The translations under genes were made by a program, and so were the position numbers. A DNA stretch of 64,000 nucleotides, from assembly GCF_014695975.1 (NCBI RefSeq), contig NZ_JACJPI010000041.1, forward strand, positions 1-64,000, written 5' to 3'. How positions within the stretch are numbered: position 1 is the stretch's first letter; every line of letters begins with the position of its first letter. This document shows positions 1-64,000 of this stretch, piece by piece. The notes under the pieces are model-generated. The model saw only the letters and a list, made by a program, of their open reading frames with translations. It ran no database searches and was not told the DNA's origin. The DNA is from Leptolyngbya sp. FACHB-321 (GTDB lineage: Bacteria > Cyanobacteriota > Cyanobacteriia > Leptolyngbyales > Leptolyngbyaceae).

Positions 1-955
1 GGAAAACGCGCTCTTTGAGCTGTTCAAACGCCTCTGGATCACGAAAAAAGCTCGTGACATGAATCAGCATTTCTTCATACAGCGCTTTGACTTCCGCCGG
101 ATGCTCCTGCAAATAGGTTGCATAGTCGTCCAACTGTTCCAGCTTGTACAACAGCATCCGCCGCTGAATCCGGCGATGGACCGTGTTGGGCTTGTAGCGG
201 CTAAAATCAACCCCCGTAGCAGCTTTCAGCAGTGCAAAAATCGTGCTCAAGGCATCCTCTGTCTCCGGTGCGGCACTGGGCACGCTCACTGACAAAGGGT
301 TGACCAGCAGCGGATTGCGGCTGAGGGTTGCCAGTTCTTCCGCAATGCGGGCGGGCGGCAGCACAAAATCCACCTTCCCCGTCGCTACTGCCGTATGAGG
401 CATACTGTCAAACTGTGCCGTGTCTTCACACTGGGCAAACGTCACACCGCCAGCCGCTTTGATGGCCTTGAGCCCCAACGACCCATCGCCGTCGCCGCCC
501 GATAACACGACGGCGATCGCTTTGTGTCCGCGATCTGCCGCTAACGAAGTAAAAAAGGCATCCCCTGGCATATATTTGCCAAAGACCTTCTCGCGGGGCG
601 ACAGTTGCAGCACACCCTCAGAGAGAATCATCTTGGTGTTCGGCGGAATCACATACACCTGGTTGGGCTCCACGAGCATGCCGTTTTGCACCTCGTGCAC
701 AGCCAGAGGCGTTGCCCTGGAAAGAATTTCGCTCAGCAAGCTCTCGTGATCCGGGGCTAAATGCTGAATCAGGACAAACGCCATCCCTGTGTCAGTCGGC
801 AGATGGTTCAGTAATTGCGTAAAGGCTTCTAACCCGCCCGCAGAGGCAGCGACTCCCACCACGGGAAAGGGGGCTTCCACTAAGTTTTGCTGCCCGGAGT
901 CGCAGGCAGCGTCGGTAGCAGCAGACGGTGGTTGAGCCGAGGGATCAACAGTCAT
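1..955 (-). CDS. CheB/CheR-type chemotaxis methylesterase/methyltransferase fusion, N-terminal part (runs off window start)
   Basis: Minus-strand translation from ATG at 955: MTVDPSAQPPSAA...PFPVVGVAASAGGLEAFTQLLNHLPTDTGMAFVLIQHLAPDHESLLSEIL (CheB), then FRRYKPNTVHRRIQRRMLL-type CheR N-terminal motif; no stop before position 1. Confidence 0.85.
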   Translation of the reverse strand, partial: MTVDPSAQPPSAATDAACDSGQQNLVEAPFPVVGVAASAGGLEAFTQLLNHLPTDTGMAFVLIQHLAPDHESLLSEILSRATPLAVHEVQNGMLVEPNQVYVIPPNTKMILSEGVLQLSPREKVFGKYMPGDAFFTSLAADRGHKAIAVVLSGGDGDGSLGLKAIKAAGGVTFAQCEDTAQFDSMPHTAVATGKVDFVLPPARIAEELATLSRNPLLVNPLSVSVPSAAPETEDALSTIFALLKAATGVDFSRYKPNTVHRRIQRRMLLYKLEQLDDYATYLQEHPAEVKALYEEMLIHVTSFFRDPEAFEQLKERVF

Positions 956-1924
956 AGACGCAAGTGTGGCACCACAGGTTGACAAACATCCTCTCCACTG
1001 TAGAATGCTTTACCGAATCTTTCTGCAGGAATCGAAAGCCAAGCCAGGGTAAACGCCTCTGCTTGGGCAAGGACAGTCAAGCGGTAGTGCTGGTCCCAAT
1101 CGGCTCTAAAGGCAGCGGGCGATCACTTTGGTTAGTTGTACCCCGGAGCAACGGTGCAACGCAGCATAAGACTTTCAGCCGCTGCAAAGGGGCAAAAAGC
1201 GCCTCTGTACTACTCACTTTTGCTGCACATGAGTCCAATTTTAGGCCAAGACCACTAGTACAGCGCCTTTGGTGGCAACGACTCAAGGGTATTGGGGCGG
1301 TCAGGGGCGGCAGGTATGAGCCTAATAACAGCACTGGCAGCCGTTCTTAATATCAACCACGCCTTTGAGGGGCACGTGCACAGAAGTAGCATTACCTAGC
1401 ACGGTAATTTCCCACTCCAGCAGAGAGGCAGTTTGATCTGGTCTACCGACCGCTAAGGACAAATAGTTTTTCGTCAAAAAAATGGCAGACTGCCGTAACT
1501 CATAAGCGACCCGTGCTGAAACCTGAAACTCGCTCAAAGCGTCCAACCCGTGAATCACATCACTGGCTGTCTGCTGTGCTGTCAGCTGTCCACCTACTTC
1601 GCTTAGCTGCATCGCCCGACCTCAAGTTCAAAGCGGCTTTGCTGATCAACCTAGTACAGGTTAACGGCCAACACTGCTCTCCCACCAGGAGGGGGAACAA
1701 GAGCTTTAGCACTCCTTTCCCTAGTGAGAAGGGCTGAGGATCATGCCTACTTTCACGCCGCCAGGCCAGCTTTCTTGCGCAACACGCTGACTGACCACGC
1801 TTGCTAGACCACCGCAAGCAGGAGAGCAGCAGCGCCGGCGCCGTCTACAGCTCTACACGCCTAGTTGAGCAACGCCACACTCAACCCAGCCCAGAGCGAT
1901 CGCCTTCCTCTCTATGTCTCAGTA

Positions 1925-2209
1925 TCAGACCTTTGACGCGTCCTCTTGACCTTTCAATTGCGCCGCCTCAGCCAACAGTTGTGCTGCTTCAACCTCCAGC
2001 TGGGTCACACGATCCGCATGGCCACCGTCAGAGACACCCGCCATTGCTTCCGTTCTCGCTAGCGCTTCCGGACAGTTTTCCGTCTCGTCCATGGAGTCAT
2101 GCTGATGCTCGCAAAGCGGATACATCCCACCTTCGCCATCGGAGAGAGCCACTTGCCGATATTTGTCCGTATCATGACCATGTTCATTCGTGATTTTGAG
2201 CACCTGCAC
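1925..2209 (-). CDS. small hypothetical protein with coiled-coil-like C-terminus
   Basis: 94-aa ORF, non-repetitive composition with heptad-like VTQLEVEAAQLLAEAAQLKG; no family recognised. Confidence 0.35.
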   Translation of the reverse strand: MQVLKITNEHGHDTDKYRQVALSDGEGGMYPLCEHQHDSMDETENCPEALARTEAMAGVSDGGHADRVTQLEVEAAQLLAEAAQLKGQEDASKV

Positions 2210-2257
2210 CAGCTAAGTCATGTTCAATCGCTCGCTTTGTCTTCTCCACCATTATTC

Positions 2258-2288
2258 CCTTGGGTCGAGCCAAAGGCTCGACCCAAGG
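2258..2288. repeat. perfect 14-bp inverted repeat with 3-nt loop
   Basis: ccttgggtcgagcc-aaa-ggctcgacccaagg. Confidence 0.8.
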
Positions 2289-2768
2289 CGTAGCCTTGCT
2301 CAAGCTGGTTTTGCCCTGGGACTGCGCGTGCGTTGCTGCCGCGACTGGGATACCCAACAGACGAGCGCTGGCGTCTGCAAAGCGCTCACGCTAGGCTTGC
2401 CTGTCAAGACAGTAGCAAGATCGACATAGAGCACTGCTTTGCAGAGACGGGAAGCGGCAAAGGCAAGCCTAAAAAGGACTGGAAGTGTGAATGAGTCGAA
2501 AATGTGGTGCCGCTGACCAATGAGTAGCGCTATGGGTCGGTGTTCCTCCAGACTAGCATTCTAGCTTGTGATGACCTGGGCTAAGCTATGGGTAAACAGC
2601 ACAGCTTAGGCGTGGTTCAAAAGCCTAGAACACTGACGGGTGCTAACCTTGCAAGATTACGCCACATTTTCTGCTCACTCACAGCATAAGTTAACGATGC
2701 GGGGATAAGTTGCAAAGGGCACGAGCTCCATCGTTCGCATAGATACTGTAGGTTAGATAATTTTTTAA

Positions 2769-3260
2769 TCAGTGACAACTTTGTGCTAGTAGTTCATCTA
2801 AATCCACCACTTTCCGTAAACGGGCTGTGGAGTCACTCGATACTGAGGCAACTATGGAGCCATCTGGACTGAACCGAATTTTATAAACGCGATTCAGATG
2901 GTCTGAAAATATCTGTAGTTGCTGGCCATTCAAGTCCCATAATCGGACAGTACCATCATCTGAAGCGGTTGCAAGTTGCGAACCATGGGGGCTAAATTGA
3001 ACGTCGCGAACCGGGCTTAAATTGCTGTTAAAGGTTTGCAGCAGTTTACCCTGGATTGTCCACAAATGGGCTATCCCATCGGCACAAGCAGTTGCTAGCT
3101 TTTCACCGTTCGGGCTAAAACTAGCACTAAGAACCAGTTCTGGATGCTTCAAGGTTTGAATCAGTTGCCCATTAAGCTTCCACATTTTTGCTGTACGGTC
3201 CTCTGAAGCGGTTACGATTTGGTTGCTAACAAGATCGAAACTGAGATTTGTAATCGGTAC
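2769..3260 (-). pseudogene. WD40-repeat protein remnant
   Basis: Repeated VLSASFSPNGEKLATACADGIAHLW / VRDVQFSPHGSQLATASDDGTVRLWDLNG units; homology continues upstream of the ORF start and then stops. Confidence 0.7.
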
Positions 3261-4147
3261 TTAGCACTTAAAACCGCTGCCTGTAGTCAAGCATCAAGGG
3301 CGATCGCCCGGTCTTAAGGCAGCCAGAAGCAGTCAACAACAGTGCTACAGGCACTGCTAGAGGCAGACAGAGCGATCGCTCCACTCAGTTACTAACAACA
3401 ACTAAGCCTCTACCGCTTCAGACCTAAAGCGCAGGCAGAAAGTACCTGTTACCACTCGCCAACCGACCTGGCAGCACGACCGAGGTAAAGCCCTGGAACG
3501 CTACCAAACTCACGACTAGCAAGCAGTGGTTTTGTGTACCATGCCCACCGGTTTGGCTAAGCTGCCACAGCCGCAAAACGGACTTAACCTCTAAGTAAGG
3601 CAAAGTAGTGACACCCTTTTTAAGGAAGGGTTCTTTAGTGGCCTGAAGCCTCCCCAGTTCCCTGATTAGCACGTTCCAACGCCTTTGCGCCAGGAGTCGT
3701 AGGGCTAATCAACTGCTAAGACTGGGTAGTTGAGTTGATGTCATTTTCTGACAACGACCAAATCCTTTGCTCAAATAAACTGTGGCAATGCATAGGAAAC
3801 CCAAGAAGGCTCTATAGAAAGTGCGAAGTTTGACGAACAACTTAAAACAACAATCAATGAACAGTCGGAGCCCCTTTTTGCTGCCGATTTATTTGCAAGC
3901 ATTGCAGCGGCACTTGAACCAGGCGACTACCTTCCTGCCCTTGTTAGCGAGCAAGCAAATTAGCAGACAGCTTGCACAGCTAAAACTTTGGTGGTGTGGG
4001 CACGAAATTCGATAACCCGGATGATTGGACTGCTGGAGAGACTCTGGAGCGATTAATGGCTTCTCTCAACAAGACGCTCAGTACGATCTATGGCAGTGGC
4101 TGACGAAAGGTTTTGAGCCAGCTACCGCATTGTGTAGCAGCATGGAA

Positions 4148-6298
4148 CTAGCGGGCGCCCATTGCCAACATACTTAAAGCAGCGACCTGATAATAGTGAC
4201 CTAAAATTTCTCGATAGCCATAGCCCTGTTGAGCCATTGAAGCAGCACCCCATTGGCTCATACCAAGCCCTCCGTGAGCTTTGTCAGTAATTGCCTGAGT
4301 GGAAGCATATTGAGCTAACAGCACTTGACCGTCTGTGGTGAGCATGACTTGCCCACGGGTCTGAGCAACAGCCTCAGCGGTCGTATTGAACTCGCTGTCA
4401 ATGCCCCGGTATGACTGGTAGCGAGTGCTGGAATCCAAATCGTACAGTGAGTGAGCAGGACTGATATGGTGATTTAACGCATAAGACCGAGCAGCGATCG
4501 CCTGAGCCTTCAGCGCTTCCATACCCCAGGACGGGGACGCTTCAGCACCGACTACACTAATCAGGTATTGCTCCAAAGCGACCCAGTTCACTACAGTCAA
4601 GCCGCCCGGCCGAGAGGTGACCATTAAAGTGCCGCGATACCACTTCCCACCAACAGCGATCGCGCCACCGGCACTGGGTCGAATGAGAAAAGTTGACGGC
4701 AACTGCACCGAGCCTAGCTGAATGCCCTTAGAGTTCGGAGACGTGACCAGGCTTTCCATTGCGGGCACCATACCAAGCGGTCGTTGAGATGAGTCCAGAA
4801 TCCAGGCAGGTGTAGAGCTAGCAAGCTGTAGAGCAATCACGTCTTGCACCAAAGCAACGCGCATTGTCACACCTGAAGTTGGCTGTGACATGACTAAAGG
4901 TACACTACCGTTCTGTTGCCATGATTGAGCAGGCGCTTTAGCTGCTTGGGTTGCAGCTGTCAGCAGTGGTTGGCTGTCCACAGTTTCCCAACGCCCGTCT
5001 ATAAATTCCCGCAGTTCAAAGTGAAGGTGCGGACCAGTGGACATACCGGTGCTGCCCACCCGACCAATGACCTGACCTGGTTGGACCATTTGACCAGTCC
5101 GCACAGTAACGGCAGACAAATGGGCATAAAGCGTTTGTAAGGAACGTCCGCCCCACTGAGACTGGACGAGAATACGCAGGCCATAGCCACCGTCGTAAGC
5201 AGCAGAGACAACCTGACCCCCTAAAGCAGACAGAACAGGTGTCCCAGAAGCAGCACCCAGATCAACGCCAGCATGGAAGCGACGCCTGCCCGTAATGGGG
5301 TGCGTCCGCCAACCAAAACCCGACGTGATTGGTACTGAAGTAGGGAGTGGATAACGCAACAAAGCCCCGACCTGGTCTAAAGAAGACGGCAGATCAAGGG
5401 CTTGAGGGAAGCGGGGCTGAGGACGGTAATGAGACTGAGTCGCCACCGTGAAATAGTCGTTTATGTAACCACCAACAGGTGCCGAAGGAGGAGCAGGCAA
5501 ACCTTGGTAGCCGGTGGTTTGAGTTGGTGGCACAAAAAGCTGCTGTGGCTCACTTTGTCTCACAACTGCTGCTGACGGTAACGCAGTCGGTACGACTGGA
5601 GTCGTAACTGGAGGTGACTGGCTTGCTGGAGGTACCGGCGATGCTACCGTAATCGCTTCAGTCGGCGGCGACACTTCGAGCCAGTACCCCTCACCTTTGT
5701 GGCGAATTAGCTTTATGTCTGGGGGTACTGAAGTCGGTTGCTTCCTGGTAGCCTTTAGCGTAGGTAACTCAGTGGGAGGTAACACTGTCGTTGTAGGCAT
5801 CTCTACAGTCGGGGCAAGCGGGTCGTCATGCAAAGAACCTGGAGCCTCAGGTGTTTCTAACGTCCCCCCAGGCACGCTCGCAGCGTCAGGCGTAAACGAA
5901 GGTTCCAGTAGAGGTGCTGACGTCGCAGTCGACTCACCAGAAACAACCGGATTAAGAGGTAGGGGTTCGCTCGCTGAGCTTGAAGCCGAGTGCCCTATAG
6001 GCTCAGTTGCAGCTGTAGCGCTGTAGTCATTCAATAATAGTAGAGGGGATGAGCGTCCTAAACTTCCAGGCTCAGAAAGAGCCAATTGATTGACTGAAAA
6101 ACTAGTTTCTAATTGCACGGTCGGTACGAGAAAGTGATCCGGTTTCGGCAAAGCCTGACCCGAAAGACCAGTAACAACGAACGTCGTTAAGGTTCCGATT
6201 CCTGCAATCAATCCTCGTCGTACAGCACCGTGCATAACAATCCATGTGAAAATAAAGACGTCATCGCCCTTACGCAGACTGCCCCGCTCTGAAGCCAA
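4148..6298 (-). CDS. M23 (LytM-like) peptidase with C-terminal SpoIID/LytB-like domain
   Basis: SGFGWRTHPITGRRRFHAGVDLGAASGTPVLSALGG...GPHLHFELRE (M23); VVGAEASPSWGMEALKAQAIAARSYAL...GGLGMSQWGAASMAQQGYGYREILGHYY (SpoIID). Confidence 0.85.
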   Translation of the reverse strand: MASERGSLRKGDDVFIFTWIVMHGAVRRGLIAGIGTLTTFVVTGLSGQALPKPDHFLVPTVQLETSFSVNQLALSEPGSLGRSSPLLLLNDYSATAATEPIGHSASSSASEPLPLNPVVSGESTATSAPLLEPSFTPDAASVPGGTLETPEAPGSLHDDPLAPTVEMPTTTVLPPTELPTLKATRKQPTSVPPDIKLIRHKGEGYWLEVSPPTEAITVASPVPPASQSPPVTTPVVPTALPSAAVVRQSEPQQLFVPPTQTTGYQGLPAPPSAPVGGYINDYFTVATQSHYRPQPRFPQALDLPSSLDQVGALLRYPLPTSVPITSGFGWRTHPITGRRRFHAGVDLGAASGTPVLSALGGQVVSAAYDGGYGLRILVQSQWGGRSLQTLYAHLSAVTVRTGQMVQPGQVIGRVGSTGMSTGPHLHFELREFIDGRWETVDSQPLLTAATQAAKAPAQSWQQNGSVPLVMSQPTSGVTMRVALVQDVIALQLASSTPAWILDSSQRPLGMVPAMESLVTSPNSKGIQLGSVQLPSTFLIRPSAGGAIAVGGKWYRGTLMVTSRPGGLTVVNWVALEQYLISVVGAEASPSWGMEALKAQAIAARSYALNHHISPAHSLYDLDSSTRYQSYRGIDSEFNTTAEAVAQTRGQVMLTTDGQVLLAQYASTQAITDKAHGGLGMSQWGAASMAQQGYGYREILGHYYQVAALSMLAMGAR

Positions 6299-6530
6299 AG
6301 TGAACTCGCCAAATCTACCGAATTGCGCCTCAAAAAGTTAGTTAGCAGGCGTTATTACGGAGAATTAATCGTTTTGTTTCAGAATAATTCAGCTTATGCC
6401 GTCATAAAATTGGTGCAATTAAAAAGTCTCTACGTAAATACTGTTCAAACGGGCATACTAACGGGGTAAATGTCTCTAGAGGCCACAGCAAGTTTGGCAG
6501 TACTAACGCTACCTCTCTTTTGAAGAACTT

Positions 6531-8396
6531 ATGTCTCGAACATCAACCTGGAATTTTGCTCCTACCGACACACTTCGTTTGCCCAAGGTGTTTAAGGTAG
6601 GAATTGAAAAAATAGCGAGAGCCATTGATGCCGGCAATGGCGCTGAAGCTAGAGCAGTTCTAAATAAGTTGCTAGCAGAATACGAGCCCATGGAGGCAGT
6701 GATTGAAGAGCCACAATGGAGTGAATTTACCCCTCCAGTAGCAACCAAGGCTGTTAGCTCTAGCGCTGTAGAAGATCTCTTTTTAGAAGACGAACCAATT
6801 CCCGTTGAAGTGTTGTCACAAGTCTTTCAAAAAGAAGTCCCTGTTAGCTCTGTAACAAGACTAACAGAGAGTTCTGCTTTGCTAGAAGACGATAACCCGG
6901 CAGCAGAACCCAGTGCTTCACCTGAGCAAGTTAGCAGCGGCTCAGACCTTGTTACCAGTTCATTAGAGCTGATAACCGAGGAAACTGAAGGCACAATGAG
7001 TGGCACTCAAGAAGGTACTGTTGTGGCTGTCGGTCCTGAAGTTGCAAGTGGCTTAACTGAATCTATAGATCCACAAAGAGATGCTGTCATAGAACAGTCA
7101 ATCGAACCAACACAACCACTGCTTGAAAAGGCAACTCCTGGTCATCAAGGCAGTGACCTGATAACACAACCACATGCTGTAACAGTAAAGATTGCGGACG
7201 CTGAAGAAGCAAATTCAAACCCTGACAATGCAGGCCAAGCAGAAGCCATTGAGGCGCTTCTTACTGAACCGGAGAAAACACAAGCAACAACAGAAAGCGT
7301 AGTAACGAAAGCGCCTAACCTAACCGAAATTATTTGGTTGCAGACTCTAGTGACAACCATTGAAGAGACGTTTGGCAAGACGAGTGTTGACACCGATAGC
7401 TACAGAGAAGAACACGTTGAAGTAAGTGAAAGTGCAGCCAAACCATATTCTGTTACAGAATTGCAAGGGCAACAAAAAGAGGAGCTCTATGCTGTAACAG
7501 AATTCAAAGCTGACACGAGCAATACCCTTCCAGGAGAATTAACTGAAAGTGAAACAGGCACCTTCGAAGCAGTAGAAAACAGCGTTACAGAATTGAAAGA
7601 GGCACTCAATTCAGTAACTACGTTCAAAACAGCCACGCCCGTAACCTTTAACGAATTTGTCGTAAGTAGCACTGCTGAAAAAACTCTTAAAAAGCTTGAA
7701 GCCATTGCCACGCAAGGAAAGCAAGACTCCAGACCAGAGAATCTTTATTCTGTGACAGAAACACTCAATGATTCTGTTACCGAACCAACCACTGTACTTC
7801 AAGACTTACCCAACAGTAGTGAATCAAAGGTAATTGAAACAATTGAAGCTCTACCAGCAGAAGCACTACCAACACCAGCCGAAATTGAGCAATTAGCGGA
7901 GTTTGGTCAAAACCTTTTCCAAACGTGGCTCTTACTGGCTCAACAAAGAAACCGGTTGAATCAAGAAGACTGTTGGGGTGTAAATATCGGTATTGAACTG
8001 ATTTACAAAGAGGGCTTTCAGTCTGTTTCCATGCACCGCTTCCTCAACCTGCTCGGAAGCTTGGCTAAGGCTAAGGCTATGCAGACTTATGGGCACTTAC
8101 ACTTGTCTCAAAAGGGCAGTCAGGAGTCAGTTACTTTGAACGGAGTGCCCGTTAACAAAGTAGCTTACTATGACCCACAGAAACCATTAGATCTAAGAGG
8201 TATAAACCGAAATCAACAGACTATAGTAACGGCTTCGGAAGAATATCCAAGTAAGTTTGAAGAAGCTCGTCAAGCGATCGCTTTTCATGCTGATCAGTTT
8301 GAACAGCACGGGAAACAAACGAAGCGAAAGGAAGAAGGAGCAGCTAACAATAAAGGCTTAAATATACTCGAAAGCCTGAGACGCTTCTTAAACTGA
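6531..8396 (+). CDS. hypothetical protein, repeated SVTE/AVTE motif region and distinct C-terminal domain
   Basis: 621-aa ORF; recurrent YSVTELQ, YAVTEFK, NSVTELK, NSVTTFK, YSVTETLNDSVTEP motifs. Confidence 0.7.
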   Translation: MSRTSTWNFAPTDTLRLPKVFKVGIEKIARAIDAGNGAEARAVLNKLLAEYEPMEAVIEEPQWSEFTPPVATKAVSSSAVEDLFLEDEPIPVEVLSQVFQKEVPVSSVTRLTESSALLEDDNPAAEPSASPEQVSSGSDLVTSSLELITEETEGTMSGTQEGTVVAVGPEVASGLTESIDPQRDAVIEQSIEPTQPLLEKATPGHQGSDLITQPHAVTVKIADAEEANSNPDNAGQAEAIEALLTEPEKTQATTESVVTKAPNLTEIIWLQTLVTTIEETFGKTSVDTDSYREEHVEVSESAAKPYSVTELQGQQKEELYAVTEFKADTSNTLPGELTESETGTFEAVENSVTELKEALNSVTTFKTATPVTFNEFVVSSTAEKTLKKLEAIATQGKQDSRPENLYSVTETLNDSVTEPTTVLQDLPNSSESKVIETIEALPAEALPTPAEIEQLAEFGQNLFQTWLLLAQQRNRLNQEDCWGVNIGIELIYKEGFQSVSMHRFLNLLGSLAKAKAMQTYGHLHLSQKGSQESVTLNGVPVNKVAYYDPQKPLDLRGINRNQQTIVTASEEYPSKFEEARQAIAFHADQFEQHGKQTKRKEEGAANNKGLNILESLRRFLN

Positions 8397-8422
8397 AACG
8401 GATTGATATAACCGCAAAAAAA

Positions 8423-8461
8423 GAGGCTTTCAGTCAGCACATCAGTGCTCTTTGAAGCCTC
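8423..8461. terminator. bidirectional hairpin terminator between convergent genes
   Basis: aaaaaaagaggctt...agcac-atca-gtgct...gaagcctc between a + gene and a - gene. Confidence 0.55.
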
Positions 8462-8486
8462 GCATAATAATTAGACTAAACAAGCG

Positions 8487-10271
8487 CTACTTAGCAGCAG
8501 TAGCCTTACGCTGTAGTTTAAGTTGGGCGATCACTGACTCAGCTTTGTCAAGCGATGGCGCAAATGTTTGGTTGTAGAAATCAACTAAAAAGGTTTGCCA
8601 ATCCAACTTGCCAGACGCAATTTGGTCTAGTTGAGATTCCATTTGAGCTGTGAATTTCGGACGCACTAGATCAGGAATAACAGCATCCAGAAAGGACATT
8701 AGTTCCATGCCAGTTGGAGTCACAACTAACTTACCTTTTTCCACCTGGACATAGTTACGGTCTTTCAAGGTTTTGACCGTGCTGGCATATGTAGAAGGAC
8801 GACCAATGCCCTTCTTTTCCATTTCTTGAATCAAGCGTGGTTCCGAGAAGCGACCGGGTGGGGACGTGCGTTTTTTGTCAGCTTGGACTTTAACACTAGT
8901 CATCATTTGACCTTCTTTAACAGCAGGCAGCACTGAATCACCACTCAGGTTGTTCCAGTACTTGGTGTAGCCAGGGAAGGTTAGCACCTGACCACGAGCC
9001 TCCCAATTTGTTGTGCCGGACTGTAGCAGCACTTTCGTTTTAGCTATCAGTGCGGGTGCTGCTTGTGTAGCGATCGCCCGCCGCCAAATCAGGTCATACA
9101 GTTTGATTGCCTCTGCTTTGCCGTTCCCCTTCAACTTTTGAAAAGGCGCTTCAGCCAGAGACTGAGCCTTCTCTGCTGTCATTGCGCAATCAGTAGGACG
9201 GATTGCCTCGTGAGCTTCCTGAGCACCGTCCTTGCTTTTATGTTTTGCCGTTTTTGCAGGCACATTTGTCGGGTCTGTCTGCTGGAGGTATGCCAGGGCA
9301 GCCTCACAGAAGCTAGCAGACAATGCCACTGAGTCAGTCCGCATATACGTGATCATGCCTTGCTCATAAAGCACCTGAGCCAACTCCATCGTCCGCTCTG
9401 GGGCTAATTTCAGGAGTGCCCCTGCTGCTTGCTGCAAAGAGGACGTAGTAAACGGTGCTGGAGCATTGAGCGTGGCTTGCTGACTCTCAACCTTCACAAT
9501 TTTATGAGGCTTAGACTGCGCCTCTGACACGATTTGAGCCGCTATTTTAGGGTCTGTAATACGGTCAGACTCTGACTCTTTAGCTTCCTGTTCTTCAGAG
9601 ACTGCTGCTTCAGTGTCTTGGCTACCCGCTTTAGACGCACGGTACAGCGCTTTGAACCCTTCAGGGTAGGTTGCTGAGAGTGTGAAGTAGTCTTCTGGCT
9701 TGAAGGCACGAATCCGCAGCTCTAGAGAAGCCAACAACCACAGTGCTGAGGATTGAACACGACCCATTGACTTAGCACCAATGTCCAATGCCCACACAAT
9801 CCGTTTGGTGCCAGAGTAGCCCACCATTTTGTCCAGGTGTGCTCGTCCTAAAGCAGCGCCCACAAGATCAACGTCTAGCTTGCGTGGGTTCGCCAACGCT
9901 TTTTGAATCGCGTCCTTCGTGATTTCCTGGTAGACCACGCGATCAGGGTTCTTCAGCTTCAACTCCTCAGTTAGATGCCAGGCAATGCTTTCACCTTCGC
10001 GATCGCCGTCTGTCGCCAGAACAACTCGGCGACCTTTCATTTCCTGCTTAATTGCACTCAGGTTTTTCTTTTTGTCTTTGGAGACTTCCCAATTTGAGAC
10101 TACTTTAGAGCCGTGAATGTCGAACCCACGGCTGTCTTCGCCGGAATCCCCAAGTTCACGAATGTGACCGACGCTCGCTTTAACCACAGCGTCTATGCCC
10201 AAGTCCTTGCAGTACTTCGTAATTTTCTCGCGCTTACCGGGAGACTCAATGATGAGCAGTAGCTTTTCCAT
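8487..10271 (-). CDS. topA: type IA DNA topoisomerase (topoisomerase I)
   Basis: MEKLLLIIESPGKREKITKY; TOPRIM ATDGDREGESIAWHL; active-site GMITYMRTDSVALS; GIGRPSTYASTVKTLKDRNYV. Start set at 10271 rather than the ORF-track 10352. Confidence 0.93.
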   Translation of the reverse strand: MEKLLLIIESPGKREKITKYCKDLGIDAVVKASVGHIRELGDSGEDSRGFDIHGSKVVSNWEVSKDKKKNLSAIKQEMKGRRVVLATDGDREGESIAWHLTEELKLKNPDRVVYQEITKDAIQKALANPRKLDVDLVGAALGRAHLDKMVGYSGTKRIVWALDIGAKSMGRVQSSALWLLASLELRIRAFKPEDYFTLSATYPEGFKALYRASKAGSQDTEAAVSEEQEAKESESDRITDPKIAAQIVSEAQSKPHKIVKVESQQATLNAPAPFTTSSLQQAAGALLKLAPERTMELAQVLYEQGMITYMRTDSVALSASFCEAALAYLQQTDPTNVPAKTAKHKSKDGAQEAHEAIRPTDCAMTAEKAQSLAEAPFQKLKGNGKAEAIKLYDLIWRRAIATQAAPALIAKTKVLLQSGTTNWEARGQVLTFPGYTKYWNNLSGDSVLPAVKEGQMMTSVKVQADKKRTSPPGRFSEPRLIQEMEKKGIGRPSTYASTVKTLKDRNYVQVEKGKLVVTPTGMELMSFLDAVIPDLVRPKFTAQMESQLDQIASGKLDWQTFLVDFYNQTFAPSLDKAESVIAQLKLQRKATAAK

Positions 10272-10631
10272 AATGCTTAGAAGGTTGAAGTCGTCCAATG
10301 CGCTCTTACCAAGGTGGCGACATTGACCGCTGTACAACCTTAGAGTGCCCAAACAGTACGGTTGCTAAGCGTGGCACGTCAAACAGCTGCACTGATAATC
10401 GTCCTTGAGCTTAAAAGTCAAGCTGTAACTTAAAACAAAACACAAAACTAGCAACACCACTAGACTTTCGTTGCTTGCTTGACTGGCGCTTTGTTAAAAC
10501 GAGGGTCTTGACAAAGCGCTAGAGTGATCCATTTCCGGGGGACTCTAGTACTATAGAAAGCAAATTCCCCGTCTGTCCCCAGCTTCGCTACATTCGTTGG
10601 CGGCAGAGGGGCTATACCAGGAGTTTTTGAC

Positions 10632-10754
10632 ATGGAAGAGTTACTGACCCAGGCAACGGTGGCCGTCGAGTGGTTTAGTTTGGGCTATATGGCGGGGTCA
10701 CTCGCCTGGCGCACACACCTTCACTTCACCCAGCCGTTCCAGACTAAGTTCTAG
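10632..10754 (+). CDS. possible 40-aa small protein
   Basis: MEELLTQATVAVEWFSLGYMAGSLAWRTHLHFTQPFQTKF, preceded by purine-rich ccaggag. Confidence 0.35.
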   Translation: MEELLTQATVAVEWFSLGYMAGSLAWRTHLHFTQPFQTKF

Positions 10755-10787
10755 ACGCGGCGACAGACCACACCCGTCTTACGGGAA

Positions 10788-10976
10788 TTGAGTCCCCATC
10801 TGCCAGTTCAGACCGTCCCACCGTCCAAACTACGCTCCCCCGTGGAGCAGCTACGGCAACAATGTCAGCAAGTCGGGATCAAATGGCGTGACGCATATGG
10901 GAAACACAAGCACCTCAAGAAACATGAAATGCTAGCGGCCCTTAAAGCCAGCAACGTGATTCCCTTCCAGCGTTAA
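10788..10976 (+). CDS. small hypothetical protein with SAP/Rho-N-like helical motif
   Basis: VEQLRQQCQQVGIKWRDAYGKHKHLKKHEMLAALKA resembles short SAP-like DNA-binding motifs (weak). Confidence 0.4.
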   Translation: MSPHLPVQTVPPSKLRSPVEQLRQQCQQVGIKWRDAYGKHKHLKKHEMLAALKASNVIPFQR

Positions 10977-11015
10977 GCGTCAGGCGCTACACCCAATAAC
11001 AGTTTGTACTACCCG

Positions 11016-11046
11016 CCCCAGACTACCCATGTTTGGGGCTTTTTGT
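11016..11046 (+). terminator. rho-independent-like hairpin
   Basis: gccccagac-taccc-atgtttggggcttttt. Confidence 0.5.
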
Positions 11047-11521
11047 TGGCAGTGAGATAGTGCTAGGGGCAAGACGCCATGCCACAAGACAAGTAACGCC
11101 ACTGCTCCCACAGTGGACAGCCGTTCACGCCACAGCCACAAACCCCATGTCAGAACCAACCCAACCCAACGCCAAGACCGAGTCCACTGACGCTACAGAT
11201 CGTAGCTTGCAGCAAGACTTCAACCAGTGCCTCGATCAGTGGGTGGTAGAAGGCGAAGTGAACCTTGTCTGGTTAACTGCCTTGGTTATGGCGCAGGCAC
11301 AACAACTTAAAGCCGAGACCGACGAGTACCAGGCGCTCAGCGAGCGACTGGCTGAAACACCAACCCAACCACAAGTCAAGGCAGTCGTCAAAAAGGTGTC
11401 AGAGCACACAAGATTAGCGGATAGGACTGGTAGCCCCGCGCCTTCAGGTCGAGGTGGAAAGTCCAACGAGCTTTTAAGCGCCGTCTCCTGGCTGTTTAGT
11501 GCGTATGGTGTGGATCGTTGA
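11033..11521 (+). CDS. hypothetical protein
   Basis: 162-aa ORF; the likely internal start is MSEPTQPNAKTE; no family recognised. Confidence 0.45.
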   Translation: MGLFVGSEIVLGARRHATRQVTPLLPQWTAVHATATNPMSEPTQPNAKTESTDATDRSLQQDFNQCLDQWVVEGEVNLVWLTALVMAQAQQLKAETDEYQALSERLAETPTQPQVKAVVKKVSEHTRLADRTGSPAPSGRGGKSNELLSAVSWLFSAYGVDR

Positions 11522-11529
11522 TTTAACGT

Positions 11530-11826
11530 TCAATCACCGCTTGGCTGACCTTGCCAGCCGTAGAATGCCAGTAAGAGCGCAAACACTAAGAGCCAAGGCT
11601 TAAGTAAGCAAAAATAAACATAGGGCTGAATCATCAGTTGTAAGTTGTGGAAGCGACTCGTCCAACTGCATGATGAATGCCAGCAAGCATGAGCACGAAA
11701 TTTCTCAATGAACGGCTCTTGAGGGGCAGCCTTGCCAGAATTTAGCCCGCTGCATGGTAAGCTCACCAGCAGATAGGCACTACTGACGCTTTCCCACCAC
11801 CGCTCTATCTGGATATAATGCGTCAC
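11530..11826 (-). mobile_element. IS701-like transposase C-terminal remnant
   Basis: IERWWESVSSAYLLVSL...HNLQLMIQPYVYFCLLKPWL pattern resembling C-termini of cyanobacterial IS701-type transposases; no upstream catalytic portion. Confidence 0.5.
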
Positions 11827-11964
11827 TCGATAATCCGCCCACCCTAACTTGTCTCGAGCGAAATACCGCAGCCTTGCACCTTTACACTAAAGTTGGGTTT
11901 GTTGCTGAACGCTCGCGGTGGCAAGGGGGCGTCAGCTTTGGCTTGAAATGCCGTTGTAGCAACA

Positions 11965-12050
11965 GCCCAAGCAACTAGCTGCACCGGCATACATTCAAGC
12001 TAGCGTTAGGAGGCATCGGTTATTGCAGCCGGTAACCACAAGCGTCATGC
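11965..12050 (+). other. attC-like site (degenerate)
   Basis: gcaactagctgcaccggc...gccggtaaccacaagcgtcatgc, same layout as the clearer sites at 16.2, 16.9 and 21.8 kb. Confidence 0.35.
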
Positions 12051-12152
12051 CACTTACATTATGGGTGGCGACGGTAGTTAAGCATCCCTCTGTGAGTTCC
12101 ATCCGTCAAGTTTTGTGTTTGGTTAGGGTGAGTGTTTGTCAGTCTCAGTCAC

Positions 12153-12608
12153 TTAGCGCTTCGCATAAGCAACTAACGCAACGCCTAAAACCACCAGTAC
12201 AGCGCCTGCAATGCGTGTTGGGCTAGCGGGATACTTTGCCAGCCCAAGCGCGCCGTAGTGATCCAGCAAGAGGGCGGCAATCATCTGACCGGCGATCGTC
12301 AGCGCCAGTGCCAGCGCGGCTCCAATCCTCGGTGTGGCGAAAATGGTGGACCAGACATACAACGTGCCTAAGCAGCCGCCCACCCACATCCACCAAGCGG
12401 TTTGAGCCAGCGTCGTTGCAGCGGGAAGGGGAGACCGTGCAGCGACGCAAAGCGCGAGTGATGCTAAGGTGCCGGCAAGATAGGAAATAAATGTCACCTG
12501 CATCGGTTCACCCACATAGCGCCGCAACAGCGTGTTCAGCGCCACTTGAATCGGTAGAATAGCGCCGCCAACCAACGCCGCCAGCAGGTAGAGCGTTCGT
12601 CCATGCAT
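12153..12608 (-). CDS. DMT-superfamily transporter (YdcZ/DUF606-like)
   Basis: LVGGAILPIQVALNTLLRRYVGEPMQVTFISYLAGTLASLAL; four-TM small transporter pattern. Confidence 0.8.
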   Translation of the reverse strand: MHGRTLYLLAALVGGAILPIQVALNTLLRRYVGEPMQVTFISYLAGTLASLALCVAARSPLPAATTLAQTAWWMWVGGCLGTLYVWSTIFATPRIGAALALALTIAGQMIAALLLDHYGALGLAKYPASPTRIAGAVLVVLGVALVAYAKR

Positions 12609-12629
12609 CGTAGAACCTCTCGTTCGATT

Positions 12630-12647
12630 TATCTTGATATTGAGATA
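12630..12647. promoter_or_regulatory. candidate MarR operator in the divergent promoter region
   Basis: tatcttgatattgagata imperfect palindrome between the DMT transporter (-) and MarR (+) genes. Confidence 0.4.
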
Positions 12648-12715
12648 CTTGAAGGTAAGATTATTCTAGAAGTTCTTTTGATGTCAAGATAGTTAGGAGC
12701 CAGAAACTTTGATGA

Positions 12716-13219
12716 GTGCATGGGACGATGGAACTTGATCCAGTCGATCAGATTTTGGGGCAATGGCAGCGAGAACGTCCTGATTTAGATGTTTCACCCA
12801 TGGGCATCATTGGGCGCATGGGGCGGTTAGCCAAGCACTTAGAACGAGCCATTCAAAAGACATTTTCAGACTTTGGTTTAACCGCTGGAGAGTTTGACGT
12901 GTTAGCAACGCTCCGTCGTTCTGGTGAACCGTACCAACTGTCACCCACCGCGTTGTTTCACACGCTCATGGTTTCATCAGGGACGATGACGCATCGTCTT
13001 GATCGCTTAGAACAAGCTGACCTTGTGAGGCGTACTCCTGATCCAAGCGATCGACGAGGCACGCTCATCATGCTGACAAATGCAGGCTTGACGCTGATTG
13101 AGAAGGCTGTTGAAGCGCATGTTGCTAATGAACATCGCCTTCTTAGCGTTCTGGAAGCACCAGAACGTGAAGCACTCATCCTCTTGCTTCGTAAACTGTT
13201 AGTTTCGTTCGAGGAGTAG
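12716..13219 (+). CDS. MarR family transcriptional regulator
   Basis: LTAGEFDVLATLRRSGEPYQLSPTALFHTLMVSSGTMTHRLDRLEQADLVRRTPDPSDRRGTLIMLT. Confidence 0.9.
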   Translation: MHGTMELDPVDQILGQWQRERPDLDVSPMGIIGRMGRLAKHLERAIQKTFSDFGLTAGEFDVLATLRRSGEPYQLSPTALFHTLMVSSGTMTHRLDRLEQADLVRRTPDPSDRRGTLIMLTNAGLTLIEKAVEAHVANEHRLLSVLEAPEREALILLLRKLLVSFEE

Positions 13220-13278
13220 CCGTTGCAACTCATTGAAGGCTGTTTCAAGTTGAGCGCTAAGCGCAGCAAGGCAACAGA

Positions 13279-15217
13279 ATCGGGTCGAGGAAGGCATTTA
13301 ACCTTCCCCTCCCACACCACCCATCATGCGGGTCCGCAATGGGCGGTTCATGACGATGCGCAAACAAGACTGATGACTTAAACGTATCCTTGAACCTTCA
13401 TCCAAAGTTGTTTAATCGCTAGCAATCCCTGTTGCTCTAACCACTCATTCGTCATTCCCGTATGCGTTGCTAACGTCTTTGACAAGCGCCAATAGCCTTT
13501 ACGACTAATGCCCGTCCAAATCGCCTGACGCTTTGTTGTCCCGAGTTTGAGCAAGTTGGTGATGCGGGTTCTGGGTCTACGCCACTGCTTCCAGTAACAC
13601 ATCCGAATCCGCCGCCTCAACCAACCGTCTAACGCCTCAATGGGACTGTAATGTTGGGAAATGCCGAAGTAGTTCATCCAGCCTCGTAGGTATCGATTCA
13701 ATCGCTCGATTCGTGCTGCCATTGAGACTCCCCAACTGCGTGAGGTTAACCCCTTCAGTCGGTGTTTGAAGTCTTGCAGAGCTTGGCTAGAGGTAAAGAT
13801 CCGAATGCCCCGGAAGGTAAATCCCAGGTATTCGAGGTCTTCGATCCTGACCACCCGACTTTTCTCGCGATTGACCTTCAGCTTCAGCTTTTGGGTTAGG
13901 TAACGGCTAATGTTCGCCATCACCCGTCGCCCTGCCCGTCTACTTTTGACCAGGATCACCAGGTCATCCATATAACGGACAAAGTGATGCCCTCTCGCTT
14001 CAAGCTGTTTGTCGAGATCGTCCAACAGGATATTGGACAATAACGGTGATAAGGGCGACCCTTGCGGCGTCCCCCAGTCCGTCGCCTCAATCGCGCTACC
14101 GACTAACACCCCTGCTCTCAGGTAACGACCTATCAGCCTTAAAAGCACTTTGTCAGTGACTTGCCGGGCAAGGCGGGACATCAAGACATCGTGGTTGACC
14201 GTATCAAAGAATTTCTCTAGATCCAGGTCAACCGCATACCGATAGCCCTCTTTAACAAAGGTCTTCACCTGCCGGATGGCACCGTGAGCAGAACGTTTGG
14301 GTCGGCTCCCAAAACTTGACTCGGAAAATCCAGGGTCAAAGATGGGAGTCAGCACTTGCAGAATGGCTTGTTGGATCACCCGGTCAACGACACAAGGGAC
14401 TCCCAACTTTCGCTCTCCCTTGCCGTGGGGCTTGGGAATGACCACCCGTCGCACGGGACGCGGTTGGTAGTTGCCATTCATCAGGGATTGGCGAATCTCA
14501 CTCCAATGCTCCCGCGCATGGGCTGGGAAATCTTCCAAGGTCATTCCGTCACTGCCGGGTGCCCCTTTGTTCGATTTCACTCGTTCCCAGGCTCGTTTCA
14601 CATTGTCGCGCTCTAAGATTCGCGCCATCAGGTTGTCTAAGGCTGGCTCTCTGTCAGCACGCCAAACCCCATCTCCCCCATGCGGGTTCATTGATGAGCT
14701 TGAGTTGTTCATGGCTCCTCCTTAGTTCATTCATGTTTGTCCCTTCGCTCCCACAAGGGGAACTACTATGGACTCTGCTGACTTCTGTAAGGCTGGACGG
14801 CAGGAGTTTCCTCCTGTCGGGCTGTTCTCGCAGCTTTAGGGTTCTGTGGCTTCCTAACCGTTTCCAGCTAGACCTCAATCAGGCTCCCATGACGGCTTGA
14901 ACCGCTTCCTTACAGACCTCCCCAGATAAGAACGTGAACTGTCCCTGCACAACCGCGTCATTTACTGTGTTCCCTGAACCAGACGGCTTCGTTGTGTTGT
15001 GCCAACTCGCCCCAAGAATCTCAGCCTTCTATGACGTTTCTGTTCGTCGGCTTGCAGGTTTGCCGCTGGCTTCCTTCAGACCCTTCCTCACGGAAGCGCC
15101 CTTGCCTTAGGCTAGTCGTTGTTGTCACTCGGCTCCTATCACTTTCGAGCATTTGGACACTGGTTCTCCGACAGGGGACTTTCACCCCATTAGTTCACGC
15201 CCATGCTGGGCGTACAC
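13279..15217 (-). mobile_element. group II intron
   Basis: Minus-strand 5' end GTGTACGCCCAGCATGGGCGTGAACTAATGGGGTGAAAGTCCCC; RT ORF inside; domain V-like hairpin accgcccattgcggacccgcatgatgggtggt and 3' end cgacccgAT. Confidence 0.75.
13378..14712 (-). CDS. ltrA: group II intron reverse transcriptase/maturase
   Basis: RT motifs incl. GVPCVVDRVIQQAILQVL, AVDLDLEKFFDTVNHD, GTPQGSPLSPLLSNILLDDLD, FVRYMDDLVIL; maturase region LRGWMNYFG. Confidence 0.92.
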   Translation of the reverse strand: MNNSSSSMNPHGGDGVWRADREPALDNLMARILERDNVKRAWERVKSNKGAPGSDGMTLEDFPAHAREHWSEIRQSLMNGNYQPRPVRRVVIPKPHGKGERKLGVPCVVDRVIQQAILQVLTPIFDPGFSESSFGSRPKRSAHGAIRQVKTFVKEGYRYAVDLDLEKFFDTVNHDVLMSRLARQVTDKVLLRLIGRYLRAGVLVGSAIEATDWGTPQGSPLSPLLSNILLDDLDKQLEARGHHFVRYMDDLVILVKSRRAGRRVMANISRYLTQKLKLKVNREKSRVVRIEDLEYLGFTFRGIRIFTSSQALQDFKHRLKGLTSRSWGVSMAARIERLNRYLRGWMNYFGISQHYSPIEALDGWLRRRIRMCYWKQWRRPRTRITNLLKLGTTKRQAIWTGISRKGYWRLSKTLATHTGMTNEWLEQQGLLAIKQLWMKVQGYV

Positions 15218-15271
15218 AAATTGTTGGAGCGGCAAACAGAGCCTTTTCGCTTTGTTTCGGTGTTGCTTGTC

Positions 15272-15297
15272 GCCGCTCAACGGCAGCGTTATGCGGC
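15272..15297 (+). other. right part of attC-like site split by the group II intron (left part about 13222-13278)
   Basis: gccgctcaacggcagcgttatgcggc; left arm ttgagcgc at about 13250 is complementary to cgctcaa. Confidence 0.5.
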
Positions 15298-15397
15298 TTC
15301 GGTTATGGATGGTAGCTGTAGTTTAAAGGCAAGCTGTTTTTGTTGAGTGCTAAGTTAGATTCCTAATGCATCTTCATCAGCTTCATGAGACATTGCA

Positions 15398-16156
15398 ATG
15401 GAGTCACGTATTCAGTCGTACCTACGTGTTGCAGCTAGCCATCAACGCGATACAGAGCGCATTGGTTCCTTTCTCGCTACCTTCTCTCGTTCCAACGCTA
15501 ATCCTTTCCTCAACTACGCGATTCCCGATGACAACGCCACACCATCACTGGCAGATGTGATCGCTCTGATCGCTGCCTACGAGAAACGTTTGCGCAAACC
15601 GCGCTTAGAGTATGTTGCACAGTTAGCCCCTGCGGTTGAAGGGGTGCTGATGGATGCGGGCTTTCACGTTGAAGGACGTCTGCCGCTCATGGCTTGCGCT
15701 CCTGGTTCAGAGCAAGGCCTGCCCGTTCCTTCAGGGATCGAGTTGATTTTGCCAGCTTCTGATGCTGATCTGCTGGCTACAGTCGCGGTTCAGAACGAAG
15801 CGTATGGTGCTCCTCCTCCAGACTCCGCCGCGATCGCCCAACTGCAACACAGCCTTGAAGTCGGTGGAATCGCTGTTTTAGCTCGAATGGAGGCAACCGG
15901 TGAACCTGTGGGTGCGGGTGTCTGTACGGTTCCTTATCATCAAACAACGGAAATTGCAGGTATTGGTGTGCGTGCAGCCTTCCGCCGTCGAGGTGTGGCA
16001 GGAGCGCTGACAACTCGATTGGTACAAGAAGCGTTTACGGCAAACATTTCAGTCCCCTTCCTAATGGCAGCACATGAAGCGGAGGAAAGGCTTTACGCGC
16101 GTGCAGGGTTTGCTGTCGTTGGCAAGATCCTACATATCTCGCGCCCAATAACGTAG
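15398..16156 (+). CDS. GNAT family N-acetyltransferase
   Basis: AGIGVRAAFRRRGVAGALTTRLVQEAF...ERLYARAGFAVVGKILHISRP. Confidence 0.8.
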   Translation: MESRIQSYLRVAASHQRDTERIGSFLATFSRSNANPFLNYAIPDDNATPSLADVIALIAAYEKRLRKPRLEYVAQLAPAVEGVLMDAGFHVEGRLPLMACAPGSEQGLPVPSGIELILPASDADLLATVAVQNEAYGAPPPDSAAIAQLQHSLEVGGIAVLARMEATGEPVGAGVCTVPYHQTTEIAGIGVRAAFRRRGVAGALTTRLVQEAFTANISVPFLMAAHEAEERLYARAGFAVVGKILHISRPIT

Positions 16157-16187
16157 ACAATGACAATTAAGCCTGTCAGCGATGGCA

Positions 16188-16275
16188 GCATAACAAAGCC
16201 CATGCACACCGACCACCGAGCGGTTATCCTTGGAAATCCAAGGAGCTTTGCAGCGGGTGATGGGCACCGTTATGT
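16188..16275 (+). other. attC-like recombination site
   Basis: GCATAACaaagcccatgcacacc...gggtgatgggcaccGTTATGT; imperfect inverted arms gcccat(gca)cacc/ggtgatgggc. Confidence 0.65.
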
Positions 16276-16295
16276 GGAAAGCCAATAGAGGGTAA

Positions 16296-16856
16296 ATGGA
16301 GATCACTACAACCTATAAAGCAGTGGATAGAACCGCATGGCGTTCTTGGCTTGAGCAACATCATGCTACAACCAAGGAGATTTGGTTGTTGTTTGATGAT
16401 GTTCCTGAGGCCTTAACTATTTCCTACCTTGATGCCGTTGAGGAAGCAATTTGTTTTGGTTGGATTGACAGTGTACAAAAACGCTTCTCAACCCATGAGC
16501 GTGTTCAGCGATTTACGCCTCGGAAAAAGCGAAGTAACTGGACAGAATTAAATAAGGAACGTGCTTGCCGTCTGGTTCGATTGGGCATGATGACTGATGC
16601 TGGATTTGCAACGCTCCCTGATCTAACCGCCAAGTTTAAGGTTCCCAAAGATATTGTTGAGGCACTTAAGGCAGAACCTGATGCTTGGTCTAACTTCCTT
16701 ACATTCCCCGCTTTGTATCGGCGAGTACGCATCGGATATATTGAGAAAATACGAAAAAATCAAAGCGAATTTGAGCGGCGACTTCGGAATTTTGTGAACA
16801 AAACTGCCCGCAACCAAATGTTTGGCAATTGGAATGATCAAGGAAGACTTATTTAA
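16296..16856 (+). CDS. YdeI/OmpD-associated family protein
   Basis: WLEQHHATTKEIWLLFDD...LDAVEEAICFGWIDSVQKRFSTHERVQRFTPRKKRSNWTELNKERACRL. Confidence 0.8.
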   Translation: MEITTTYKAVDRTAWRSWLEQHHATTKEIWLLFDDVPEALTISYLDAVEEAICFGWIDSVQKRFSTHERVQRFTPRKKRSNWTELNKERACRLVRLGMMTDAGFATLPDLTAKFKVPKDIVEALKAEPDAWSNFLTFPALYRRVRIGYIEKIRKNQSEFERRLRNFVNKTARNQMFGNWNDQGRLI

Positions 16857-16882
16857 ATTAGTTGCAGGAATCTTAATCCACA

Positions 16883-16965
16883 TGGCAACCGCGATGCACC
16901 GGAACTTTGGAGTAAGCTAGCTAGTACCCGGAGTTGTCTGAGTCCGGTGATCGCGAACGTTATAT
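16883..16965 (+). other. attC-like recombination site
   Basis: tggcaaccgcgatgcaccgga...tccggtgatcgcgaacGTTATAT; arms cgcgat(g)caccgga/tccggtgatcgcg. Confidence 0.7.
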
Positions 16966-17003
16966 GGCTTGAGTTATCTGTGGGGACGTACACTTATTTA
17001 TTG

Positions 17004-17807
17004 ATGGCTGAAGATTTTTCTGTTGCTCAAAAGCTTGGCTGTGATAAGTATGCGCTAGACAACTGCATTCTTGTTAAAGCCCCCGTTGAAGCTGTCAACA
17101 CTGTTGTTCAGCAATCTTTTGGGTTTGAGGTGCGATCTCATTGCAAGCTTGCTGACTATGTTGATGCCAATAAAGCTTCATGGAAGGAAGTTGAGCGACA
17201 TCGACAAGTTAGAAACTTAAGACCTAATAAATCGCTACCTCCAATATTGTGGGCAGTTCCGTTTTGGCGATATCTCAAGCACCAGTGGGCTATTTTGCCT
17301 CTTTCAGGTACAGAAGAATCGATTGCTTTTGCATTAGCGCTACTCTTAAATACTGATGTCATTACCTTTCATGATTCTCATCATGCTTCTTTCAATGAGT
17401 TCAAGGTTTTTCGCAGAGATCGACTCGTTGAGCATTATTTATTTGGATTTGAATGTGGAAAAGACTTTAAGGATGGTTGGGACATCAAGCTAGAGGACTC
17501 TGAGTTTGACACTTGGAGCAACTATGAACATCGATTCAAAAGCTCCATCAGGCAAGTTTCCGAAGCAGAATTAAGAGCGGCATTTTTAGCAAGGAAACAT
17601 GACAGGGACAACAGAGGTTTTCTAGATGCTTGCCTTAAGTATTACAGCGCTTACATTCCGCTGAAGGAGGAAACTCCATATCACTATCATGGTGAATGGA
17701 ACTCAGATTTCCAGAAATGGGACTCAACTGTGGAAAGGATGGATATGATGGTCATACCGCCTAATTGGGGTTACGCTGATTGGAAAATAATCGATCGCAG
17801 CACATAG
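17004..17807 (+). CDS. hypothetical cassette protein
   Basis: Within a 286-aa ORF (16947-17807) that begins inside the attC-like site; likely start MAEDFSVAQKLGCDKYALDNC. Confidence 0.6.
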   Translation: MAEDFSVAQKLGCDKYALDNCILVKAPVEAVNTVVQQSFGFEVRSHCKLADYVDANKASWKEVERHRQVRNLRPNKSLPPILWAVPFWRYLKHQWAILPLSGTEESIAFALALLLNTDVITFHDSHHASFNEFKVFRRDRLVEHYLFGFECGKDFKDGWDIKLEDSEFDTWSNYEHRFKSSIRQVSEAELRAAFLARKHDRDNRGFLDACLKYYSAYIPLKEETPYHYHGEWNSDFQKWDSTVERMDMMVIPPNWGYADWKIIDRST

Positions 17808-17919
17808 CACGAAGCTTTTAGTGGTGAGTTCGATGTTACTTGCATCCGCTGAACGCAATCGTTATGCCGCTTGAGTTTCGGGTGGCGGTAGTTGGGAACG
17901 TAGCTGTGGTTAGCCAGCA

Positions 17920-18522
17920 TCAAGATAGCTTGCCTCTCAATCGATTGCATTCATCTAGTAGCACGTTGAGTTCCGCGGCAACTTTCCACGGATTGCGCCC
18001 TTTGAATGGGGCAGCGATAACTGCTTCGTAAGGATTTTTCCCAGTTTGTTTAACAGCATCGAGCGCGGCTTTGTTAGAAAGTCCTCGTCCAGCTACAAGC
18101 CAAGCTGCTAAAACATGCCCCGTGCGCCCAACTCCGCCAGAGCAATGAACAACAACCTTTGCATCATTCCGATTAGCAGTTGCTAAGAACGGTAAAATTT
18201 GGTGGGTGAGAACTTCTGGAGTGGCAAAGTGAAAATCCTCGATCGGTGTCCAACATACGTGGTCGAGTCCAAAGGTCTGTCGGTAAATATCAAGTAGATT
18301 GGCATAGCGAGTCAGTTGAGATTCAGGAAGCAAACAGCAAACATGCTTGATGTCCTGATTCTGCATAAATTCAATCCACTTAGTTACTTGCTCGTTGCTA
18401 TAGCCAGGGCGAGCAGAGCCAAACACGATCGATTCATTCTTTGAAGCGGCAGCAAATTTATACATAGTGAGTGCATTGAGTTGCTCAACGGTTGATTGCT
18501 GATTGATGATCAACGAGGTCAT
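17920..18522 (-). CDS. tyrosine/dual-specificity-type protein phosphatase
   Basis: HCSGGVGRTG active-site (HCX5R) in VVVHCSGGVGRTGHVLAAWLVAGRG; likely start MTSLIINQQS. Confidence 0.8.
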   Translation of the reverse strand: MTSLIINQQSTVEQLNALTMYKFAAASKNESIVFGSARPGYSNEQVTKWIEFMQNQDIKHVCCLLPESQLTRYANLLDIYRQTFGLDHVCWTPIEDFHFATPEVLTHQILPFLATANRNDAKVVVHCSGGVGRTGHVLAAWLVAGRGLSNKAALDAVKQTGKNPYEAVIAAPFKGRNPWKVAAELNVLLDECNRLRGKLS

Positions 18523-18884
18523 TGAGTTTTCTGTACTGGAAAGCTTGTCTCGAGATCGACGCTCTAGCCGTTTTAAATGCTCTTGCCCCCAATCACAAAG
18601 AGGTTCTAACACAGGAATAAGGCTTTTCCATAAGCTGTGAATGAGTACTCCACTCTGGGAGGTACATCGGATTGAACATTACGATTCACAATCTCATCTT
18701 TCTCTAATGCTCGAAGCTGTTGTATCAGCAGCTTCTCAGTAATCTCGGGAATTAAACATTTGAGTTTGCTGAAGCGTTTTCCGACATCTTTCAGGTGCCA
18801 CAAACTTAGAAGCTTCCATTTACTACCAATGATTTTGATCGTAGTTTGTACAAATACGGTTTCCTCTAGTTGCGTTGCTGTCAT
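18523..18884 (-). pseudogene. HxlR family regulator, apparent 1-nt frameshift
   Basis: Frame 1 IIGSKWKLLSLWHLKDVGKRFSKLKCLIPEITEKLLIQQLRALE...PPRVEYSFTAYGKALFLC*; expected C-terminus (SLIP)VLEPLCDWGQEHLKRLERR continues in the adjacent frame. Confidence 0.75.
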
Positions 18885-18918
18885 TTACCTGGACTCCTCA
18901 GAGCATGGACTTACAAGT

Positions 18919-18938
18919 TGCTTACAAAAAAGTAAGTA
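18919..18938. promoter_or_regulatory. candidate HxlR operator
   Basis: tgCTTACaaaaaaGTAAGta inverted repeat upstream of the HxlR start. Confidence 0.45.
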
Positions 18939-19272
18939 CTTCCCAAAAAAACAGTTGAAGTATACCTTTATAGTTGATTTAAATGCTTGGGAGATGATTA
19001 TGCTTTTTCCTGCGGAAGTCGTGGCGATCGCCCCAGCATTTTCTATTGTGGCAACAATTCAGATGCTAAGAAGACGGTTGCTCAACTCATGGAGGATTGT
19101 GAGTATGAAGCCATTGACGCAGGCATGTTAGTTGTAGCTCGTTCTCTAGAAACCTTGGCAACTGTTTGGGTACAGTTTGCAGTTGCTAGTCAATTATTTT
19201 CAAATCTTGGGCTGAAAGCACTGCAACGCTAACTCATGGCATCACAATTCATTTGGAGCATTGGAAAGTTAG

Positions 19273-21294
19273 ATGAAAAAAGACCTGTGCGAGTGCTTGA
19301 AATGTGTTGGTTCACCTAATTCACTCAGCCGCAGAAAGCTTTTGATGCTGGGGGCGACTTCAGGACTGGCAACGCTAATCACTGGGCGCGGCAACGCCGC
19401 AGCTCCAGAATTGGCCGTCTCTGGCAAGCCTGAAACACCTGCTCCAGAACAGGCAGACCTCATTCTTTTTAATGGTCGCATCACTACCATGAATGAGTCT
19501 CAGCCTTCAGTAACAGCCGTTGCCATCCGTGAAGGACGTTTTGTTGCTACTGGCTCTGATCGCGACATCATGCGCTGGCGCAGTTCTAAAACTCAGATGA
19601 TTGATCTGAACAAACGCACGGTGATTCCGGGGCTCAATGATTCCCATACCCATTTGATTCGCGGGGGCTTGCACTACAACATGGAACTGCGCTGGGATGG
19701 GGTTCCGTCTCTGGCAGATGCCATGCAAATGCTGCGTCAACAGGCAGAGCGAACCCCCCCCCAGTGGGTACGAGTAATTGGCGGCTTTTCCGAATTTCAA
19801 TTTGCAGAACGTCGTCTACCGACGTTAGCAGAACTCAATGCAGCCGCTCCAGACACACCCGTTTTTGTCTTGAACCTCTACGATCGCGCACTGCTCAACC
19901 GAGCTGCTCTTCGAGCAATAGGCTATACCAAAGACACTCCCGATCCACCGGGAGGCTTCATTGAACGCGATCGCGCCGGAACCCCCCTGGGTCTAATCGT
20001 TGCCAAACCCAGTCCGCTATCGCTCCTGGCAGCCCTTGCCCTGGCAGAACGGCTTTCCCCCGATGATGAAATCAACTCGACTCGGCAATTTATGCGAGAG
20101 CTGAATCGACTTGGCATCACTAGCGTCATTGATGCCGCAGGAGGCGGATTACGCTACCCCGATAACTACAACGTCATTGAGCAGTTAGCTAAAGCTGATC
20201 AGCTAACCGTTCGGATTGCTTACAATTTGGTCTCCCAAAATATTGGACGTGAGCAGGAAGATTTTGTTAACTACGTGAATACGCTTCAGATGGGGCAAGG
20301 CAATGATTTTTATCGTCTGAATGGTGCCGGAGAAAATCTCGTGCTTGCCGCAGCGGATTTTGAGAATTTTTTGGAACCTCGCCCGCCATTAGCTGACAGC
20401 ATGGAAACCTCTTTGGAAGCAGTGTTAAGACTGTTACTGGAAAAGCGTTGGGCCTTTCGCCTCCATGCAACTTATAATGAGTCGATTTCTCGGTTTTTGA
20501 CTGTATTTGAGCGGGTAAATCAAGACATTCCCTTTCAAGGTTTAAATTGGATTCTGGATCATGCTGAAACCATTAGCGATCGCAATCTAGAGCGAGTTGC
20601 CGCCCTTGGGGGTGGCATTGCCATTCAACACCGCATGGCGTATCAGGGCGAGTACTTTATTGATCGCTATGGTCAACAGGCTGTAGAGCGTACGCCTCCC
20701 ATCCGTAAAATGCTGGAGATGGGGTTGCCAGTCGGTGGCGGAACAGATGCTACTCGTGCCTCAAGCTACAACCCCTGGACAGGCCTCTACTGGTTAGTTA
20801 CAGGCAAGACGGTGGGTGGTACGACGTTATACTCTGCGGCTAATCGGCTCGATCGCACTGAAGCATTACGATTATGGACGGTTGGCAGCAGTTGGTTTTC
20901 TAACGAGGTTGAGCAAAAAGGAGCGATCATACCGGGTCACTTAGCCGATTTAGCCGTGTTATCAGCCGATTATTTTTCTGTACCTGAAACGGAAATTCAA
21001 TCGATAACGGCAGTTTTAACAATCGTTGGTGGCAAAGTGGTCTATGCAGCGGATCGCTTTGAAAGCCTATCGCCACCTCCGCTGCCCATCAGTCCAGACT
21101 GGTCGCCGGTGATTCACTATGGGGGCTGGGGCGCACCCGGATTCTATGATCGCACCCGTCAAGGTCAGTCGGCTCCTGCTGCTTTTGCCTCTACCACTTG
21201 CTGCACCGCACACCGTTTGGCATCTGGAGTACAGAACGCCTTGTGGGGGCGCGCGAAAATCTCGAATATCGGTTGCAGTTGTTGGGCGTTTTAG
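19273..21294 (+). CDS. amidohydrolase (YtcJ-like) with Tat-type signal; possible 3' frameshift
   Basis: SRRKLLMLGATSGLATLITGRGNAAA; ILFNGRITTMNESQPSVTAVAIREGRFVATGSDRDI; VIPGLNDSHTHLIRGG; LPVGGGTDATRASSYNPW. Confidence 0.85.
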   Translation: MKKDLCECLKCVGSPNSLSRRKLLMLGATSGLATLITGRGNAAAPELAVSGKPETPAPEQADLILFNGRITTMNESQPSVTAVAIREGRFVATGSDRDIMRWRSSKTQMIDLNKRTVIPGLNDSHTHLIRGGLHYNMELRWDGVPSLADAMQMLRQQAERTPPQWVRVIGGFSEFQFAERRLPTLAELNAAAPDTPVFVLNLYDRALLNRAALRAIGYTKDTPDPPGGFIERDRAGTPLGLIVAKPSPLSLLAALALAERLSPDDEINSTRQFMRELNRLGITSVIDAAGGGLRYPDNYNVIEQLAKADQLTVRIAYNLVSQNIGREQEDFVNYVNTLQMGQGNDFYRLNGAGENLVLAAADFENFLEPRPPLADSMETSLEAVLRLLLEKRWAFRLHATYNESISRFLTVFERVNQDIPFQGLNWILDHAETISDRNLERVAALGGGIAIQHRMAYQGEYFIDRYGQQAVERTPPIRKMLEMGLPVGGGTDATRASSYNPWTGLYWLVTGKTVGGTTLYSAANRLDRTEALRLWTVGSSWFSNEVEQKGAIIPGHLADLAVLSADYFSVPETEIQSITAVLTIVGGKVVYAADRFESLSPPPLPISPDWSPVIHYGGWGAPGFYDRTRQGQSAPAAFASTTCCTAHRLASGVQNALWGRAKISNIGCSCWAF

Positions 21295-21338
21295 GGTCGC
21301 GTCAACACAGATTTCAAATCACTACAGGAGCTTAACCA

Positions 21339-21752
21339 GTGGACGAGCGGATTGATATTCTGACAACACTTTATGTTGCAGAGCAAACGTTTGATTCGGG
21401 AGACTTAGAACAGAATATCCAGACCTGGAGCGATGAGGTGCTCCTTGAAACACCCTTTGGTTCTGCGGATAGTTTGGAGTCTTACAAAACCTGGTTTAAC
21501 GGGTTTTACGCGCAGACCTCTGCGAATGGTGGAACACGCCATTATGTTCACAATCCGATTGTTCATATCAACGGCGATCGCGCCGAAATTATTGCGTATC
21601 TCTACATCATCAACGCCAGCACAGGTGGTTTTCTCGGCTCTGCAAGAATTCATGAAAAGCTGAAGAAAACGGCTGCTGGCTGGAAGTTCACTTACCGTAG
21701 TGTAGAGTCAGATCAAGACTTATCCAAACCGACTTCTGAAGAAGGTTCGTGA
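21339..21752 (+). CDS. SnoaL/NTF2-like protein
   Basis: FDSGDLEQNIQTWSDEVLLETPFG...TRHYVHNPIVHINGDRAEIIAYLYI. Confidence 0.75.
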   Translation: MDERIDILTTLYVAEQTFDSGDLEQNIQTWSDEVLLETPFGSADSLESYKTWFNGFYAQTSANGGTRHYVHNPIVHINGDRAEIIAYLYIINASTGGFLGSARIHEKLKKTAAGWKFTYRSVESDQDLSKPTSEEGS

Positions 21753-21763
21753 CCTTGTTGATA

Positions 21764-21849
21764 GCATAACAAGCCGCTGCACCGGAACGCCGCAAGCTGT
21801 TGGTTGAGTACCAAAGGTTATCTGTGTCCGGTGAGCTTGGTCGTTCGGC
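21764..21849 (+). other. attC-like recombination site
   Basis: GCATAACaagccgctgcaccgga...tccggtgagcttggtcGTTCGGC; inverted arms with extrahelical bases. Confidence 0.7.
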
Positions 21850-21878
21850 ACTATCCCATCTCTTTCACCTATTCTCTT

Positions 21879-22150
21879 ATGCCAGCTCAATTTGCACCAG
21901 ACATTGAGCTGCTACGCGCAGCGTACGCGGTCTTCAACGCGCGTGACATTGATGCCGCCCTTGCCCTCATGACTCCCAACGTGGCTTGGTCGAGAGCCTT
22001 CAAAGGTAGTTTTGTCCACGTCGAGCCGATTGCCTTTTACCTAGAGGAGGATGGGCAGATCTTGGTCGAGGTGCATCAGGTCGTGCGCGATCTGGCCGGA
22101 GCCGTGCTTGCCGATGAGCACGTTGGCCACCATTTCACCCTTGAGCAGGG
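21879..22150 (+). pseudogene. SnoaL-like cassette gene, internally deleted and C-terminally disrupted
   Basis: MPAQFAPDIELLRAAYAVFNARDIDAALALMTPNVAW...HVEPIAFYLEEDGQILVEVHQVVRDLAGAVLADEHVGHHFTLEQGL, then unrelated low-quality sequence. Confidence 0.55.
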
Positions 22151-22391
22151 CTTGGATCAAGCCCTGGAAGTCTGTCCACCGCCAGCGTCCGGTCTCGGTG
22201 CCTCACCACGTGCTCCAGCGAACCGAGGCTGGCGTTCAGCTCCTTTCTGCACTCCACGCTTGACCGCGCCAGCACTTGCACAGTTGCTCCGGATGCAACT
22301 ATCCAACGTGATCGCCTCTAGGAGTTTGCTCTTGCTCAGGCTGGCACAAAAACATAGCCGTGTTCAGAGGATTGGTCGGCAGCCCGTAGTG

Positions 22392-23797
22392 ATACCAAGT
22401 TAAACGGCGTTCAAGGCAGATAGGGCATCCAAGATGAAGGGATAACCAGTGATGGAAGCAGTGCTTGCCGGTGTCAACTGGGCTAGGAGTTGATCAACTT
22501 TGGTTTGCAGTTAAGCCAGAGTTTTGAATGCACCCCACTTCAGCTTTGCTTTGAGATGCTCCCACCGTTCACTGGGGTTTAGTTCTAGACAGTAAGGCGG
22601 TTGAAAGAACAAAATGACATGCTCTGGCATCACCAGACCTTTGCCCTTGTGAAACCGTCCATTATCCACTTGAAGGGTATTGAGACGATCGGGATACGCC
22701 TTGGAAAACTCATCGAAAAAGCGTTGCTAGCCTTCGGTAGCGACAGGGGAGAATCGCCGAAAAAAGGCTTCCCCTGTGGTCGGTTCAACCGCACCGTCAA
22801 GCCAAAACGCTTTGAACAACTACTGCCAAGCGCCAACGGGTTTGACACCACAAGCAGTAAGCAAGCGTCCAATGATAGTTTTGAGTCCAAAGCGGCTCTC
22901 ATCCTGAGCAAAGTAGCGCATTTCGCGCTCCGCCTGCCGAACTTGGCGGTCATGCTGACTTAATAGTCTGAGGTCGTCGGCAAGGTTTGCTGAAAGGCAG
23001 CGCGCTGCTCACTGTCCTGCTTGTAGTTTTGAGGATGGGGGTAGTCCTAAAGATGTAAGGATGGCTAAAACGCTTTGCCAGTCTTGAGTTTATCGAGACA
23101 CTGTCGTTTGGAAAGCTCCAAGTATCAGCTCAAGACGGCAGCTACAAGGCTGATGCTCTCGTTGCTCCCTTGGGCATGTTGCTGCAAAGACGTGAAAAAA
23201 GTCGGTATACTTCCGGTCTGCCAAGTTGGCTGTGGACTCTGAAAGCTCCATCTGGAAGAACTTACAGTTATCATTACCTGTTTAGCACTACCAGGATGGG
23301 CAACCTTGAGCTTGGCTTTGAGTCGGTGGCAAGTCATCTGATCGACCGCGTGATACGCCGCTTCCACCCCCAGCGTTTCGGCTAGCCACTGTTGCACTGC
23401 TCTATAGCTTTGGCACCCGTGACTTGCTTGTAGCCGCTTTGCCAAAGCCGTTGCTACCAACTGCGGAATCACTCGCACGCCCCCCTGTGGTTGCTTGACC
23501 GCCAGCATCGCTGGCACACCACCTTCACGGTAATGCCATCACCAGGTTTGCACCGTGTTTCGATGTTTTCCGACCGCTTGGGCAATCGCACTGATACTCG
23601 GTGCCTTGTCCTGTTTGAACCAGTAAAGGACTTACAAGCGTTCTTTAGCGGTTGGCGTTTCGACTTGGCGCCACTGTGCTGCCAAAGCAGCTAAACTTTC
23701 CTTCACCTCAATTGAGGTTACACCAGCCATAAGTACAGAAATCGAAACGCCTCTTCCACTCTAGTTCATCTGCCCTATCTCTCATTTAAATTGGTAT
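22392..23797 (-). mobile_element. degenerate IS630-family element
   Basis: Terminal inverted repeats ATACCAAGTTAAA / TTTAAATTGGTAT; minus-strand transposase fragments SISAIAQAVGKHRNTVQTWW, LVATALAKRLQASHGCQSYRAVQQWLAETLGVEAAYHAVDQM, DESRFGLKTIIGRLLTACGVKP, LNTLQVDNGRFHKGK, LNPSERWEHLKAKL with stops and frameshifts. Confidence 0.75.
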
Positions 23798-23819
23798 GAG
23801 AACCCGTGAGCAGATTGGG

Positions 23820-24107
23820 GCATAGCAAGCGATCGTTCCTCACGACGCTCCCCTACAACAGCGGCTAGAAGCACTTGCGAATCAACGCACTGAGGAAGGC
23901 TATATGGCAGAGGTGATGGCTCAAACTGATGGCACGTTTTTCTTGGCTGAAAAGCATTGTCCGATTTGTGCAGTCGCGACTGCTTGCATTGGCTTGTGTC
24001 AGATGGAGTTAGAAATCTTTCAAGCGGTACTGGGTGAGGATGTCACGATCGAGCGAATTGAACATATTTTGATGGGTGATCGTCGTTGCGTTTACCGAGT
24101 AAATTAA
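23820..24107 (+). pseudogene. C-terminal fragment of a SufR/DeoR-like Fe-S regulator
   Basis: RLEALANQRTEEGYMAEVMAQTDGTFFLAEKHCPICAVATACIGLCQMELEIFQAVLGEDVTIERIEHILMGDRRCVYRVN; no HTH domain upstream. Confidence 0.65.
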
Positions 24108-24210
24108 GCGTAGACTGCCTACCTGGAGGAGGTGGACTTCATCTACTTGAGGTAGTTTTAGACTGAAAGTGTAGAAACCCCAGTCGTAGAGCGTTCTCTA
24201 GGTGCAAGGT

Positions 24211-25053
24211 ATGACTGACCAGCCAGCGCTGTTGCTCAGAAAAGAGTGGAAAGACATCACGGTCGAGTATGGCTTGATGGAAGCAGTCGGTGACTTTGAC
24301 TTTACCATGCCGAAACATGCTATCAGTGTGGCATTTATCCCTCACGATCGCGTCACTTGGTCAGTGGATGGATTGAAGCAAACCACACCGCTACCAGCCG
24401 GAAGCACCTTCTTGTATGGTGATCGTGAGTTTATCTGGCATCAGCGCACGAAACCCAGTGAGTATGTCACGATTTCTCTGGAGCCAGAGTTTTTGCGCCG
24501 GACTGCGATCGAAAACGAACTATCCGCCGAAACCAAACTGGCTCATCGGGTAATTTTTCCTGACTCCATCATTGTGCAAGTGGCACACCTGTTTAAGGGC
24601 GAGTTGCTCAGTGAAGGACTGGCAGGCATTCTGTTCGCGGAATCATTGAAGAATCTGCTGGCGGTTCACTTACTGCGTCAGTATTGTGAACAGGCTCCAG
24701 CGAAAAAATTGGTGATTCCCGCAGGCGCGCTAGATGTTGTGAAACTGAAGCAAATTCAGGATTACATTGAGGAGAATCTAGCAGATGAGATTGTCATTGA
24801 AGATCTGGCAGCGTTAATTCCCATGAGTCAGTTTCATTTTGCCCGTGCGTTTAAAGCGGCGAGCGGCGACTCACCACACAAATACTTGACTCAGCGTCGG
24901 CTTGAACGAGCGAAAGTACTTTTAACTGTTACCAAACTACCCGTTGCTGAAATTGCCTACCGGGTAGGATTCTCCAATCAAAGCCACTTCACGGCGCACT
25001 TTCGCAAAGTGACTGGCGTGACACCCAAAAATTATCGATCGCAGTGCAGCTAG
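24211..25053 (+). CDS. AraC family transcriptional regulator
   Basis: C-terminal double HTH: LADEIVIEDLAALIPMSQFHFARAFKAASGDSPHKYLTQRRLERAKVLL...VGFSNQSHFTAHFRKVTGVTPKNYR. Confidence 0.92.
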   Translation: MTDQPALLLRKEWKDITVEYGLMEAVGDFDFTMPKHAISVAFIPHDRVTWSVDGLKQTTPLPAGSTFLYGDREFIWHQRTKPSEYVTISLEPEFLRRTAIENELSAETKLAHRVIFPDSIIVQVAHLFKGELLSEGLAGILFAESLKNLLAVHLLRQYCEQAPAKKLVIPAGALDVVKLKQIQDYIEENLADEIVIEDLAALIPMSQFHFARAFKAASGDSPHKYLTQRRLERAKVLLTVTKLPVAEIAYRVGFSNQSHFTAHFRKVTGVTPKNYRSQCS

Positions 25054-25063
25054 ACTCTGATAC

Positions 25064-25624
25064 TCAAGGAGCCACGTTTCGCTTCCAATCCTTGTACAGA
25101 ATTGCTAGCAGCACTACATCTTCAAACACTCCCCACTTTTGAACGCGTTGCCGCAGCACACCCTCTTGAACAAACCCATTTTTCTTCAACACCCTACCTG
25201 ACGCTGGATTTCTCAACATGTGGTGAGCGTAGAGCCGATTGAGATGCAGGTCATTAAAGCTGAAACAAAGTACTGAAAGTAGAGCTTCACTCATGTATCC
25301 CCGCCCCCATGCCTCAACTCCTAACCAGAAACTCAGTTCAGCAAGTGAATGTTCTCGATCGATTTCTCGGATTTCAATCACTCCGCTCACTGACTTCTCT
25401 GGCTTACGTTCAATCGCAAACGCAACAGAATGCTGCTCTTGAAACTCAGAGATTCTCGTAGAGAGATAGTTCTCAGCTTCGCCTTCCGGGTAAGGATGAG
25501 GAATCGAAATCATCGTATTGGCAACTGCACGATCACTGGCAAGTCTTTGGATAGCTGGCGCGTCAGTGAGCGCTAGCGGACGTAAGACTAACCTGGGAGT
25601 TTCAAGCGTGATGAGAGGGAGCAT
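25064..25624 (-). CDS. GNAT N-acetyltransferase (RimJ-like)
   Basis: LETPRLVLRPLALTDAPAIQRLASD...ELSFWLGVEAWGRGYMSEALLSVL...NPASGRVLKKNGFVQEGVLRQ. Confidence 0.9.
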   Translation of the reverse strand: MLPLITLETPRLVLRPLALTDAPAIQRLASDRAVANTMISIPHPYPEGEAENYLSTRISEFQEQHSVAFAIERKPEKSVSGVIEIREIDREHSLAELSFWLGVEAWGRGYMSEALLSVLCFSFNDLHLNRLYAHHMLRNPASGRVLKKNGFVQEGVLRQRVQKWGVFEDVVLLAILYKDWKRNVAP

Positions 25625-25672
25625 GAGGGCAGTTTACTATCAACTTTGATAGCAATATAACTGAGACTTTTG

Positions 25673-26086
25673 CTAGGGGCGAGTTCCTTGCTCCCATGTC
25701 CAGGTCATTTTCATGCGATTGACTCGCCAACCATCAGCGGTGTGGACGAGAGTATGTTCATAGAACCCTCCCAATGTCCAGGTTCCTTTCTGAGTATCCA
25801 GGTAAACATGATGCGCCTGAAAGTTGGAAAGGCAAATGGCCCTGTCGCCAGTGATGGTGACAACATGGCTACCAATGAGATGCTGAGTCGTTGTAAAGGT
25901 TTGGGTGAAGAACGCCTTCCATCCGTTGATTAGGTCGTCTGCGTTGACCGACGTAGGTTGCCCACCGTTCAACGAGGTGTAATCGGTTTCAACGCGATCG
26001 CTAAAGACATCCCGACAGGCTTGCCAATCTCGCCGGTCTGCCATCAAACCAATGCGATTGACCACATCAATAATTTCAGCTTGCAT
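25673..26086 (-). CDS. SnoaL/NTF2-like protein
   Basis: VVNRIGLMADRRDWQACRDVFSDRVETDYTSLNGGQPTSVNADDLINGWKAFF. Confidence 0.8.
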   Translation of the reverse strand: MQAEIIDVVNRIGLMADRRDWQACRDVFSDRVETDYTSLNGGQPTSVNADDLINGWKAFFTQTFTTTQHLIGSHVVTITGDRAICLSNFQAHHVYLDTQKGTWTLGGFYEHTLVHTADGWRVNRMKMTWTWEQGTRP

Positions 26087-26113
26087 GAGCTTTGTTCCTT
26101 TGAGGCTATCAGC

Positions 26114-26995
26114 TTAACCAAGACCGCCACCATCCACATTAAAAGCTACGCCTGAAACGTAGGATGCTTCTGGCGAAGCCAACCACAACACGGCGGCAGC
26201 GACTTCTTCTGGTTTGCCCACCCGCTTAATTGGGTAGCCAGAAGCCAACTGTTCTTTCGTCACTTTCCAATCCCGCTCCACCCGATCGAGCATGGCAGTG
26301 TCGATCGCTCCCGGTAAGACCGCATTGATGCGGATGGTTTTGCCATATTCCTGTGCGGCCATTTTGGTCATATGAATCACGGCGGCTTTGCTGGCACCAT
26401 AGCCGACAATGTTGGCAAAGGCCCGCTGTCCACCAATACTTGCCATGTTGATAATCGCTCCGCTACCAACTTTAAGCAGATGGGGAATTTCGTATTTCAT
26501 GCCCAGAAACACTCCACGGGCGTTAGTGTTCATCAGATCATCAAACTCAGCGATCGCGGTGTCCGCGATCGAGTTGGGTGGATAGTCAATCCCGGCATTG
26601 TTGAAGGCGATGTCTAACCGACCATACTTGGCGACACAGGCATCGACAAAAGCTTTGACTTCGGTTTCTTTGCGAACATCAGCCCGCATGTAAGTGGCAT
26701 CACCACCGGTGCTGCGGATTGAGGTTTCGACTTGCTTGCCCAACGTCTCACGCCGACCACAGAAGAAGACGTTCGCCCCTTCTTTAGCAAACAGTCTGGC
26801 AGTCGCTTCCCCAATGCCAGACGTTGCACCCGTAATCAGGACAACTTTGTTAGCAAATTTGCCAGTTTGAGTTGTTGTTTGCAAGGGTTGCGGGGTTGGC
26901 GTATTGGCGTGCGCTTTTCCTGTCAGGGTTGTTGCCACACCTGCTAATCCTAAACCTCCGATCGAAAGAATGCGCCGACGATTCAGACCTTTCAT
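26114..26995 (-). CDS. SDR family oxidoreductase with N-terminal twin-arginine-like signal
   Basis: MKGLNRRRILSIGGLGLAGVATTLTGKAHA; VVLITGATSGIGEATARLFAKEGANVFFCGRR; YGASKAAVIHMTK. Confidence 0.92.
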   Translation of the reverse strand: MKGLNRRRILSIGGLGLAGVATTLTGKAHANTPTPQPLQTTTQTGKFANKVVLITGATSGIGEATARLFAKEGANVFFCGRRETLGKQVETSIRSTGGDATYMRADVRKETEVKAFVDACVAKYGRLDIAFNNAGIDYPPNSIADTAIAEFDDLMNTNARGVFLGMKYEIPHLLKVGSGAIINMASIGGQRAFANIVGYGASKAAVIHMTKMAAQEYGKTIRINAVLPGAIDTAMLDRVERDWKVTKEQLASGYPIKRVGKPEEVAAAVLWLASPEASYVSGVAFNVDGGGLG

Positions 26996-27024
26996 GGTTT
27001 TCTCCTTTTCAGATATGCATCCTG

Positions 27025-27777
27025 TTAATTGCTTGTAGTGTAGCCGCCATCAATCGCCAGATTTTGTCCCGTCACGAAACCAGCAGCATCCGAACAGAGC
27101 CACAAAACGGCTTCAGCGATGTCATTCGGTTGTCCAACGCGCTGTAATGGAATCCCGGTGGCAACCTGTTCTAACATACCTGCGGGTGCGTTTGCCCACA
27201 GTTCAGTTTCCACCGCACCAGGGCTAACTGCATTGATCCGAATACCATTGGCTGCATATTCTGCCGCTGCTGCCCGTGTCAAAGCCGCCACTCCACCTTT
27301 TGCCGCTGCGTAAGCGCCGTAGTTTGGTACTCCCAAAATGCCGCCTTGAGAAGACATATTAACGATCGCTCCTTTGCCCGATCGCAACATAGCTGGAATC
27401 TCGTATTTCAAACACAGCCAGACAGATTTGAGATTCACCGCCATCTCTTGCTCCCAATCTGCTTCCGCAAGCTCGATCAGTTTGCCTGGTTTGCCTGACC
27501 CAGCATTGTTGAAGGCACAATCAAGCCGACCATAACGTTCCAGCGTGCGATCAACCAATGTCTGTACCTCTAATGCTTGCGTTACATCGGTTTGAACAAA
27601 AGTCGCTTCACCACCCGCTTCCACAATCTGCCGAACGGTTTCTTCACCTTCAGGCACTCGTCGTGCGGCAATCACGACTTTGCCTCCCTCTTTAGCAAAG
27701 GCGATCGCGGTGGCTCGACCAATCCCCGAACTGCCACCTGTCACTAGTGCTACCTTTCCATCCATACGTCCACTCAT
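27025..27777 (-). CDS. SDR family oxidoreductase
   Basis: VALVTGGSSGIGRATAIAFAKEGGKVVIAARR; NNAGSG; YAAAKGGVAALT; NLAIDGGYTTS. Confidence 0.93.
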   Translation of the reverse strand: MSGRMDGKVALVTGGSSGIGRATAIAFAKEGGKVVIAARRVPEGEETVRQIVEAGGEATFVQTDVTQALEVQTLVDRTLERYGRLDCAFNNAGSGKPGKLIELAEADWEQEMAVNLKSVWLCLKYEIPAMLRSGKGAIVNMSSQGGILGVPNYGAYAAAKGGVAALTRAAAAEYAANGIRINAVSPGAVETELWANAPAGMLEQVATGIPLQRVGQPNDIAEAVLWLCSDAAGFVTGQNLAIDGGYTTSN

Positions 27778-27819
27778 AGGTTGTGTTCCTGATTAAGGTA
27801 ATCTCTTGCACAAAGAGCG

Positions 27820-28872
27820 TTATTTCTGTGAAATCGTTGGGCTGGCAAGTGTTTTTTGAAAGTGAGTTGCGACGGCTGCAACGGCCGTGGAAACCTGCGG
27901 ATCGCGATCGTAGAAATCGAGGTGTTGTCCGTCTGTCCACACCAGTTGCTTCTGTCCACCCAATTGGCTGTAAAACTTGCGGGCATTATCAGGTAGCGCA
28001 GACCCATCACTGTGCACGATCAGCGTGGGAGCTTTGATGCTAGAGGCAAGCGCCACACCATTAAAGTCCTGCCATTCGTGCCACGACATCACGGCAAAAC
28101 GGTTTGTCCATTGTGGAATCACGCCGCGTTCTTTGCTACCGTAGTAGCTGACATCGCCCGACATGGCAGCATTGAAGTTCGCTTGAGCATACGCAGGGAC
28201 ATACTCTACTTTGCCTGTGCGATCGAACGCTTGACGAGCCGCTTTGCCAATTGCCATCCGACGCTGCACGGTTTCTTTGCCAAATAGAGCTTGCAGAGAT
28301 TCTGGATCATGCAGCCATGCTGCCACCGTCGCAAACGATTTGAAGTTAGCATCTTCAGCCACCGCTTTTGCCATGTAACCTGCACTGGCACAAATGCCCA
28401 AGCCACCGACCTGGTTTGCATCTACCACTGGCAGCGACTTCAGAAATGCTGCTGCGTTCTTGATGTCCTGCACTTTTGCCGCAGGCGATTCGTACTGACG
28501 CGGGGTGCCGCTGCTTTCGCCCCAATAGCGGAAGTCAAACGCAAAGGTAGCAAACCCCCGATCGGCAAGCCGTTGAGCATACACCGCAGGCATCTGTTCT
28601 TTCACCGTTGTCCATGCACCCGTGACGATGATCGTGGGCAAGCGATCTCCGGTTTGATAAGTCGCAGGGAGATAGAGATTGCCGACTAGGGTTTCGCCTT
28701 CACCTTGAAAGGTGACTCGATTGATTCCCGGTCTGAACGTGGGTTGAGTGGTCATGATCGTTGGCTCCCTGCGCTGAAGCGAAGGATTGGGTGTTTCTGA
28801 CAAAACAGTGGGAATGGGGGTGAGCGCAAGCAGGGCGATCGTTCCAAGCGAGAAGAGCTTTGTGGTGTTCAT
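27820..28872 (-). CDS. secreted alpha/beta hydrolase
   Basis: Start MNTTKLFSLGTIALLALTPIPTVLSETP (signal); GNLYLPATYQTGDRLPTIIVTGAWTTVKEQMPAVYAQRLADRGFATFAFDFRYWGESSG; GICASAGY. Confidence 0.88.
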   Translation of the reverse strand: MNTTKLFSLGTIALLALTPIPTVLSETPNPSLQRREPTIMTTQPTFRPGINRVTFQGEGETLVGNLYLPATYQTGDRLPTIIVTGAWTTVKEQMPAVYAQRLADRGFATFAFDFRYWGESSGTPRQYESPAAKVQDIKNAAAFLKSLPVVDANQVGGLGICASAGYMAKAVAEDANFKSFATVAAWLHDPESLQALFGKETVQRRMAIGKAARQAFDRTGKVEYVPAYAQANFNAAMSGDVSYYGSKERGVIPQWTNRFAVMSWHEWQDFNGVALASSIKAPTLIVHSDGSALPDNARKFYSQLGGQKQLVWTDGQHLDFYDRDPQVSTAVAAVATHFQKTLASPTISQK

Positions 28873-29081
28873 GGCAATTTCCTGTTCCTTGAGTAGTGTT
28901 CCGTTTGGATACCTCAAGATTAGAAAAAAGCCTCGCTGAACTAAAGCCCAATTCTTGCGCTGTTTTGTTGCATTCTTGCGCTCTTGGTACTGCACCAATT
29001 TATTGAGTAAGCAAGGGCGATCGCAACCGCTTAAAAGCCGCAAAACGATTGCCGTGATTGCTCTACTTGGCGGGTCACATC

Positions 29082-30077
29082 CTACAGTGCAAACCGACGC
29101 ACGAAAAACGTATTGGGAACAGCGGCTTCTTTTCCTGGCAGCAAGCGATGACGAATGCGGGATTCGGTAATCCAGATGGTTTGACCCGCGATCGTCAAGT
29201 TTACAGGTGATTCCAGTCCGCTTGCCAGCGTTTCGATCTCCTTCGGTGTCTTGGTATCCAAAATATTCCTGATCCGCAGTAGACGACCATTACCGCTGGA
29301 GACTGCTCCTTCGGTGATTAGCAGCGAACCATCAGGTGCAAATTGCATTCCATCGGGATTCTCTAGCGATCGCGGTAACGGAATCGCCTCCACTTTCGGG
29401 TTTCCCTGCGCTTGCGGAGTTATTTTCAACAGCTTGCCATCTGAGAACATGCCTACAATCAAAACGCCATTGGCAGCACGGGCAATGCCACCTAACCCAA
29501 TTTGACGAGAGCGAAACTGCTCATCTTCTGCCCAAACTCGGAACTGCGTGGTTCCAGGAGCAAGGTAGTGGATGCGTGGACGCGAACTATCCGTTACATA
29601 GACTCCTCCATTCTCATCCAGTGCAATATCATTGCTAAATCCACCATCAGGCATGGCAATTACTTGCAGGACTTTAGCGGTGCGAATATCGATCGCAAAA
29701 ATTCGGTGAGGGCGACGAGTCACCTGACCATCGGCACCGCGAACGCCAAGAAAGTCAGGTGAGGCTCCCCAGAGAACGCCCCGTTGCTCATCCAAGCGTA
29801 GACTGGTTGCGGCAAAAATCTCGTCTGTTCCTGGAAAGAAGGTTTCTGTCTTGCCATTTGGCGTGATGCGGAGAATTTGTCCACTCGTAACAGAGCCAAC
29901 ATACAACGTACTTGCAGCGGAGCTGAGCCGTATCGGATCGCGGCTGTGAGTGATGCCATTAGGATACTGAAACCCCGTTGGCAGTTGAATCAAACTTTGT
30001 GCTTGAGCAGGAGCAGCCAAAATAGGAGAAGCGGCGATCAAAATCAGGGTAATTGTGTGGAGGAGAGTTCGATTCAT
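29082..30077 (-). CDS. SMP-30/gluconolactonase-like secreted beta-propeller protein
   Basis: Start MNRTLLHTITLILIAASPILAAPAQAQ; FQYPNGITHSRD, GGFSNDIALDENGGVYVTDSSRPRIHYL, LENPDGMQFAPDGSLLITEG. Confidence 0.8.
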   Translation of the reverse strand: MNRTLLHTITLILIAASPILAAPAQAQSLIQLPTGFQYPNGITHSRDPIRLSSAASTLYVGSVTSGQILRITPNGKTETFFPGTDEIFAATSLRLDEQRGVLWGASPDFLGVRGADGQVTRRPHRIFAIDIRTAKVLQVIAMPDGGFSNDIALDENGGVYVTDSSRPRIHYLAPGTTQFRVWAEDEQFRSRQIGLGGIARAANGVLIVGMFSDGKLLKITPQAQGNPKVEAIPLPRSLENPDGMQFAPDGSLLITEGAVSSGNGRLLRIRNILDTKTPKEIETLASGLESPVNLTIAGQTIWITESRIRHRLLPGKEAAVPNTFFVRRFAL

Positions 30078-30079
30078 TT

Positions 30080-30340
30080 TTTGGCAGTGCCCTAAAGGTA
30101 ATGATGGCTGAAACACCTTGCCTGTCTGGATTTTATTGAGAGACTGTCGTATGAGCAGCTCTAAGTATCGGTCTAAGACAGAAGCCACAGTGCTGCTTTT
30201 CTCGTTGCGCTCCTGGATGTGTTGTTGCAAAGACGTGAAAAAAGTCGAGCTACTTCAGGTCTACAAAGTTAGCTTTAAGTCCTGAAAACCTGATCTGGAA
30301 GCATTCATAGCTATCATTAAATTTTTAGGACTACCCATTT
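30080..30340. mobile_element. relic related to the IS630-like element at 22.4-23.8 kb
   Basis: Shares extended similarity with 23050-23300, e.g. gttgttgcaaagacgtgaaaaaagtcg vs gttgctgcaaagacgtgaaaaaagtcg. Confidence 0.65.
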
Positions 30341-30357
30341 TTTCTCATTCTAATTAT

Positions 30358-31364
30358 TTATGATCTTAGAAATAGGTTTTGCAATCCACGCAAAAACTGT
30401 AGAGCAAAACCTGGATCAACTTCGCTGGCTGTATTGAGACGAGTGAGTTGAGCCTGGTTCAACGTGACATTCAGGCAACCAAGATTGTCTTTGAGATGAT
30501 CGAGATTTCTGGCTCCAATGATGGGAATGTGGCAAGGTGATTGTTGCCGAATCCAAGCAAGGGCAACCTGAGCAGCACTACAGCCGACTTCAGCCGCAAT
30601 ATCGATCACGATTTGAGCAATCTGCATGGCACGCTCGACTTTGTAATGCTGAAAGTACTCAGCTTTGTTAAGTCGATCATGGTCAGAATCAGCGTTCAAG
30701 TGTTTCCCCGTCAGCACACCCCCGCCAGCGGCGACCAATCCAGAATGCTCAAATTTAAGTCTTCTGCCATTGGTAGTAAATCTCGTTCTACTGTGCGTTC
30801 CACCAAATTATATTCAAGTTGAATCGCGGCAAACGGGGTCATGTTCTTTAACTGAGCGATCGTCTGAACACGACTGATAATCCAGGCAGGCGCATTGGAA
30901 ATGCCGACATACATCACTTTGCTGGAGCGAACCACATCATCCAACGTCCGTATCATCTCTTTCACTGGAGTCACCGGATCCCACATATGCACCCCGTACA
31001 AATCGATGTAGGCAGTGTTCAAACGCTTGGGGCTAGCATCGAGCGATCGCACCAGGTTTTTGCGCTGGTTGCCCCTAGAATGCGGGTCATTCGGATTCAT
31101 CATCACTGTGTATTTGGTGGCGATGACAAAGCGATCTCGTTCAGAACGCACAAACTCACCCAGCATTTTCTCACTCGTGCCATTGGTGTAAACATTTGCA
31201 GTGTCGATGAAATTTCCCCCTGCCTCTGCAAAGGTCTCAAACATCGCCTGACTAGTTTCTCGATTCGCGCCCCATTCCCACTTTTCGCCAAAGGTCATTG
31301 CACCCAAGCAGAGTTCAGAGACTCTTAATCCCGTGTTGCCCAAAAGTTTGTATTGCATGATCAT
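30358..31364 (-). pseudogene. aldo/keto reductase, apparent 1-nt frameshift
   Basis: N-part MQYKLLGNTGLRVSELCLGAMTFGEKW...LSILDWSPLAGVC*, C-part GGVLTGKHLNADSDHDR...AAQVALAWIRQQSPCHIPIIGARN in the adjacent frame; junction at a G-run. Confidence 0.85.
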
Positions 31365-31687
31365 TCTCTAGTTTGAGATCGCCGTGATGATTCGATTTTT
31401 CTCAGGGATAAAATCGCGATCGGCTCCGCTAGTGTCTCCTCATAGGCTTGCAAAACTTGCTTCACGTAAGGCTGTTGGAAGTGGGCATCTAGTGTCACTT
31501 GGTCTTTCCAGTTTTCGTACAGCACAAAAACGGTTGGATCGTTCGTGTCTTGCAATAAATCAAATGTGATGCAACCAGATTCAGCGCGAGTCGGGGCAAG
31601 CAAACTCAGCAAATCCTGCCGCATTCGCGCTTCTAACCCAGGTTGGGCTTTGATGCGGGCAATGATCGTCAATAGCGAATCTGACAT
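31361..31687 (-). CDS. antibiotic biosynthesis monooxygenase (ABM) domain protein / putative quinol monooxygenase
   Basis: IIARIKAQPGLEARMRQDLLSLLAPTRAESGCITFDLLQDTNDPTVFVLYENWKD. Confidence 0.88.
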   Translation of the reverse strand: MSDSLLTIIARIKAQPGLEARMRQDLLSLLAPTRAESGCITFDLLQDTNDPTVFVLYENWKDQVTLDAHFQQPYVKQVLQAYEETLAEPIAILSLRKIESSRRSQTRE

Positions 31688-31711
31688 AGTGAACCTCCTG
31701 AAATGATGGGA

Positions 31712-32491
31712 TTAGTACCGAAAGCCGGGAATTGCGAAACCTCCATCAACGGCGATCGTCTGTCCAGTGATGTAAGCCGTCGCCTTAGAACATAGCCAGA
31801 CTACTGCTTCTGCCACTTCCTCTGATTCACCCAACCGTTTCAGTGGAATGTGGTGTGTGAAAGCTTGCACCACCGCATCACTTGGATCATCAGGGTTGCC
31901 AAAGCGCCGAAACATCTCAGTATCAATGATGCCAGGATTGACATTGTTGACGCGAATACCGTGCTGGGCACCTTCCAGTGCCGCTGCCCGTACCATGCCA
32001 TCCAAGCCCCCTTTGCTGGCAGAGTAGATGGTGGAGCCGAGCATTCCGCCTTTTGCTAACCAGGATGAGGTGTTGACAATGGCTCCACCTGTACCTTGTT
32101 TAATCATCTGCTCCATCTCATACTTCAGACAAAGCCAGACGGCTTTTAGGTTCGTGTCAATAGTGTGATCCCAATTTTCCTCGGTGAGTTGAGGCATAGG
32201 AGCAAACGCTCCTTCGGTGCCAGCATTGTTGAAAGCATAATCTAACTGTCCATACAGCGAAACCGTTTTTTGAATCAGCGCCTTAATCTCGGCGGGTTGC
32301 GACACATCGGTTTTGATAAAGCTAGATTCTCCGCCCCACTGGCGGATTTGCTCAACGACAGCTTGTCCTTCGGTTTCTCGACGGGCAGCGACGACGACTT
32401 TTGCGCCGTGTTTGGCAAGTAGCAGGGCACCTGATCGCCCCATGCCCGAACTCCCGCCTGTGACTAACGCTACTTTGTTTTGCAGATCCAT
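31712..32491 (-). CDS. SDR family oxidoreductase
   Basis: MDLQNKVALVTGGSSGMGRSGALLLAKHGAKVVVAARR; YSASKGGLDGMVRAAA; IAVDGGFAIPG. Confidence 0.92.
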   Translation of the reverse strand: MDLQNKVALVTGGSSGMGRSGALLLAKHGAKVVVAARRETEGQAVVEQIRQWGGESSFIKTDVSQPAEIKALIQKTVSLYGQLDYAFNNAGTEGAFAPMPQLTEENWDHTIDTNLKAVWLCLKYEMEQMIKQGTGGAIVNTSSWLAKGGMLGSTIYSASKGGLDGMVRAAALEGAQHGIRVNNVNPGIIDTEMFRRFGNPDDPSDAVVQAFTHHIPLKRLGESEEVAEAVVWLCSKATAYITGQTIAVDGGFAIPGFRY

Positions 32492-32612
32492 TATGAATGC
32501 TCCATTGTTGTAAGGGTTAATTGCAGCGCCAAGCGAACCCATGAGGTCTGTCGTTTGAAGACATACTCGACGGGTGAAGCTGAACGCGGTCAGTCTAGAG
32601 TGAAAAGGACAT

Positions 32613-33152
32613 TCAGCGATCGCTAGCGATCGCTGCAATGGATGGAGATGCTTCCTCCGGTTGCGGTTCAACCTCTACGTCAGCCTCTCCCTGCTGTGGA
32701 GCGCATTCCAACATGAAGGCTCGTCCTGCCGCCAAGCATTCCTGACGTTCGTTTATCTCAGAATAGGAGTAGGTTGCATCCGCCTGTTGCCGTGCTTCCA
32801 AGCCTTTGTAGTAGCCAATCTTCCACTGAATCGCTTCTAGGTTGCGCTGGAGTTCCTGAATGTGTGCCTGTACCTGCTGTTCATGCGCTTCCAGCAGTTT
32901 ACGTCGATCTCTGATCGCTTCCGGTTGCTGCCGAAACAACTGGGCAAACTCCTGCATCTGGCGAATTGGCATTCCCGTTGCTCGCAGGCGAGTCAGAAAC
33001 TCAATGCGGGCAATGTCTTCTGCCGAATAGCGACGATGTCCACTGCTGGCGCGGTCGACGGGTTCTAACAATCCATTGCGTTCGTAGTAGCGGAGCGTAT
33101 GGACACTCAAGCCCGTTTGCTGGGCAACCTGTTGAATTGTCAGGGCTTGCAT
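32613..33152 (-). CDS. MerR family transcriptional regulator
   Basis: LTIQQVAQQTGLSVHTLRYYERNGLLEPVDRASSGHRRYSAEDIARIEFLTRLRATGMPIRQMQEFAQL. Confidence 0.93.
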   Translation of the reverse strand: MQALTIQQVAQQTGLSVHTLRYYERNGLLEPVDRASSGHRRYSAEDIARIEFLTRLRATGMPIRQMQEFAQLFRQQPEAIRDRRKLLEAHEQQVQAHIQELQRNLEAIQWKIGYYKGLEARQQADATYSYSEINERQECLAAGRAFMLECAPQQGEADVEVEPQPEEASPSIAAIASDR

Positions 33153-33178
33153 GGCACTTACCTCAGAAGCATAGTTCC

Positions 33179-33209
33179 ACCTTAGAATTTAGAGCGCGCT
33201 CTAAGTCAA
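33179..33209 (-). promoter_or_regulatory. MerR-type promoter/operator with 19-bp spacer
   Basis: Minus strand TTGACT-tagagcgcgctctaaattc-TAAGGT; near-perfect palindrome CTTAGAGCGCGCTCTAAA inside the spacer, just upstream of the merR-like start. Confidence 0.7.
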
Positions 33210-33569
33210 GCTCTGTTGAAGCGCATGGGGAAATATCATCCGATCGGAGGAGCGATCGTTTAAATTCGCTGAAGTCAATAGGTAGAAGCTGGCTATAGAT
33301 TGAGGCTTGGCAAAATTGCTTCTAATGGAGAATTTAGAATTCCTTCATTTGTTGAAGATGGCAAGCATCGCTAAACTCTGAATAACACAGGCTAACTTTG
33401 GTTTGAAACATCGTTAGTTCCTTAATCACTACGGGTCAATTCCCCACCCCTTAGAGCGCATAAGGCAGAGCAGTCCAAATGGGCGCTGTTGAGCGCAGCC
33501 GAGCCGCGAAGCGTGTAAGGCGCAGCGAAGTGATACTCCGTCCGCTTGCGGCGGAGACGTTCATTTAAA

Positions 33570-34466
33570 CTAGGCAGTTGTGGGTTCTGCCAGTAGAGGC
33601 ATCATCTTGTCTTGCACAAATTGAACAAAGGTCGTCGGCGTAGTTGTTTCTGGAGTGCGTGGTTCGGCTGGACTGTAATCAGGATGCGCCAGACCTGACC
33701 ACATTTCAACATATTCTCCTGCAACATGCTCAGTTGCGCCCAGTTGCAGCAGCGTATCTCGAAACTGATCGAGGGTTGTTTGAACATGAGTGACCGGTTG
33801 CTTGAGGACTTGTCCTAAAATCTGTGCCGCTTCGTCGAAATTCAGATCGGTTGCACCATGTAGACCTAAAACAGACTGTCCACTCCAAGCGCGATCGCGC
33901 AACAGTTTTGTGGCAACATCCGCAATATCTTGAGTGGCGATCATCGCCAGACGACGATCGCCTGCGATCGGCATGAAGACCTGATGGGTAGTGCGAATAG
34001 CATCAAGCTGTAGCAGGTAATTCTCCATAAAGAAGCCTGGACGCAAATGCACCACATTGGCAGCCACCGCATTCAGGCTCTGCTCTACAGCGTGTAGTCC
34101 TGAAATCGGACCCATCCCATTGGGTCGATGGGCACCGTTGCTGGAGAGATTAACGACATGAGGAATGGCGTTAGTCGCAATGGCTGCAGCAGCGGCGGCT
34201 CCGACCTGCCGTTGCCATTGGCGCAGATGGAACGTGCCAAAGTTGTAAGGGACAACAAGGTAGAGCGCATCGGCATTTTGAGTTGCCTGCGTCAGCGCCG
34301 CTGGGTCATCCACAGAGCCTTGGTAAATGGTGGCATTCTGACGAATTACGTCCGCTATTCTAGCGGGATCTCTTACAAGTACAGCAACCTTTTCGCCTGC
34401 TGCAATGAGCTGTTGGGCAATCCGTCCACCTGTATTTCCGGTTGGTGCTGTGATCACGATCGTCAT
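33570..34466 (-). CDS. NmrA/NAD(P)H-binding family protein
   Basis: MTIVITAPTGNTGGRIAQQLIAAGEKVAVLVRDPARI. Confidence 0.88.
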   Translation of the reverse strand: MTIVITAPTGNTGGRIAQQLIAAGEKVAVLVRDPARIADVIRQNATIYQGSVDDPAALTQATQNADALYLVVPYNFGTFHLRQWQRQVGAAAAAAIATNAIPHVVNLSSNGAHRPNGMGPISGLHAVEQSLNAVAANVVHLRPGFFMENYLLQLDAIRTTHQVFMPIAGDRRLAMIATQDIADVATKLLRDRAWSGQSVLGLHGATDLNFDEAAQILGQVLKQPVTHVQTTLDQFRDTLLQLGATEHVAGEYVEMWSGLAHPDYSPAEPRTPETTTPTTFVQFVQDKMMPLLAEPTTA

Positions 34467-34574
34467 TTGTTTAGCTCCAGCGCGTACCTCTCCATGTAAC
34501 GCCAAGCAAGCTGGACAAACAATGATAAAAGATCCACAATTAATTGCAGATCGTCCAAATCCCAGGTAGCCTCA

Positions 34575-35513
34575 ATGGATGCGCTGACCGAAGTGCTCAA
34601 AGCGGTGCAACTGCACAGTACGGTTCACTGCCGCTCTGAATTTTCTGCCCCTTGGGGTGTGCAAATTGATCGCACCAATTATGCATCCTTCCATGTCATC
34701 ACCCGTGGCAACTGCTGGCTCGGAGTGGAGGGAGACAACGCACCAATTTTGCTGACAGCAGGTGATCTGGTCGTCTTGCCAACCGGGGTAGCTCATACTT
34801 TGCGTGATGCCTTCGACAGCCCGATCGTCAGTCTAGCAACGTTGCTGGCACAGCGTCCTTGCCAAGGGCAACTGGCGCTTAACTACGGCGGCGATGGCAT
34901 GCCTACTACCGTGCTTTGCGGTCGCGCCAGCTTTGCCGAACGTGACAGTAATCCGCTGTTGGCGGCACTACCGCCCCTGATCCACATCAAAGGTGAAGCC
35001 GGACAAGCGGTGGCATGGTTAGAGACAACCTTGCAATTCATCACTTGTGAAAGCAATTTGAATCGTCCGGGTGCCGAGATGATGATTACTTATCTCTCCA
35101 GCATTCTGTTTATTCAGGCAGTGCGGGCATACATTGCCAGTTTGCCAGAAGCCGAAGGGGGATGGCTGCGGGCACTGCTTGATCCGCAAATGAGTGTGGT
35201 TTTAGGCTTGATTCATCAGCAGCCAGCACATGCTTGGACAGTAGAATCGCTAGCAAAACAAGTGAATTTGTCCCGCTCTGCCTTTGCCGCCCGCTTTAAG
35301 ACACTGGTGGGCGAAGCGCCTTTGCAATACCTGAGCCGCTGGCGAATGCATCAGGCAGTAAGACTGCTGCGCTCAACTCCCAAATCGCTTAGAGAGATTG
35401 CCGAATCAGTGGGATATGAATCGGAAGCAGCGTTTAGCCGAGCCTTTAAGCGGCAGATCGGTCATGCTCCTGGAGCATATCGGCAGCGATTAATCGTCTA
35501 CTCTATAGCTTGA
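34575..35513 (+). CDS. AraC family transcriptional regulator with cupin N-terminal domain
   Basis: SGLIHQQPAHAWTVESLAKQVNLSRSAFAARFKTLVGEAPLQYLSRWRMHQAVRLL...VGYESEAAFSRAFKRQIGHAPGAYR. Confidence 0.92.
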   Translation: MDALTEVLKAVQLHSTVHCRSEFSAPWGVQIDRTNYASFHVITRGNCWLGVEGDNAPILLTAGDLVVLPTGVAHTLRDAFDSPIVSLATLLAQRPCQGQLALNYGGDGMPTTVLCGRASFAERDSNPLLAALPPLIHIKGEAGQAVAWLETTLQFITCESNLNRPGAEMMITYLSSILFIQAVRAYIASLPEAEGGWLRALLDPQMSVVLGLIHQQPAHAWTVESLAKQVNLSRSAFAARFKTLVGEAPLQYLSRWRMHQAVRLLRSTPKSLREIAESVGYESEAAFSRAFKRQIGHAPGAYRQRLIVYSIA

Positions 35514-35618
35514 AGTCGTTCCAGATACTAAGGTTTATGAGCGTTTTGTACTGAGGTCGTGGAAGTGCTCCATTCATCAACTAGCCTATAGTTAGCTCCC
35601 TAATTAGATGATTCGATT

Positions 35619-36140
35619 GTGGTAATTTTGCGCCCTTTTGTTGATCGCGTCATCGATCGTCAGGCTCTTCAAGCTCTGGCAGCTCGCTATCCAGAGTTGG
35701 ATGTTGCCTCAGTTGAAGCCTGTTTAGCATTTTTGAGGGCAACCGCAGATGTCCAATCTGCTCTAGAAGCGCATCTTGCCCGATACGGTTTGTCGATGGG
35801 TAAATTCACGCTCCTGATGCAGCTATTGCAAGTTGAGGAATCAGGGCTAACGCCCTCTGAGTGTGCTGAACGCTCAGGCGTCACCCGTGCCACAATTACC
35901 GGATTGCTCGATGGACTGGAGCGCGAAGACCTGGTTGAACGGCGACCTTGGCCGGGTGATCGACGAATGCTAAGTGTCCACCTGACCGAGAAAGGGAAAA
36001 ACCTGCTCGCTCAGATGCTGCCCGATCACTTCTGCCGCACCACAGAGCTAATGGTAAATCTGAGCGCGACTGAGAAAAAAACGCTAATCAGACTTCTTCA
36101 GAAAGTGCAGGCGGGTACGCCTGCCATGCTGCAGCCATAA
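35619..36140 (+). CDS. MarR family transcriptional regulator
   Basis: GLTPSECAERSGVTRATITGLLDGLEREDLVERRPWPGDRRMLSVHLTEKG. Confidence 0.9.
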   Translation: MVILRPFVDRVIDRQALQALAARYPELDVASVEACLAFLRATADVQSALEAHLARYGLSMGKFTLLMQLLQVEESGLTPSECAERSGVTRATITGLLDGLEREDLVERRPWPGDRRMLSVHLTEKGKNLLAQMLPDHFCRTTELMVNLSATEKKTLIRLLQKVQAGTPAMLQP

Positions 36141-36257
36141 AGATGAATAGAGCTTTGCAGAATGGCTAAGTTTGTTTTATTTTAATTAGGAGCCTAACTA
36201 TTAGGCGGCTAACAAATTTGCCATCTGATAAACTCCCGCCATTCTTTTGAGGAAAAC

Positions 36258-36803
36258 GTGATGAAGAAATTGAGTGTGAAGCCGAAAAAATGGCTGGTCT
36301 CGGCTCATGTGATCTTGAGTGGAATTTGGCTGGGAACTGCTCTATGTTTGGTGACAATTGCCCTACTCAACCGCGACACTCCCAATGGTGACGAGCTGTA
36401 TGCAGTCAACTTTGTACTTAAGTTTCTAGATGATTGGGTTGTGATTCCCACTGCTACTCTGTCATTGGTTACGGGCGGGCTGCTTTCTTGGCTCACCAAT
36501 TGGGGTTTTGTGAAACACTACTGGGTGATTACCAAATGGGTGGCAACGGTAACGTTGATTGGGACAGGCACGATTTGGTTAGGTCCATGGGTGAATGCGA
36601 TGACTGCTCTCTCAGAGGCAGAACGATCGCAAGCTTTATACAATCCACTGTATGCCTTCGACCACACAGCAGTTGTGGTGGGCGGTAGCATTCAAGTGGC
36701 TTGCCTGTTCGCAGTGATTGCAGTTTCAATCCTAAAGCCTTGGGGCAGACGCATCAGCAAGAGCCAGACTAGCGACCTATCTGACGTTGACTCAGCTCAG
36801 TAA
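36258..36803 (+). CDS. DUF2269-like membrane protein
   Basis: SAHVILSGIWLGTALCLVTIALL...WVVIPTATLSLVTGGLLSWLTNWGFVKHYWVITKWVATVTLIGTGTIWLGPW. Confidence 0.7.
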   Translation: MMKKLSVKPKKWLVSAHVILSGIWLGTALCLVTIALLNRDTPNGDELYAVNFVLKFLDDWVVIPTATLSLVTGGLLSWLTNWGFVKHYWVITKWVATVTLIGTGTIWLGPWVNAMTALSEAERSQALYNPLYAFDHTAVVVGGSIQVACLFAVIAVSILKPWGRRISKSQTSDLSDVDSAQ

Positions 36804-37134
36804 AGCAGCCCGTCTCTAGTTCTCGCTGCAACTCGGCAACCGCATCCAGAATTGTGACAAATCGCTGCCCAAACGCAGTCAGTTTGTACTCTACGCGGGG
36901 CGGAACTTCTGGATAAACGACCTTCTGTAAAATATTGAAACTGACCATTTTGCTCAGGCAGTCACTTTGCACTTTAGTCGTCAGTCCCTCGATTGATCGT
37001 GTTATGGCTCCCGGACGATCGACGCCTTGCCGAACCAGCGTCAAAATCCGGATTGACCATTTGCAGCCCACAATGTACTCCAACATCGCGGCGGCTGACA
37101 TGGATTTAGATTTGCTCAATCGAGCGTGACTCAT
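36769..37134 (-). CDS. HxlR family transcriptional regulator
   Basis: MLEYIVGCKWSIRILTLVRQGVDRPGAITRSIEGLTTKVQSDCLSKMVSFNILQKVVYPEVPPRVEYKLTAFG. Confidence 0.9.
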   Translation of the reverse strand: MSHARLSKSKSMSAAAMLEYIVGCKWSIRILTLVRQGVDRPGAITRSIEGLTTKVQSDCLSKMVSFNILQKVVYPEVPPRVEYKLTAFGQRFVTILDAVAELQRELETGCFTELSQRQIGR

Positions 37135-37288
37135 TTTATCCGTGTAAAAACATCCTTCAGGCTCTGCCTCAATTTCTACCTAAAAGTGCGTACCTTACCA
37201 AAAAGTGCTGACTTTCGCAGATAGAGGGAGTTGCTTACTATCTAGCTATGAGTTGCTGGCAACTCGCAGTTTTAAGTAAGGAACATGC

Positions 37289-38065
37289 ATGTATTCAGAT
37301 TTTAAGCATAAACAGGCACTGATTATCGGTGGCAGCAGCGGCATCGGGCAGGAGATTGCTAAGACCCTCCTGATTCACGGCGCATCCGTCACTATTGTGG
37401 GACGCAACTTTGATAAGCTTCAAACCGCCGCCGCCGATCTACAGCAATTGGGTCACGTCCAAGCTTGGCAGTCTGATATCAGCGATCGCCAAGCCACCTT
37501 TCAGCTTGTGAAGCGGATTGCTGCTGAGCTAATCGATGTGCATTATTTGGTGAATGCTGCGGGTGTGTTTCTGCCTCAATCGTTTCTCGATCATGCTGAG
37601 GCTGACTACGATCGCTACCTCGACCTCAATCGCGGTACCTTTTTGGCAACTCAGCAAGTTGTTCGCAATCTGATTCAGCAGCAGCAAGGCGGGGTGATCG
37701 TCAACATCGGCTCGATGTGGGCACATCAGGCGGTGCTAGCAACCCCTTCGTCTGCTTACTCAATGGCAAAAGCCGGATTACACGCTCTCACCCAGCATTT
37801 AGCAATGGAACTAGCTCAGTATCAAATTCGTGTTAATGCAGTTGCGCCCGCAGTTGTGGAAACGCCAATCTATGGAGCCTTCATGCCGCCTGAAGCAATT
37901 CACGCAACGCTACAAAGCTTTGACAGCTTTCATCCAATTGGACGGGTTGGACAACCCAACGATGTTGCCGAAGTTGTGGCATTCCTGCTATCCGATCGTG
38001 CTGCCTGGGTTACGGGTGCAATATGGAACGTAGATGGTGGAGTCATGGCAGGACGTAATGCCTGA
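37289..38065 (+). CDS. SDR family oxidoreductase
   Basis: [63 protein letters not shown]. Confidence 0.92.
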
Positions 38066-38124
38066 TGCCTAATACCGATCGACAACTCTAAGCCCATTAG
38101 GCTTTGAACAGTCATCTATCTCCG

Positions 38125-38511
38125 CTACTTCATAGCATCCCAAATCAGCTTGGTGTCGGTAACTTGGCGAAACCGCCATACTTTGCCATCTCGTAGGTCG
38201 TCAACATGGGCAGCAGGTGAGCGAAACGCCCGAGCAGACAGCCGATGCTCACCTATGTAGCTGCCAATCACGACGATTGTTTCTCCTGCATCAAGCCACT
38301 GCTCAAGCTCAAATGACCATACTTTTCAGTCGTCGTTGAATGCTTTGAAGACTTGATCAACAACTGCTTCTGGGTCTTGATGTATCGCCCCACAGAGGAA
38401 TCCTTCATTCTGAATCCATTGCAGATCTGAAGTGCAGACTTGCAGAAAGGCATCGTAATCTTTCTCGCGAAACGATCGATAGAGTTCTTGAATGATCTCA
38501 ATATTGCTCAT
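38125..38511 (-). pseudogene. SnoaL/NTF2-like protein interrupted by in-frame TGA
   Basis: MSNIEIIQELYRSFREKDYDAFLQVCTSDLQWIQNEGFLCGAIHQDPEAVVDQVFKAFNDD*KVWSFELEQWLDAGETIVVIGSYIGEHRLSARAFRSPAAHVDDLRDGKVWRFRQVTDTKLIWDAMK*. Confidence 0.85.
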
Positions 38512-38882
38512 CGTTACTAGGGAAGTTCCTCGCCGCTGGCGTGCCAAACTGTACTGGAGTTTTGTAGGTTGAGTTGATGAATGCGCTCCAAAATTTCTCG
38601 CATAGACTCCGCAGCCAGAATACCTTTGTGTCTTATCATATTGGCGCTGATCATATTAGGATGAAGAATCGCCACCGCAATTTATAGCGGCTGCAAAGCG
38701 ATTGAAAGTGATTTGCTAGCCATCGAGAAGCATTGCTTTCGACATCCGGTAATCATAAGAGCTGCCAGAAAGGTTGTCAGCGATCAATAAACTGAGGTCA
38801 GGGCTTGAGGTCGTAGAAGGTCAGCTACCCTTACCGACAACAGCCCCGAATGCCGCAAACTTAGGTGTCTAACTAAGTAAGC

Positions 38883-39695
38883 TCACTCTACAGCCACCAC
38901 CTGTAACAACTCGCTACTATAAAACAACGTCGCTTCATCCAGAGCCACTGTACTCTCTGGCATGGGCGACTCACTCCGTTGCAACGTGTACCCACTATCG
39001 CCCAACAGCAAGGCTAACCACACTTCCACTAAGGGCACCTGTAACGACTGCTGTAAAGCCATTAAAGGCAGTCCCTTCACCTGGTCTCGCTGCTCCATAG
39101 AGAGTGATCGCATGGCTTGAGACACCTGACGTGACCACAATGGTATATTCTCTCCATGCGAGAGCGACTTAATCGACGCCATGACCTCAGACTCGGAAAG
39201 CGGTGCAGTCGGCGTTTCAGGCAGTTCTGTGTCACTACCACCAGGGAGCATGTCACCCAAAAGTCCCTCAAGGATTGCTTCCCCTCCCGCTTCATCGAAT
39301 GCAGAATCGGGGCTAGTGGGGGACTTGCGTTGAAATGGGTAAAACAGAGGGTCAGGCGTAGTGTCCAGTAGGTCAGACAGCTCTAAGCGCTGCGACTGCA
39401 CGAACAGGTCAGGGTCATTGCTAAAGTCGAGAATTGGGTCAGTCGGACGGTGCCAAGACTCCCAGGACTCAATCAGGAGCGTCGCCCGGTTCTCTACCAC
39501 ACCTGCAAGTTGGTCAAAGACCAGACCCGCGATCGCCAGTTGGTCTGAAAGGGGTAACGGGGCGATCGCCTGAGCCAAAAAACCAAGCAGTGGTGAGAGT
39601 GCTAATGACTCCGGGTAACGCACCACCTGATCGAGCGCTTGCCACAAGTCAGAAAGGCTTGGAACCGGTTGGTTGTCATCGTCTACTGGCACCAT
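38883..39695 (-). CDS. hypothetical protein
   Basis: 270-aa ORF, acidic, no recognised family. Confidence 0.6.
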   Translation of the reverse strand: MVPVDDDNQPVPSLSDLWQALDQVVRYPESLALSPLLGFLAQAIAPLPLSDQLAIAGLVFDQLAGVVENRATLLIESWESWHRPTDPILDFSNDPDLFVQSQRLELSDLLDTTPDPLFYPFQRKSPTSPDSAFDEAGGEAILEGLLGDMLPGGSDTELPETPTAPLSESEVMASIKSLSHGENIPLWSRQVSQAMRSLSMEQRDQVKGLPLMALQQSLQVPLVEVWLALLLGDSGYTLQRSESPMPESTVALDEATLFYSSELLQVVAVE

Positions 39696-39715
39696 ATAAA
39701 CCTTACTTAGAGTCC

Positions 39716-40381
39716 CTACGGTTCGGGGTGCAACGGACAGGGACGTAACGGGCAGCGGTCGGGCATGAGTTCCACTTCGTCCCGAAAGTGCCGCACTTTA
39801 GACCCTGCTAGCGTACTAAATTCCTGAAGGACGTGCAGCAACGTTTCCTTAATTTGCACAGCACCGCCGCCAGTCACATGGAAACAGGCACGAGCACGAC
39901 GGTGATCACCAATCCACAGTTCAGCCGCGATCGCATGGACAGGCGCATCTTTCGCACGACGGTACCAGTAGAGGTATGCATGAGGAGTCGCAGCGTCAAA
40001 GGTAGGCACCGTCACGGTTTCAGTCCGTTTGGAGCGTGAACGACGGGGGGCAGCGACTACTGCTTCACCGGGATGGAAGTCGCGCTGAAGCTGAAGGGTG
40101 GAGGATGCTCCCAAGGAAGACACAGCAGGCGCTTGTCCCTTTTGTTGGCGCCTGCGCTGCTTCCGCACCTGATTAAACATGGGCGCGTTGCGGTGGTAGT
40201 GCCTGCGGTTGTCGCAGGTTTTGACTTTCCAGCACTGCACCCCAGTCCCCTCAGGGCCATGTAAAGCGATCGCCTCATCACGCGAGAGCTTAGCACATTG
40301 CACACAAAGGGGATTGGCAGACGGCGGCATCGGGGTTTGCGGTGTTAAAAGCGTGCCCTCAGTGTACCTCACGCACTCCAA
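39716..40381 (-). CDS. hypothetical plasmid protein with Cys-rich N-terminus
   Basis: MPPSANPLCVQCAKLSRDEAIALHGPEGTGVQCWKVKTCDNRRHYHRN... Confidence 0.6.
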   Translation of the reverse strand: MECVRYTEGTLLTPQTPMPPSANPLCVQCAKLSRDEAIALHGPEGTGVQCWKVKTCDNRRHYHRNAPMFNQVRKQRRRQQKGQAPAVSSLGASSTLQLQRDFHPGEAVVAAPRRSRSKRTETVTVPTFDAATPHAYLYWYRRAKDAPVHAIAAELWIGDHRRARACFHVTGGGAVQIKETLLHVLQEFSTLAGSKVRHFRDEVELMPDRCPLRPCPLHPEP

Positions 40382-40492
40382 TCCGACAACAATTTCATGC
40401 TTCTGAAGGACTTTGAAGGCTGTAAACCTTTGCTGGTTAAGCTTTTACCGTTTGCAATCGCTAATTGCCTGAATGTTGTCGGATTAAGAGCC

Positions 40493-40521
40493 ATATAAGA
40501 TATTAATCACATATCTTATAT
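40493..40521. promoter_or_regulatory. perfect 11-bp inverted repeat, candidate operator
   Basis: atataagatat-taatcac-atatcttatat. Confidence 0.6.
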
Positions 40522-40911
40522 AAGCTGTGTGTTGAGTTTAAGGGGCCAAACGCGACCCCCCGCGCTGAGCTGCTTTACCGTTTGGGTTGAGATAAGTGTC
40601 GGGCAACCGTTATGCTCTGAAAGAATAATAAAATAGAGACTTGAGCGGAAGGCAGACCACAACGCCAAGGGGCAGCTTTACACACCCGCTTAGGCATTGG
40701 CCTGGAGTTCTCTCACCGCGGACCTTCTTACTAGAGGACAAATCAGCAGCTACCAGCCGAGAGAAACCCGTTTCCCAGAGAGCAAGGCGCTCCTACCAAC
40801 CCAATGCAGCAGTAAGCCTGTCCCAGTCTCTCCCCCAACCACCTTTTGACGAAGGCGTGACCTCTGAGCGAACACAGCTCTCCCCTGTCACAAGCCAACT
40901 ATACTGACAGT

Positions 40912-41601
40912 ATGAGGGCTGGTCGTAGCTTTACCAAGGAGCAACAAATGCCGATCATTAACCCCAACGAACCGTACACCTTTCGCAAGTACTTTGACTT
41001 AAAGATTGACCCGATCGACCTGGCCCTGTACTTTGAGTACGACTACCAGAAGCAGCGGTTGAGTTTGCCCCAGGCAACCGTAAGTTTCGATGCTGCCCAG
41101 CTCACCGAGCGGATTGAACGGACATTACCCCGAATTCTGTCGAGCAATGAACAGACGAAGCGGGAAATGCTGGTATCACCCATTTTACGCAGCATCCTGG
41201 AACACACAGCTGTCCAGATCCGTATTGAGTACCCCCTGAAGGTGACTGAGCAATTGCAAGGGGTGGTGGACTACCTGCTGTCTGTACATAACTTAAGCCA
41301 ATTGGTCGTGATTGAAGCCAAAAACGACGACCTGGACTATGGCTTTACTCAATTGCTGGCGGAAATGATTGCCCTCGATCAGTGGGAGCGTTCGCCTAAT
41401 GTGACGGCTCAATCTACCCTGTTAGGAGCCGTGACGACTGGGAGCGTGTGGCAGTTCGCCACATTGAACCGACAGACCAAGCAACTGGTACAGGGGGTGA
41501 ATATCTATAAAGTCCCTGAAGAACTGGACGTGGTTATAGGGATTTTGTTGTACCCACTGACACAACCCCAAACTGCCACTAAGACAGGAGTTGCACCTTA
41601 G
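40912..41601 (+). CDS. PD-(D/E)XK nuclease-like hypothetical protein
   Basis: LQGVVDYLLSVHNLSQLVVIEAKNDDLDYGFTQLLAEMIAL; likely start MPIINPNEPYTF at 40948. Confidence 0.6.
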   Translation: MRAGRSFTKEQQMPIINPNEPYTFRKYFDLKIDPIDLALYFEYDYQKQRLSLPQATVSFDAAQLTERIERTLPRILSSNEQTKREMLVSPILRSILEHTAVQIRIEYPLKVTEQLQGVVDYLLSVHNLSQLVVIEAKNDDLDYGFTQLLAEMIALDQWERSPNVTAQSTLLGAVTTGSVWQFATLNRQTKQLVQGVNIYKVPEELDVVIGILLYPLTQPQTATKTGVAP

Positions 41602-42010
41602 TATGAAGTGTAGTATGAAGTGTTCACAGCATGTAGGCACAGCCTGTCTTGCGCTGCCTCTCAAAACAGGTACGAGTCACTAGAGTAGAGTAATTTGAAA
41701 CATGTAGTGTGCTCTCTAGACTTCGGCTTAGGAGCTTTCTCCTCAGGGCGGTGGTGTTAAGTTCCAGCAAGACCAGAACCAAAAAGTTTTGCGAACGTTT
41801 GCAGTTTTTTAGCGTTTTGCCTCAACGCTGTCAGGAAGGACGGCAAGACTTGGGCAAGACGACAGCGCAGAGAAGCCAGCAGGAAATCTCTAGTTACGAG
41901 TGAGCCATGACAACTGAAGACAGTTCTCCTCTACCCGTCCTTCTGTAACGGCTTACCCAAAACGAGGTTTGAGGTACAGAGAGGCAGCTTAAGGCGGTAT
42001 GAAAAGCTTT

Positions 42011-42170
42011 GGGCTGTTTTGGGCAAAACAGGGCAAAAACGGGAAAAATTGGGACAGGTTGGGGTGAAGCGGGAAATCAAAGGCAAAAACGGGACAAGTT
42101 GGGGCAAAACGGGACACGTTGGGACACGTTGGGATACGTTGGGACAAGGCGGGACAGGATGGGCAAAAAC
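42011..42170 (-). repeat. 10-bp phased degenerate iteron array 1 (GGG orientation on +)
   Basis: 16 consecutive decamers; 15 begin GGG and one (42081) begins AGG: gggctgtttt gggcaaaaca gggcaaaaac gggaaaaatt gggacaggtt ... gggacacgtt gggacacgtt gggatacgtt gggacaaggc gggacaggat gggcaaaaac. Confidence 0.92.
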
Positions 42171-42270
42171 ACAAACCGGGCAAGGTGAAACAGAACGCGT
42201 ATACTAGCTTCAGAGTGACTTCCCGCTTGCCCGCTGCCCTCTCTTCCATGCTTTCTCTGTCTAGCAGACC

Positions 42271-43440
42271 ATGCAGTTTGACCGCAAGCCTTTACCTGAT
42301 ATTGTCATTGAGGTGTTCCCGTTTAAGCCGGTTGCGCCCACAGTCAACGTGCCCAAACAGCGAGGTCGTCCCCCGTTACCCGTCCCAGCAGTAGACGACC
42401 CCCGGTTGCATATTGTGGAGACTTGGTTAGCCAGTGAAAGCTTAAAACCCAATAGCCGTAAAGCCTATGCAAGGGAGTTGAAACGGTTTCTGGTATGGAG
42501 TGATCGCGCCCTAGAGGAGTTTACTCAGGCAGACATAGCCCTCTACAAAGACGATCTGAAGTCGGTGAAAGCAGAAGACGGGGAAACGAGTGTAAATAGT
42601 GTCAATGTGGCACTGACTGCACTGCGGAGCTTCTTTAACTGGTACTGTGCGCAAGCTATAGAAGTGGGACAGTCCGCCCGAGTGAACCCCACGTTGGGAG
42701 TAAAGTTTGAACGCGTACCGCTACCACCACCTAAGGACGTGAGTCAGACAGCATTGGAGTGGTTAAACACTGCATTGGAGTACACACAGGAAACCCAGTC
42801 GCGCGATCGGGCAATGGTACAGGTGTTGTGTCATGGACTAAGAGCTGGTGAACTGGTGAGCCTGAATGTGGGCAGTTATGACGGGAGACGACTGCATATT
42901 GCACACACGAAGACCAACGAACCGCGCACGGTGCCGCTATGTGATGCAGGGAGATCTGCACTGAATCAATATCTGGAAGGGAGAGCTATAGACGGGGAGA
43001 CATTGACCCCAGAACGGCCGCTCATGCACTCGTTGAGTCGTAGTGAGCGGTTGAGTTACCACGGGGTTTACCAAGCAGTGAAGCGGTTGGGGATGTTGGC
43101 GGCACAATTGAGCTTAAAGGACTGGCTGAGTCAGCAGTCAGAAGAGGCAAGGCACGTGAGAGAGGGAGTGCAGGCATTGAACGCGGAGTCACTGTTGTCG
43201 CTAGCGCCTGTACTGCCTTATGGGGTGTGGGCAGTAGCGTCTGAGTTGGTGCAACTCCACCCCCACCAGTTACGGCATACGTATGCAACGGGGTTGTTCC
43301 GGCAGGGATTAGACCCCACTCATGCTCGCAGGCTGTTAGGACATAGTTCTGAACAGACCACGAGACGGTATACGCAGGCGGTAGAGGCAGAGGCGGCAGA
43401 GGCGGCCTATTATCGGTTGATTGGAGAGACGGTGGAGTAG
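42271..43440 (+). CDS. tyrosine recombinase/integrase
   Basis: SAM-like core-binding N-domain; catalytic HPHQLRHTYATGLFRQGLDPTHARRLLGHSSEQTTRRYTQ. Confidence 0.92.
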   Translation: MQFDRKPLPDIVIEVFPFKPVAPTVNVPKQRGRPPLPVPAVDDPRLHIVETWLASESLKPNSRKAYARELKRFLVWSDRALEEFTQADIALYKDDLKSVKAEDGETSVNSVNVALTALRSFFNWYCAQAIEVGQSARVNPTLGVKFERVPLPPPKDVSQTALEWLNTALEYTQETQSRDRAMVQVLCHGLRAGELVSLNVGSYDGRRLHIAHTKTNEPRTVPLCDAGRSALNQYLEGRAIDGETLTPERPLMHSLSRSERLSYHGVYQAVKRLGMLAAQLSLKDWLSQQSEEARHVREGVQALNAESLLSLAPVLPYGVWAVASELVQLHPHQLRHTYATGLFRQGLDPTHARRLLGHSSEQTTRRYTQAVEAEAAEAAYYRLIGETVE

Positions 43441-43563
43441 GGAAAGAGCAGTCTTTACTTGAACCGAGGCCGGTAAGCTGTACCTTCCGCTCTCCCCCTC
43501 TTCTCTTTCCCCACATAAGTACAGCACTTTTTAGTGTATTTGTACTAGAAAAACCTTGAAGCC

Positions 43564-44055
43564 ATGTTAATCTTACGGTCAACCCTCAATAGGGTTGCAG
43601 TCGGTCCTGCTCGTGTTGCCGCCCGTCTGGCACTGGCACTGATTCTGCCTTTAAACTATTTGTCTACTTTATCGATGCCAGCGAGAGCGCAACAAACTGT
43701 TCCAGCAGCGGTTGCAGCTTGTGCCGCTCAACCAGAAATCTGCGGACTTGTGGTAGTCGGTTTCGGAGTCTGGTATGTGTATTGGCGAGGCCGTCCACCA
43801 GAATACTGTACCTTTGCTACCTGCGAGGTCTTACGGCAGCCGTTACGGATTGATGACCCAGACCAGCCGATTGAGTCCCAAATCATTGATTATGTTTGGG
43901 GTAATAATGCCACAGAGGCGGAACAAAACTGCAAACGCCTTGCTGCACAAGCAGGGTTGCGGTACGTCAAGGTCAGACGCACGAGTCAAAAGGGCAAACG
44001 CTGGGAATGCCACGTTGACAACCATCCTGAGACTACTCCCCACCGAGGACGCTAA
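43564..44055 (+). CDS. hypothetical protein with signal/TM N-terminus
   Basis: RLALALILPLNYLSTLSMPARAQQTVPAAVAACAAQPEICGLVVVGFGVWYVYW. Confidence 0.55.
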   Translation: MLILRSTLNRVAVGPARVAARLALALILPLNYLSTLSMPARAQQTVPAAVAACAAQPEICGLVVVGFGVWYVYWRGRPPEYCTFATCEVLRQPLRIDDPDQPIESQIIDYVWGNNATEAEQNCKRLAAQAGLRYVKVRRTSQKGKRWECHVDNHPETTPHRGR

Positions 44056-44056
44056 C

Positions 44057-44566
44057 ATGCACATTTTGCAATTCACGCTTTGCTACCCGCTTGGTGAGTG
44101 CCACCCTGACGCTTTGCTCGACATGCCGCCAGACGACGTGGAGTTGAGCGGCAACTATGAGCTTTATGAGTTTCAGACAGCCGCTCAAGTACCTGCTGTA
44201 GGAAAAGGGTGGGACTTTCCTGAATCGGGTGGGCGTTGGGTAATCACTAAAGTCGAGTCGTATGCACCCACGGTTCCCAACACGATCGACGGGTTTCACA
44301 CGGTGCTTTGTACCAGAGACGGTGTGCTTTTAGACCGTAAGGACAGTGACACTGACTACCGTGTGCTGGGTCTACGGCTGGACGGTGACACAATCTATGA
44401 ACGTGAGCCGGGACTGGCTGATTGGTGGGTCAGTTCAGCCCTGTCACTACCAAAACCCTCTAACGAGCAAACTATACACCTGTTTCAACCAGTTGAGGGA
44501 CGACCCGCATGTGGCTATGATCTCGTTGCCATTGTCCAAACACAAGGATCAACCGTCACTGCTTAA
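44057..44566 (+). CDS. hypothetical protein
   Basis: Start MHILQFTLCYPLGECHPDALLDMPPDDVELSGNYELYEF directly after the preceding stop; the ORF-track start (43775) overlaps the upstream gene. Confidence 0.6.
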   Translation: MHILQFTLCYPLGECHPDALLDMPPDDVELSGNYELYEFQTAAQVPAVGKGWDFPESGGRWVITKVESYAPTVPNTIDGFHTVLCTRDGVLLDRKDSDTDYRVLGLRLDGDTIYEREPGLADWWVSSALSLPKPSNEQTIHLFQPVEGRPACGYDLVAIVQTQGSTVTA

Positions 44567-44890
44567 GGCTGTTTGAGTGCTGTGTAGTTACGTTTAGCAC
44601 CAGCACTAGACAGACAATCCAAAACAAAGCTATTCCACGAGAAAGATCGGGTCGGGTGGCAAACTCTCCCTCCCCCCTCCTAGGCAGTGAAGCAGAGCCG
44701 CAGCAAGGTAACGCTCATTCACCGCAGGACTAACAAGTTCTGCCAAAAAGTCGTGTAGCGAAGTGAACGGTGTACAACTTTTAGTGGGGTCTGCTCAACC
44801 ACAGTACCTTTGACGCCTATGCCCTGATCGCGGTCTAAACAACAGGTCTGCCAACATCGCTCATTCATACCAATTGCTTAGAGCTAAATC

Positions 44891-45040
44891 GGGAAAAATC
44901 GGGACAGTCTCGGACAAAACTGGGATTAAATGGGAAGCAATGGGCATGAACGGGCAAAATTGGGACGCTCCGGGGTAATTTGGGTCGATGCGGGGCAAAT
45001 GGGGCACTGTTGGGACGGTTTAGGCAAAACCGGGCGAATT
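44891..45040 (-). repeat. 10-bp phased degenerate iteron array 2 (GGG orientation on +)
   Basis: gggaaaaatc gggacagtct cggacaaaact gggattaaat gggaagcaat gggcatgaac gggcaaaatt gggacgctcc ggggtaattt gggtcgatgc ... Confidence 0.9.
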
Positions 45041-45328
45041 GGAAACTTTACTAACTGTCCATAGGGGGTTGGTTAATTCCTACTGCACTTGTCTAGCAAG
45101 CGTTGAGGATAGGTAAAAACATCATTGTTGAGATAGTAAGTCAGCTGACGACTCGGCTCAGACTTACCAACGCCCCTTGTGTACGAGTTGCTGGACTTTA
45201 GCCGCTAGAAAGCTGACCGATCAATCAGGGAGCTGAGGGTGCGACGCAAGCTGCTATAGAAAACCAGCGTGAGAACCCCGGTCTTTCAAGCCGGGGATGA
45301 AACGCCGCCGCAGCTTTGAAGCTGCCAG

Positions 45329-45742
45329 TTACTTGCCGTTCTGAGATTCAATGTACTGCTTAACAATGGTGGTGGAAACATTGCCCACTGAGCCAACAAA
45401 ATAGCTTGGAGTCCAGGTAGAGGGCAGCTTTTTCAGCCATTCGAACTCTAGCCGCAAGTTGTGAGAAAGCCTGCCCTTAGACCGATGGGCTACCTTTGCC
45501 GCTGAATCGTTGACCGTGACGTTGACCAATAGGTGCACATGGTCAGGTTGAACCCCCAGAGAGAGGATGCGCCAACGGTTTTCGACTGCCACAGCAAAGA
45601 TGATTTCTTGAGCACGGTCAACGATGCCTTTGACGAGTACAGGTCTGCGACGTTTGGGTACAAAAACGAAGTGAAAGTTAATCAGTGAAACCGAGTTCCC
45701 TTCGTGCCTGTACTCATGATCTTTCGCCAAAAGTTTAGCCAT
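45329..45742 (-). CDS. tnpA: IS200/IS605 HUH transposase TnpA
   Basis: SLINFHFVFVPKRRRPVLV...RILSLGVQPDHVHLLVNV (HUH = HVH)...SYFVGSVGNVSTTIVKQYIESQ. Confidence 0.9.
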   Translation of the reverse strand: MAKLLAKDHEYRHEGNSVSLINFHFVFVPKRRRPVLVKGIVDRAQEIIFAVAVENRWRILSLGVQPDHVHLLVNVTVNDSAAKVAHRSKGRLSHNLRLEFEWLKKLPSTWTPSYFVGSVGNVSTTIVKQYIESQNGK

Positions 45743-45801
45743 GCTTCACACTTTTATCTTTTGCTGGGTGCTAGTGTAACAACAGTTATGAGGTAGTACG
45801 T

Positions 45802-47079
45802 TTGTTTGGTTGTCAACCCATACTGATCGAATCAAACCCAGTCTTGGAGTTCGTTTGTAGTGAAGCAAATAAGCTCACAAACCAGGGCCTTTATTACGCT
45901 TGGCAGTGGTATTTCAAGACGGGCAAATATGTCAGTAAGTTTGACCTAAACTACCAGTACAAACCGAGCAAGCATTTTGCCGCGTTAGCAGCACAGGCAG
46001 CGCAGCAGGTATTAGGCTCAGTCTACGAAGCGTTCAAGTCCTACCGTGAGCTATTGAAGCTCTGGAGAGCGGGTGAGCTAGCCGATAAGCCCAAGTTGCC
46101 CAACTACCGGACGAAAGGTGGTTTAGCGGTTGTCTCGTACCCCAAACAGGCAATCAAGCTAGTTGATGGGCAGGTACGTTTACCGTTAGGCAATCAAATC
46201 AAGGCGTGGTTTGACTTGGATTGCTTCATGGTGCCAATGCCAAGCAACCTGAAGTTTGAGGACATTAAGGAAGTGCGGCTACTGCCACGCAACGGGTGCT
46301 TCTACGCTGAGTTTGTCTACCGTCTGCCTCAGTTCAAGGTTGAGGTTGATTTCAGTAAGGCGTTGGGGATTGATTCTGGCTTGCATAACTGGCTGACGTG
46401 TATCTCCAATATAGGCACTAGCTTTATTGTGGATGGCTTGCAGCTCAAGTCGGTGAACCGCTGGTATAACAAGCAGATTTCAACCGTGAAGGAAGGTCAG
46501 CCGCAAGGTTTCTGGTCGAAGCGCTTAGCAGGCATCACCGAAACACGCAACCGACAAATGCGCGATGCCATTAATAAAGCAGCACGATTAGTGCTTGACC
46601 ACTGCCTTGAGCATAGTATCGGTACGGTCGTGTTTGGGTGGAACAAGGGGCAAAGACAAGCAGTCAATTTGGGGCATCAGACCAACCAAAAGTTTGTGCA
46701 GATTCCCACAGCGCGACTCAAAGACCGTATCGCTCAACTGTGTGAGCAGTACGGCTTGCAGTTCGTGGAAACAGAGGAATCGTACACTTCAAAAGCTTCG
46801 TTTGTGGATGGCGATCAGCTACCTGTTTTCGGTGCAAAACCCGAAGGGTGGCAAGCTTCTGGCAAGCGAACGAAGCGCGGTTTGTACCGTACCGCAATGA
46901 ACTGGTACATCAACGCCGATTGCAACGGCGCTGCCAACATTCTGCGTAAAGTAGCGACGATGCTTGGACTTGATCTGAGCGGAGTTGGTAGGGGGTCTTT
47001 GACTGCCCCCACTCGGATGCAAGTCTGGGTGACAGCTAAAAGGAGACGTGAAGCGGCATCTCTTCAGAGTGCCGCGTAA
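45802..47079 (+). CDS. tnpB: TnpB-like RNA-guided nuclease (OrfB), zinc-ribbon-less variant
   Basis: RuvC-I KALGIDSGLHNWLTC; RuvC-III ADCNGAANILRKV; region TEESYTSKASFVDGDQLPVFG...RGLYRTAMNWYINADCNGAANI lacks CxxC pairs. Confidence 0.88.
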   Translation: MFGCQPILIESNPVLEFVCSEANKLTNQGLYYAWQWYFKTGKYVSKFDLNYQYKPSKHFAALAAQAAQQVLGSVYEAFKSYRELLKLWRAGELADKPKLPNYRTKGGLAVVSYPKQAIKLVDGQVRLPLGNQIKAWFDLDCFMVPMPSNLKFEDIKEVRLLPRNGCFYAEFVYRLPQFKVEVDFSKALGIDSGLHNWLTCISNIGTSFIVDGLQLKSVNRWYNKQISTVKEGQPQGFWSKRLAGITETRNRQMRDAINKAARLVLDHCLEHSIGTVVFGWNKGQRQAVNLGHQTNQKFVQIPTARLKDRIAQLCEQYGLQFVETEESYTSKASFVDGDQLPVFGAKPEGWQASGKRTKRGLYRTAMNWYINADCNGAANILRKVATMLGLDLSGVGRGSLTAPTRMQVWVTAKRRREAASLQSAA

Positions 47080-47359
47080 CATCCGTTTAGAATCCCCGCG
47101 CATTGATGCCGGGGAGTAGTCAATCTTGCAGAGTCAGCACGAGCCGCCGCTGACTTTTCACGTGAAAAGACGCTACGTCATTTAGGTGCAGCGATCGCCA
47201 ACGCGCTGAACTAACAGACACAAGCACCAACGCCCTACTTAAAACGCAGTTCACAGGGTCGCTTTCTGGCAAACCATAGTAGAGAGCGCGAGCTTTTGCG
47301 TGTGCAACCCACAATTCTGCAAGGCAAAGTGATCAAAAGTGCTGCCTGCGTGTATAGTT

Positions 47360-47510
47360 GTCCCAAGTCGTCCCGTTTTACCCCGGAACATCCCCAACGT
47401 AACCTTGAATGTCCCAGAGTTTCCCATTCCGTCCCAAGTGTGGCTTCAAATTCCCCAATCAAACCCAGTCTGTCCCAGATAAGCCCAAGCTTGCCCTTAA
47501 CTGTCCCGGG
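47360..47510 (+). repeat. 10-bp phased degenerate iteron array 3 (CCC orientation), candidate parC
   Basis: ttgtcccaagtcgtcccgttttaccccggaacatccccaacgt...gtcccagagtttcccattccgtcccaagtg...gtctgtcccagataagcccaagcttgcccttaactgtccc; C-runs at about 10-bp steps. Confidence 0.9.
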
Positions 47511-47547
47511 CTGAACCACAAAGCCTGTTGAATCATTAGGAGTTTCC

Positions 47548-48891
47548 ATGCCTGAACCACGTGAACCAGTCCCTGTACTACTCGCAATCGACAACGGGTT
47601 GTCAGAAACAAAAGCCTTTTGGAATGTCGCTGGTGAACCTGTCCAACTCATGCGGCTGTCACCAGAAATTATTGAAGTACAGAGCGAAAACCTCTTGGAG
47701 TCTGGGTTGCTCGGCGGTCGTCCAGAAGACAATGCCTTAATTGAAATCATAGACGGGCGGCTCTTTGCTGTTGGTAAGCAAGCACGAGACTTGCGAGGCA
47801 AAAGCCCAGTCGAAGAGACCAAATACCAAATGAGTGTGTATAAGATTCTGGCGACGGTAGGTGCAATCGCTACCAGGTTGGGTGTGACACGGCTTGAACT
47901 CACTATCGCCACCCTGCTACCGTTCAGTGAGTACCAGGACAGGAAAGAGTTTATTGAGCTGCTCAAGGAGCAACTGAGAGAGTTTAATTTTCGGAAAACA
48001 CCGATTCGGTGCAAAATCGAGAGCGTAGCTGTAAAGCCTGAAGGGGCAGGCATTTCAATTAGCTACATGCATAGGGAAGCTAACTTTAAAGATCAGAACA
48101 CCCTGGTACTTATGGTGGGACACCGTGACGCCTCTCTACTACCGTTTGAAGAAGGCAAGCCTCTTACCGGTATGGGTGACCAGTTAGGTGATCAACTCGG
48201 GTTTCTCGAACTGCAAAAACAAGTAGTGACCCGTGCCGCCTTAAACCTAAGTGCACGGAACCAGGTAAGGCTACCGGAATACTTGTTCCGCGCGAAGGCA
48301 GAACCTGAGTACATTCAGCGCATTGCTGAAATGGCTGTAACAGGAACTGAGATCAAGAAAAAAGTGGCTCGTCTCCAAGAAGCCATTACAGCGAGTCAGA
48401 AATGGTACATCAGCACTCTCACCCACTGGATCAAAGCGACACTGGGTCCCTTCCTGTCCACTGTTGATCGTGTGATCATTTCAGGAGGCACTGCGCTTTA
48501 CCTACAAGAAGACCTTGTTGAGTTCTTTAGCGCCTTGCCCAGATTGCATGACCCAGACAGCATTATTTGGGGTGGCTTGGAGTCTCAAGCAGAGATCGAA
48601 GCATGGTTAGGCTCCGAAATTGACACGGAGCTAGCTGTGAGACTGGCGGATGTCTACGGTTTGTATGTTGATACAATGGCCCGCTTCCCCAATTTAGGGC
48701 CTGGGGAAACGGAGTCAGTAACCGAGTTAGACGAAAGTGAAGAAAGCCTCGCTGTAGCAACTACAAGCGAAGAGTTGACTGACACCGAACCCACGAACGG
48801 CAAAGCTAAAGCTGGGTCAAGAAGACAAGCTAAGGACGTCAAACTCCCAGTAGTTCCAAAGCAAAGACAAGGCGCTGCTAAACGGAGTTAA
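47548..48891 (+). CDS. parM: ParM/actin-like plasmid segregation ATPase
   Basis: LLAIDNGLSETKAFWNV (phosphate-1 motif), LVLMVGHRDASLLPFEEGKPL, DRVIISGGTALYLQEDLVEFF (adenosine motif), upstream of small ParR-like ORF. Confidence 0.75.
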   Translation: MPEPREPVPVLLAIDNGLSETKAFWNVAGEPVQLMRLSPEIIEVQSENLLESGLLGGRPEDNALIEIIDGRLFAVGKQARDLRGKSPVEETKYQMSVYKILATVGAIATRLGVTRLELTIATLLPFSEYQDRKEFIELLKEQLREFNFRKTPIRCKIESVAVKPEGAGISISYMHREANFKDQNTLVLMVGHRDASLLPFEEGKPLTGMGDQLGDQLGFLELQKQVVTRAALNLSARNQVRLPEYLFRAKAEPEYIQRIAEMAVTGTEIKKKVARLQEAITASQKWYISTLTHWIKATLGPFLSTVDRVIISGGTALYLQEDLVEFFSALPRLHDPDSIIWGGLESQAEIEAWLGSEIDTELAVRLADVYGLYVDTMARFPNLGPGETESVTELDESEESLAVATTSEELTDTEPTNGKAKAGSRRQAKDVKLPVVPKQRQGAAKRS

Positions 48892-48892
48892 T

Positions 48893-49384
48893 ATGCCGAA
48901 CGAAAACGGGCAAGCACCCAAGGACAACCGACTCAGGTTAAGACTGCAGTCCGGCACCATGCTGGAGCAGACAGTCAACAGACTTAAAGATGACGGCAGA
49001 GACAAGGAAAGGCAGCGTCTTGAAGCAGCGATCTGTGCCTTCTGGGCACCTTATGCCTACCAGGACTCAGAGACCTTACAGGAAGTAGCACTGCAATCAA
49101 TCCTCGATCTCAGTGACCAAATTCTAGAGATTGCCCTACTCGCCAACCTCCCGATCGACCACCTCGATCCAATGCGGTTGAAGGCGAATGCTGTTAGTCT
49201 CAAACAACTGCTTAAAAATTCGGCGGCAGCGACAAGCAGTACCGAAAGCAAGGTCACAATCGGCACTCAGGCAAAACCACCCCAGCCGACCAGTGAGCCA
49301 ACTAACGTAAAACAAAATAGCAGTAGAGCCACAAAACCAAGTGTGACCGCAAAACCAGAAAGAGAGAGCCTCTTTGACGACTAA
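48893..49384 (+). CDS. small ParR-like (RHH-like?) adaptor candidate
   Basis: Starts 1 nt after the parM-like stop; NRLRLRLQSGTMLEQTVNRLKDDGRDKERQRLEAAICAFWAPYA; basic/low-complexity tail. Assignment mainly from operon position. Confidence 0.5.
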   Translation: MPNENGQAPKDNRLRLRLQSGTMLEQTVNRLKDDGRDKERQRLEAAICAFWAPYAYQDSETLQEVALQSILDLSDQILEIALLANLPIDHLDPMRLKANAVSLKQLLKNSAAATSSTESKVTIGTQAKPPQPTSEPTNVKQNSSRATKPSVTAKPERESLFDD

Positions 49385-49415
49385 GGTAAGCAAACCTCCT
49401 CCCCTTTTCTCACAC

Positions 49416-49446
49416 ACTCACCCTCCTGACAGGGTGAGTTTTTTAT
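49416..49446 (+). terminator. hairpin terminator
   Basis: actcaccct-cctgac-agggtgagttttttt. Confidence 0.55.
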
Positions 49447-49455
49447 GAGCAACCG

Positions 49456-50832
49456 ATGTCTTACCAACCCCTACACCAGAAATACCGACCACAAACATTA
49501 AAGCAACTCGTCGGGCAGGAGGTAATTGCCACCATGCTGGCTAACGCGCTCCGCCAGCAGCGCATTGCTCCGGCTTATTTATTCACAGGCGCACGCGGTA
49601 CCGGCAAAACGTCGAGTGCTCGTATTTTGGCCAAGTCACTAAACTGCTTCAGCGCAAATGTGCCGACACCAGAACCCTGTGGCACCTGCTCAGCCTGTAT
49701 CAGTATTACTAAAGGAGGTGCACTTGACGTTATTGAGATTGACGCGGCTAGTCATACCGGTGTCGACAATATACGTGAGCTCATTGAGCAGTCCCAATTC
49801 CAACCTATGCAGTACCGTTACAAGGTTTATTGCATAGACGAAACGCACATGCTAAGCAACGCGGCATCGAATGCGTTGCTGAAAACACTTGAAGAGCCAC
49901 CCGAGCGCGTGGTGTTCGTGCTAGCAACTACAGACCCACAGAAATTGTTGCAGACGCTTATTTCGCGCTGTCAACGATTTGACTTCCAGCGGCTTCCGAC
50001 TAAAGCAATCGCGCAGCACTTAAAACACATTGCGAACGCAGAAAGAATCGCCATCACAGACAGTGCTCTGATGCTCGTTGCTCAAATCGCTCAAGGCGGT
50101 TTACGAGACGCCGAAACGTTGTTAGACCAACTCAGTTTGCTCAGTGAAGAAATCACACCCCAACACGTGTGGCAGGTAAGCGGTGGTCTCAGTGAACCAG
50201 ACCTGCTGGAAGTCTTAAGCGCTATTCTGCAGCCAGAGCTTAGCCCACTTAAACCGTTACGACGGCTCTGCGACCAAGGACGGACACCCGTTGCCATTGT
50301 CGAAGGACTGCTACGCTTCCTCACTGACCTGCAACAGTTGTGTACAACCGGGTCAAAAGAACGGTTGTACGCTAGTCTGCCAACTACCGTGGCGCAGCTC
50401 AGTATCTTAGCTAAAAGTGTGAGTGTCCCACAGCTGCAGCTACTCAGTGTGCACCTGTCCAGTGCGATCGGACTCATACGGCTAACCAGTCAGCCAGTCG
50501 TCTGGTTAGAGCGTTGCATCCTTGACCTGGCAGTTAATGAACAAGTCACAGTCACAGCAGCAAAGAGCAGCAACCGTTTGTCTGACCTGGATGACCTGTG
50601 GCAACGTGTTGTAGAACACACACCGCCTAACCAGCACCGGCTCTTACAACCCATCAAGCTGGTGGAGCTACAGGAGCAAGTAGCGACGCTAGACGCTCCT
50701 ACACCTGTTGCTTCAGCAACCGTAAAGGCGTACAGCAAAAACATTGAGAACGCCTTCAAAGCCTTGGGTTACTCTGTGGCACTTCGAGTGCATACACAGG
50801 GCACAACCAGGGCTGTAAACAGCCATAAATAA
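49456..50832 (+). CDS. dnaX: DNA polymerase III gamma/tau subunit
   Basis: MSYQPLHQKYRPQTLKQLVGQEVIATMLANALRQQRIAPAYLFTGARGTGKTSSARILAKSLNC...CGTCSAC...EIDAASHTGVDNIRELIEQ. Confidence 0.94.
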   Translation: MSYQPLHQKYRPQTLKQLVGQEVIATMLANALRQQRIAPAYLFTGARGTGKTSSARILAKSLNCFSANVPTPEPCGTCSACISITKGGALDVIEIDAASHTGVDNIRELIEQSQFQPMQYRYKVYCIDETHMLSNAASNALLKTLEEPPERVVFVLATTDPQKLLQTLISRCQRFDFQRLPTKAIAQHLKHIANAERIAITDSALMLVAQIAQGGLRDAETLLDQLSLLSEEITPQHVWQVSGGLSEPDLLEVLSAILQPELSPLKPLRRLCDQGRTPVAIVEGLLRFLTDLQQLCTTGSKERLYASLPTTVAQLSILAKSVSVPQLQLLSVHLSSAIGLIRLTSQPVVWLERCILDLAVNEQVTVTAAKSSNRLSDLDDLWQRVVEHTPPNQHRLLQPIKLVELQEQVATLDAPTPVASATVKAYSKNIENAFKALGYSVALRVHTQGTTRAVNSHK

Positions 50833-50902
50833 GCAAGCTTCCTCCTTTTTCAACGTTGCTGCCCCTCTCTCCTGACAGTGGGCAAATTTTCAGCCCAACA
50901 CC

Positions 50903-52708
50903 ATGCCGCCACAAAATGAAGCGAAACGGTCAGACGTAGTGTACGTAGACAGTGCAGCAGCGTTGCATCTCGCCGTCCATAAATTACGCCAAAGACCATT
51001 GTTTGAACCTAGGGCTGTCGACACAGAGACTACAGGTGCCAGACCATATTTTGACAGGCTCAAAGTTGTGCAAATCGCAGTCAGAGGTCTTCCCATTTAC
51101 GTCCTTCAAATCGAAAGAATCCCTAAAAGCGACTGGGCACCGCTACGGGAATATTTAGCAGAATCACGTCTAAATGTCCTCCAAAACGCCAAGTTTGATC
51201 TGAAAATGCTGTCTGCTGAAGACTTGCCTTTAAACGGCAGCATCAAGGACACTTGCCTCCGCTCGAAACTGCTGCATCTAGGGGATTCTGTCTACAACCA
51301 CGACCTCGGATCAATCGTCTATGAGCACCTTAAGGTAAAGTTGGACAAAGATGAACAGAAAAAGTTTGTCGGTGATGAAAGCCGAGCACCCTTAACGACT
51401 GAGCAAATTACTTATTGCGCCGCAGACGTTGAGTTCCTTGAAGCACTAGTTGAGATTATTACAGCGAAGCTCGAACGAAAGGATCAGTTTGAAGGAAGCA
51501 AAATTGTTGCCCGTGCTCAGCGAGAAGAGGGCTTTTTGCCGCTGCTAGCTGCACTAGAACTGAGGGGCTTCTCTGTCAATGAAGACGCACTCACAGAGCT
51601 AGAACAGGACGTAAAGCTCAGGCTTGAAACAATCGAAAAGGTGTTAGTTGGTCTTCTGAGACCCAACTTAAAGCAGTTGAAACTCAATTTCGGCAAACCT
51701 GTAGCGTTTATTCCCACAAAATTCACCGAGCAGGAATTACAAACAGCCTTTCAGCTTGAAGCTGGCACGGAAGCAGAGCTACTCAAAGGACTGGTAAAAA
51801 TGCCGCAGATTGCGTTAGCGCTGGAGCACCGAGTCTTGCTCAAACAGCTGACACTGTGCCAACAAACTGTGGCAGGTGTCAATCCAGTCACAGGGAGATT
51901 ACACCCTCAACATAATCAGGTCGAAAAAATGAGTGGGGTTATGAGTGGTTCACGGACAAGAGTGGAACCACTGGAAAATTTGGCTCAGAGCTATCGTAAA
52001 GTGCCGCTTTGTCTACTCCAAGTCAACCCGGGCCAAAAACTCCTTAGAGTTAGTTTCCCTGAACTCGAACTACGCTTGCTTGCGTTTTACAGTCAGGAGG
52101 CGCAACTACTAGAAGATTTTGCAAAGGGAGTGTCGCCCACCCGGAAACTAATGCAAGCACTAGCAGACGCAAACGTGAAATTAACGCCCTATGAGAGGAA
52201 GCGTGTTGCGGAGGCTTTCTGGCACGGACTTGGCATTTTAAATATCAAACACTTTTACCTCCGTCAGTGGCTTTACGCGGAACGAGGGCTAATCTGCTCT
52301 CCTTCTGTAACGAAAACGGTTCAAAACTTATTGGCAAGGCTCTACCCAGGACTGAGCCGTTTCCACGCAGAGATTAACAAAAGACGTTACCGAGACCGAT
52401 GCACCTTATTGGGCGGACTGCGGTGGTGGAAGGGAGCGTCTGATCGAGACGTGCGTCATTTCCTAGTGTGGGGTTCCTCGGACGAGGTCTTAAAAACGGC
52501 CGTTGGCACGGTAAAAGACTGTCCCGAAGGAACCGACCGCATTGTCTTTCTCAACCAGACAAGTTTTTACATTTCCAGCCCTGCAGACCAAAGTAAGGCT
52601 TTAGCAGAGCAACTAGAACTTCAACTAAGCGCTCAATTGACACAAACGTATCCACAAATTGCGATCGCAGTGCAAGCCGAAATATTTCAAAATTGCAACC
52701 CGGCGTAA
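50903..52708 (+). CDS. 3'-5' exonuclease (DEDDy) fused to a DNA-polymerase-A-like domain lacking polymerase catalytic residues
   Basis: Exo I AVDTETTGARPYFDRLKVVQIAV, Exo II VLQNAKFDLKML, Exo III YCAADVEFLEALV; polA-like region RVSFPELELRLLAFYSQ / ERKRVAEAFWHGLGI / VFLNQTSFYI. Confidence 0.8.
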   Translation: MPPQNEAKRSDVVYVDSAAALHLAVHKLRQRPLFEPRAVDTETTGARPYFDRLKVVQIAVRGLPIYVLQIERIPKSDWAPLREYLAESRLNVLQNAKFDLKMLSAEDLPLNGSIKDTCLRSKLLHLGDSVYNHDLGSIVYEHLKVKLDKDEQKKFVGDESRAPLTTEQITYCAADVEFLEALVEIITAKLERKDQFEGSKIVARAQREEGFLPLLAALELRGFSVNEDALTELEQDVKLRLETIEKVLVGLLRPNLKQLKLNFGKPVAFIPTKFTEQELQTAFQLEAGTEAELLKGLVKMPQIALALEHRVLLKQLTLCQQTVAGVNPVTGRLHPQHNQVEKMSGVMSGSRTRVEPLENLAQSYRKVPLCLLQVNPGQKLLRVSFPELELRLLAFYSQEAQLLEDFAKGVSPTRKLMQALADANVKLTPYERKRVAEAFWHGLGILNIKHFYLRQWLYAERGLICSPSVTKTVQNLLARLYPGLSRFHAEINKRRYRDRCTLLGGLRWWKGASDRDVRHFLVWGSSDEVLKTAVGTVKDCPEGTDRIVFLNQTSFYISSPADQSKALAEQLELQLSAQLTQTYPQIAIAVQAEIFQNCNPA

Positions 52709-52804
52709 AAAATTTGTACCTCTCTCTTCCCCCCTCTCTTCGTAAACACAAGGTAGAAGGTTAACCGCAGCTTTCAAGGTAAAGCCAAAGTCATATCAGA
52801 CCGA

Positions 52805-52950
52805 CCCGCTTTGTCCCATATCAGACCTGAAATATCCCGTGTTGTCCCAAGTCGTCCCATTTTCTCCCATTCTGTCCCAAATTGACCCAGTAAGTCCTAA
52901 AGTTGCCTTAAATGCCCCAAAGCTGACCTTACCTGACCCATTCTGTCCCA
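52805..52950 (+). repeat. 10-bp phased degenerate iteron array 4 (CCC orientation)
   Basis: gacccgctttgtcccatatcagacctgaaatatcccgtgttgtcccaagtcgtcccattttctcccattctgtcccaaattgacccag...ttctgtccca. Confidence 0.92.
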
Positions 52951-52968
52951 AATTCGTCAAATCTTCTT

Positions 52969-54072
52969 ATGAAACCAATTGGACATGCCCTGAGTGTACA
53001 GCTACTACAAAACGCTTTAGACCAAGAGCGAATCCACAATGCTTACCTGTTCGTTGGCAGCCAAGGCGTTGGCAAACGGACGCTAGCCCGCTGGCTTGCC
53101 GATCAGTTGCTGTATCTGCCCGGTCAACGACGCTTACTACTGGACGGACACCCAGACTTCTATACCCTGGAACCGCTTGACACTGAAACTGGCAAACGCG
53201 CTGTTATCAAAGTAGACGCGGTGCAGTCCCTCATTCGCTACTTACGTCAACAGCCGTTGGTCAGCAGTCGTAGTGTCATATTGATTGACCAAGCGGACAC
53301 GCTGACAGTCAGTGCGGCCAATGCGTTACTAAAAACCTTGGAAGAGCCGCGTAAAGCGGTGTTGCTATTGACTACAGACCAACTAGACGCAGTGTCCACA
53401 ACAATCCGTTCGCGTTGCCAAACGTTCTACCTGCAGGCGCTTTCAGAGTCCGAGTGTCAGGCTGTATTAGCGCCCTATGTCACACCAGCACCGGCTGAGT
53501 TAGTAGCACTGGCACCCGGTCAACCAGGGCAAATCTTGCAGCATTGCCGAATGGTTAATGCACTGGCACCGATAAGCAGTGCTTTGGCACAAGGCGTGCG
53601 GTCACCCCATGAGTGTTTAGGACTAGCGCAAAGCCTCAAAGCACTGACGCAAACCCAACAGATGTGGCTCATACAGTGGTGGCAGCGCTCACTGTTTGAC
53701 CAGCCGCACCTGTTGGAATGCTTCGATCACGCGATCGCCCAGCTCCAGCAGTCCGTACAACCAGAGCTAGCTTGGGACGTGCTCTTGCTCCAACTGAACC
53801 GCAATGGGGTTTGGGCGGTGACCTTACCAGAGCCAGTAAGCCTGCACGCACCCATGCCAGTCACTGCCGAAGAAGCAGTAGAGCGGACCAAGCTAGCAAA
53901 AAGCCGTCAGGCTCAAAAGTCCAACGGCTCAAAGAAAACAAAAAGCATAGCAACAGTGATACCAGTTGACGTAGAACAGACAACAGCCACCTCAGACGTA
54001 CAAACACCACAAACACCAGCCCTAAAACAGCTCACTCTATTCCCAAAGCGCACTGTTACTGGTAGCTCATAA
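52969..54072 (+). CDS. holB: DNA polymerase III delta' subunit (HolB-like)
   Basis: MKPIGHALSVQLLQNALDQERIHNAYLFVGSQGVGKRTLARWLADQLL...IDQADTLTVSAANALLKTLEEPRKAVLLLTTDQLDAVSTTIRSRCQTF. Confidence 0.9.
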   Translation: MKPIGHALSVQLLQNALDQERIHNAYLFVGSQGVGKRTLARWLADQLLYLPGQRRLLLDGHPDFYTLEPLDTETGKRAVIKVDAVQSLIRYLRQQPLVSSRSVILIDQADTLTVSAANALLKTLEEPRKAVLLLTTDQLDAVSTTIRSRCQTFYLQALSESECQAVLAPYVTPAPAELVALAPGQPGQILQHCRMVNALAPISSALAQGVRSPHECLGLAQSLKALTQTQQMWLIQWWQRSLFDQPHLLECFDHAIAQLQQSVQPELAWDVLLLQLNRNGVWAVTLPEPVSLHAPMPVTAEEAVERTKLAKSRQAQKSNGSKKTKSIATVIPVDVEQTTATSDVQTPQTPALKQLTLFPKRTVTGSS

Positions 54073-54694
54073 AGCTGTGCTGCTCCCAGAACATAACGAG
54101 GCTGTTCAGGACACCCTGCAGATTGCCGTTCTGCAACTCTAGAGACACTCGATCCATATAACCTTCAACTTGTTGACGCTCGACCACCCCGCAATACGAT
54201 ATATAGCGTCTCAAGGCTTCCCGGTAGTCAGCAACGGCAGCAGCATACTCTCCCTGCCAACGTAGCAGGCTTGCCCGCTTCAAGTATGTGTCCACAGTGG
54301 GTTGAATCGTAATTAAGCTGCCCAAGTCAGCGATCGCTCGTTGAGGGCGTTGCTGAGAGTACAAAGCAGCGCGTGCCTGGTAAGCCTCAGCAAAGTTAGG
54401 GTCAAGACTAAGCGCTGTGCCAAAGTCTTGTAAAGCCCGTCCTGTTAACGGACTAACCCAAACGCCTTCCGTCAGAGCTGCAAAGGCCACACCACGGTGG
54501 TAGTAAGCCTCTGCCCAACGAGGACGTTCGTGAATTACAATATCGAGCGCTAGTTTTGCTTCCCAATAAGCTGGCTCCATAAGCATTTCAGGCGAGCCCG
54601 GCAGTGCGGGCATAGTGTTGACATAAAGCAGCTTGAGGGCACAGTTAAACCACATCCGTACCCCGTCTTCTAGCTCACTAACCTTTATAAACAT
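54056..54694 (-). CDS. TPR-repeat protein
   Basis: RWAEAYYHRGVAFAALTEG...ALQDFGTALSLDPNFAEAYQARAALYSQQ...YLKRASLLRWQGEYAAAVADYREALRRY. Confidence 0.85.
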   Translation of the reverse strand: MFIKVSELEDGVRMWFNCALKLLYVNTMPALPGSPEMLMEPAYWEAKLALDIVIHERPRWAEAYYHRGVAFAALTEGVWVSPLTGRALQDFGTALSLDPNFAEAYQARAALYSQQRPQRAIADLGSLITIQPTVDTYLKRASLLRWQGEYAAAVADYREALRRYISYCGVVERQQVEGYMDRVSLELQNGNLQGVLNSLVMFWEQHSFMSYQ

Positions 54695-54919
54695 AAGAAC
54701 AGCCTCCTAATATTGATAAAACAGTACAAAATTACTAAGCCAAACAAGTTTACCTCAGCTTTCTAAGCGTGTCGTCGAACCGCAAAAAATTAGTCAGCAA
54801 AGCAAAAAGTTGCTCGCTGTAACGCCTTTCCTTCTCTTTCCTGCCCTTTCTCCCTTGCTTGTATCCGTTGTGAGGGCTGACGCCCCAGTGACACAACGTT
54901 CAGGAACAAACTTATCGCT

Positions 54920-56038
54920 ATGCAAAAACGTACTCCCACTCCCTCTGATTGCGACCCCCAAGCGTTCGCGTTGGCCCAAGACATTGTGTTGAATCCCACG
55001 ATGGGAAAGACCAGCGAGGAACTAGAAACAGCTCAGGCTCTCTACAAGCTGTACAACAGTCTGAGATATGGTTTTAAGACCCTGCTGACGAACTTTATCA
55101 ATGATCGTCAGTACATGGCGGTACGCGATCAGCTGCCCCGTCGCTCCGACGAAAACTTGCCTTCAGCAATGGCTGAGTACAAGGAAGCTCGCAGACGTAT
55201 GATCTATGCGCCTGTCAAAGCCGCAGTCGAGGCATATATGGAGCAAAACTTGCAAGCGGCAGGCACAGAGGCTGAGTTTCTCAAGAACTTTGGTGCCAAT
55301 AGCGAACAAACGATCCGGGCTCTCATTGAGCGCCTGCTCGACCTTGCAGTGGAACGGTACTGGGTAGAAGTGCAGCTCAACCCTGACACTGAAAAGCGGC
55401 AGCCTGAAATCATTAAAGTCAAGCTAGAGGACGGTCGTCCGGTTGAGGTTAGCGAACAGGAGCAGCGAAAGCACATGCGACAGTGTTTGTTACGACTGAA
55501 TCAACAAGAACTCGAAGCGAGACAGCGCCAATTCGGCAATCGCTCGAATACTCATAAAGAGAGCCACATTGACACAGTCATGGCGAGAGGTGGACCCGTC
55601 GCTCAACCTGGTGCGTCTAACTTCGTCGTTACAGAGCAATCAGGTGTGGGGCAGTACTGTGTGCTGCTGCTGGACTTTAATACGAGTGAGTGGGAGTGCT
55701 TGGCGCGCCTTCGCAACCAACAAAGCAGCTTTACCTACGCTGACGAACAACGGAAAGCAGCACCTCAAGGAGTGCTCATTCGAGCCTTTCGGGACGCACA
55801 AAACGAGTTCCCCTTAGGGACGGTTGGAGCGTTGCAAGACATAGATTGCAAGTGGCGCAAGCCGCTCCAAATCCCGCACCTTCAAGCACGCGAAGGACAA
55901 GCGCCTGTGCTGGTGTCATTCATGGACACCAAACGGATTGAGGGCACCTGGTACATGAACGCTCTAATTGAAATGCTGGAGGAGTACAAAGTGCAGTTTC
56001 ACCGCAAATCTGAGGCTACCGTCACTATTGCGGAGTAG
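54920..56038 (+). CDS. hypothetical plasmid protein
   Basis: 372-aa ORF, no recognised family. Confidence 0.65.
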   Translation: MQKRTPTPSDCDPQAFALAQDIVLNPTMGKTSEELETAQALYKLYNSLRYGFKTLLTNFINDRQYMAVRDQLPRRSDENLPSAMAEYKEARRRMIYAPVKAAVEAYMEQNLQAAGTEAEFLKNFGANSEQTIRALIERLLDLAVERYWVEVQLNPDTEKRQPEIIKVKLEDGRPVEVSEQEQRKHMRQCLLRLNQQELEARQRQFGNRSNTHKESHIDTVMARGGPVAQPGASNFVVTEQSGVGQYCVLLLDFNTSEWECLARLRNQQSSFTYADEQRKAAPQGVLIRAFRDAQNEFPLGTVGALQDIDCKWRKPLQIPHLQAREGQAPVLVSFMDTKRIEGTWYMNALIEMLEEYKVQFHRKSEATVTIAE

Positions 56039-56106
56039 CCAACTCCGCAATTACACAAACGGTCACAACCAGCCCAGTTGCAAACTTCTGCGTTCTCGCT
56101 GCTAGT

Positions 56107-56147
56107 AAAAACCAACTCTTCTAGTCAAGCTAGAGGGGTTGGTTTTT
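56107..56147 (+). terminator. hairpin terminator
   Basis: aaaaaccaactcttctag-tcaag-ctagaggggttggttttt. Confidence 0.6.
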
Positions 56148-56331
56148 CGCCGCCGCCGCCGCCGCACTCTTTCCTTCTCGCGCCTGCTCACTTCTGCAAG
56201 TACGGAACAAACACAACCAAACCACAGCCCATGAACAGCCTCAACCAGCATTCACTCATTGAAATCGTGAACCAAAGCGGTGCCACCTCGACACACTCAA
56301 AACCTGCCTGGACAACCAGCGAACACCGTCA

Positions 56332-57840
56332 ATGCAAACTCCCGAAACCGCTTTCAAAGACATGCCTGAATTTCCTGAGCGGACACAACGACCAGCAGCA
56401 ACCGCGTCCCAGTGGGCACACTATGCACCAGTCAGAAAAGCAGGTTATGAGTGTTCTACTCAAGGTGATCGCCGCTTCAGTGCCCTCTATGCAAAGCTGA
56501 GCGACGGACGGACGATTGAAGAGGCGTGTCAACTGGACGTAAAGGGGTACCGAGTGCAAGGCAATGACTGGCGCTTAGGGAAAGGCAAACTGCTGCTGAA
56601 ACCAATGCCTATAGAAGCATTGCATAGCCAGTACAAAAGTCTCTGGCAACGGTGGGCAACCGAGAACCCTGTGCTCATGGATACATTGACAACTGCAGCA
56701 GAAGGCAAAGTGCTGACTGACAAGTTTGCCCGTACACCCATTTCACAGGCACAGGTGCTGGCAGAACTGCTGTTCGTTCAGCAGTTAGACGCAGCTGAAG
56801 TCAGCGACCAAGCAACGGCTTCACCTGATCGTATCACCGCTCTAGAGCCATACCAAGTGTTTATGTTCGTCGGCAACACTCAGGGACGGCACGGTAAAGG
56901 AGCTGCCCTCCAAGCCATGAAGTTCGGTGCAGAATACGGCAACCCATGTGGACGGCAGGGTCAAGCTTACGCGATTGTGACCAAAGATTTGACGAAGCCC
57001 AAAGAGCAGCAGTTACGCTCAGTCCCCTTAAACGAGATCGAGCAACAGATCAGTGTGTTCCTGGAACATGCGATCGCACACCCTAAGCATGAGTTTCTGG
57101 TCACTCGCTTCGGCTGCGAACTGGCAGGCTACTCAGAGACCGAAATAGGCGGACTGTGGGTTGGGAAAGCAGTGCCCACAAATGTGAAACTGCCCCAAGC
57201 CTTTCTTAACGTCGTGCAGGCAGCAGCTCTAGAGCCAGCGATCGCACCAAAAACACCAACCACAAAAGGAGTAGAGACAGTGGTACCTAAACCAACAACA
57301 CTCGTTGTCATTTCAGGTGGACAAACCGGAGCGGACATAGGTGGACTGAAGGCAGCCCATGCATTAGGGCTTCAGACAGGCGGCGTTGCCCCTTACGGCT
57401 GGTTAGTCGAGTGCTGTGCCCGATTTCCCAATGGCACAAATCCCCGTTTGGCTGATTATGGCTTGGTTGAAGGTCCGTGCGGTAATAGTGCCGGTCACAC
57501 GTACATACTCCGCACTGAACTCAATGTAAAGCAATCAGACGGCACCCTAGTTCTGGGCAGCATTGACCCTAAACAGGACAAAGGCACTTTTCGCACTGTA
57601 GAGCTGGCTGACAAGCATAGGAAACCCTGCCTGCACCTTAGTACCGCCAACTTGTTCAAGCACCCTAACGAGCCCGTACAACGGATTAAAGACTGGGTTT
57701 TAGATGAGGGCATTCAAACGCTAAACGTCGCTGGCAATCGCGAATCCAAGTGCCCTGGATTAGAAGACAGAGTGGAGACCGTGCTGAAAGTTGCACTGGC
57801 AGAAATCGTAAGAGTAAGGTCAGAGCTTGCAATGAATTAA
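56332..57840 (+). CDS. multidomain protein: middle A1S_2505-like region plus C-terminal putative molybdenum-carrier (SLOG-type) domain
   Basis: YQVFMFVGNTQGRHGKGAALQAMKFGAEYGNPCGRQGQAYAIVTKDL...FLVTRFGCELAGYSETEIGGLW; LVVISGGQTGADIGGLKAAHALGLQTGGVAPYGW...SDGTLVLGSIDPKQDKGT. Confidence 0.75.
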   Translation: MQTPETAFKDMPEFPERTQRPAATASQWAHYAPVRKAGYECSTQGDRRFSALYAKLSDGRTIEEACQLDVKGYRVQGNDWRLGKGKLLLKPMPIEALHSQYKSLWQRWATENPVLMDTLTTAAEGKVLTDKFARTPISQAQVLAELLFVQQLDAAEVSDQATASPDRITALEPYQVFMFVGNTQGRHGKGAALQAMKFGAEYGNPCGRQGQAYAIVTKDLTKPKEQQLRSVPLNEIEQQISVFLEHAIAHPKHEFLVTRFGCELAGYSETEIGGLWVGKAVPTNVKLPQAFLNVVQAAALEPAIAPKTPTTKGVETVVPKPTTLVVISGGQTGADIGGLKAAHALGLQTGGVAPYGWLVECCARFPNGTNPRLADYGLVEGPCGNSAGHTYILRTELNVKQSDGTLVLGSIDPKQDKGTFRTVELADKHRKPCLHLSTANLFKHPNEPVQRIKDWVLDEGIQTLNVAGNRESKCPGLEDRVETVLKVALAEIVRVRSELAMN

Positions 57841-57900
57841 ACAATGAATGGAGACAACATGGCGCCCTTCAATTAAGTCAGTCAAGCCATTCAGTCTTTT

Positions 57901-58260
57901 TGTGACACAGAAATCTTCAGACATGCGATCGACCCAGAAGACTTCGACACCCCAGACGCAATCGGTGTTGTGGAGGGCGGTTGTCTCATGGTTGCCTGCG
58001 CCCTACAAGACAGTCTTGACGCTGGCATGGTTTGCCTTGTGATCAGTACTGATTTAGAAGAACTAGACGACTTCCCAGTTTTCCGCCACGCAGTTGTGAA
58101 GCTTGAAAGCGAAGGCGAAACCCCTTACCTTGACGGCTTTGGTCTGCATACAGAAGCCGAGTTCAGAGCCAAGTGTGTCCTTCCAAACGAGCAAAACAAC
58201 TTCCAAATCGACGTTGAACCGCTTACCCCCGAAAGTCTAGACCTTGCCGTCAGCAACTAG
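57901..58260 (+). pseudogene. hypothetical protein in a frame interrupted upstream by TAA and downstream by TAG/TGA
   Basis: CDTEIFRHAIDPEDFDTPDAIGVVEGGCLMVACALQDSLDAGMVCLVISTDLEELDDFPVFRHAVVKLE...; the same frame continues to 58887. Confidence 0.45.
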
Positions 58261-58386
58261 GGCGCTTACTTCCACAAAGGGACGGTTGCAGTGCTGACAG
58301 AGCTGCGTTGAGAGGGACTGAAAGCCGAAGCAGCGCAACTGCAAGCAGTTTTCAGTGAAGTACAGTCGCCGAAGCCAGCACGTTAC

Positions 58387-58887
58387 TTGATAGACGCTGA
58401 CTCGGAATGCTGCCCACAGTCAGATTCTACAGACATCCAAACACAGACGTGTACTTTGACCCAGAGAGCCATTAAAGAAGGGCAGAAGCGAGGACACGAG
58501 CGCATTGAAATTATTGTCGCGTCGCTGAATGACTACCCAGACAACCTGAAGTGTTTACAGCCTTTAGTAGCAGCGGCTGAGGCTGGAGTAAGGAAAGAAC
58601 AGGTGAGTAGTGAAATCGAGGGTAAAGCCCCGTTTCAAACTGAAGTTTATGAAAGCCCAGACGCAACGTTAGACCTGCTGAACCTCAAAGGCAACTCTGA
58701 TAATCGACTCATTCTGATCAGCAACGGAAAAGGGGTAGGGACTCAACAAATGGTGCACCATGCTGAGAGCTTGGGAGTGAAGGTCATTGGGTACAACCCA
58801 GAGACAAAGAAGTATATTGGTGCGCCCTCACTAGCAGTACCTACGCCTACGAAGTCGGCTAAGGTCGCTAAAGACTCCGCACGTTAA
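58387..58887 (+). CDS. hypothetical protein
   Basis: 166-aa ORF, RLILISNGKGVGTQQMVHHAESLGVKVIGYNPE. Confidence 0.5.
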   Translation: MIDADSECCPQSDSTDIQTQTCTLTQRAIKEGQKRGHERIEIIVASLNDYPDNLKCLQPLVAAAEAGVRKEQVSSEIEGKAPFQTEVYESPDATLDLLNLKGNSDNRLILISNGKGVGTQQMVHHAESLGVKVIGYNPETKKYIGAPSLAVPTPTKSAKVAKDSAR

Positions 58888-58952
58888 GCCTTAACCTCAA
58901 CTCCTCCCCTCACTTTGCTCATGAGGCAGGCAGAATCTCTCAAAACACTGCC

Positions 58953-59540
58953 ATGCCTGCACTCACCCTTAGAAACTGCAACACAGACATACGGCTGGTA
59001 CAAGCACTGGAGACGGCTAAGAAAACGTTAGCCGAACTCATTTACACACCCGGTCTTGCTAATGCCGTACTCGAAGCCAACGGTATGGCGGCGAGGCAAA
59101 TTCTTGAGGTGACGCCTGACCTGGAAGGCACTACCGTCAACATTGCGTTCTACGCCTACGACGACAGCCGTCACTGCAAGACTGTTCCTTGTGAGGCGTT
59201 CTTAGAACCCTTCCGACTGCGACGCGCCTTGCGTAGCGGTGCCTACAAGCTAGCTTCCATTAATCCACAGCAGGCAGACCAACTCACGGCGATCGCTAGG
59301 TGGTTGCCGCTTGCTCCTGAAGCAACCATTACAGCGGTTTACGAGAACAAGCATCGACCGGCACACTTAGTTGTCTGTGAACCAACAGCGGACGGACAGA
59401 CGCATTACCGCTGTACATGCCCTGACGCTCAAGCACAATTAGCGGTGCTGCCAACCCACCCAGCACTCTGGAAGGCTATGGGTCAACAACCGCTCTGCAA
59501 GCACCGACTCCGGCACGAGCGGCAGCAAACGCAAAGGTGA
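58953..59540 (+). CDS. hypothetical protein
   Basis: 195-aa ORF with CTCPDAQ...CKHRLRHE (SWIM-like CxC...CxH pattern). Confidence 0.55.
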   Translation: MPALTLRNCNTDIRLVQALETAKKTLAELIYTPGLANAVLEANGMAARQILEVTPDLEGTTVNIAFYAYDDSRHCKTVPCEAFLEPFRLRRALRSGAYKLASINPQQADQLTAIARWLPLAPEATITAVYENKHRPAHLVVCEPTADGQTHYRCTCPDAQAQLAVLPTHPALWKAMGQQPLCKHRLRHERQQTQR

Positions 59541-59615
59541 GGAGGAACGCTCTCTTCTTCCTCCTTCGCCCCTCCTCGCTTTGGCGCAGCACGTAAACGC
59601 TCGCCCAAAAGTCTC

Positions 59616-60272
59616 ATGCCAAAACAGAAAACAGACAAACCAGGCAAAGTCTCAGAAACAACCACAGACATGACAGCACCTCTAGCAGCCCTGACAGCCG
59701 TGAGCAACGATTCTAAACCAGTGTCACTTTATGACGCTGAAACAGCCATGGTGCTACTGGAAGACGCCTTAGCACAAGCAGCAGAGGACAACGCTAGCGT
59801 TACAGAAGAGCAGTTAGAAACGGCTGCTAACGCCTTTTTGGAAGCCACAAATGCTGCCAAAGACGCTGTTGAACGCTATTGCTGGCTGATCTTCAATCGG
59901 CTGGCTCGTAGTGACGAACGCAAAGCCCAGGCGAAAGTCTGGGAGTCAAAGGCTAAAGACCTGAAGACGATCGCCCAACAGGACGAGTCCCTGGCAGTAC
60001 GGCTGAAGCAAAAGCTTTTAGCCTTCCTTGATCGACGCGAAATCGCAAAGCTGGAAACCACAACGTTCAAGCTCAGTGCCCGTAACAACGGTGGCAAGCA
60101 GCCACTGGCTGTTGACGAGGACTACCCGATTCAGGACATCGCGCAATTCTACCCCAACTTGCTGAGGTTAGAAGTCGATAAAGACGCAGTCAGAGAGTTC
60201 TTGGAGAACGGTGGCGAACTCCCGTTTGCTCGCCTCGAAGAACGGGGACGCAGCTTAGTCATCAAGCCGTAA
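59616..60272 (+). CDS. siphovirus Gp157-like protein
   Basis: Coiled-coil N-part plus LDRREIAKLETTTFKLSARNNGGKQPLAVDEDYPI..AQFYPNLLRLEVDKDAVREFLENGGELPFARLEERGRSLVIKP, typical Gp157 C-terminal layout. Confidence 0.75.
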   Translation: MPKQKTDKPGKVSETTTDMTAPLAALTAVSNDSKPVSLYDAETAMVLLEDALAQAAEDNASVTEEQLETAANAFLEATNAAKDAVERYCWLIFNRLARSDERKAQAKVWESKAKDLKTIAQQDESLAVRLKQKLLAFLDRREIAKLETTTFKLSARNNGGKQPLAVDEDYPIQDIAQFYPNLLRLEVDKDAVREFLENGGELPFARLEERGRSLVIKP

Positions 60273-60311
60273 AGCTGGTTTCCTTAAAGGTCGAAAGGGC
60301 AGTTGAGCAAA

Positions 60312-60460
60312 AACTGCCCACAAAGGACCCAAAGTGTCCTGTTTTGCACCAGCTTTGACCCAAAAAAGCCCGAATTGTCCTAGTTCAACCCATGAAAGAC
60401 CAGATTGGGACAGTTTAGACCCAACGTGGCTAAAAGCAGCCCAATCAAGCCCAATTGCCT
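60312..60460 (+). repeat. 10-bp phased degenerate iteron array 5 (CCC orientation)
   Basis: aaactgcccacaaaggacccaaagtgtcctgttttgcaccagctttgacccaaaaaagcccgaattgtcctagttcaacccatg...gtttagacccaacgtggctaaaagcagcccaatcaagcccaattgcc. Confidence 0.85.
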
Positions 60461-60532
60461 ATCGACCACCCTCTTCCCCTCTCACCCCTCCTGACCAGCA
60501 AGGGGGAACTTCATTCTTCAAACCTTCTTCCC

Positions 60533-61681
60533 ATGGCTAAAGTAAACTCTAAGACTGCGGCAAGCAAAACAACCCCAGTAACCGCAGCAACCGGTAAACA
60601 AGCAAAGTTGCCAGTGACATCCTTTCCATGTGGCAACCTGTCGCTTTTAAGTCTTCTGACCCGACCTTATACACGAGCAGGTTCAGCGCTCATTGGTCTG
60701 GAGGAACTCAGTCCCGACGAACAAACAATGTTTCTCAAGTTTCTTGAGTTCGCAGGCAAGCCACTGCAACCCCTCGACCTGACGAAAATTCTTCGTGTTT
60801 CGGTCGAATCCGATGCTGAGACGGGTGTACTGGCGCTGAAAAAGATCTCCTCCTTTTCAGTTGCGAAAGACGGAGACAAAATGGTGCTGACTCTCGGTGC
60901 AAACAACTGGGAGATCAAGCAGAAGAACACTGAAGCCGGTGCTGTGTTTCAAGTCGGCAAGCTGACCTCACCCTTGAGCTGCAACAGCCCGAAAGACAAC
61001 GAGTCTGTTGCTGCTTGGTTTAACTGGCGAGTCAAAGACACGACGGTTGGACAGGTCTACGAGTGGTCAGACTCTAAAGTCTGGTTACTCACCGAAGAAC
61101 ACGGCGAGGCCACAACTGTGCAAGACCTGCGCGGGGTCATGACTGATGGTGACGACCTTTTGCCACTACTGGCACTCAAACTTGTCTTACCAGAGCCGGT
61201 GTGGAAACTGGCTTACCCTGGAGGAGACGACACTCAAGAACAGCTCATGCTACCCCTGGAGTTTGACATTACTGGGGTGTCCATTAAAACGTACACGGGC
61301 GGCAGCGGTAGCGCGTCTCGCGTTGTCCATCTGAAAGGCGCGCCGTATGAAACGGTTGCAGTCAGACGGAATGCTGCAAGCACAGTAGACGCGCTAGTCA
61401 AAGCGGGAAAAACGACCTTTGGGCTCGGTACTTACAAGCTCCAGATCTTCAGCGTCGAAATTGACAGCGAAGGCAAACATTTGACAGGACACCAAATCTT
61501 GCAAGGAAAAGCCGTTACGCTTGACATTGAAGCTGAAGAAGTGGAGTACGAGGAAGAAGACGTCGAAGCAGAGTACGAAACCGATGATGAAGACGTCGAA
61601 GCAGAGTACGAAGAGGAAGAACCTGAAGAAGCGGACGAAACCGAAGAGTCTGAAGAGACCGAAGAGGAAGACGAGTACTAA
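60533..61681 (+). CDS. hypothetical protein with long acidic C-terminal tail
   Basis: Start MAKVNSKTAASKTT; C-tail EAEEVEYEEEDVEAEYETDDEDVEAEYEEEEPEEADETEESEETEEEDEY. Confidence 0.65.
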   Translation: MAKVNSKTAASKTTPVTAATGKQAKLPVTSFPCGNLSLLSLLTRPYTRAGSALIGLEELSPDEQTMFLKFLEFAGKPLQPLDLTKILRVSVESDAETGVLALKKISSFSVAKDGDKMVLTLGANNWEIKQKNTEAGAVFQVGKLTSPLSCNSPKDNESVAAWFNWRVKDTTVGQVYEWSDSKVWLLTEEHGEATTVQDLRGVMTDGDDLLPLLALKLVLPEPVWKLAYPGGDDTQEQLMLPLEFDITGVSIKTYTGGSGSASRVVHLKGAPYETVAVRRNAASTVDALVKAGKTTFGLGTYKLQIFSVEIDSEGKHLTGHQILQGKAVTLDIEAEEVEYEEEDVEAEYETDDEDVEAEYEEEEPEEADETEESEETEEEDEY

Positions 61682-61726
61682 ACCGCTCTGTCCGCAGGTG
61701 TCCGTCCTCACAAGCTGAACGTAACT

Positions 61727-61757
61727 GGCTCTAGTCCTCGGATTAGAGCCTTTTTTC
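61727..61757 (+). terminator. rho-independent terminator
   Basis: ggctctagtcc-tcgg-attagagcctttttt. Confidence 0.75.
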
Positions 61758-61815
61758 ATGTCAACGACCGCATGAAAAAAGGGGGAGAGAGGGGCGGTCT
61801 TCCAACGAGAAAGTC

Positions 61816-64000
61816 ATGTCAGTAGTTACAACCTGTGGTTCTAAGTCCGGGGTATGGGACAGACTCCCGACCGCTTTCCCTCACCCTCAAGCTCATCGCA
61901 GGCGACTGCAAGGGCAACTTTCAGCTTTAACGCATATGCTGCAACAATTTAAACTGACCAAACCCCAGACTCAAGCTACTAAGCCAGTCGTACCAAACAC
62001 ACATCTTGACCCAGAGTGGTTGCAACGTTCCAAGACCGTGCGGCAAAAGGTGCGCGACACACTCACAGCCATTGAGACGGTCAAAGCGCTGCAAACAGGC
62101 AAACAGGAACGGACGGACACTGACGCGCAACGTCTGAGCTGTTACTGGGGCATGGGAGTGATGACGCCGTTGTTCAAAGTGCCCGTAGAACCAGCGTGGG
62201 TGAAAGACGCAGAGCAGCTGCAAGCACTACTGACCGACGAAGAGTACGCCAAGGTACGCTCGACCATTAACACGGCGTACTACACGCCCACGTACCTCAT
62301 CGACTTCATTTACCGGGTGCTGGCACGGTTTGGCGTCAGGGGCGGTAACTTCCTTGAGCTTGGTTGTGGACCCGGTTGGTTTCTCGGACTGGCTCCTCAA
62401 GCGTGGAAAGTGAAGTGGACAGGGGTTGAAACAGAACCCATAAGTGCCGCGATCGCAGCACAGCTTTACCCACAAGCTGTAGTGGTCAATCGTCCGATTG
62501 AACGGACACGGTTAGCTTTTGACTTCGATGTGGCAGTAGGGAACGTCCCTTTCAGTGAAGTGGTGCCCTACGACCCACAGAGTCAGTTGCGTTCCCTCGG
62601 TGGTGTGCATGACTATTGCCTCATGCGCGAGATCGAAGCACTCAGACGCGGCGGCCTTGGGGCAGTGTTAACGTCCATTGGTACGCTTCAGTCCAAGAAG
62701 TCGCAACCCTTTCGTGAGTGGGCAGCCCAACGGGTGAGACTCATTGCCGCGCTCAAGCTACCAATGGGTGCCTTGAGTGAGAGTTCCAACACAGACGCAA
62801 GTTCCGACCTGCTGATCTTCCAGAAGCTCCAGGAAGACGAAGAGGGTAATGCTGACGAGTGGGTGAACTTGGTGGAAAGCCCGATCGTGAATGAAGAAAC
62901 GCAAGAGCCGTTTCTCATGAATCAGTGGTTTCAGTCGCACCCAGAGCACCTGCTAGGCAAACTTGGGCGCGACAAGCTCTACGGTGCGGGACGGTTAGCG
63001 CTTGAACCAGAAGGCGATGTCGAGGCCTTACTAGCAGGTGTCTTAGAACGCCTGCCACAGCAGATCTATGAAGCACCCCGGTCACAGAAGCAGTACCAGG
63101 AACCAGACACAAAGGCGATGCCGCTCGACATGCAGGAGACTAAGCCCTTTGCCTTCGTATGGCACGAAAACGAACCGTGGCAGTGCCGGGACGGCATACT
63201 GAAGCGGGTGAAAGTCAAGGGCACAGCACGTAAGCGCTTATGGTGGCTCATCATGATCAAAGAAGCCGCCCGTAATGTTGTGCAAGTGCAATGGGAGTCT
63301 GACGACGACGAACAACTAAAAAAAGCACAGAAACGCTTAGAGCGGCTCTATGACGAGTTTACGGGTTTGAGCAACATGGGTTGGTTGCACAGTCAGGGCA
63401 ACAGTAACGTCTTTGGGAACGACCCAGACTACCCATTACTGTTAGCCTTGGAGACATGGGATCCAGACTATCCAGAACTAACTCGCAAAGCAGACATTTT
63501 CAGCAGACGCACGATTAAGCACGTGCAGTCTGTGGACAAAGTAGAGTCTGCCGCAGAAGCGCTCGTTCAAAGTAACCTCGAACAGGGACGCATTGACCTA
63601 GAGTACATGAGCCACATCTACGGCAAGCCTGTAGATGAAATTCTGGTTGAACTTCAGAAAGAAGAGCATCCACTGGTCTTCCATGACCCGGTAACGCAGC
63701 AGTGGGTGTCTGAGGACGAGTACCTCAGTGGCAACGTCCGGGAACGGCTGGAAAAGGCAGAGCTAGCAGCCCGCACGGTCCCGAACTACCTGTTCAACGT
63801 CAAAGCACTCCAGGCAGTGCAGCTAAAACCAGTGGAACCGGGCAAAATTTATGCCCGACTGGGTTCCCCATGGCTACCACCAGAGATCATTGTCGAATTC
63901 ATTCGTTACGTGCTGGAGTTGCCAGCAACCCACAAAGTAACGGTTTACAAGAACCCGCGCTCGTCCAAATGGACGGTAGAAGGCGCTGACGTAAGTAGCC
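61816..64000 (+). CDS. large methyltransferase-like protein (N12-class / helicase-methylase type), runs off window end
   Basis: Open frame from ATG 61816; NTAYYTPTYLIDFIY, FLELGCGPGWFLGLAP (SAM motif I), VAVGNVPFSEV (N-P-P-F-like motif IV). Confidence 0.75.
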   Translation, partial: MSVVTTCGSKSGVWDRLPTAFPHPQAHRRRLQGQLSALTHMLQQFKLTKPQTQATKPVVPNTHLDPEWLQRSKTVRQKVRDTLTAIETVKALQTGKQERTDTDAQRLSCYWGMGVMTPLFKVPVEPAWVKDAEQLQALLTDEEYAKVRSTINTAYYTPTYLIDFIYRVLARFGVRGGNFLELGCGPGWFLGLAPQAWKVKWTGVETEPISAAIAAQLYPQAVVVNRPIERTRLAFDFDVAVGNVPFSEVVPYDPQSQLRSLGGVHDYCLMREIEALRRGGLGAVLTSIGTLQSKKSQPFREWAAQRVRLIAALKLPMGALSESSNTDASSDLLIFQKLQEDEEGNADEWVNLVESPIVNEETQEPFLMNQWFQSHPEHLLGKLGRDKLYGAGRLALEPEGDVEALLAGVLERLPQQIYEAPRSQKQYQEPDTKAMPLDMQETKPFAFVWHENEPWQCRDGILKRVKVKGTARKRLWWLIMIKEAARNVVQVQWESDDDEQLKKAQKRLERLYDEFTGLSNMGWLHSQGNSNVFGNDPDYPLLLALETWDPDYPELTRKADIFSRRTIKHVQSVDKVESAAEALVQSNLEQGRIDLEYMSHIYGKPVDEILVELQKEEHPLVFHDPVTQQWVSEDEYLSGNVRERLEKAELAARTVPNYLFNVKALQAVQLKPVEPGKIYARLGSPWLPPEIIVEFIRYVLELPATHKVTVYKNPRSSKWTVEGADVSS

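Follow-up and report, generated by a model that had tools for sequence, protein, structure and literature searches.

Dispersed 10-bp-phased repeat arrays around a putative ParM/ParR gene pair in Leptolyngbya sp. FACHB-321 as candidate parC-type sites

Introduction

What is the role of short C-rich units that recur about every 10 bp in several separate intergenic stretches of a plasmid-like contig? This question is raised by contig NZ_JACJPI010000041.1 of Leptolyngbya sp. FACHB-321, of which the first 64,000 nucleotides were analysed (the window). A first-pass annotation had described five such arrays, noticed a ParM-like gene next to the third, and proposed that the arrays are centromere-like or operator sites recognised by one dedicated protein. 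Type II centromeres are described as a single repeat cluster beside parM; the unusual part of the present locus is the dispersal of the arrays over ~18 kb and onto a second contig instead of one spot. The repeats of type II centromeres are direct, 10–20 bp long, and located upstream of parM, with a repeat length of 11 bp in R1 and 10 bp in pB171 (PMC9426499).

Results

By direct reading of the letters, we found five phased repeat arrays between positions 42008 and 60456 of the window, all of them at the intergenic places first described (Table 1). The core spacing is 10 bp and now and then 11 bp, with one 9-bp step in array 2 and a 1 + 9 slip at the edge of array 5; array 1 is the most regular of the set, with 10 bp at every core spacing. 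Each array comprises ~12–16 units (C2 array included), and the C-strand consensus is approximately TGtCCCAatt, with most of the information held by CCC. A single inverted unit was found in array 5 (~60401–60418). Pairwise identity between arrays amounts to ~0.47–0.59 and a single best register is absent, which indicates that the arrays are not recent block copies. Spacing is thus kept more strictly than sequence, as claimed before. The same applies to the stated dissimilarity to CRISPR and VNTR, since the units have little in common beyond CCC and a few bases beside it and are not near-identical repeats.

The claimed 10-bp periodicity was evaluated by two approaches, and the outcome depended on the tolerance for slips. 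In a strict, motif-free test, CCC/GGG at exact 10-bp phase was compared to shuffled versions of the window (local Markov, n = 200). Arrays 1, 2, and 4 reached phase scores of 14, 11, and 7 (shuffle maximum 6), while arrays 3 and 5, in which steps of 11 bp or degenerate cores occur, did not rise above the shuffles. With a cyclic 10-state profile tolerant of ±1 bp slips, all five arrays were recovered (132, 113, 112, 92, and 68 bits; shuffled windows ≤ 24, n = 20). When the profile was trained without the array under test (leave-one-out), the scores were 118, 104, 87, 105, and 61, and 72 for the C2 array; none of 500 shuffles reached any of these values (null maximum 29). Additional profile matches adjoining the arrays (e.g., 41842 and 53110) belong to the trailing ends of the high-scoring array paths and were not counted as separate arrays. 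A scan for consensus promoters and terminators gave no more matches than in shuffled sequence.

Table 1. Repeat arrays and associated genes (positions refer to the window unless contig C2 is given).
Feature	Position	Strand	Size	Basis or context
Array 1	42008..42170	C-rich strand minus	~16 units	read; cyclic profile; leave-one-out
Tyrosine recombinase gene	42271-43440	+		ATG 100 bp past end of array 1
Array 2	44883..45042	C-rich strand minus	~16 units	left of IS element; cyclic profile; leave-one-out
IS200/IS605-type element	45266..47123			separates arrays 2 and 3; putative ends from terminal hairpins
TnpA	45329-45742	-		inside IS200/IS605-type element
TnpB	45802-47079	+		inside IS200/IS605-type element
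Array 3	47358..47518	C-rich strand plus	~16 units	cyclic profile; leave-one-out; homologous position in relatives
parM-like gene	47548..48891	+	447 aa	actin-like; Pfam ALP_N E=6e-10, above cut-off; ATG 30 bp past end of array 3
parR-like gene	48893..49384	+	163 aa	syntenic and alignable with small proteins encoded after parM in relatives
PolA-like gene	50903-52708			flanks array 4
Array 4	52797..52954	C-rich strand plus	~15-16 units	cyclic profile; leave-one-out
delta'-like clamp-loader gene	52969-54072			flanks array 4
Array 5	60311..60456	C-rich strand plus	~14 degenerate units	cyclic profile; leave-one-out
Gene of acid-tailed protein	ATG at 60533		382 aa	~76 bp past end of array 5
Sixth array	contig C2, ~22462-22580		12 units	beside VirD4-type conjugation gene

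The whole genome (6.7 Mb, 91 contigs) was searched by pattern and by a five-unit sequence model built from the arrays themselves. At E ≤ 10, the model identified only six arrays, all of them on the window contig (C36) or on contig C2. The set therefore extends beyond the 18 kb of a single contig that had been assumed, although five of the arrays do lie within the window. When C36 and C2 were scanned for chains without a motif, only four arrays emerged: the one on C2 and three in the window. No overlap was detected between the contig ends of C36 and C2, and neither contig carries a ParA-type (AAA_31) gene, of which 25 matches were found in the genome. Across 291 genomes, a pattern of three TGTCCC units returned a few unrelated short repeats only. 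Matches of a CCCN7-repeat pattern in relatives across the order were low-complexity C-rich tracts and were rejected.

The presence of a ParM-like gene beside array 3 held up in domain and structure comparisons. Its product matches CorM (PDB 9rmi, E=9e-4) and Cbc-ParM (7x54, E=5e-3), and weakly NCBIfam FcmB (E=7e-7, far below cut-off). An own-genome search identified no further homologue, and homologues are annotated as ParM/StbA in 108 plasmids. The parR-like gene starts 2 bp past the end of parM and encodes a protein with a conserved N-terminal domain, a disordered linker, and an acidic C-terminal motif (ESLFDD). This protein has no Pfam domain and no sequence match to known ParR. In its models (mean pLDDT 70 and 77), the N-terminal stretch is extended and helices follow; they have no match in the PDB to a ribbon-helix-helix (RHH) protein, the class to which ParR of type II systems belongs. 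As tblastn gave no match in plasmids and one weak match in the order, homology was set by position and by alignment with parM neighbours. Thus, three features of a type II (ParMRC) locus, i.e., a ParM-type ATPase gene, a small gene directly downstream, and direct repeats upstream of parM, are found together, which supports the assignment of the two genes as a ParM/ParR pair.

Related loci were sought with a ParM alignment, which succeeded in genomes and not in viral contigs. Seeking periodic arrays before parM de novo by EM led to overfitting, with equally high scores on shuffles, and was abandoned; the loci were instead analysed by a k-mer chain test with control stretches from the same loci. 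In relatives, parM and the small downstream gene are kept as a pair. Arrays phased at 10–11 bp were detected upstream of parM in 33 of 71 loci. The background was 15 of 1420 control stretches and, with periods other than 10–11 bp, 12 of 284 tests. About half of the homologous loci thus had no array above background in this simple test, and the array-bearing relatives are not all independent, many being close Nostocaceae. At least seven core motifs occur (ACCT, TTCCTGA, TTCCC, GTTCCATT, TTGGCGT, TGGATC, and AAGTCGTGA). Phasing that persists while the core diverges would be expected if each ParR recognises a motif of its own. We found no description of such lineage-varying arrays at cyanobacterial ParM/ParR loci in the open-access literature that was searched.

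Arrays in synteny with those of the window would be expected in related plasmids. The parM-proximal one is indeed kept in position, whereas the plasmids that were scanned over their full or almost full length lack the dispersed ones. The relatives examined carry an array at the par locus only, except for one Anabaena with an extra orphan array that adjoins a rep-like gene. Direct comparative support hence concerns array 3 (and array 2), and the common motif alone connects the other arrays to them.

Arrays 2 and 3 are opposite in polarity and flank the IS200/IS605-type element, for which no full second copy was found to fix the ends. In the Crinalium plasmids pCRI9333.03 and pCRI9333.04, two inverted arms are located upstream of parM, with the polarity seen in arrays 2 and 3. 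Arrays 2 and 3 may therefore be the left and right arm of one parC split by the element, in which case the five arrays would represent four sites.

Discussion

Since phased arrays with lineage-specific cores occur upstream of homologous parM genes, we regard it as probable that the arrays are parC-type sites of an actin-driven type II (ParMRC) partition system, with the dispersed copies as added predicted ParR sites. The earlier centromere-like interpretation is retained in this form, with the number of sites subject to the possible split described above. One ParR unit would contact each 10-bp unit, one helical turn apart, so that ParR could polymerise along a single face of the double helix and the resulting complex could cap growing ParM filaments. 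The principal parC would be array 3, probably together with array 2, beside parM. Arrays 1, 4, and 5 and the C2 array would be added ParR-binding sites before recombination, replication, and conjugation genes; they could be extra centromere copies and/or operators that tie the neighbouring genes to the ParR level. We infer that ParR binds the arrays and that they serve partition, and likewise what the dispersed copies would do.

An unlikely alternative is that the arrays apart from parM are operators of another plasmid-encoded regulator, that array 3 belongs to the set because parMR is in the regulon, and that the partition site lies elsewhere. The intergenic position upstream of recombination, partition, replication, and (on C2) conjugation genes would fit a regulator, and the pSM19035 centromere binder also controls promoters (PMC9499535). 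However, apart from tnpA and one ORF, every gene between arrays 1 and 5 is read from the plus strand, so that each gap between genes there would precede some gene, and other lineages have parM arrays with other motifs and without a dispersed set; array evolution therefore follows parMR. Replication iterons or other origin-related elements would agree with the nearby plasmid-borne replication genes (clamp loader, PolA-like, and delta'-like), but among the proteins scanned in the window no array lies upstream of a recognised Rep gene, and homologous arrays sit at parM, with the Anabaena orphan as the sole rep-like-adjacent case, which makes this reading very unlikely.

Even less plausible is an effect of DNA or RNA structure (G-quadruplex/i-motif or phased G-tract curvature) with no dedicated binder. 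Repeated GGGN7 does match the G-quadruplex pattern in common use and is in phase with the helix, yet phasing is kept in relatives whose cores TTGGCGT, ACCT, TTCCTGA, and TGGATC lack GGG runs, and with respect to the gene downstream, array 1 is oriented differently from arrays 3–5, which speaks against a role at the transcript level. We give least credence to functionless by-products of tandem duplication, selfish or neutral: simple and degenerate as the repeats are, the 10–11 bp spacing is found in nearly every step despite inter-array identities down to about half, the arrays are limited to two of 91 contigs, and the position at parM is kept across lineages.

Within the favoured parC-type interpretation, a further-reaching and distinctly speculative idea, which we consider possible but doubtful, is that the six dispersed arrays form a multi-site centromere and operator network. 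The ParR level would then co-ordinate partition with recombination, replication, and conjugation genes, as an actin-type counterpart of the pSM19035 omega/parS regulon. If the arrays are indeed multi-site, this raises the questions of how ParM filaments handle several capping complexes per molecule and whether ParR also regulates genes across the plasmid. Furthermore, cyanobacterial ParM/ParR loci (relatives of FcmBC/CorM) widely carry 10–11-bp phased arrays with a core that changes by lineage, and these loci offer a ready set of candidate ParR/parC pairs for studies of specificity and incompatibility.

The locus resembles ParMRC of R1, pB171, pSK41, and C. perfringens pCW3 in the actin-like ParM gene, the small adaptor gene, and the upstream short direct repeats. 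It differs from them in the ~12–16 degenerate units per array and in the copies outside the par locus, and the ParR-like protein matches known ParR in neither sequence nor fold. The effects of NAH7 ParB/ParR and R1 ParMR on conjugation are a precedent for partition proteins that act at sites near conjugation genes (PMC12421886; PMC4949242), whereas the present case comprises just an array near a VirD4-type gene. The delta/omega/parS system of pSM19035 has six parS sites of 7–10 heptads at several promoters, and its arrays double as operators (PMC9499535). Like this type I system with an RHH centromere binder, the present set consists of several arrays of short non-palindromic repeats upstream of several genes; however, the NTPase is actin-like here and ParA-type in pSM19035, and the operator role, a feature of pSM19035, is a candidate one here. 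FcmC, of the cell-shape actin system FcmB/FcmC of filamentous cyanobacteria (CorM in the PDB), is annotated as ParR without a recognised domain (PMC12645912), which also applies to the ParR-like protein described here, and the ParM-like protein belongs to the same cyanobacterial actin-like branch. Unlike the chromosomal FcmBC, which acts in cell shape, the present pair is located on a plasmid-like contig together with parC-like arrays.

Phased Arrays in the Window and Across the Genome

By direct reading, C/G-run arrays were present in all five intergenic stretches flagged in the first-pass annotation. Counting CCC/GGG runs in strict 10-bp phase, without any motif model, gave 14, 11, and 7 for arrays 1, 2, and 4 and at most 6 in 200 shuffles; for these three, the proposed 10-bp periodicity stood out from shuffled sequence. 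A cyclic 10-state profile allowing one-base slips scored 68–132 for arrays 1–5 and ≤ 24 for 20 shuffled windows. As these arrays had served as training set, scoring was repeated with each array held out, yielding 118, 104, 87, 105, and 61 for arrays 1–5; none of 500 shuffles per array scored as high as any array (maximum 29). Profile-based counts other than the held-out scores rest on models made from these arrays. Cores are spaced by 10 bp, now and then 11, while only about half of the bases are common between arrays, without a preferred register, which agrees with the earlier claim that spacing is kept more strictly than sequence.

Coordinates of the arrays and associated features
Feature	Location	Neighbor or content
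Array 1	window 42008–42170 (−)	tyrosine recombinase
Array 2	window 44883–45042 (−)	
IS200/IS605-type element	window 45266–47123	between arrays 2 and 3; tnpA and tnpB divergent
Array 3	window 47358–47518 (+)	parM-like gene
parM-like gene	window 47548–48891 (+)	
163-aa (parR-like) gene	window 48893–49384 (+)	
Plasmid-borne replication set	window 49456–54072, 59616–60272	clamp-loader (DnaX-like), PolA-like with 3'-5' exonuclease domain, delta'-like, siphovirus Gp157; comparable sets together with ParM on pMIC7113.01 and pANACY.02
Array 4	window 52797–52954 (+)	delta'-like clamp-loader gene
502-aa ORF	window 56332–57840	C-terminal circularly permuted YpsA (SLOG) domain; N-terminal parts match two PHROGs of no known function
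Array 5	window 60311–60456 (+)	acid-tailed protein of no assigned function
VirD4-like coupling-protein gene	contig C2, L021:7542–9425	one flank of sixth array
Sixth array (12 units)	contig C2, ~22462–22580 = L021:9463–9581	between coupling-protein gene and next gene (large protein)
897-aa ORF	contig C2, L021:9648–12341	other flank of sixth array; no family match
Orphan two-arm TTGGCGT array (Anabaena sp. UHCC 0187)	L194:3451–3659 = G043:C26:7450–7658	after replication-protein-like gene, before DUF4351-type-looking gene

The window belongs to contig C36 (97,073 bp) of the 6.7-Mb assembly; outside the window, C36 carries no further arrays. The proposed dispersal over 18 kb of one replicon held for the five arrays in the window, but a sixth lies on contig C2 (96,074 bp; held-out score 72). 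A check of 280 kb from other contigs revealed none, and all 15 matches of a 50-position sequence model to the whole genome (E ≤ 10) fell within the six arrays. C36 and C2, whose ends do not overlap, may belong to a single conjugative plasmid, since in related plasmids ParM and clamp-loader/polymerase genes occur alongside a VirD4 gene.

The Putative Partition Genes and Their Relatives

Array 3 is followed by a gene for an actin-like protein (Pfam ALP_N) that weakly matches CorM, Cbc-ParM, and an FcmB model; its homologues are annotated as ParM/StbA in 108 plasmids, those listed being nearly all cyanobacterial. Two bases beyond this gene begins a 163-aa gene, in whose product no known domain was found. 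In relatives, parM is nearly always followed by a gene for a small protein whose N-terminal domain can be aligned and whose C-terminus is acidic (e.g., EDLFDS; here, ESLFDD). From position and alignment (synteny and 20% identity), we take the 163-aa product to be ParR. AlphaFold models predict an extended N-terminal stretch, then helices and a disordered tail; a structure search with them matched no ribbon-helix-helix protein, the fold that defines known ParRs.

For each locus, we determined the longest run of one 5-mer repeated every 10–11 bp within the 350 bp preceding parM. Chains of at least five occurred in 33 of 71 loci; control stretches of equal length from other parts of these loci gave them in 15 of 1420 cases, and tests at other periods in 12 of 284. 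Loci from related strains are not independent samples. Periodicity matches ~4.2–4.8 kb upstream of parM in Tolypothrix campylonemoides were false, caused by runs of N. The arrays comprise at least seven motif types, with cores including ACCT (Leptolyngbya), TTCCTGA (Crinalium), TTCCC (Allocoleopsis), GTTCCATT (another family member), TTGGCGT and TGGATC (Nostocales), and AAGTCGTGA (Phormidium/Halomicronema). Crinalium has two inverted arms ~50 bp apart, Nostocales two direct arms flanking a short AT-rich stretch. In position and build, these arrays match type II centromeres, described as direct repeats that precede parM (PMC9426499).

A Possibly Split Site and Dispersed Arrays

Arrays 2 and 3 have opposite polarity (G-rich and C-rich on the plus strand, respectively), in the same arrangement as the two Crinalium arms. 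They are separated by an IS200/IS605-type element, whose terminal hairpins lie near 45274–45305 and 47094–47112; a 201-bp fragment of the element (91% identical) occurs on contig C33. That this element split one parC into arrays 2 and 3 is plausible but not proved, because the arms without it would be ~460 bp apart, wider than in Crinalium.

Arrays 1, 4, 5, and the C2 array carry a motif identical in kind to that of array 3 and end, where measured, 14–100 bp before the next start codon. No second array away from parM was found in the 325-kb Leptolyngbya NIES-3755 plasmid, pCRI9333.03, 36 kb of pCRI9333.04 (Crinalium), pMIC7113.01, or pANACY.02. In a pattern search of five Nostocales genomes, the array was confined to parM in four; in the fifth, Anabaena sp. 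UHCC 0187, a different contig carries an additional array of two arms that is not at parM. As this was the only such case among the relatives searched, dispersal is rare, though perhaps not unique. A different parM/parR pair lies ~3–4 kb from the Anabaena orphan array on the same contig.

Comparison with Known Systems

Judged from sequence, parC sites bound by ParR are the best explanation of the arrays. ParR would contact each unit on one helix face and polymerize on each array, and the polymer would link parC with filaments of ParM. The additional arrays would also be bound by ParR and serve as extra handles, operators, or both. The closest precedent for both roles is pSM19035, in which six parS sites at several promoters act as centromere and operator (PMC9499535); here, the operator role is putative. 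However, pSM19035 relies on a ParA ATPase, whereas neither C36 nor C2 carries an AAA_31 ParA gene. The array near the VirD4 gene also recalls the reported influence of partition proteins on conjugation (PMC12421886).

Follow-up and report, generated by a model that had tools for sequence, protein, structure and literature searches.

A 2026 survey of bacterial DNA polymerases distinguishes, in its A-family section, PolA1, the exonuclease-dead PolA2, and PolA3, and the portions of the survey used here describe the proofreading site as generally less conserved than the polymerase, with named exceptions such as the PHP domains of the PolX family (PMC12926913). A natural A-family group with its polymerase lost and its exonuclease retained does not feature in the A-family section or the discussion of that survey, and no described polymerase-dead A-family protein was found in the literature searched, in which subscription journals are thinly covered. 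Set against the pattern in those sections of the survey, a natural A-family lineage with a dead polymerase and an intact exonuclease is an exception, one whose fold and gene context are known. Two precedents come from elsewhere. In Pol epsilon, a naturally dead B-family polymerase module is kept in the replication machinery, fused to an active polymerase and with its exonuclease also dead (PMC2669801). In Pol gamma, a family A enzyme, polymerase-defective and exonuclease-proficient forms bind DNA like the wild type, show raised exonuclease activity, and complement an exonuclease-minus enzyme in trans (PMC4773887).

Here we describe a protein encoded in a 64,000-nucleotide stretch of DNA from Leptolyngbya sp. 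FACHB-321, hereafter the window. The open reading frame (50903–52708, + strand; 601 aa) is co-directional with dnaX (49456–50832) and holB (52969–54072), which flank it as a preliminary description of this DNA had indicated; we call the protein PolX, as a label for this locus. Like the PolA2/APEX proteins of Actinobacteria, as the A-family section presents them, PolX belongs to family A, has no 5' nuclease, and has lost one activity. Those proteins are nonetheless its mirror image, with a dead exonuclease and a living polymerase, whereas the exonuclease residues of PolX are intact (PMC12926913). The Pol gamma A mutants share with PolX the family A fold and the combination of exonuclease proficiency (predicted, for PolX) with polymerase deficiency, but they carry engineered single substitutions at the equivalents of Q849 and H881, whereas PolX has naturally lost both catalytic aspartates (PMC4773887). 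Pol I (PolA1) has an N-terminal 5'–3' nuclease domain, whereas PolX begins at the exonuclease domain and a separate, chromosome-type PolA is encoded on contig C26. The stand-alone DEDDy exonucleases RNase D and NrnC have a homologous exonuclease domain and no polymerase body, in contrast to the complete Klenow fold of the PolX model.

The best NCBIfam match of PolX is PRK14975, at 183 bits and thus below the equivalog score of 640 bits. Proteins of this type, e.g., WP_015186145 of Allocoleopsis plasmid pMIC7113.01, resemble PolX in the absence of a 5' nuclease, the exonuclease site, length, and a cyanobacterial plasmid setting just downstream of dnaX; unlike PolX and two relatives described below, they have an intact DYSQIE-type motif A, motif B lysine, and HDE. 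By sequence, PolX is therefore closest to the plasmid and phage group of bifunctional 3'–5' exonuclease/DNA polymerases and not to chromosomal Pol I. The preliminary description had proposed a PolA-derived exonuclease or structural replisome factor. That frame suits the dead polymerase, the fold, the exonuclease residues, and the setting, but the derivation is nearer to the PRK14975 type than to chromosomal Pol I.

The 3'–5' exonuclease domain (aa 30–205; 50990–51517) retains every DEDDy active-site residue (D40, E42, D99, Y171, and D175). These lie in the motifs DTE (40–42), NAKFD (95–99), and YCAAD (171–175), which were first read from the single sequence and agree with the alignment of relatives; Pfam DNA_pol_A_exo1 matches with an E value of 2.4e-18. 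A thumb region defined by alignment and model (aa 206–375; 51518–52027) leads into the palm and fingers (aa 376–601; 52028–52705). In motif A (52052–52069), SFPELE replaces DYSQIE and the aspartate has become S384; in motif B (52199–52234; KRVAEAFWHGLG), the catalytic lysine has become E437, both as originally proposed. In the motif C region (52553–52564), NQTS replaces HDE and contains no acid. The initial reading of this motif as NQT coincides with the turn of the model (551–553), but multiple alignments place HDE on Q552-T553-S554, one residue later. Since residues 546–561 include no acidic residue in either register, the choice between them is immaterial. At the two aspartates and the motif B lysine of an active A-family polymerase, PolX thus has S384, T553 or Q552, and E437.

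Further residues lost in the alignment are D411S, H413T, R346V, N519H, Q523W, and R505G. In E. coli Klenow numbering, we take D411S and H413T to correspond to D732 and H734, R346V to R668, and Q523W to Q849. The claim that all metal- and dNTP-binding residues had been replaced was too broad: it holds for both aspartates, the lysine, and further contacts, but the motif A glutamate is retained as E389 (presumably E. coli E710) and the motif B arginine has become a lysine (K433). With E387 close by, E389 leaves an opening for the idea that PolX is a working polymerase that uses other residues; against a motif C region without acid, a glutamate for the motif B lysine, and the loss of most dNTP-contact residues, we find this scarcely credible. 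Judged from these residues, the polymerase site is near certain to be dead. The invariant columns are unevenly kept: conservation in active relatives reaches 90% or more at 41 columns of the palm and fingers, 13 of which PolX retains, against 21 of 28 in the exonuclease domain.

In line with the initial claim that the family A fold remains, Pfam DNA_pol_A matches PolX with 44.9 bits (cut-off 34.3), although the aligned part covers only residues 229–493. An AlphaFold2 model built with 64 sequences (pLDDT 86.4; pTM 0.88) contains the full Klenow fold, including the motif C hairpin, and the expected resemblance to the Klenow fragment was borne out by structural superposition on 1kfs (Z 32.2 over 545 residues; rmsd 3.8). 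The best solved structures for the model were the apicoplast polymerase, by Foldseek, and the Klenow fragment. The predicted structure of a polymerase-dead relative (locus L033; pLDDT 89.5) matched the apicoplast and Aquifex polymerases with Z 27–28. Because the alignments consist mainly of active relatives, model confidence for the dead domain may be inflated. Foldseek searches of viral predicted structures matched ordinary phage polymerases.

With an HMM built from active relatives, both catalytic aspartates were scored in 200 distinct proteins. Both were present in 199 proteins and PolX was the sole exception, which indicates that the loss is not due to chance; as we scored them, exonuclease residues were altered in two of the 200. 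Two more polymerase-dead relatives, L033 and L034, were found, both in a genome of the same genus (G003; Oscillatoriales cyanobacterium Centralia_MAG_596). They fall outside the HMM tally, since their rows failed or did not cover both motifs, and hence their dead state rests on hand-checked alignments. L033, on an 8.5-kb contig, keeps the motif A aspartate and has ASG in place of HDE. L034, on a 6.4-kb contig, has TTFPTLDL at motif A and no HDE; in its exonuclease motif II, the aspartate is a glutamate, a substitution that several active relatives share. The two share a deletion in the fingers.

In a tree of the exonuclease domain only (83 rows), PolX, L033, and L034 form one group with an SH-aLRT of 99.1. 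The tree was built by a quick method and the trio is long-branched, so that attraction is possible, though rows with longer branches stayed outside the group. This grouping supports common descent of the trio and a polymerase loss that was inherited from a single origin. A family survey of the substitutions, as the preliminary description envisaged, thus points to an inherited loss, but the replacing residues are not conserved and differ among the three proteins. Within the trio, identity is 0.33–0.37 in the exonuclease domain and 0.17–0.26 in the palm, whereas active pairs with comparable exonuclease identity (0.32–0.38) have a mean palm identity of 0.39. The order of conservation is therefore reversed, the exonuclease being better conserved than the palm in the dead trio and the palm better than the exonuclease in active pairs. 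Such a pattern indicates that constraint on the palm has been relaxed or changed while the exonuclease is still constrained.

The deep divergence of the palm could also mean ongoing decay. PolX would then be a relic of a plasmid that relies on the host Pol III, an ex-polymerase adrift whose exonuclease persists by chance or weak benefit. The different replacement residues in each member, the fingers deletion common to L033 and L034, and the mobile-element genes that surround L034 would all suit such drift. On the other side stand the retained constraint on the exonuclease and the full-length open frames of all three members. The PolX frame is intact where shuffling the DNA of its 396 thumb and palm codons yields about 20 stops, and the codon-position GC of its thumb and palm is similar to that of the neighbouring genes. 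We regard decay as unlikely, though still a live rival, as no close homologue was found.

Single-sequence scans of genome and viral contigs detected no close relatives of PolX, and alignment-based scans detected 160 relatives. Among these, the rows covering the motifs looked intact except in L033, L034, and L198, although many viral rows do not cover motif C owing to alignment gaps. Searches of plasmid and phage proteins yielded only distant relatives, and all 11 of the plasmid and phage members fetched were intact. The exception L198 (L198:4976–6289) is a chromosomal 437-aa protein of Firmicutes bacterium UBA4881 in which the exonuclease motifs are intact and the A-family polymerase domain is heavily eroded; it lies outside the group formed by the cyanobacterial trio, and no relatives of it were found in five genomes of its class. 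Active exonuclease/polymerase domains were also observed in frames of 3236 and 2520 codons (L047:4683–14390 and L048:7936–15495, both on the − strand), which suggests fusion to other large domains.

The window belongs to a 97,073-bp contig (C36) in which a terminal overlap was not found. Its genes include a ParM-like gene and those for a topoisomerase and a Prim-Pol protein, and it appears to be a plasmid, either whole or in large part. The flanking dnaX (+ strand; P-loop present) and holB (+ strand; delta') are second, plasmid-type copies, chromosomal copies being located on contigs C83 and C61, respectively. Upstream lie a gene for a ParM/actin-like partition protein (47548–48891, +) and a 163-aa ORF between parM and dnaX (48893–49384, +) for which no family was found. 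Downstream are a TPR protein (54056–54694, −) and the replicon-specific orf372 (54920–56038, +), homologues of which lie beside the plasmid dnaX and holB of L033 and a further locus, L111. As a replicon marker, orf372 was found in only five genomes among 388 of the class. Sequence searches of C36 with phmmer found no HolA, DnaN, PolB, or SSB, and searches of the genome with PF00712 and PF07733 found a single DnaN and a single DnaE alpha region, neither of them on C36.

Gene order in L033 matches that of the window, i.e., dnaX, PolX, holB, a reverse-strand ORF at the place of the TPR gene, and orf372. The four aligned pairs are 48%, 30%, 36%, and 28% identical, and upstream there are ParA/ParB-like genes in L033 versus ParM in the window. 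Conservation of the operon order at about 30% identity argues against decay. The dnaX-holB slot also bears on the possibility that PolX is a structural replisome factor, in which a Klenow-like body would serve as a platform linking DnaX/HolB, the clamp, and the template, with the exonuclease secondary. The conserved slot, a modelled fold kept without its active site, and the precedent of the Pol epsilon C-terminal module speak for such a role; yet conservation is highest in the exonuclease, which keeps all DEDDy residues in two of the three members, and the Pol epsilon module has lost both activities (PMC2669801). We consider a primarily structural role quite unlikely. Taken together, an intact exonuclease, a lost polymerase, and a polymerase-dead relative in the same gene order suggest that a polymerase has turned into a replication-linked exonuclease.

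Several other features were observed on the contig. Clusters of direct repeats centred on TGTCCCA, several of them spaced about 10, 20, or 30 bp apart, occur upstream of holB (52805–52954) and parM (47359–47510), and are possible iterons or a partition site. The Prim-Pol domain protein (C36 66982–68046; L284:2982–4046) is a candidate plasmid primase. A large methyltransferase/SNF2-helicase-like protein resembles one downstream of orf372 in L111; it was read in two pieces (window 61816–64000 and contig 64141–66894), because the window ends inside it. The window also encodes a group II intron reverse transcriptase/maturase (13378–14712, −) and an A1S_2505-type phage domain joined to a circularly permuted YpsA/SLOG domain (56332–57840).

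Related plasmids show what the position near dnaX can hold. In Allocoleopsis pMIC7113.01, an active exonuclease/polymerase is the second gene past dnaX, and holA, ssb, and holB follow at a greater distance. The order dnaN, dnaX, zero or one gene, a B-family polymerase, and further on holA and holB is found in plasmids of Chroococcidiopsis, Scytonema, Gloeothece citriformis, Anabaena, and Tolypothrix. These genes apparently form a plasmid-borne replisome set, in which the B-family polymerase ends in QLSLF. In Trichormus plasmid C, the order is the same and an insertion sequence splits the polymerase gene. Loci of B-family polymerases of about 600 aa include L287:2664–4451, L291:3241–5058, L292:5173–6984, L293:7936–9741 (−), L294:4752–6569, and L288:4768–5703. 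That dead polymerases might be widespread among dnaX neighbours was considered and rejected, as the slot genes of Chroococcidiopsis and Nostocales are B-family polymerase genes that keep the residues of motifs A, B, and C.

From this comparison, the dead polymerase of the window and of L033 lies close to the position of a working polymerase in related plasmids. L. boryana pLBX and L111 have no polymerase between dnaX and holB, which adjoin each other upstream of orf372, and PolX is thus not essential to the clamp-loader module; the existence of dnaX-holB plasmids without PolX would also fit a decaying relic. Another job for the exonuclease, such as processing RNA or 3' flaps, acting in recombination, or attacking competing DNA, is hinted at by matches of its domain to NrnC and RNase D sequences. 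Placement in a clamp-loader operon, at the site that polymerases use in related plasmids, and retention of a DNA-polymerase body make such a job improbable.

A candidate clamp contact is present in PolX itself. The sequence QLKLNF (aa 258–263; 51674–51691, +) lies in a thumb loop that is flexible and has very low pLDDT in the model, and aligns with QLSLF/QLDLF-like motifs of the clamp-binding type. These motifs recur in the thumb loop of many active relatives (e.g., L113, L133, and L097), and the loop is absent from canonical Pol I. The clamp-motif pattern occurs in the thumb-loop region of 23 of the 64 aligned proteins versus 5.4% of sequence windows elsewhere in those proteins, though the sequences are related and the 23 are therefore not an independent count. 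L033 and L034 lack QLKLNF and its glutamine. Near the HolB C-terminus, a second motif of this type, QLTLF (54028–54042, +), has counterparts in other HolB tails, i.e., QGSLF in L033 and QTDLF in L111 and L. boryana (L111 and L290 tails). These HolB pentapeptides belong to replicons without a holA found nearby, and none was detected in eight other plasmid HolB tails, all with holA in the stretch fetched. By analogy with the known motif type, we infer that these motifs bind the clamp.

Our preferred reading, for which belief and doubt are about evenly matched, is that PolX is a former plasmid A-family polymerase, polymerase-dead and exonuclease-competent, that acts in trans to trim or proofread 3' ends for a host Pol III served by the plasmid clamp loader. 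Its ancestor would have been a plasmid exonuclease/polymerase of the PRK14975 type that lost DNA synthesis and kept the 3'–5' exonuclease. We propose that the dead palm, thumb, and fingers may still grip a primer-template without extending it, so that the 3' end would partition to the exonuclease site, where PolX would trim or proofread it in trans. The partner polymerase copying the plasmid would most likely be the Pol III of the host (DnaE), working on the host clamp, which the plasmid DnaX and HolB would help to load and which PolX might reach through its thumb-loop QLKLNF. The exonuclease activity, DNA binding, clamp contact, and proofreading role are all predicted. Against this reading, polymerase-dead members are few, with three in two genomes, and one of them, L034, has the altered exonuclease motif II and mobile-element neighbours. 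A wider proposal holds that an A-family polymerase was converted once, in a cyanobacterial plasmid lineage, into an exonuclease-active, polymerase-dead replisome subunit with its own clamp loader, which proofreads the host Pol III in trans, the plasmid having lost its own replicase; we hold this tentatively and, on balance, lean away from it.

If its exonuclease is active, PolX would be a natural counterpart of the engineered polymerase-dead Pol gamma. It would also offer a case in which to test proofreading in trans, and would illustrate how plasmids that have turned to the host replicase repurpose their polymerase. The locus also draws attention to cyanobacterial plasmids of a poorly described class, which encode a clamp loader and, in some cases, a clamp and a polymerase as well.
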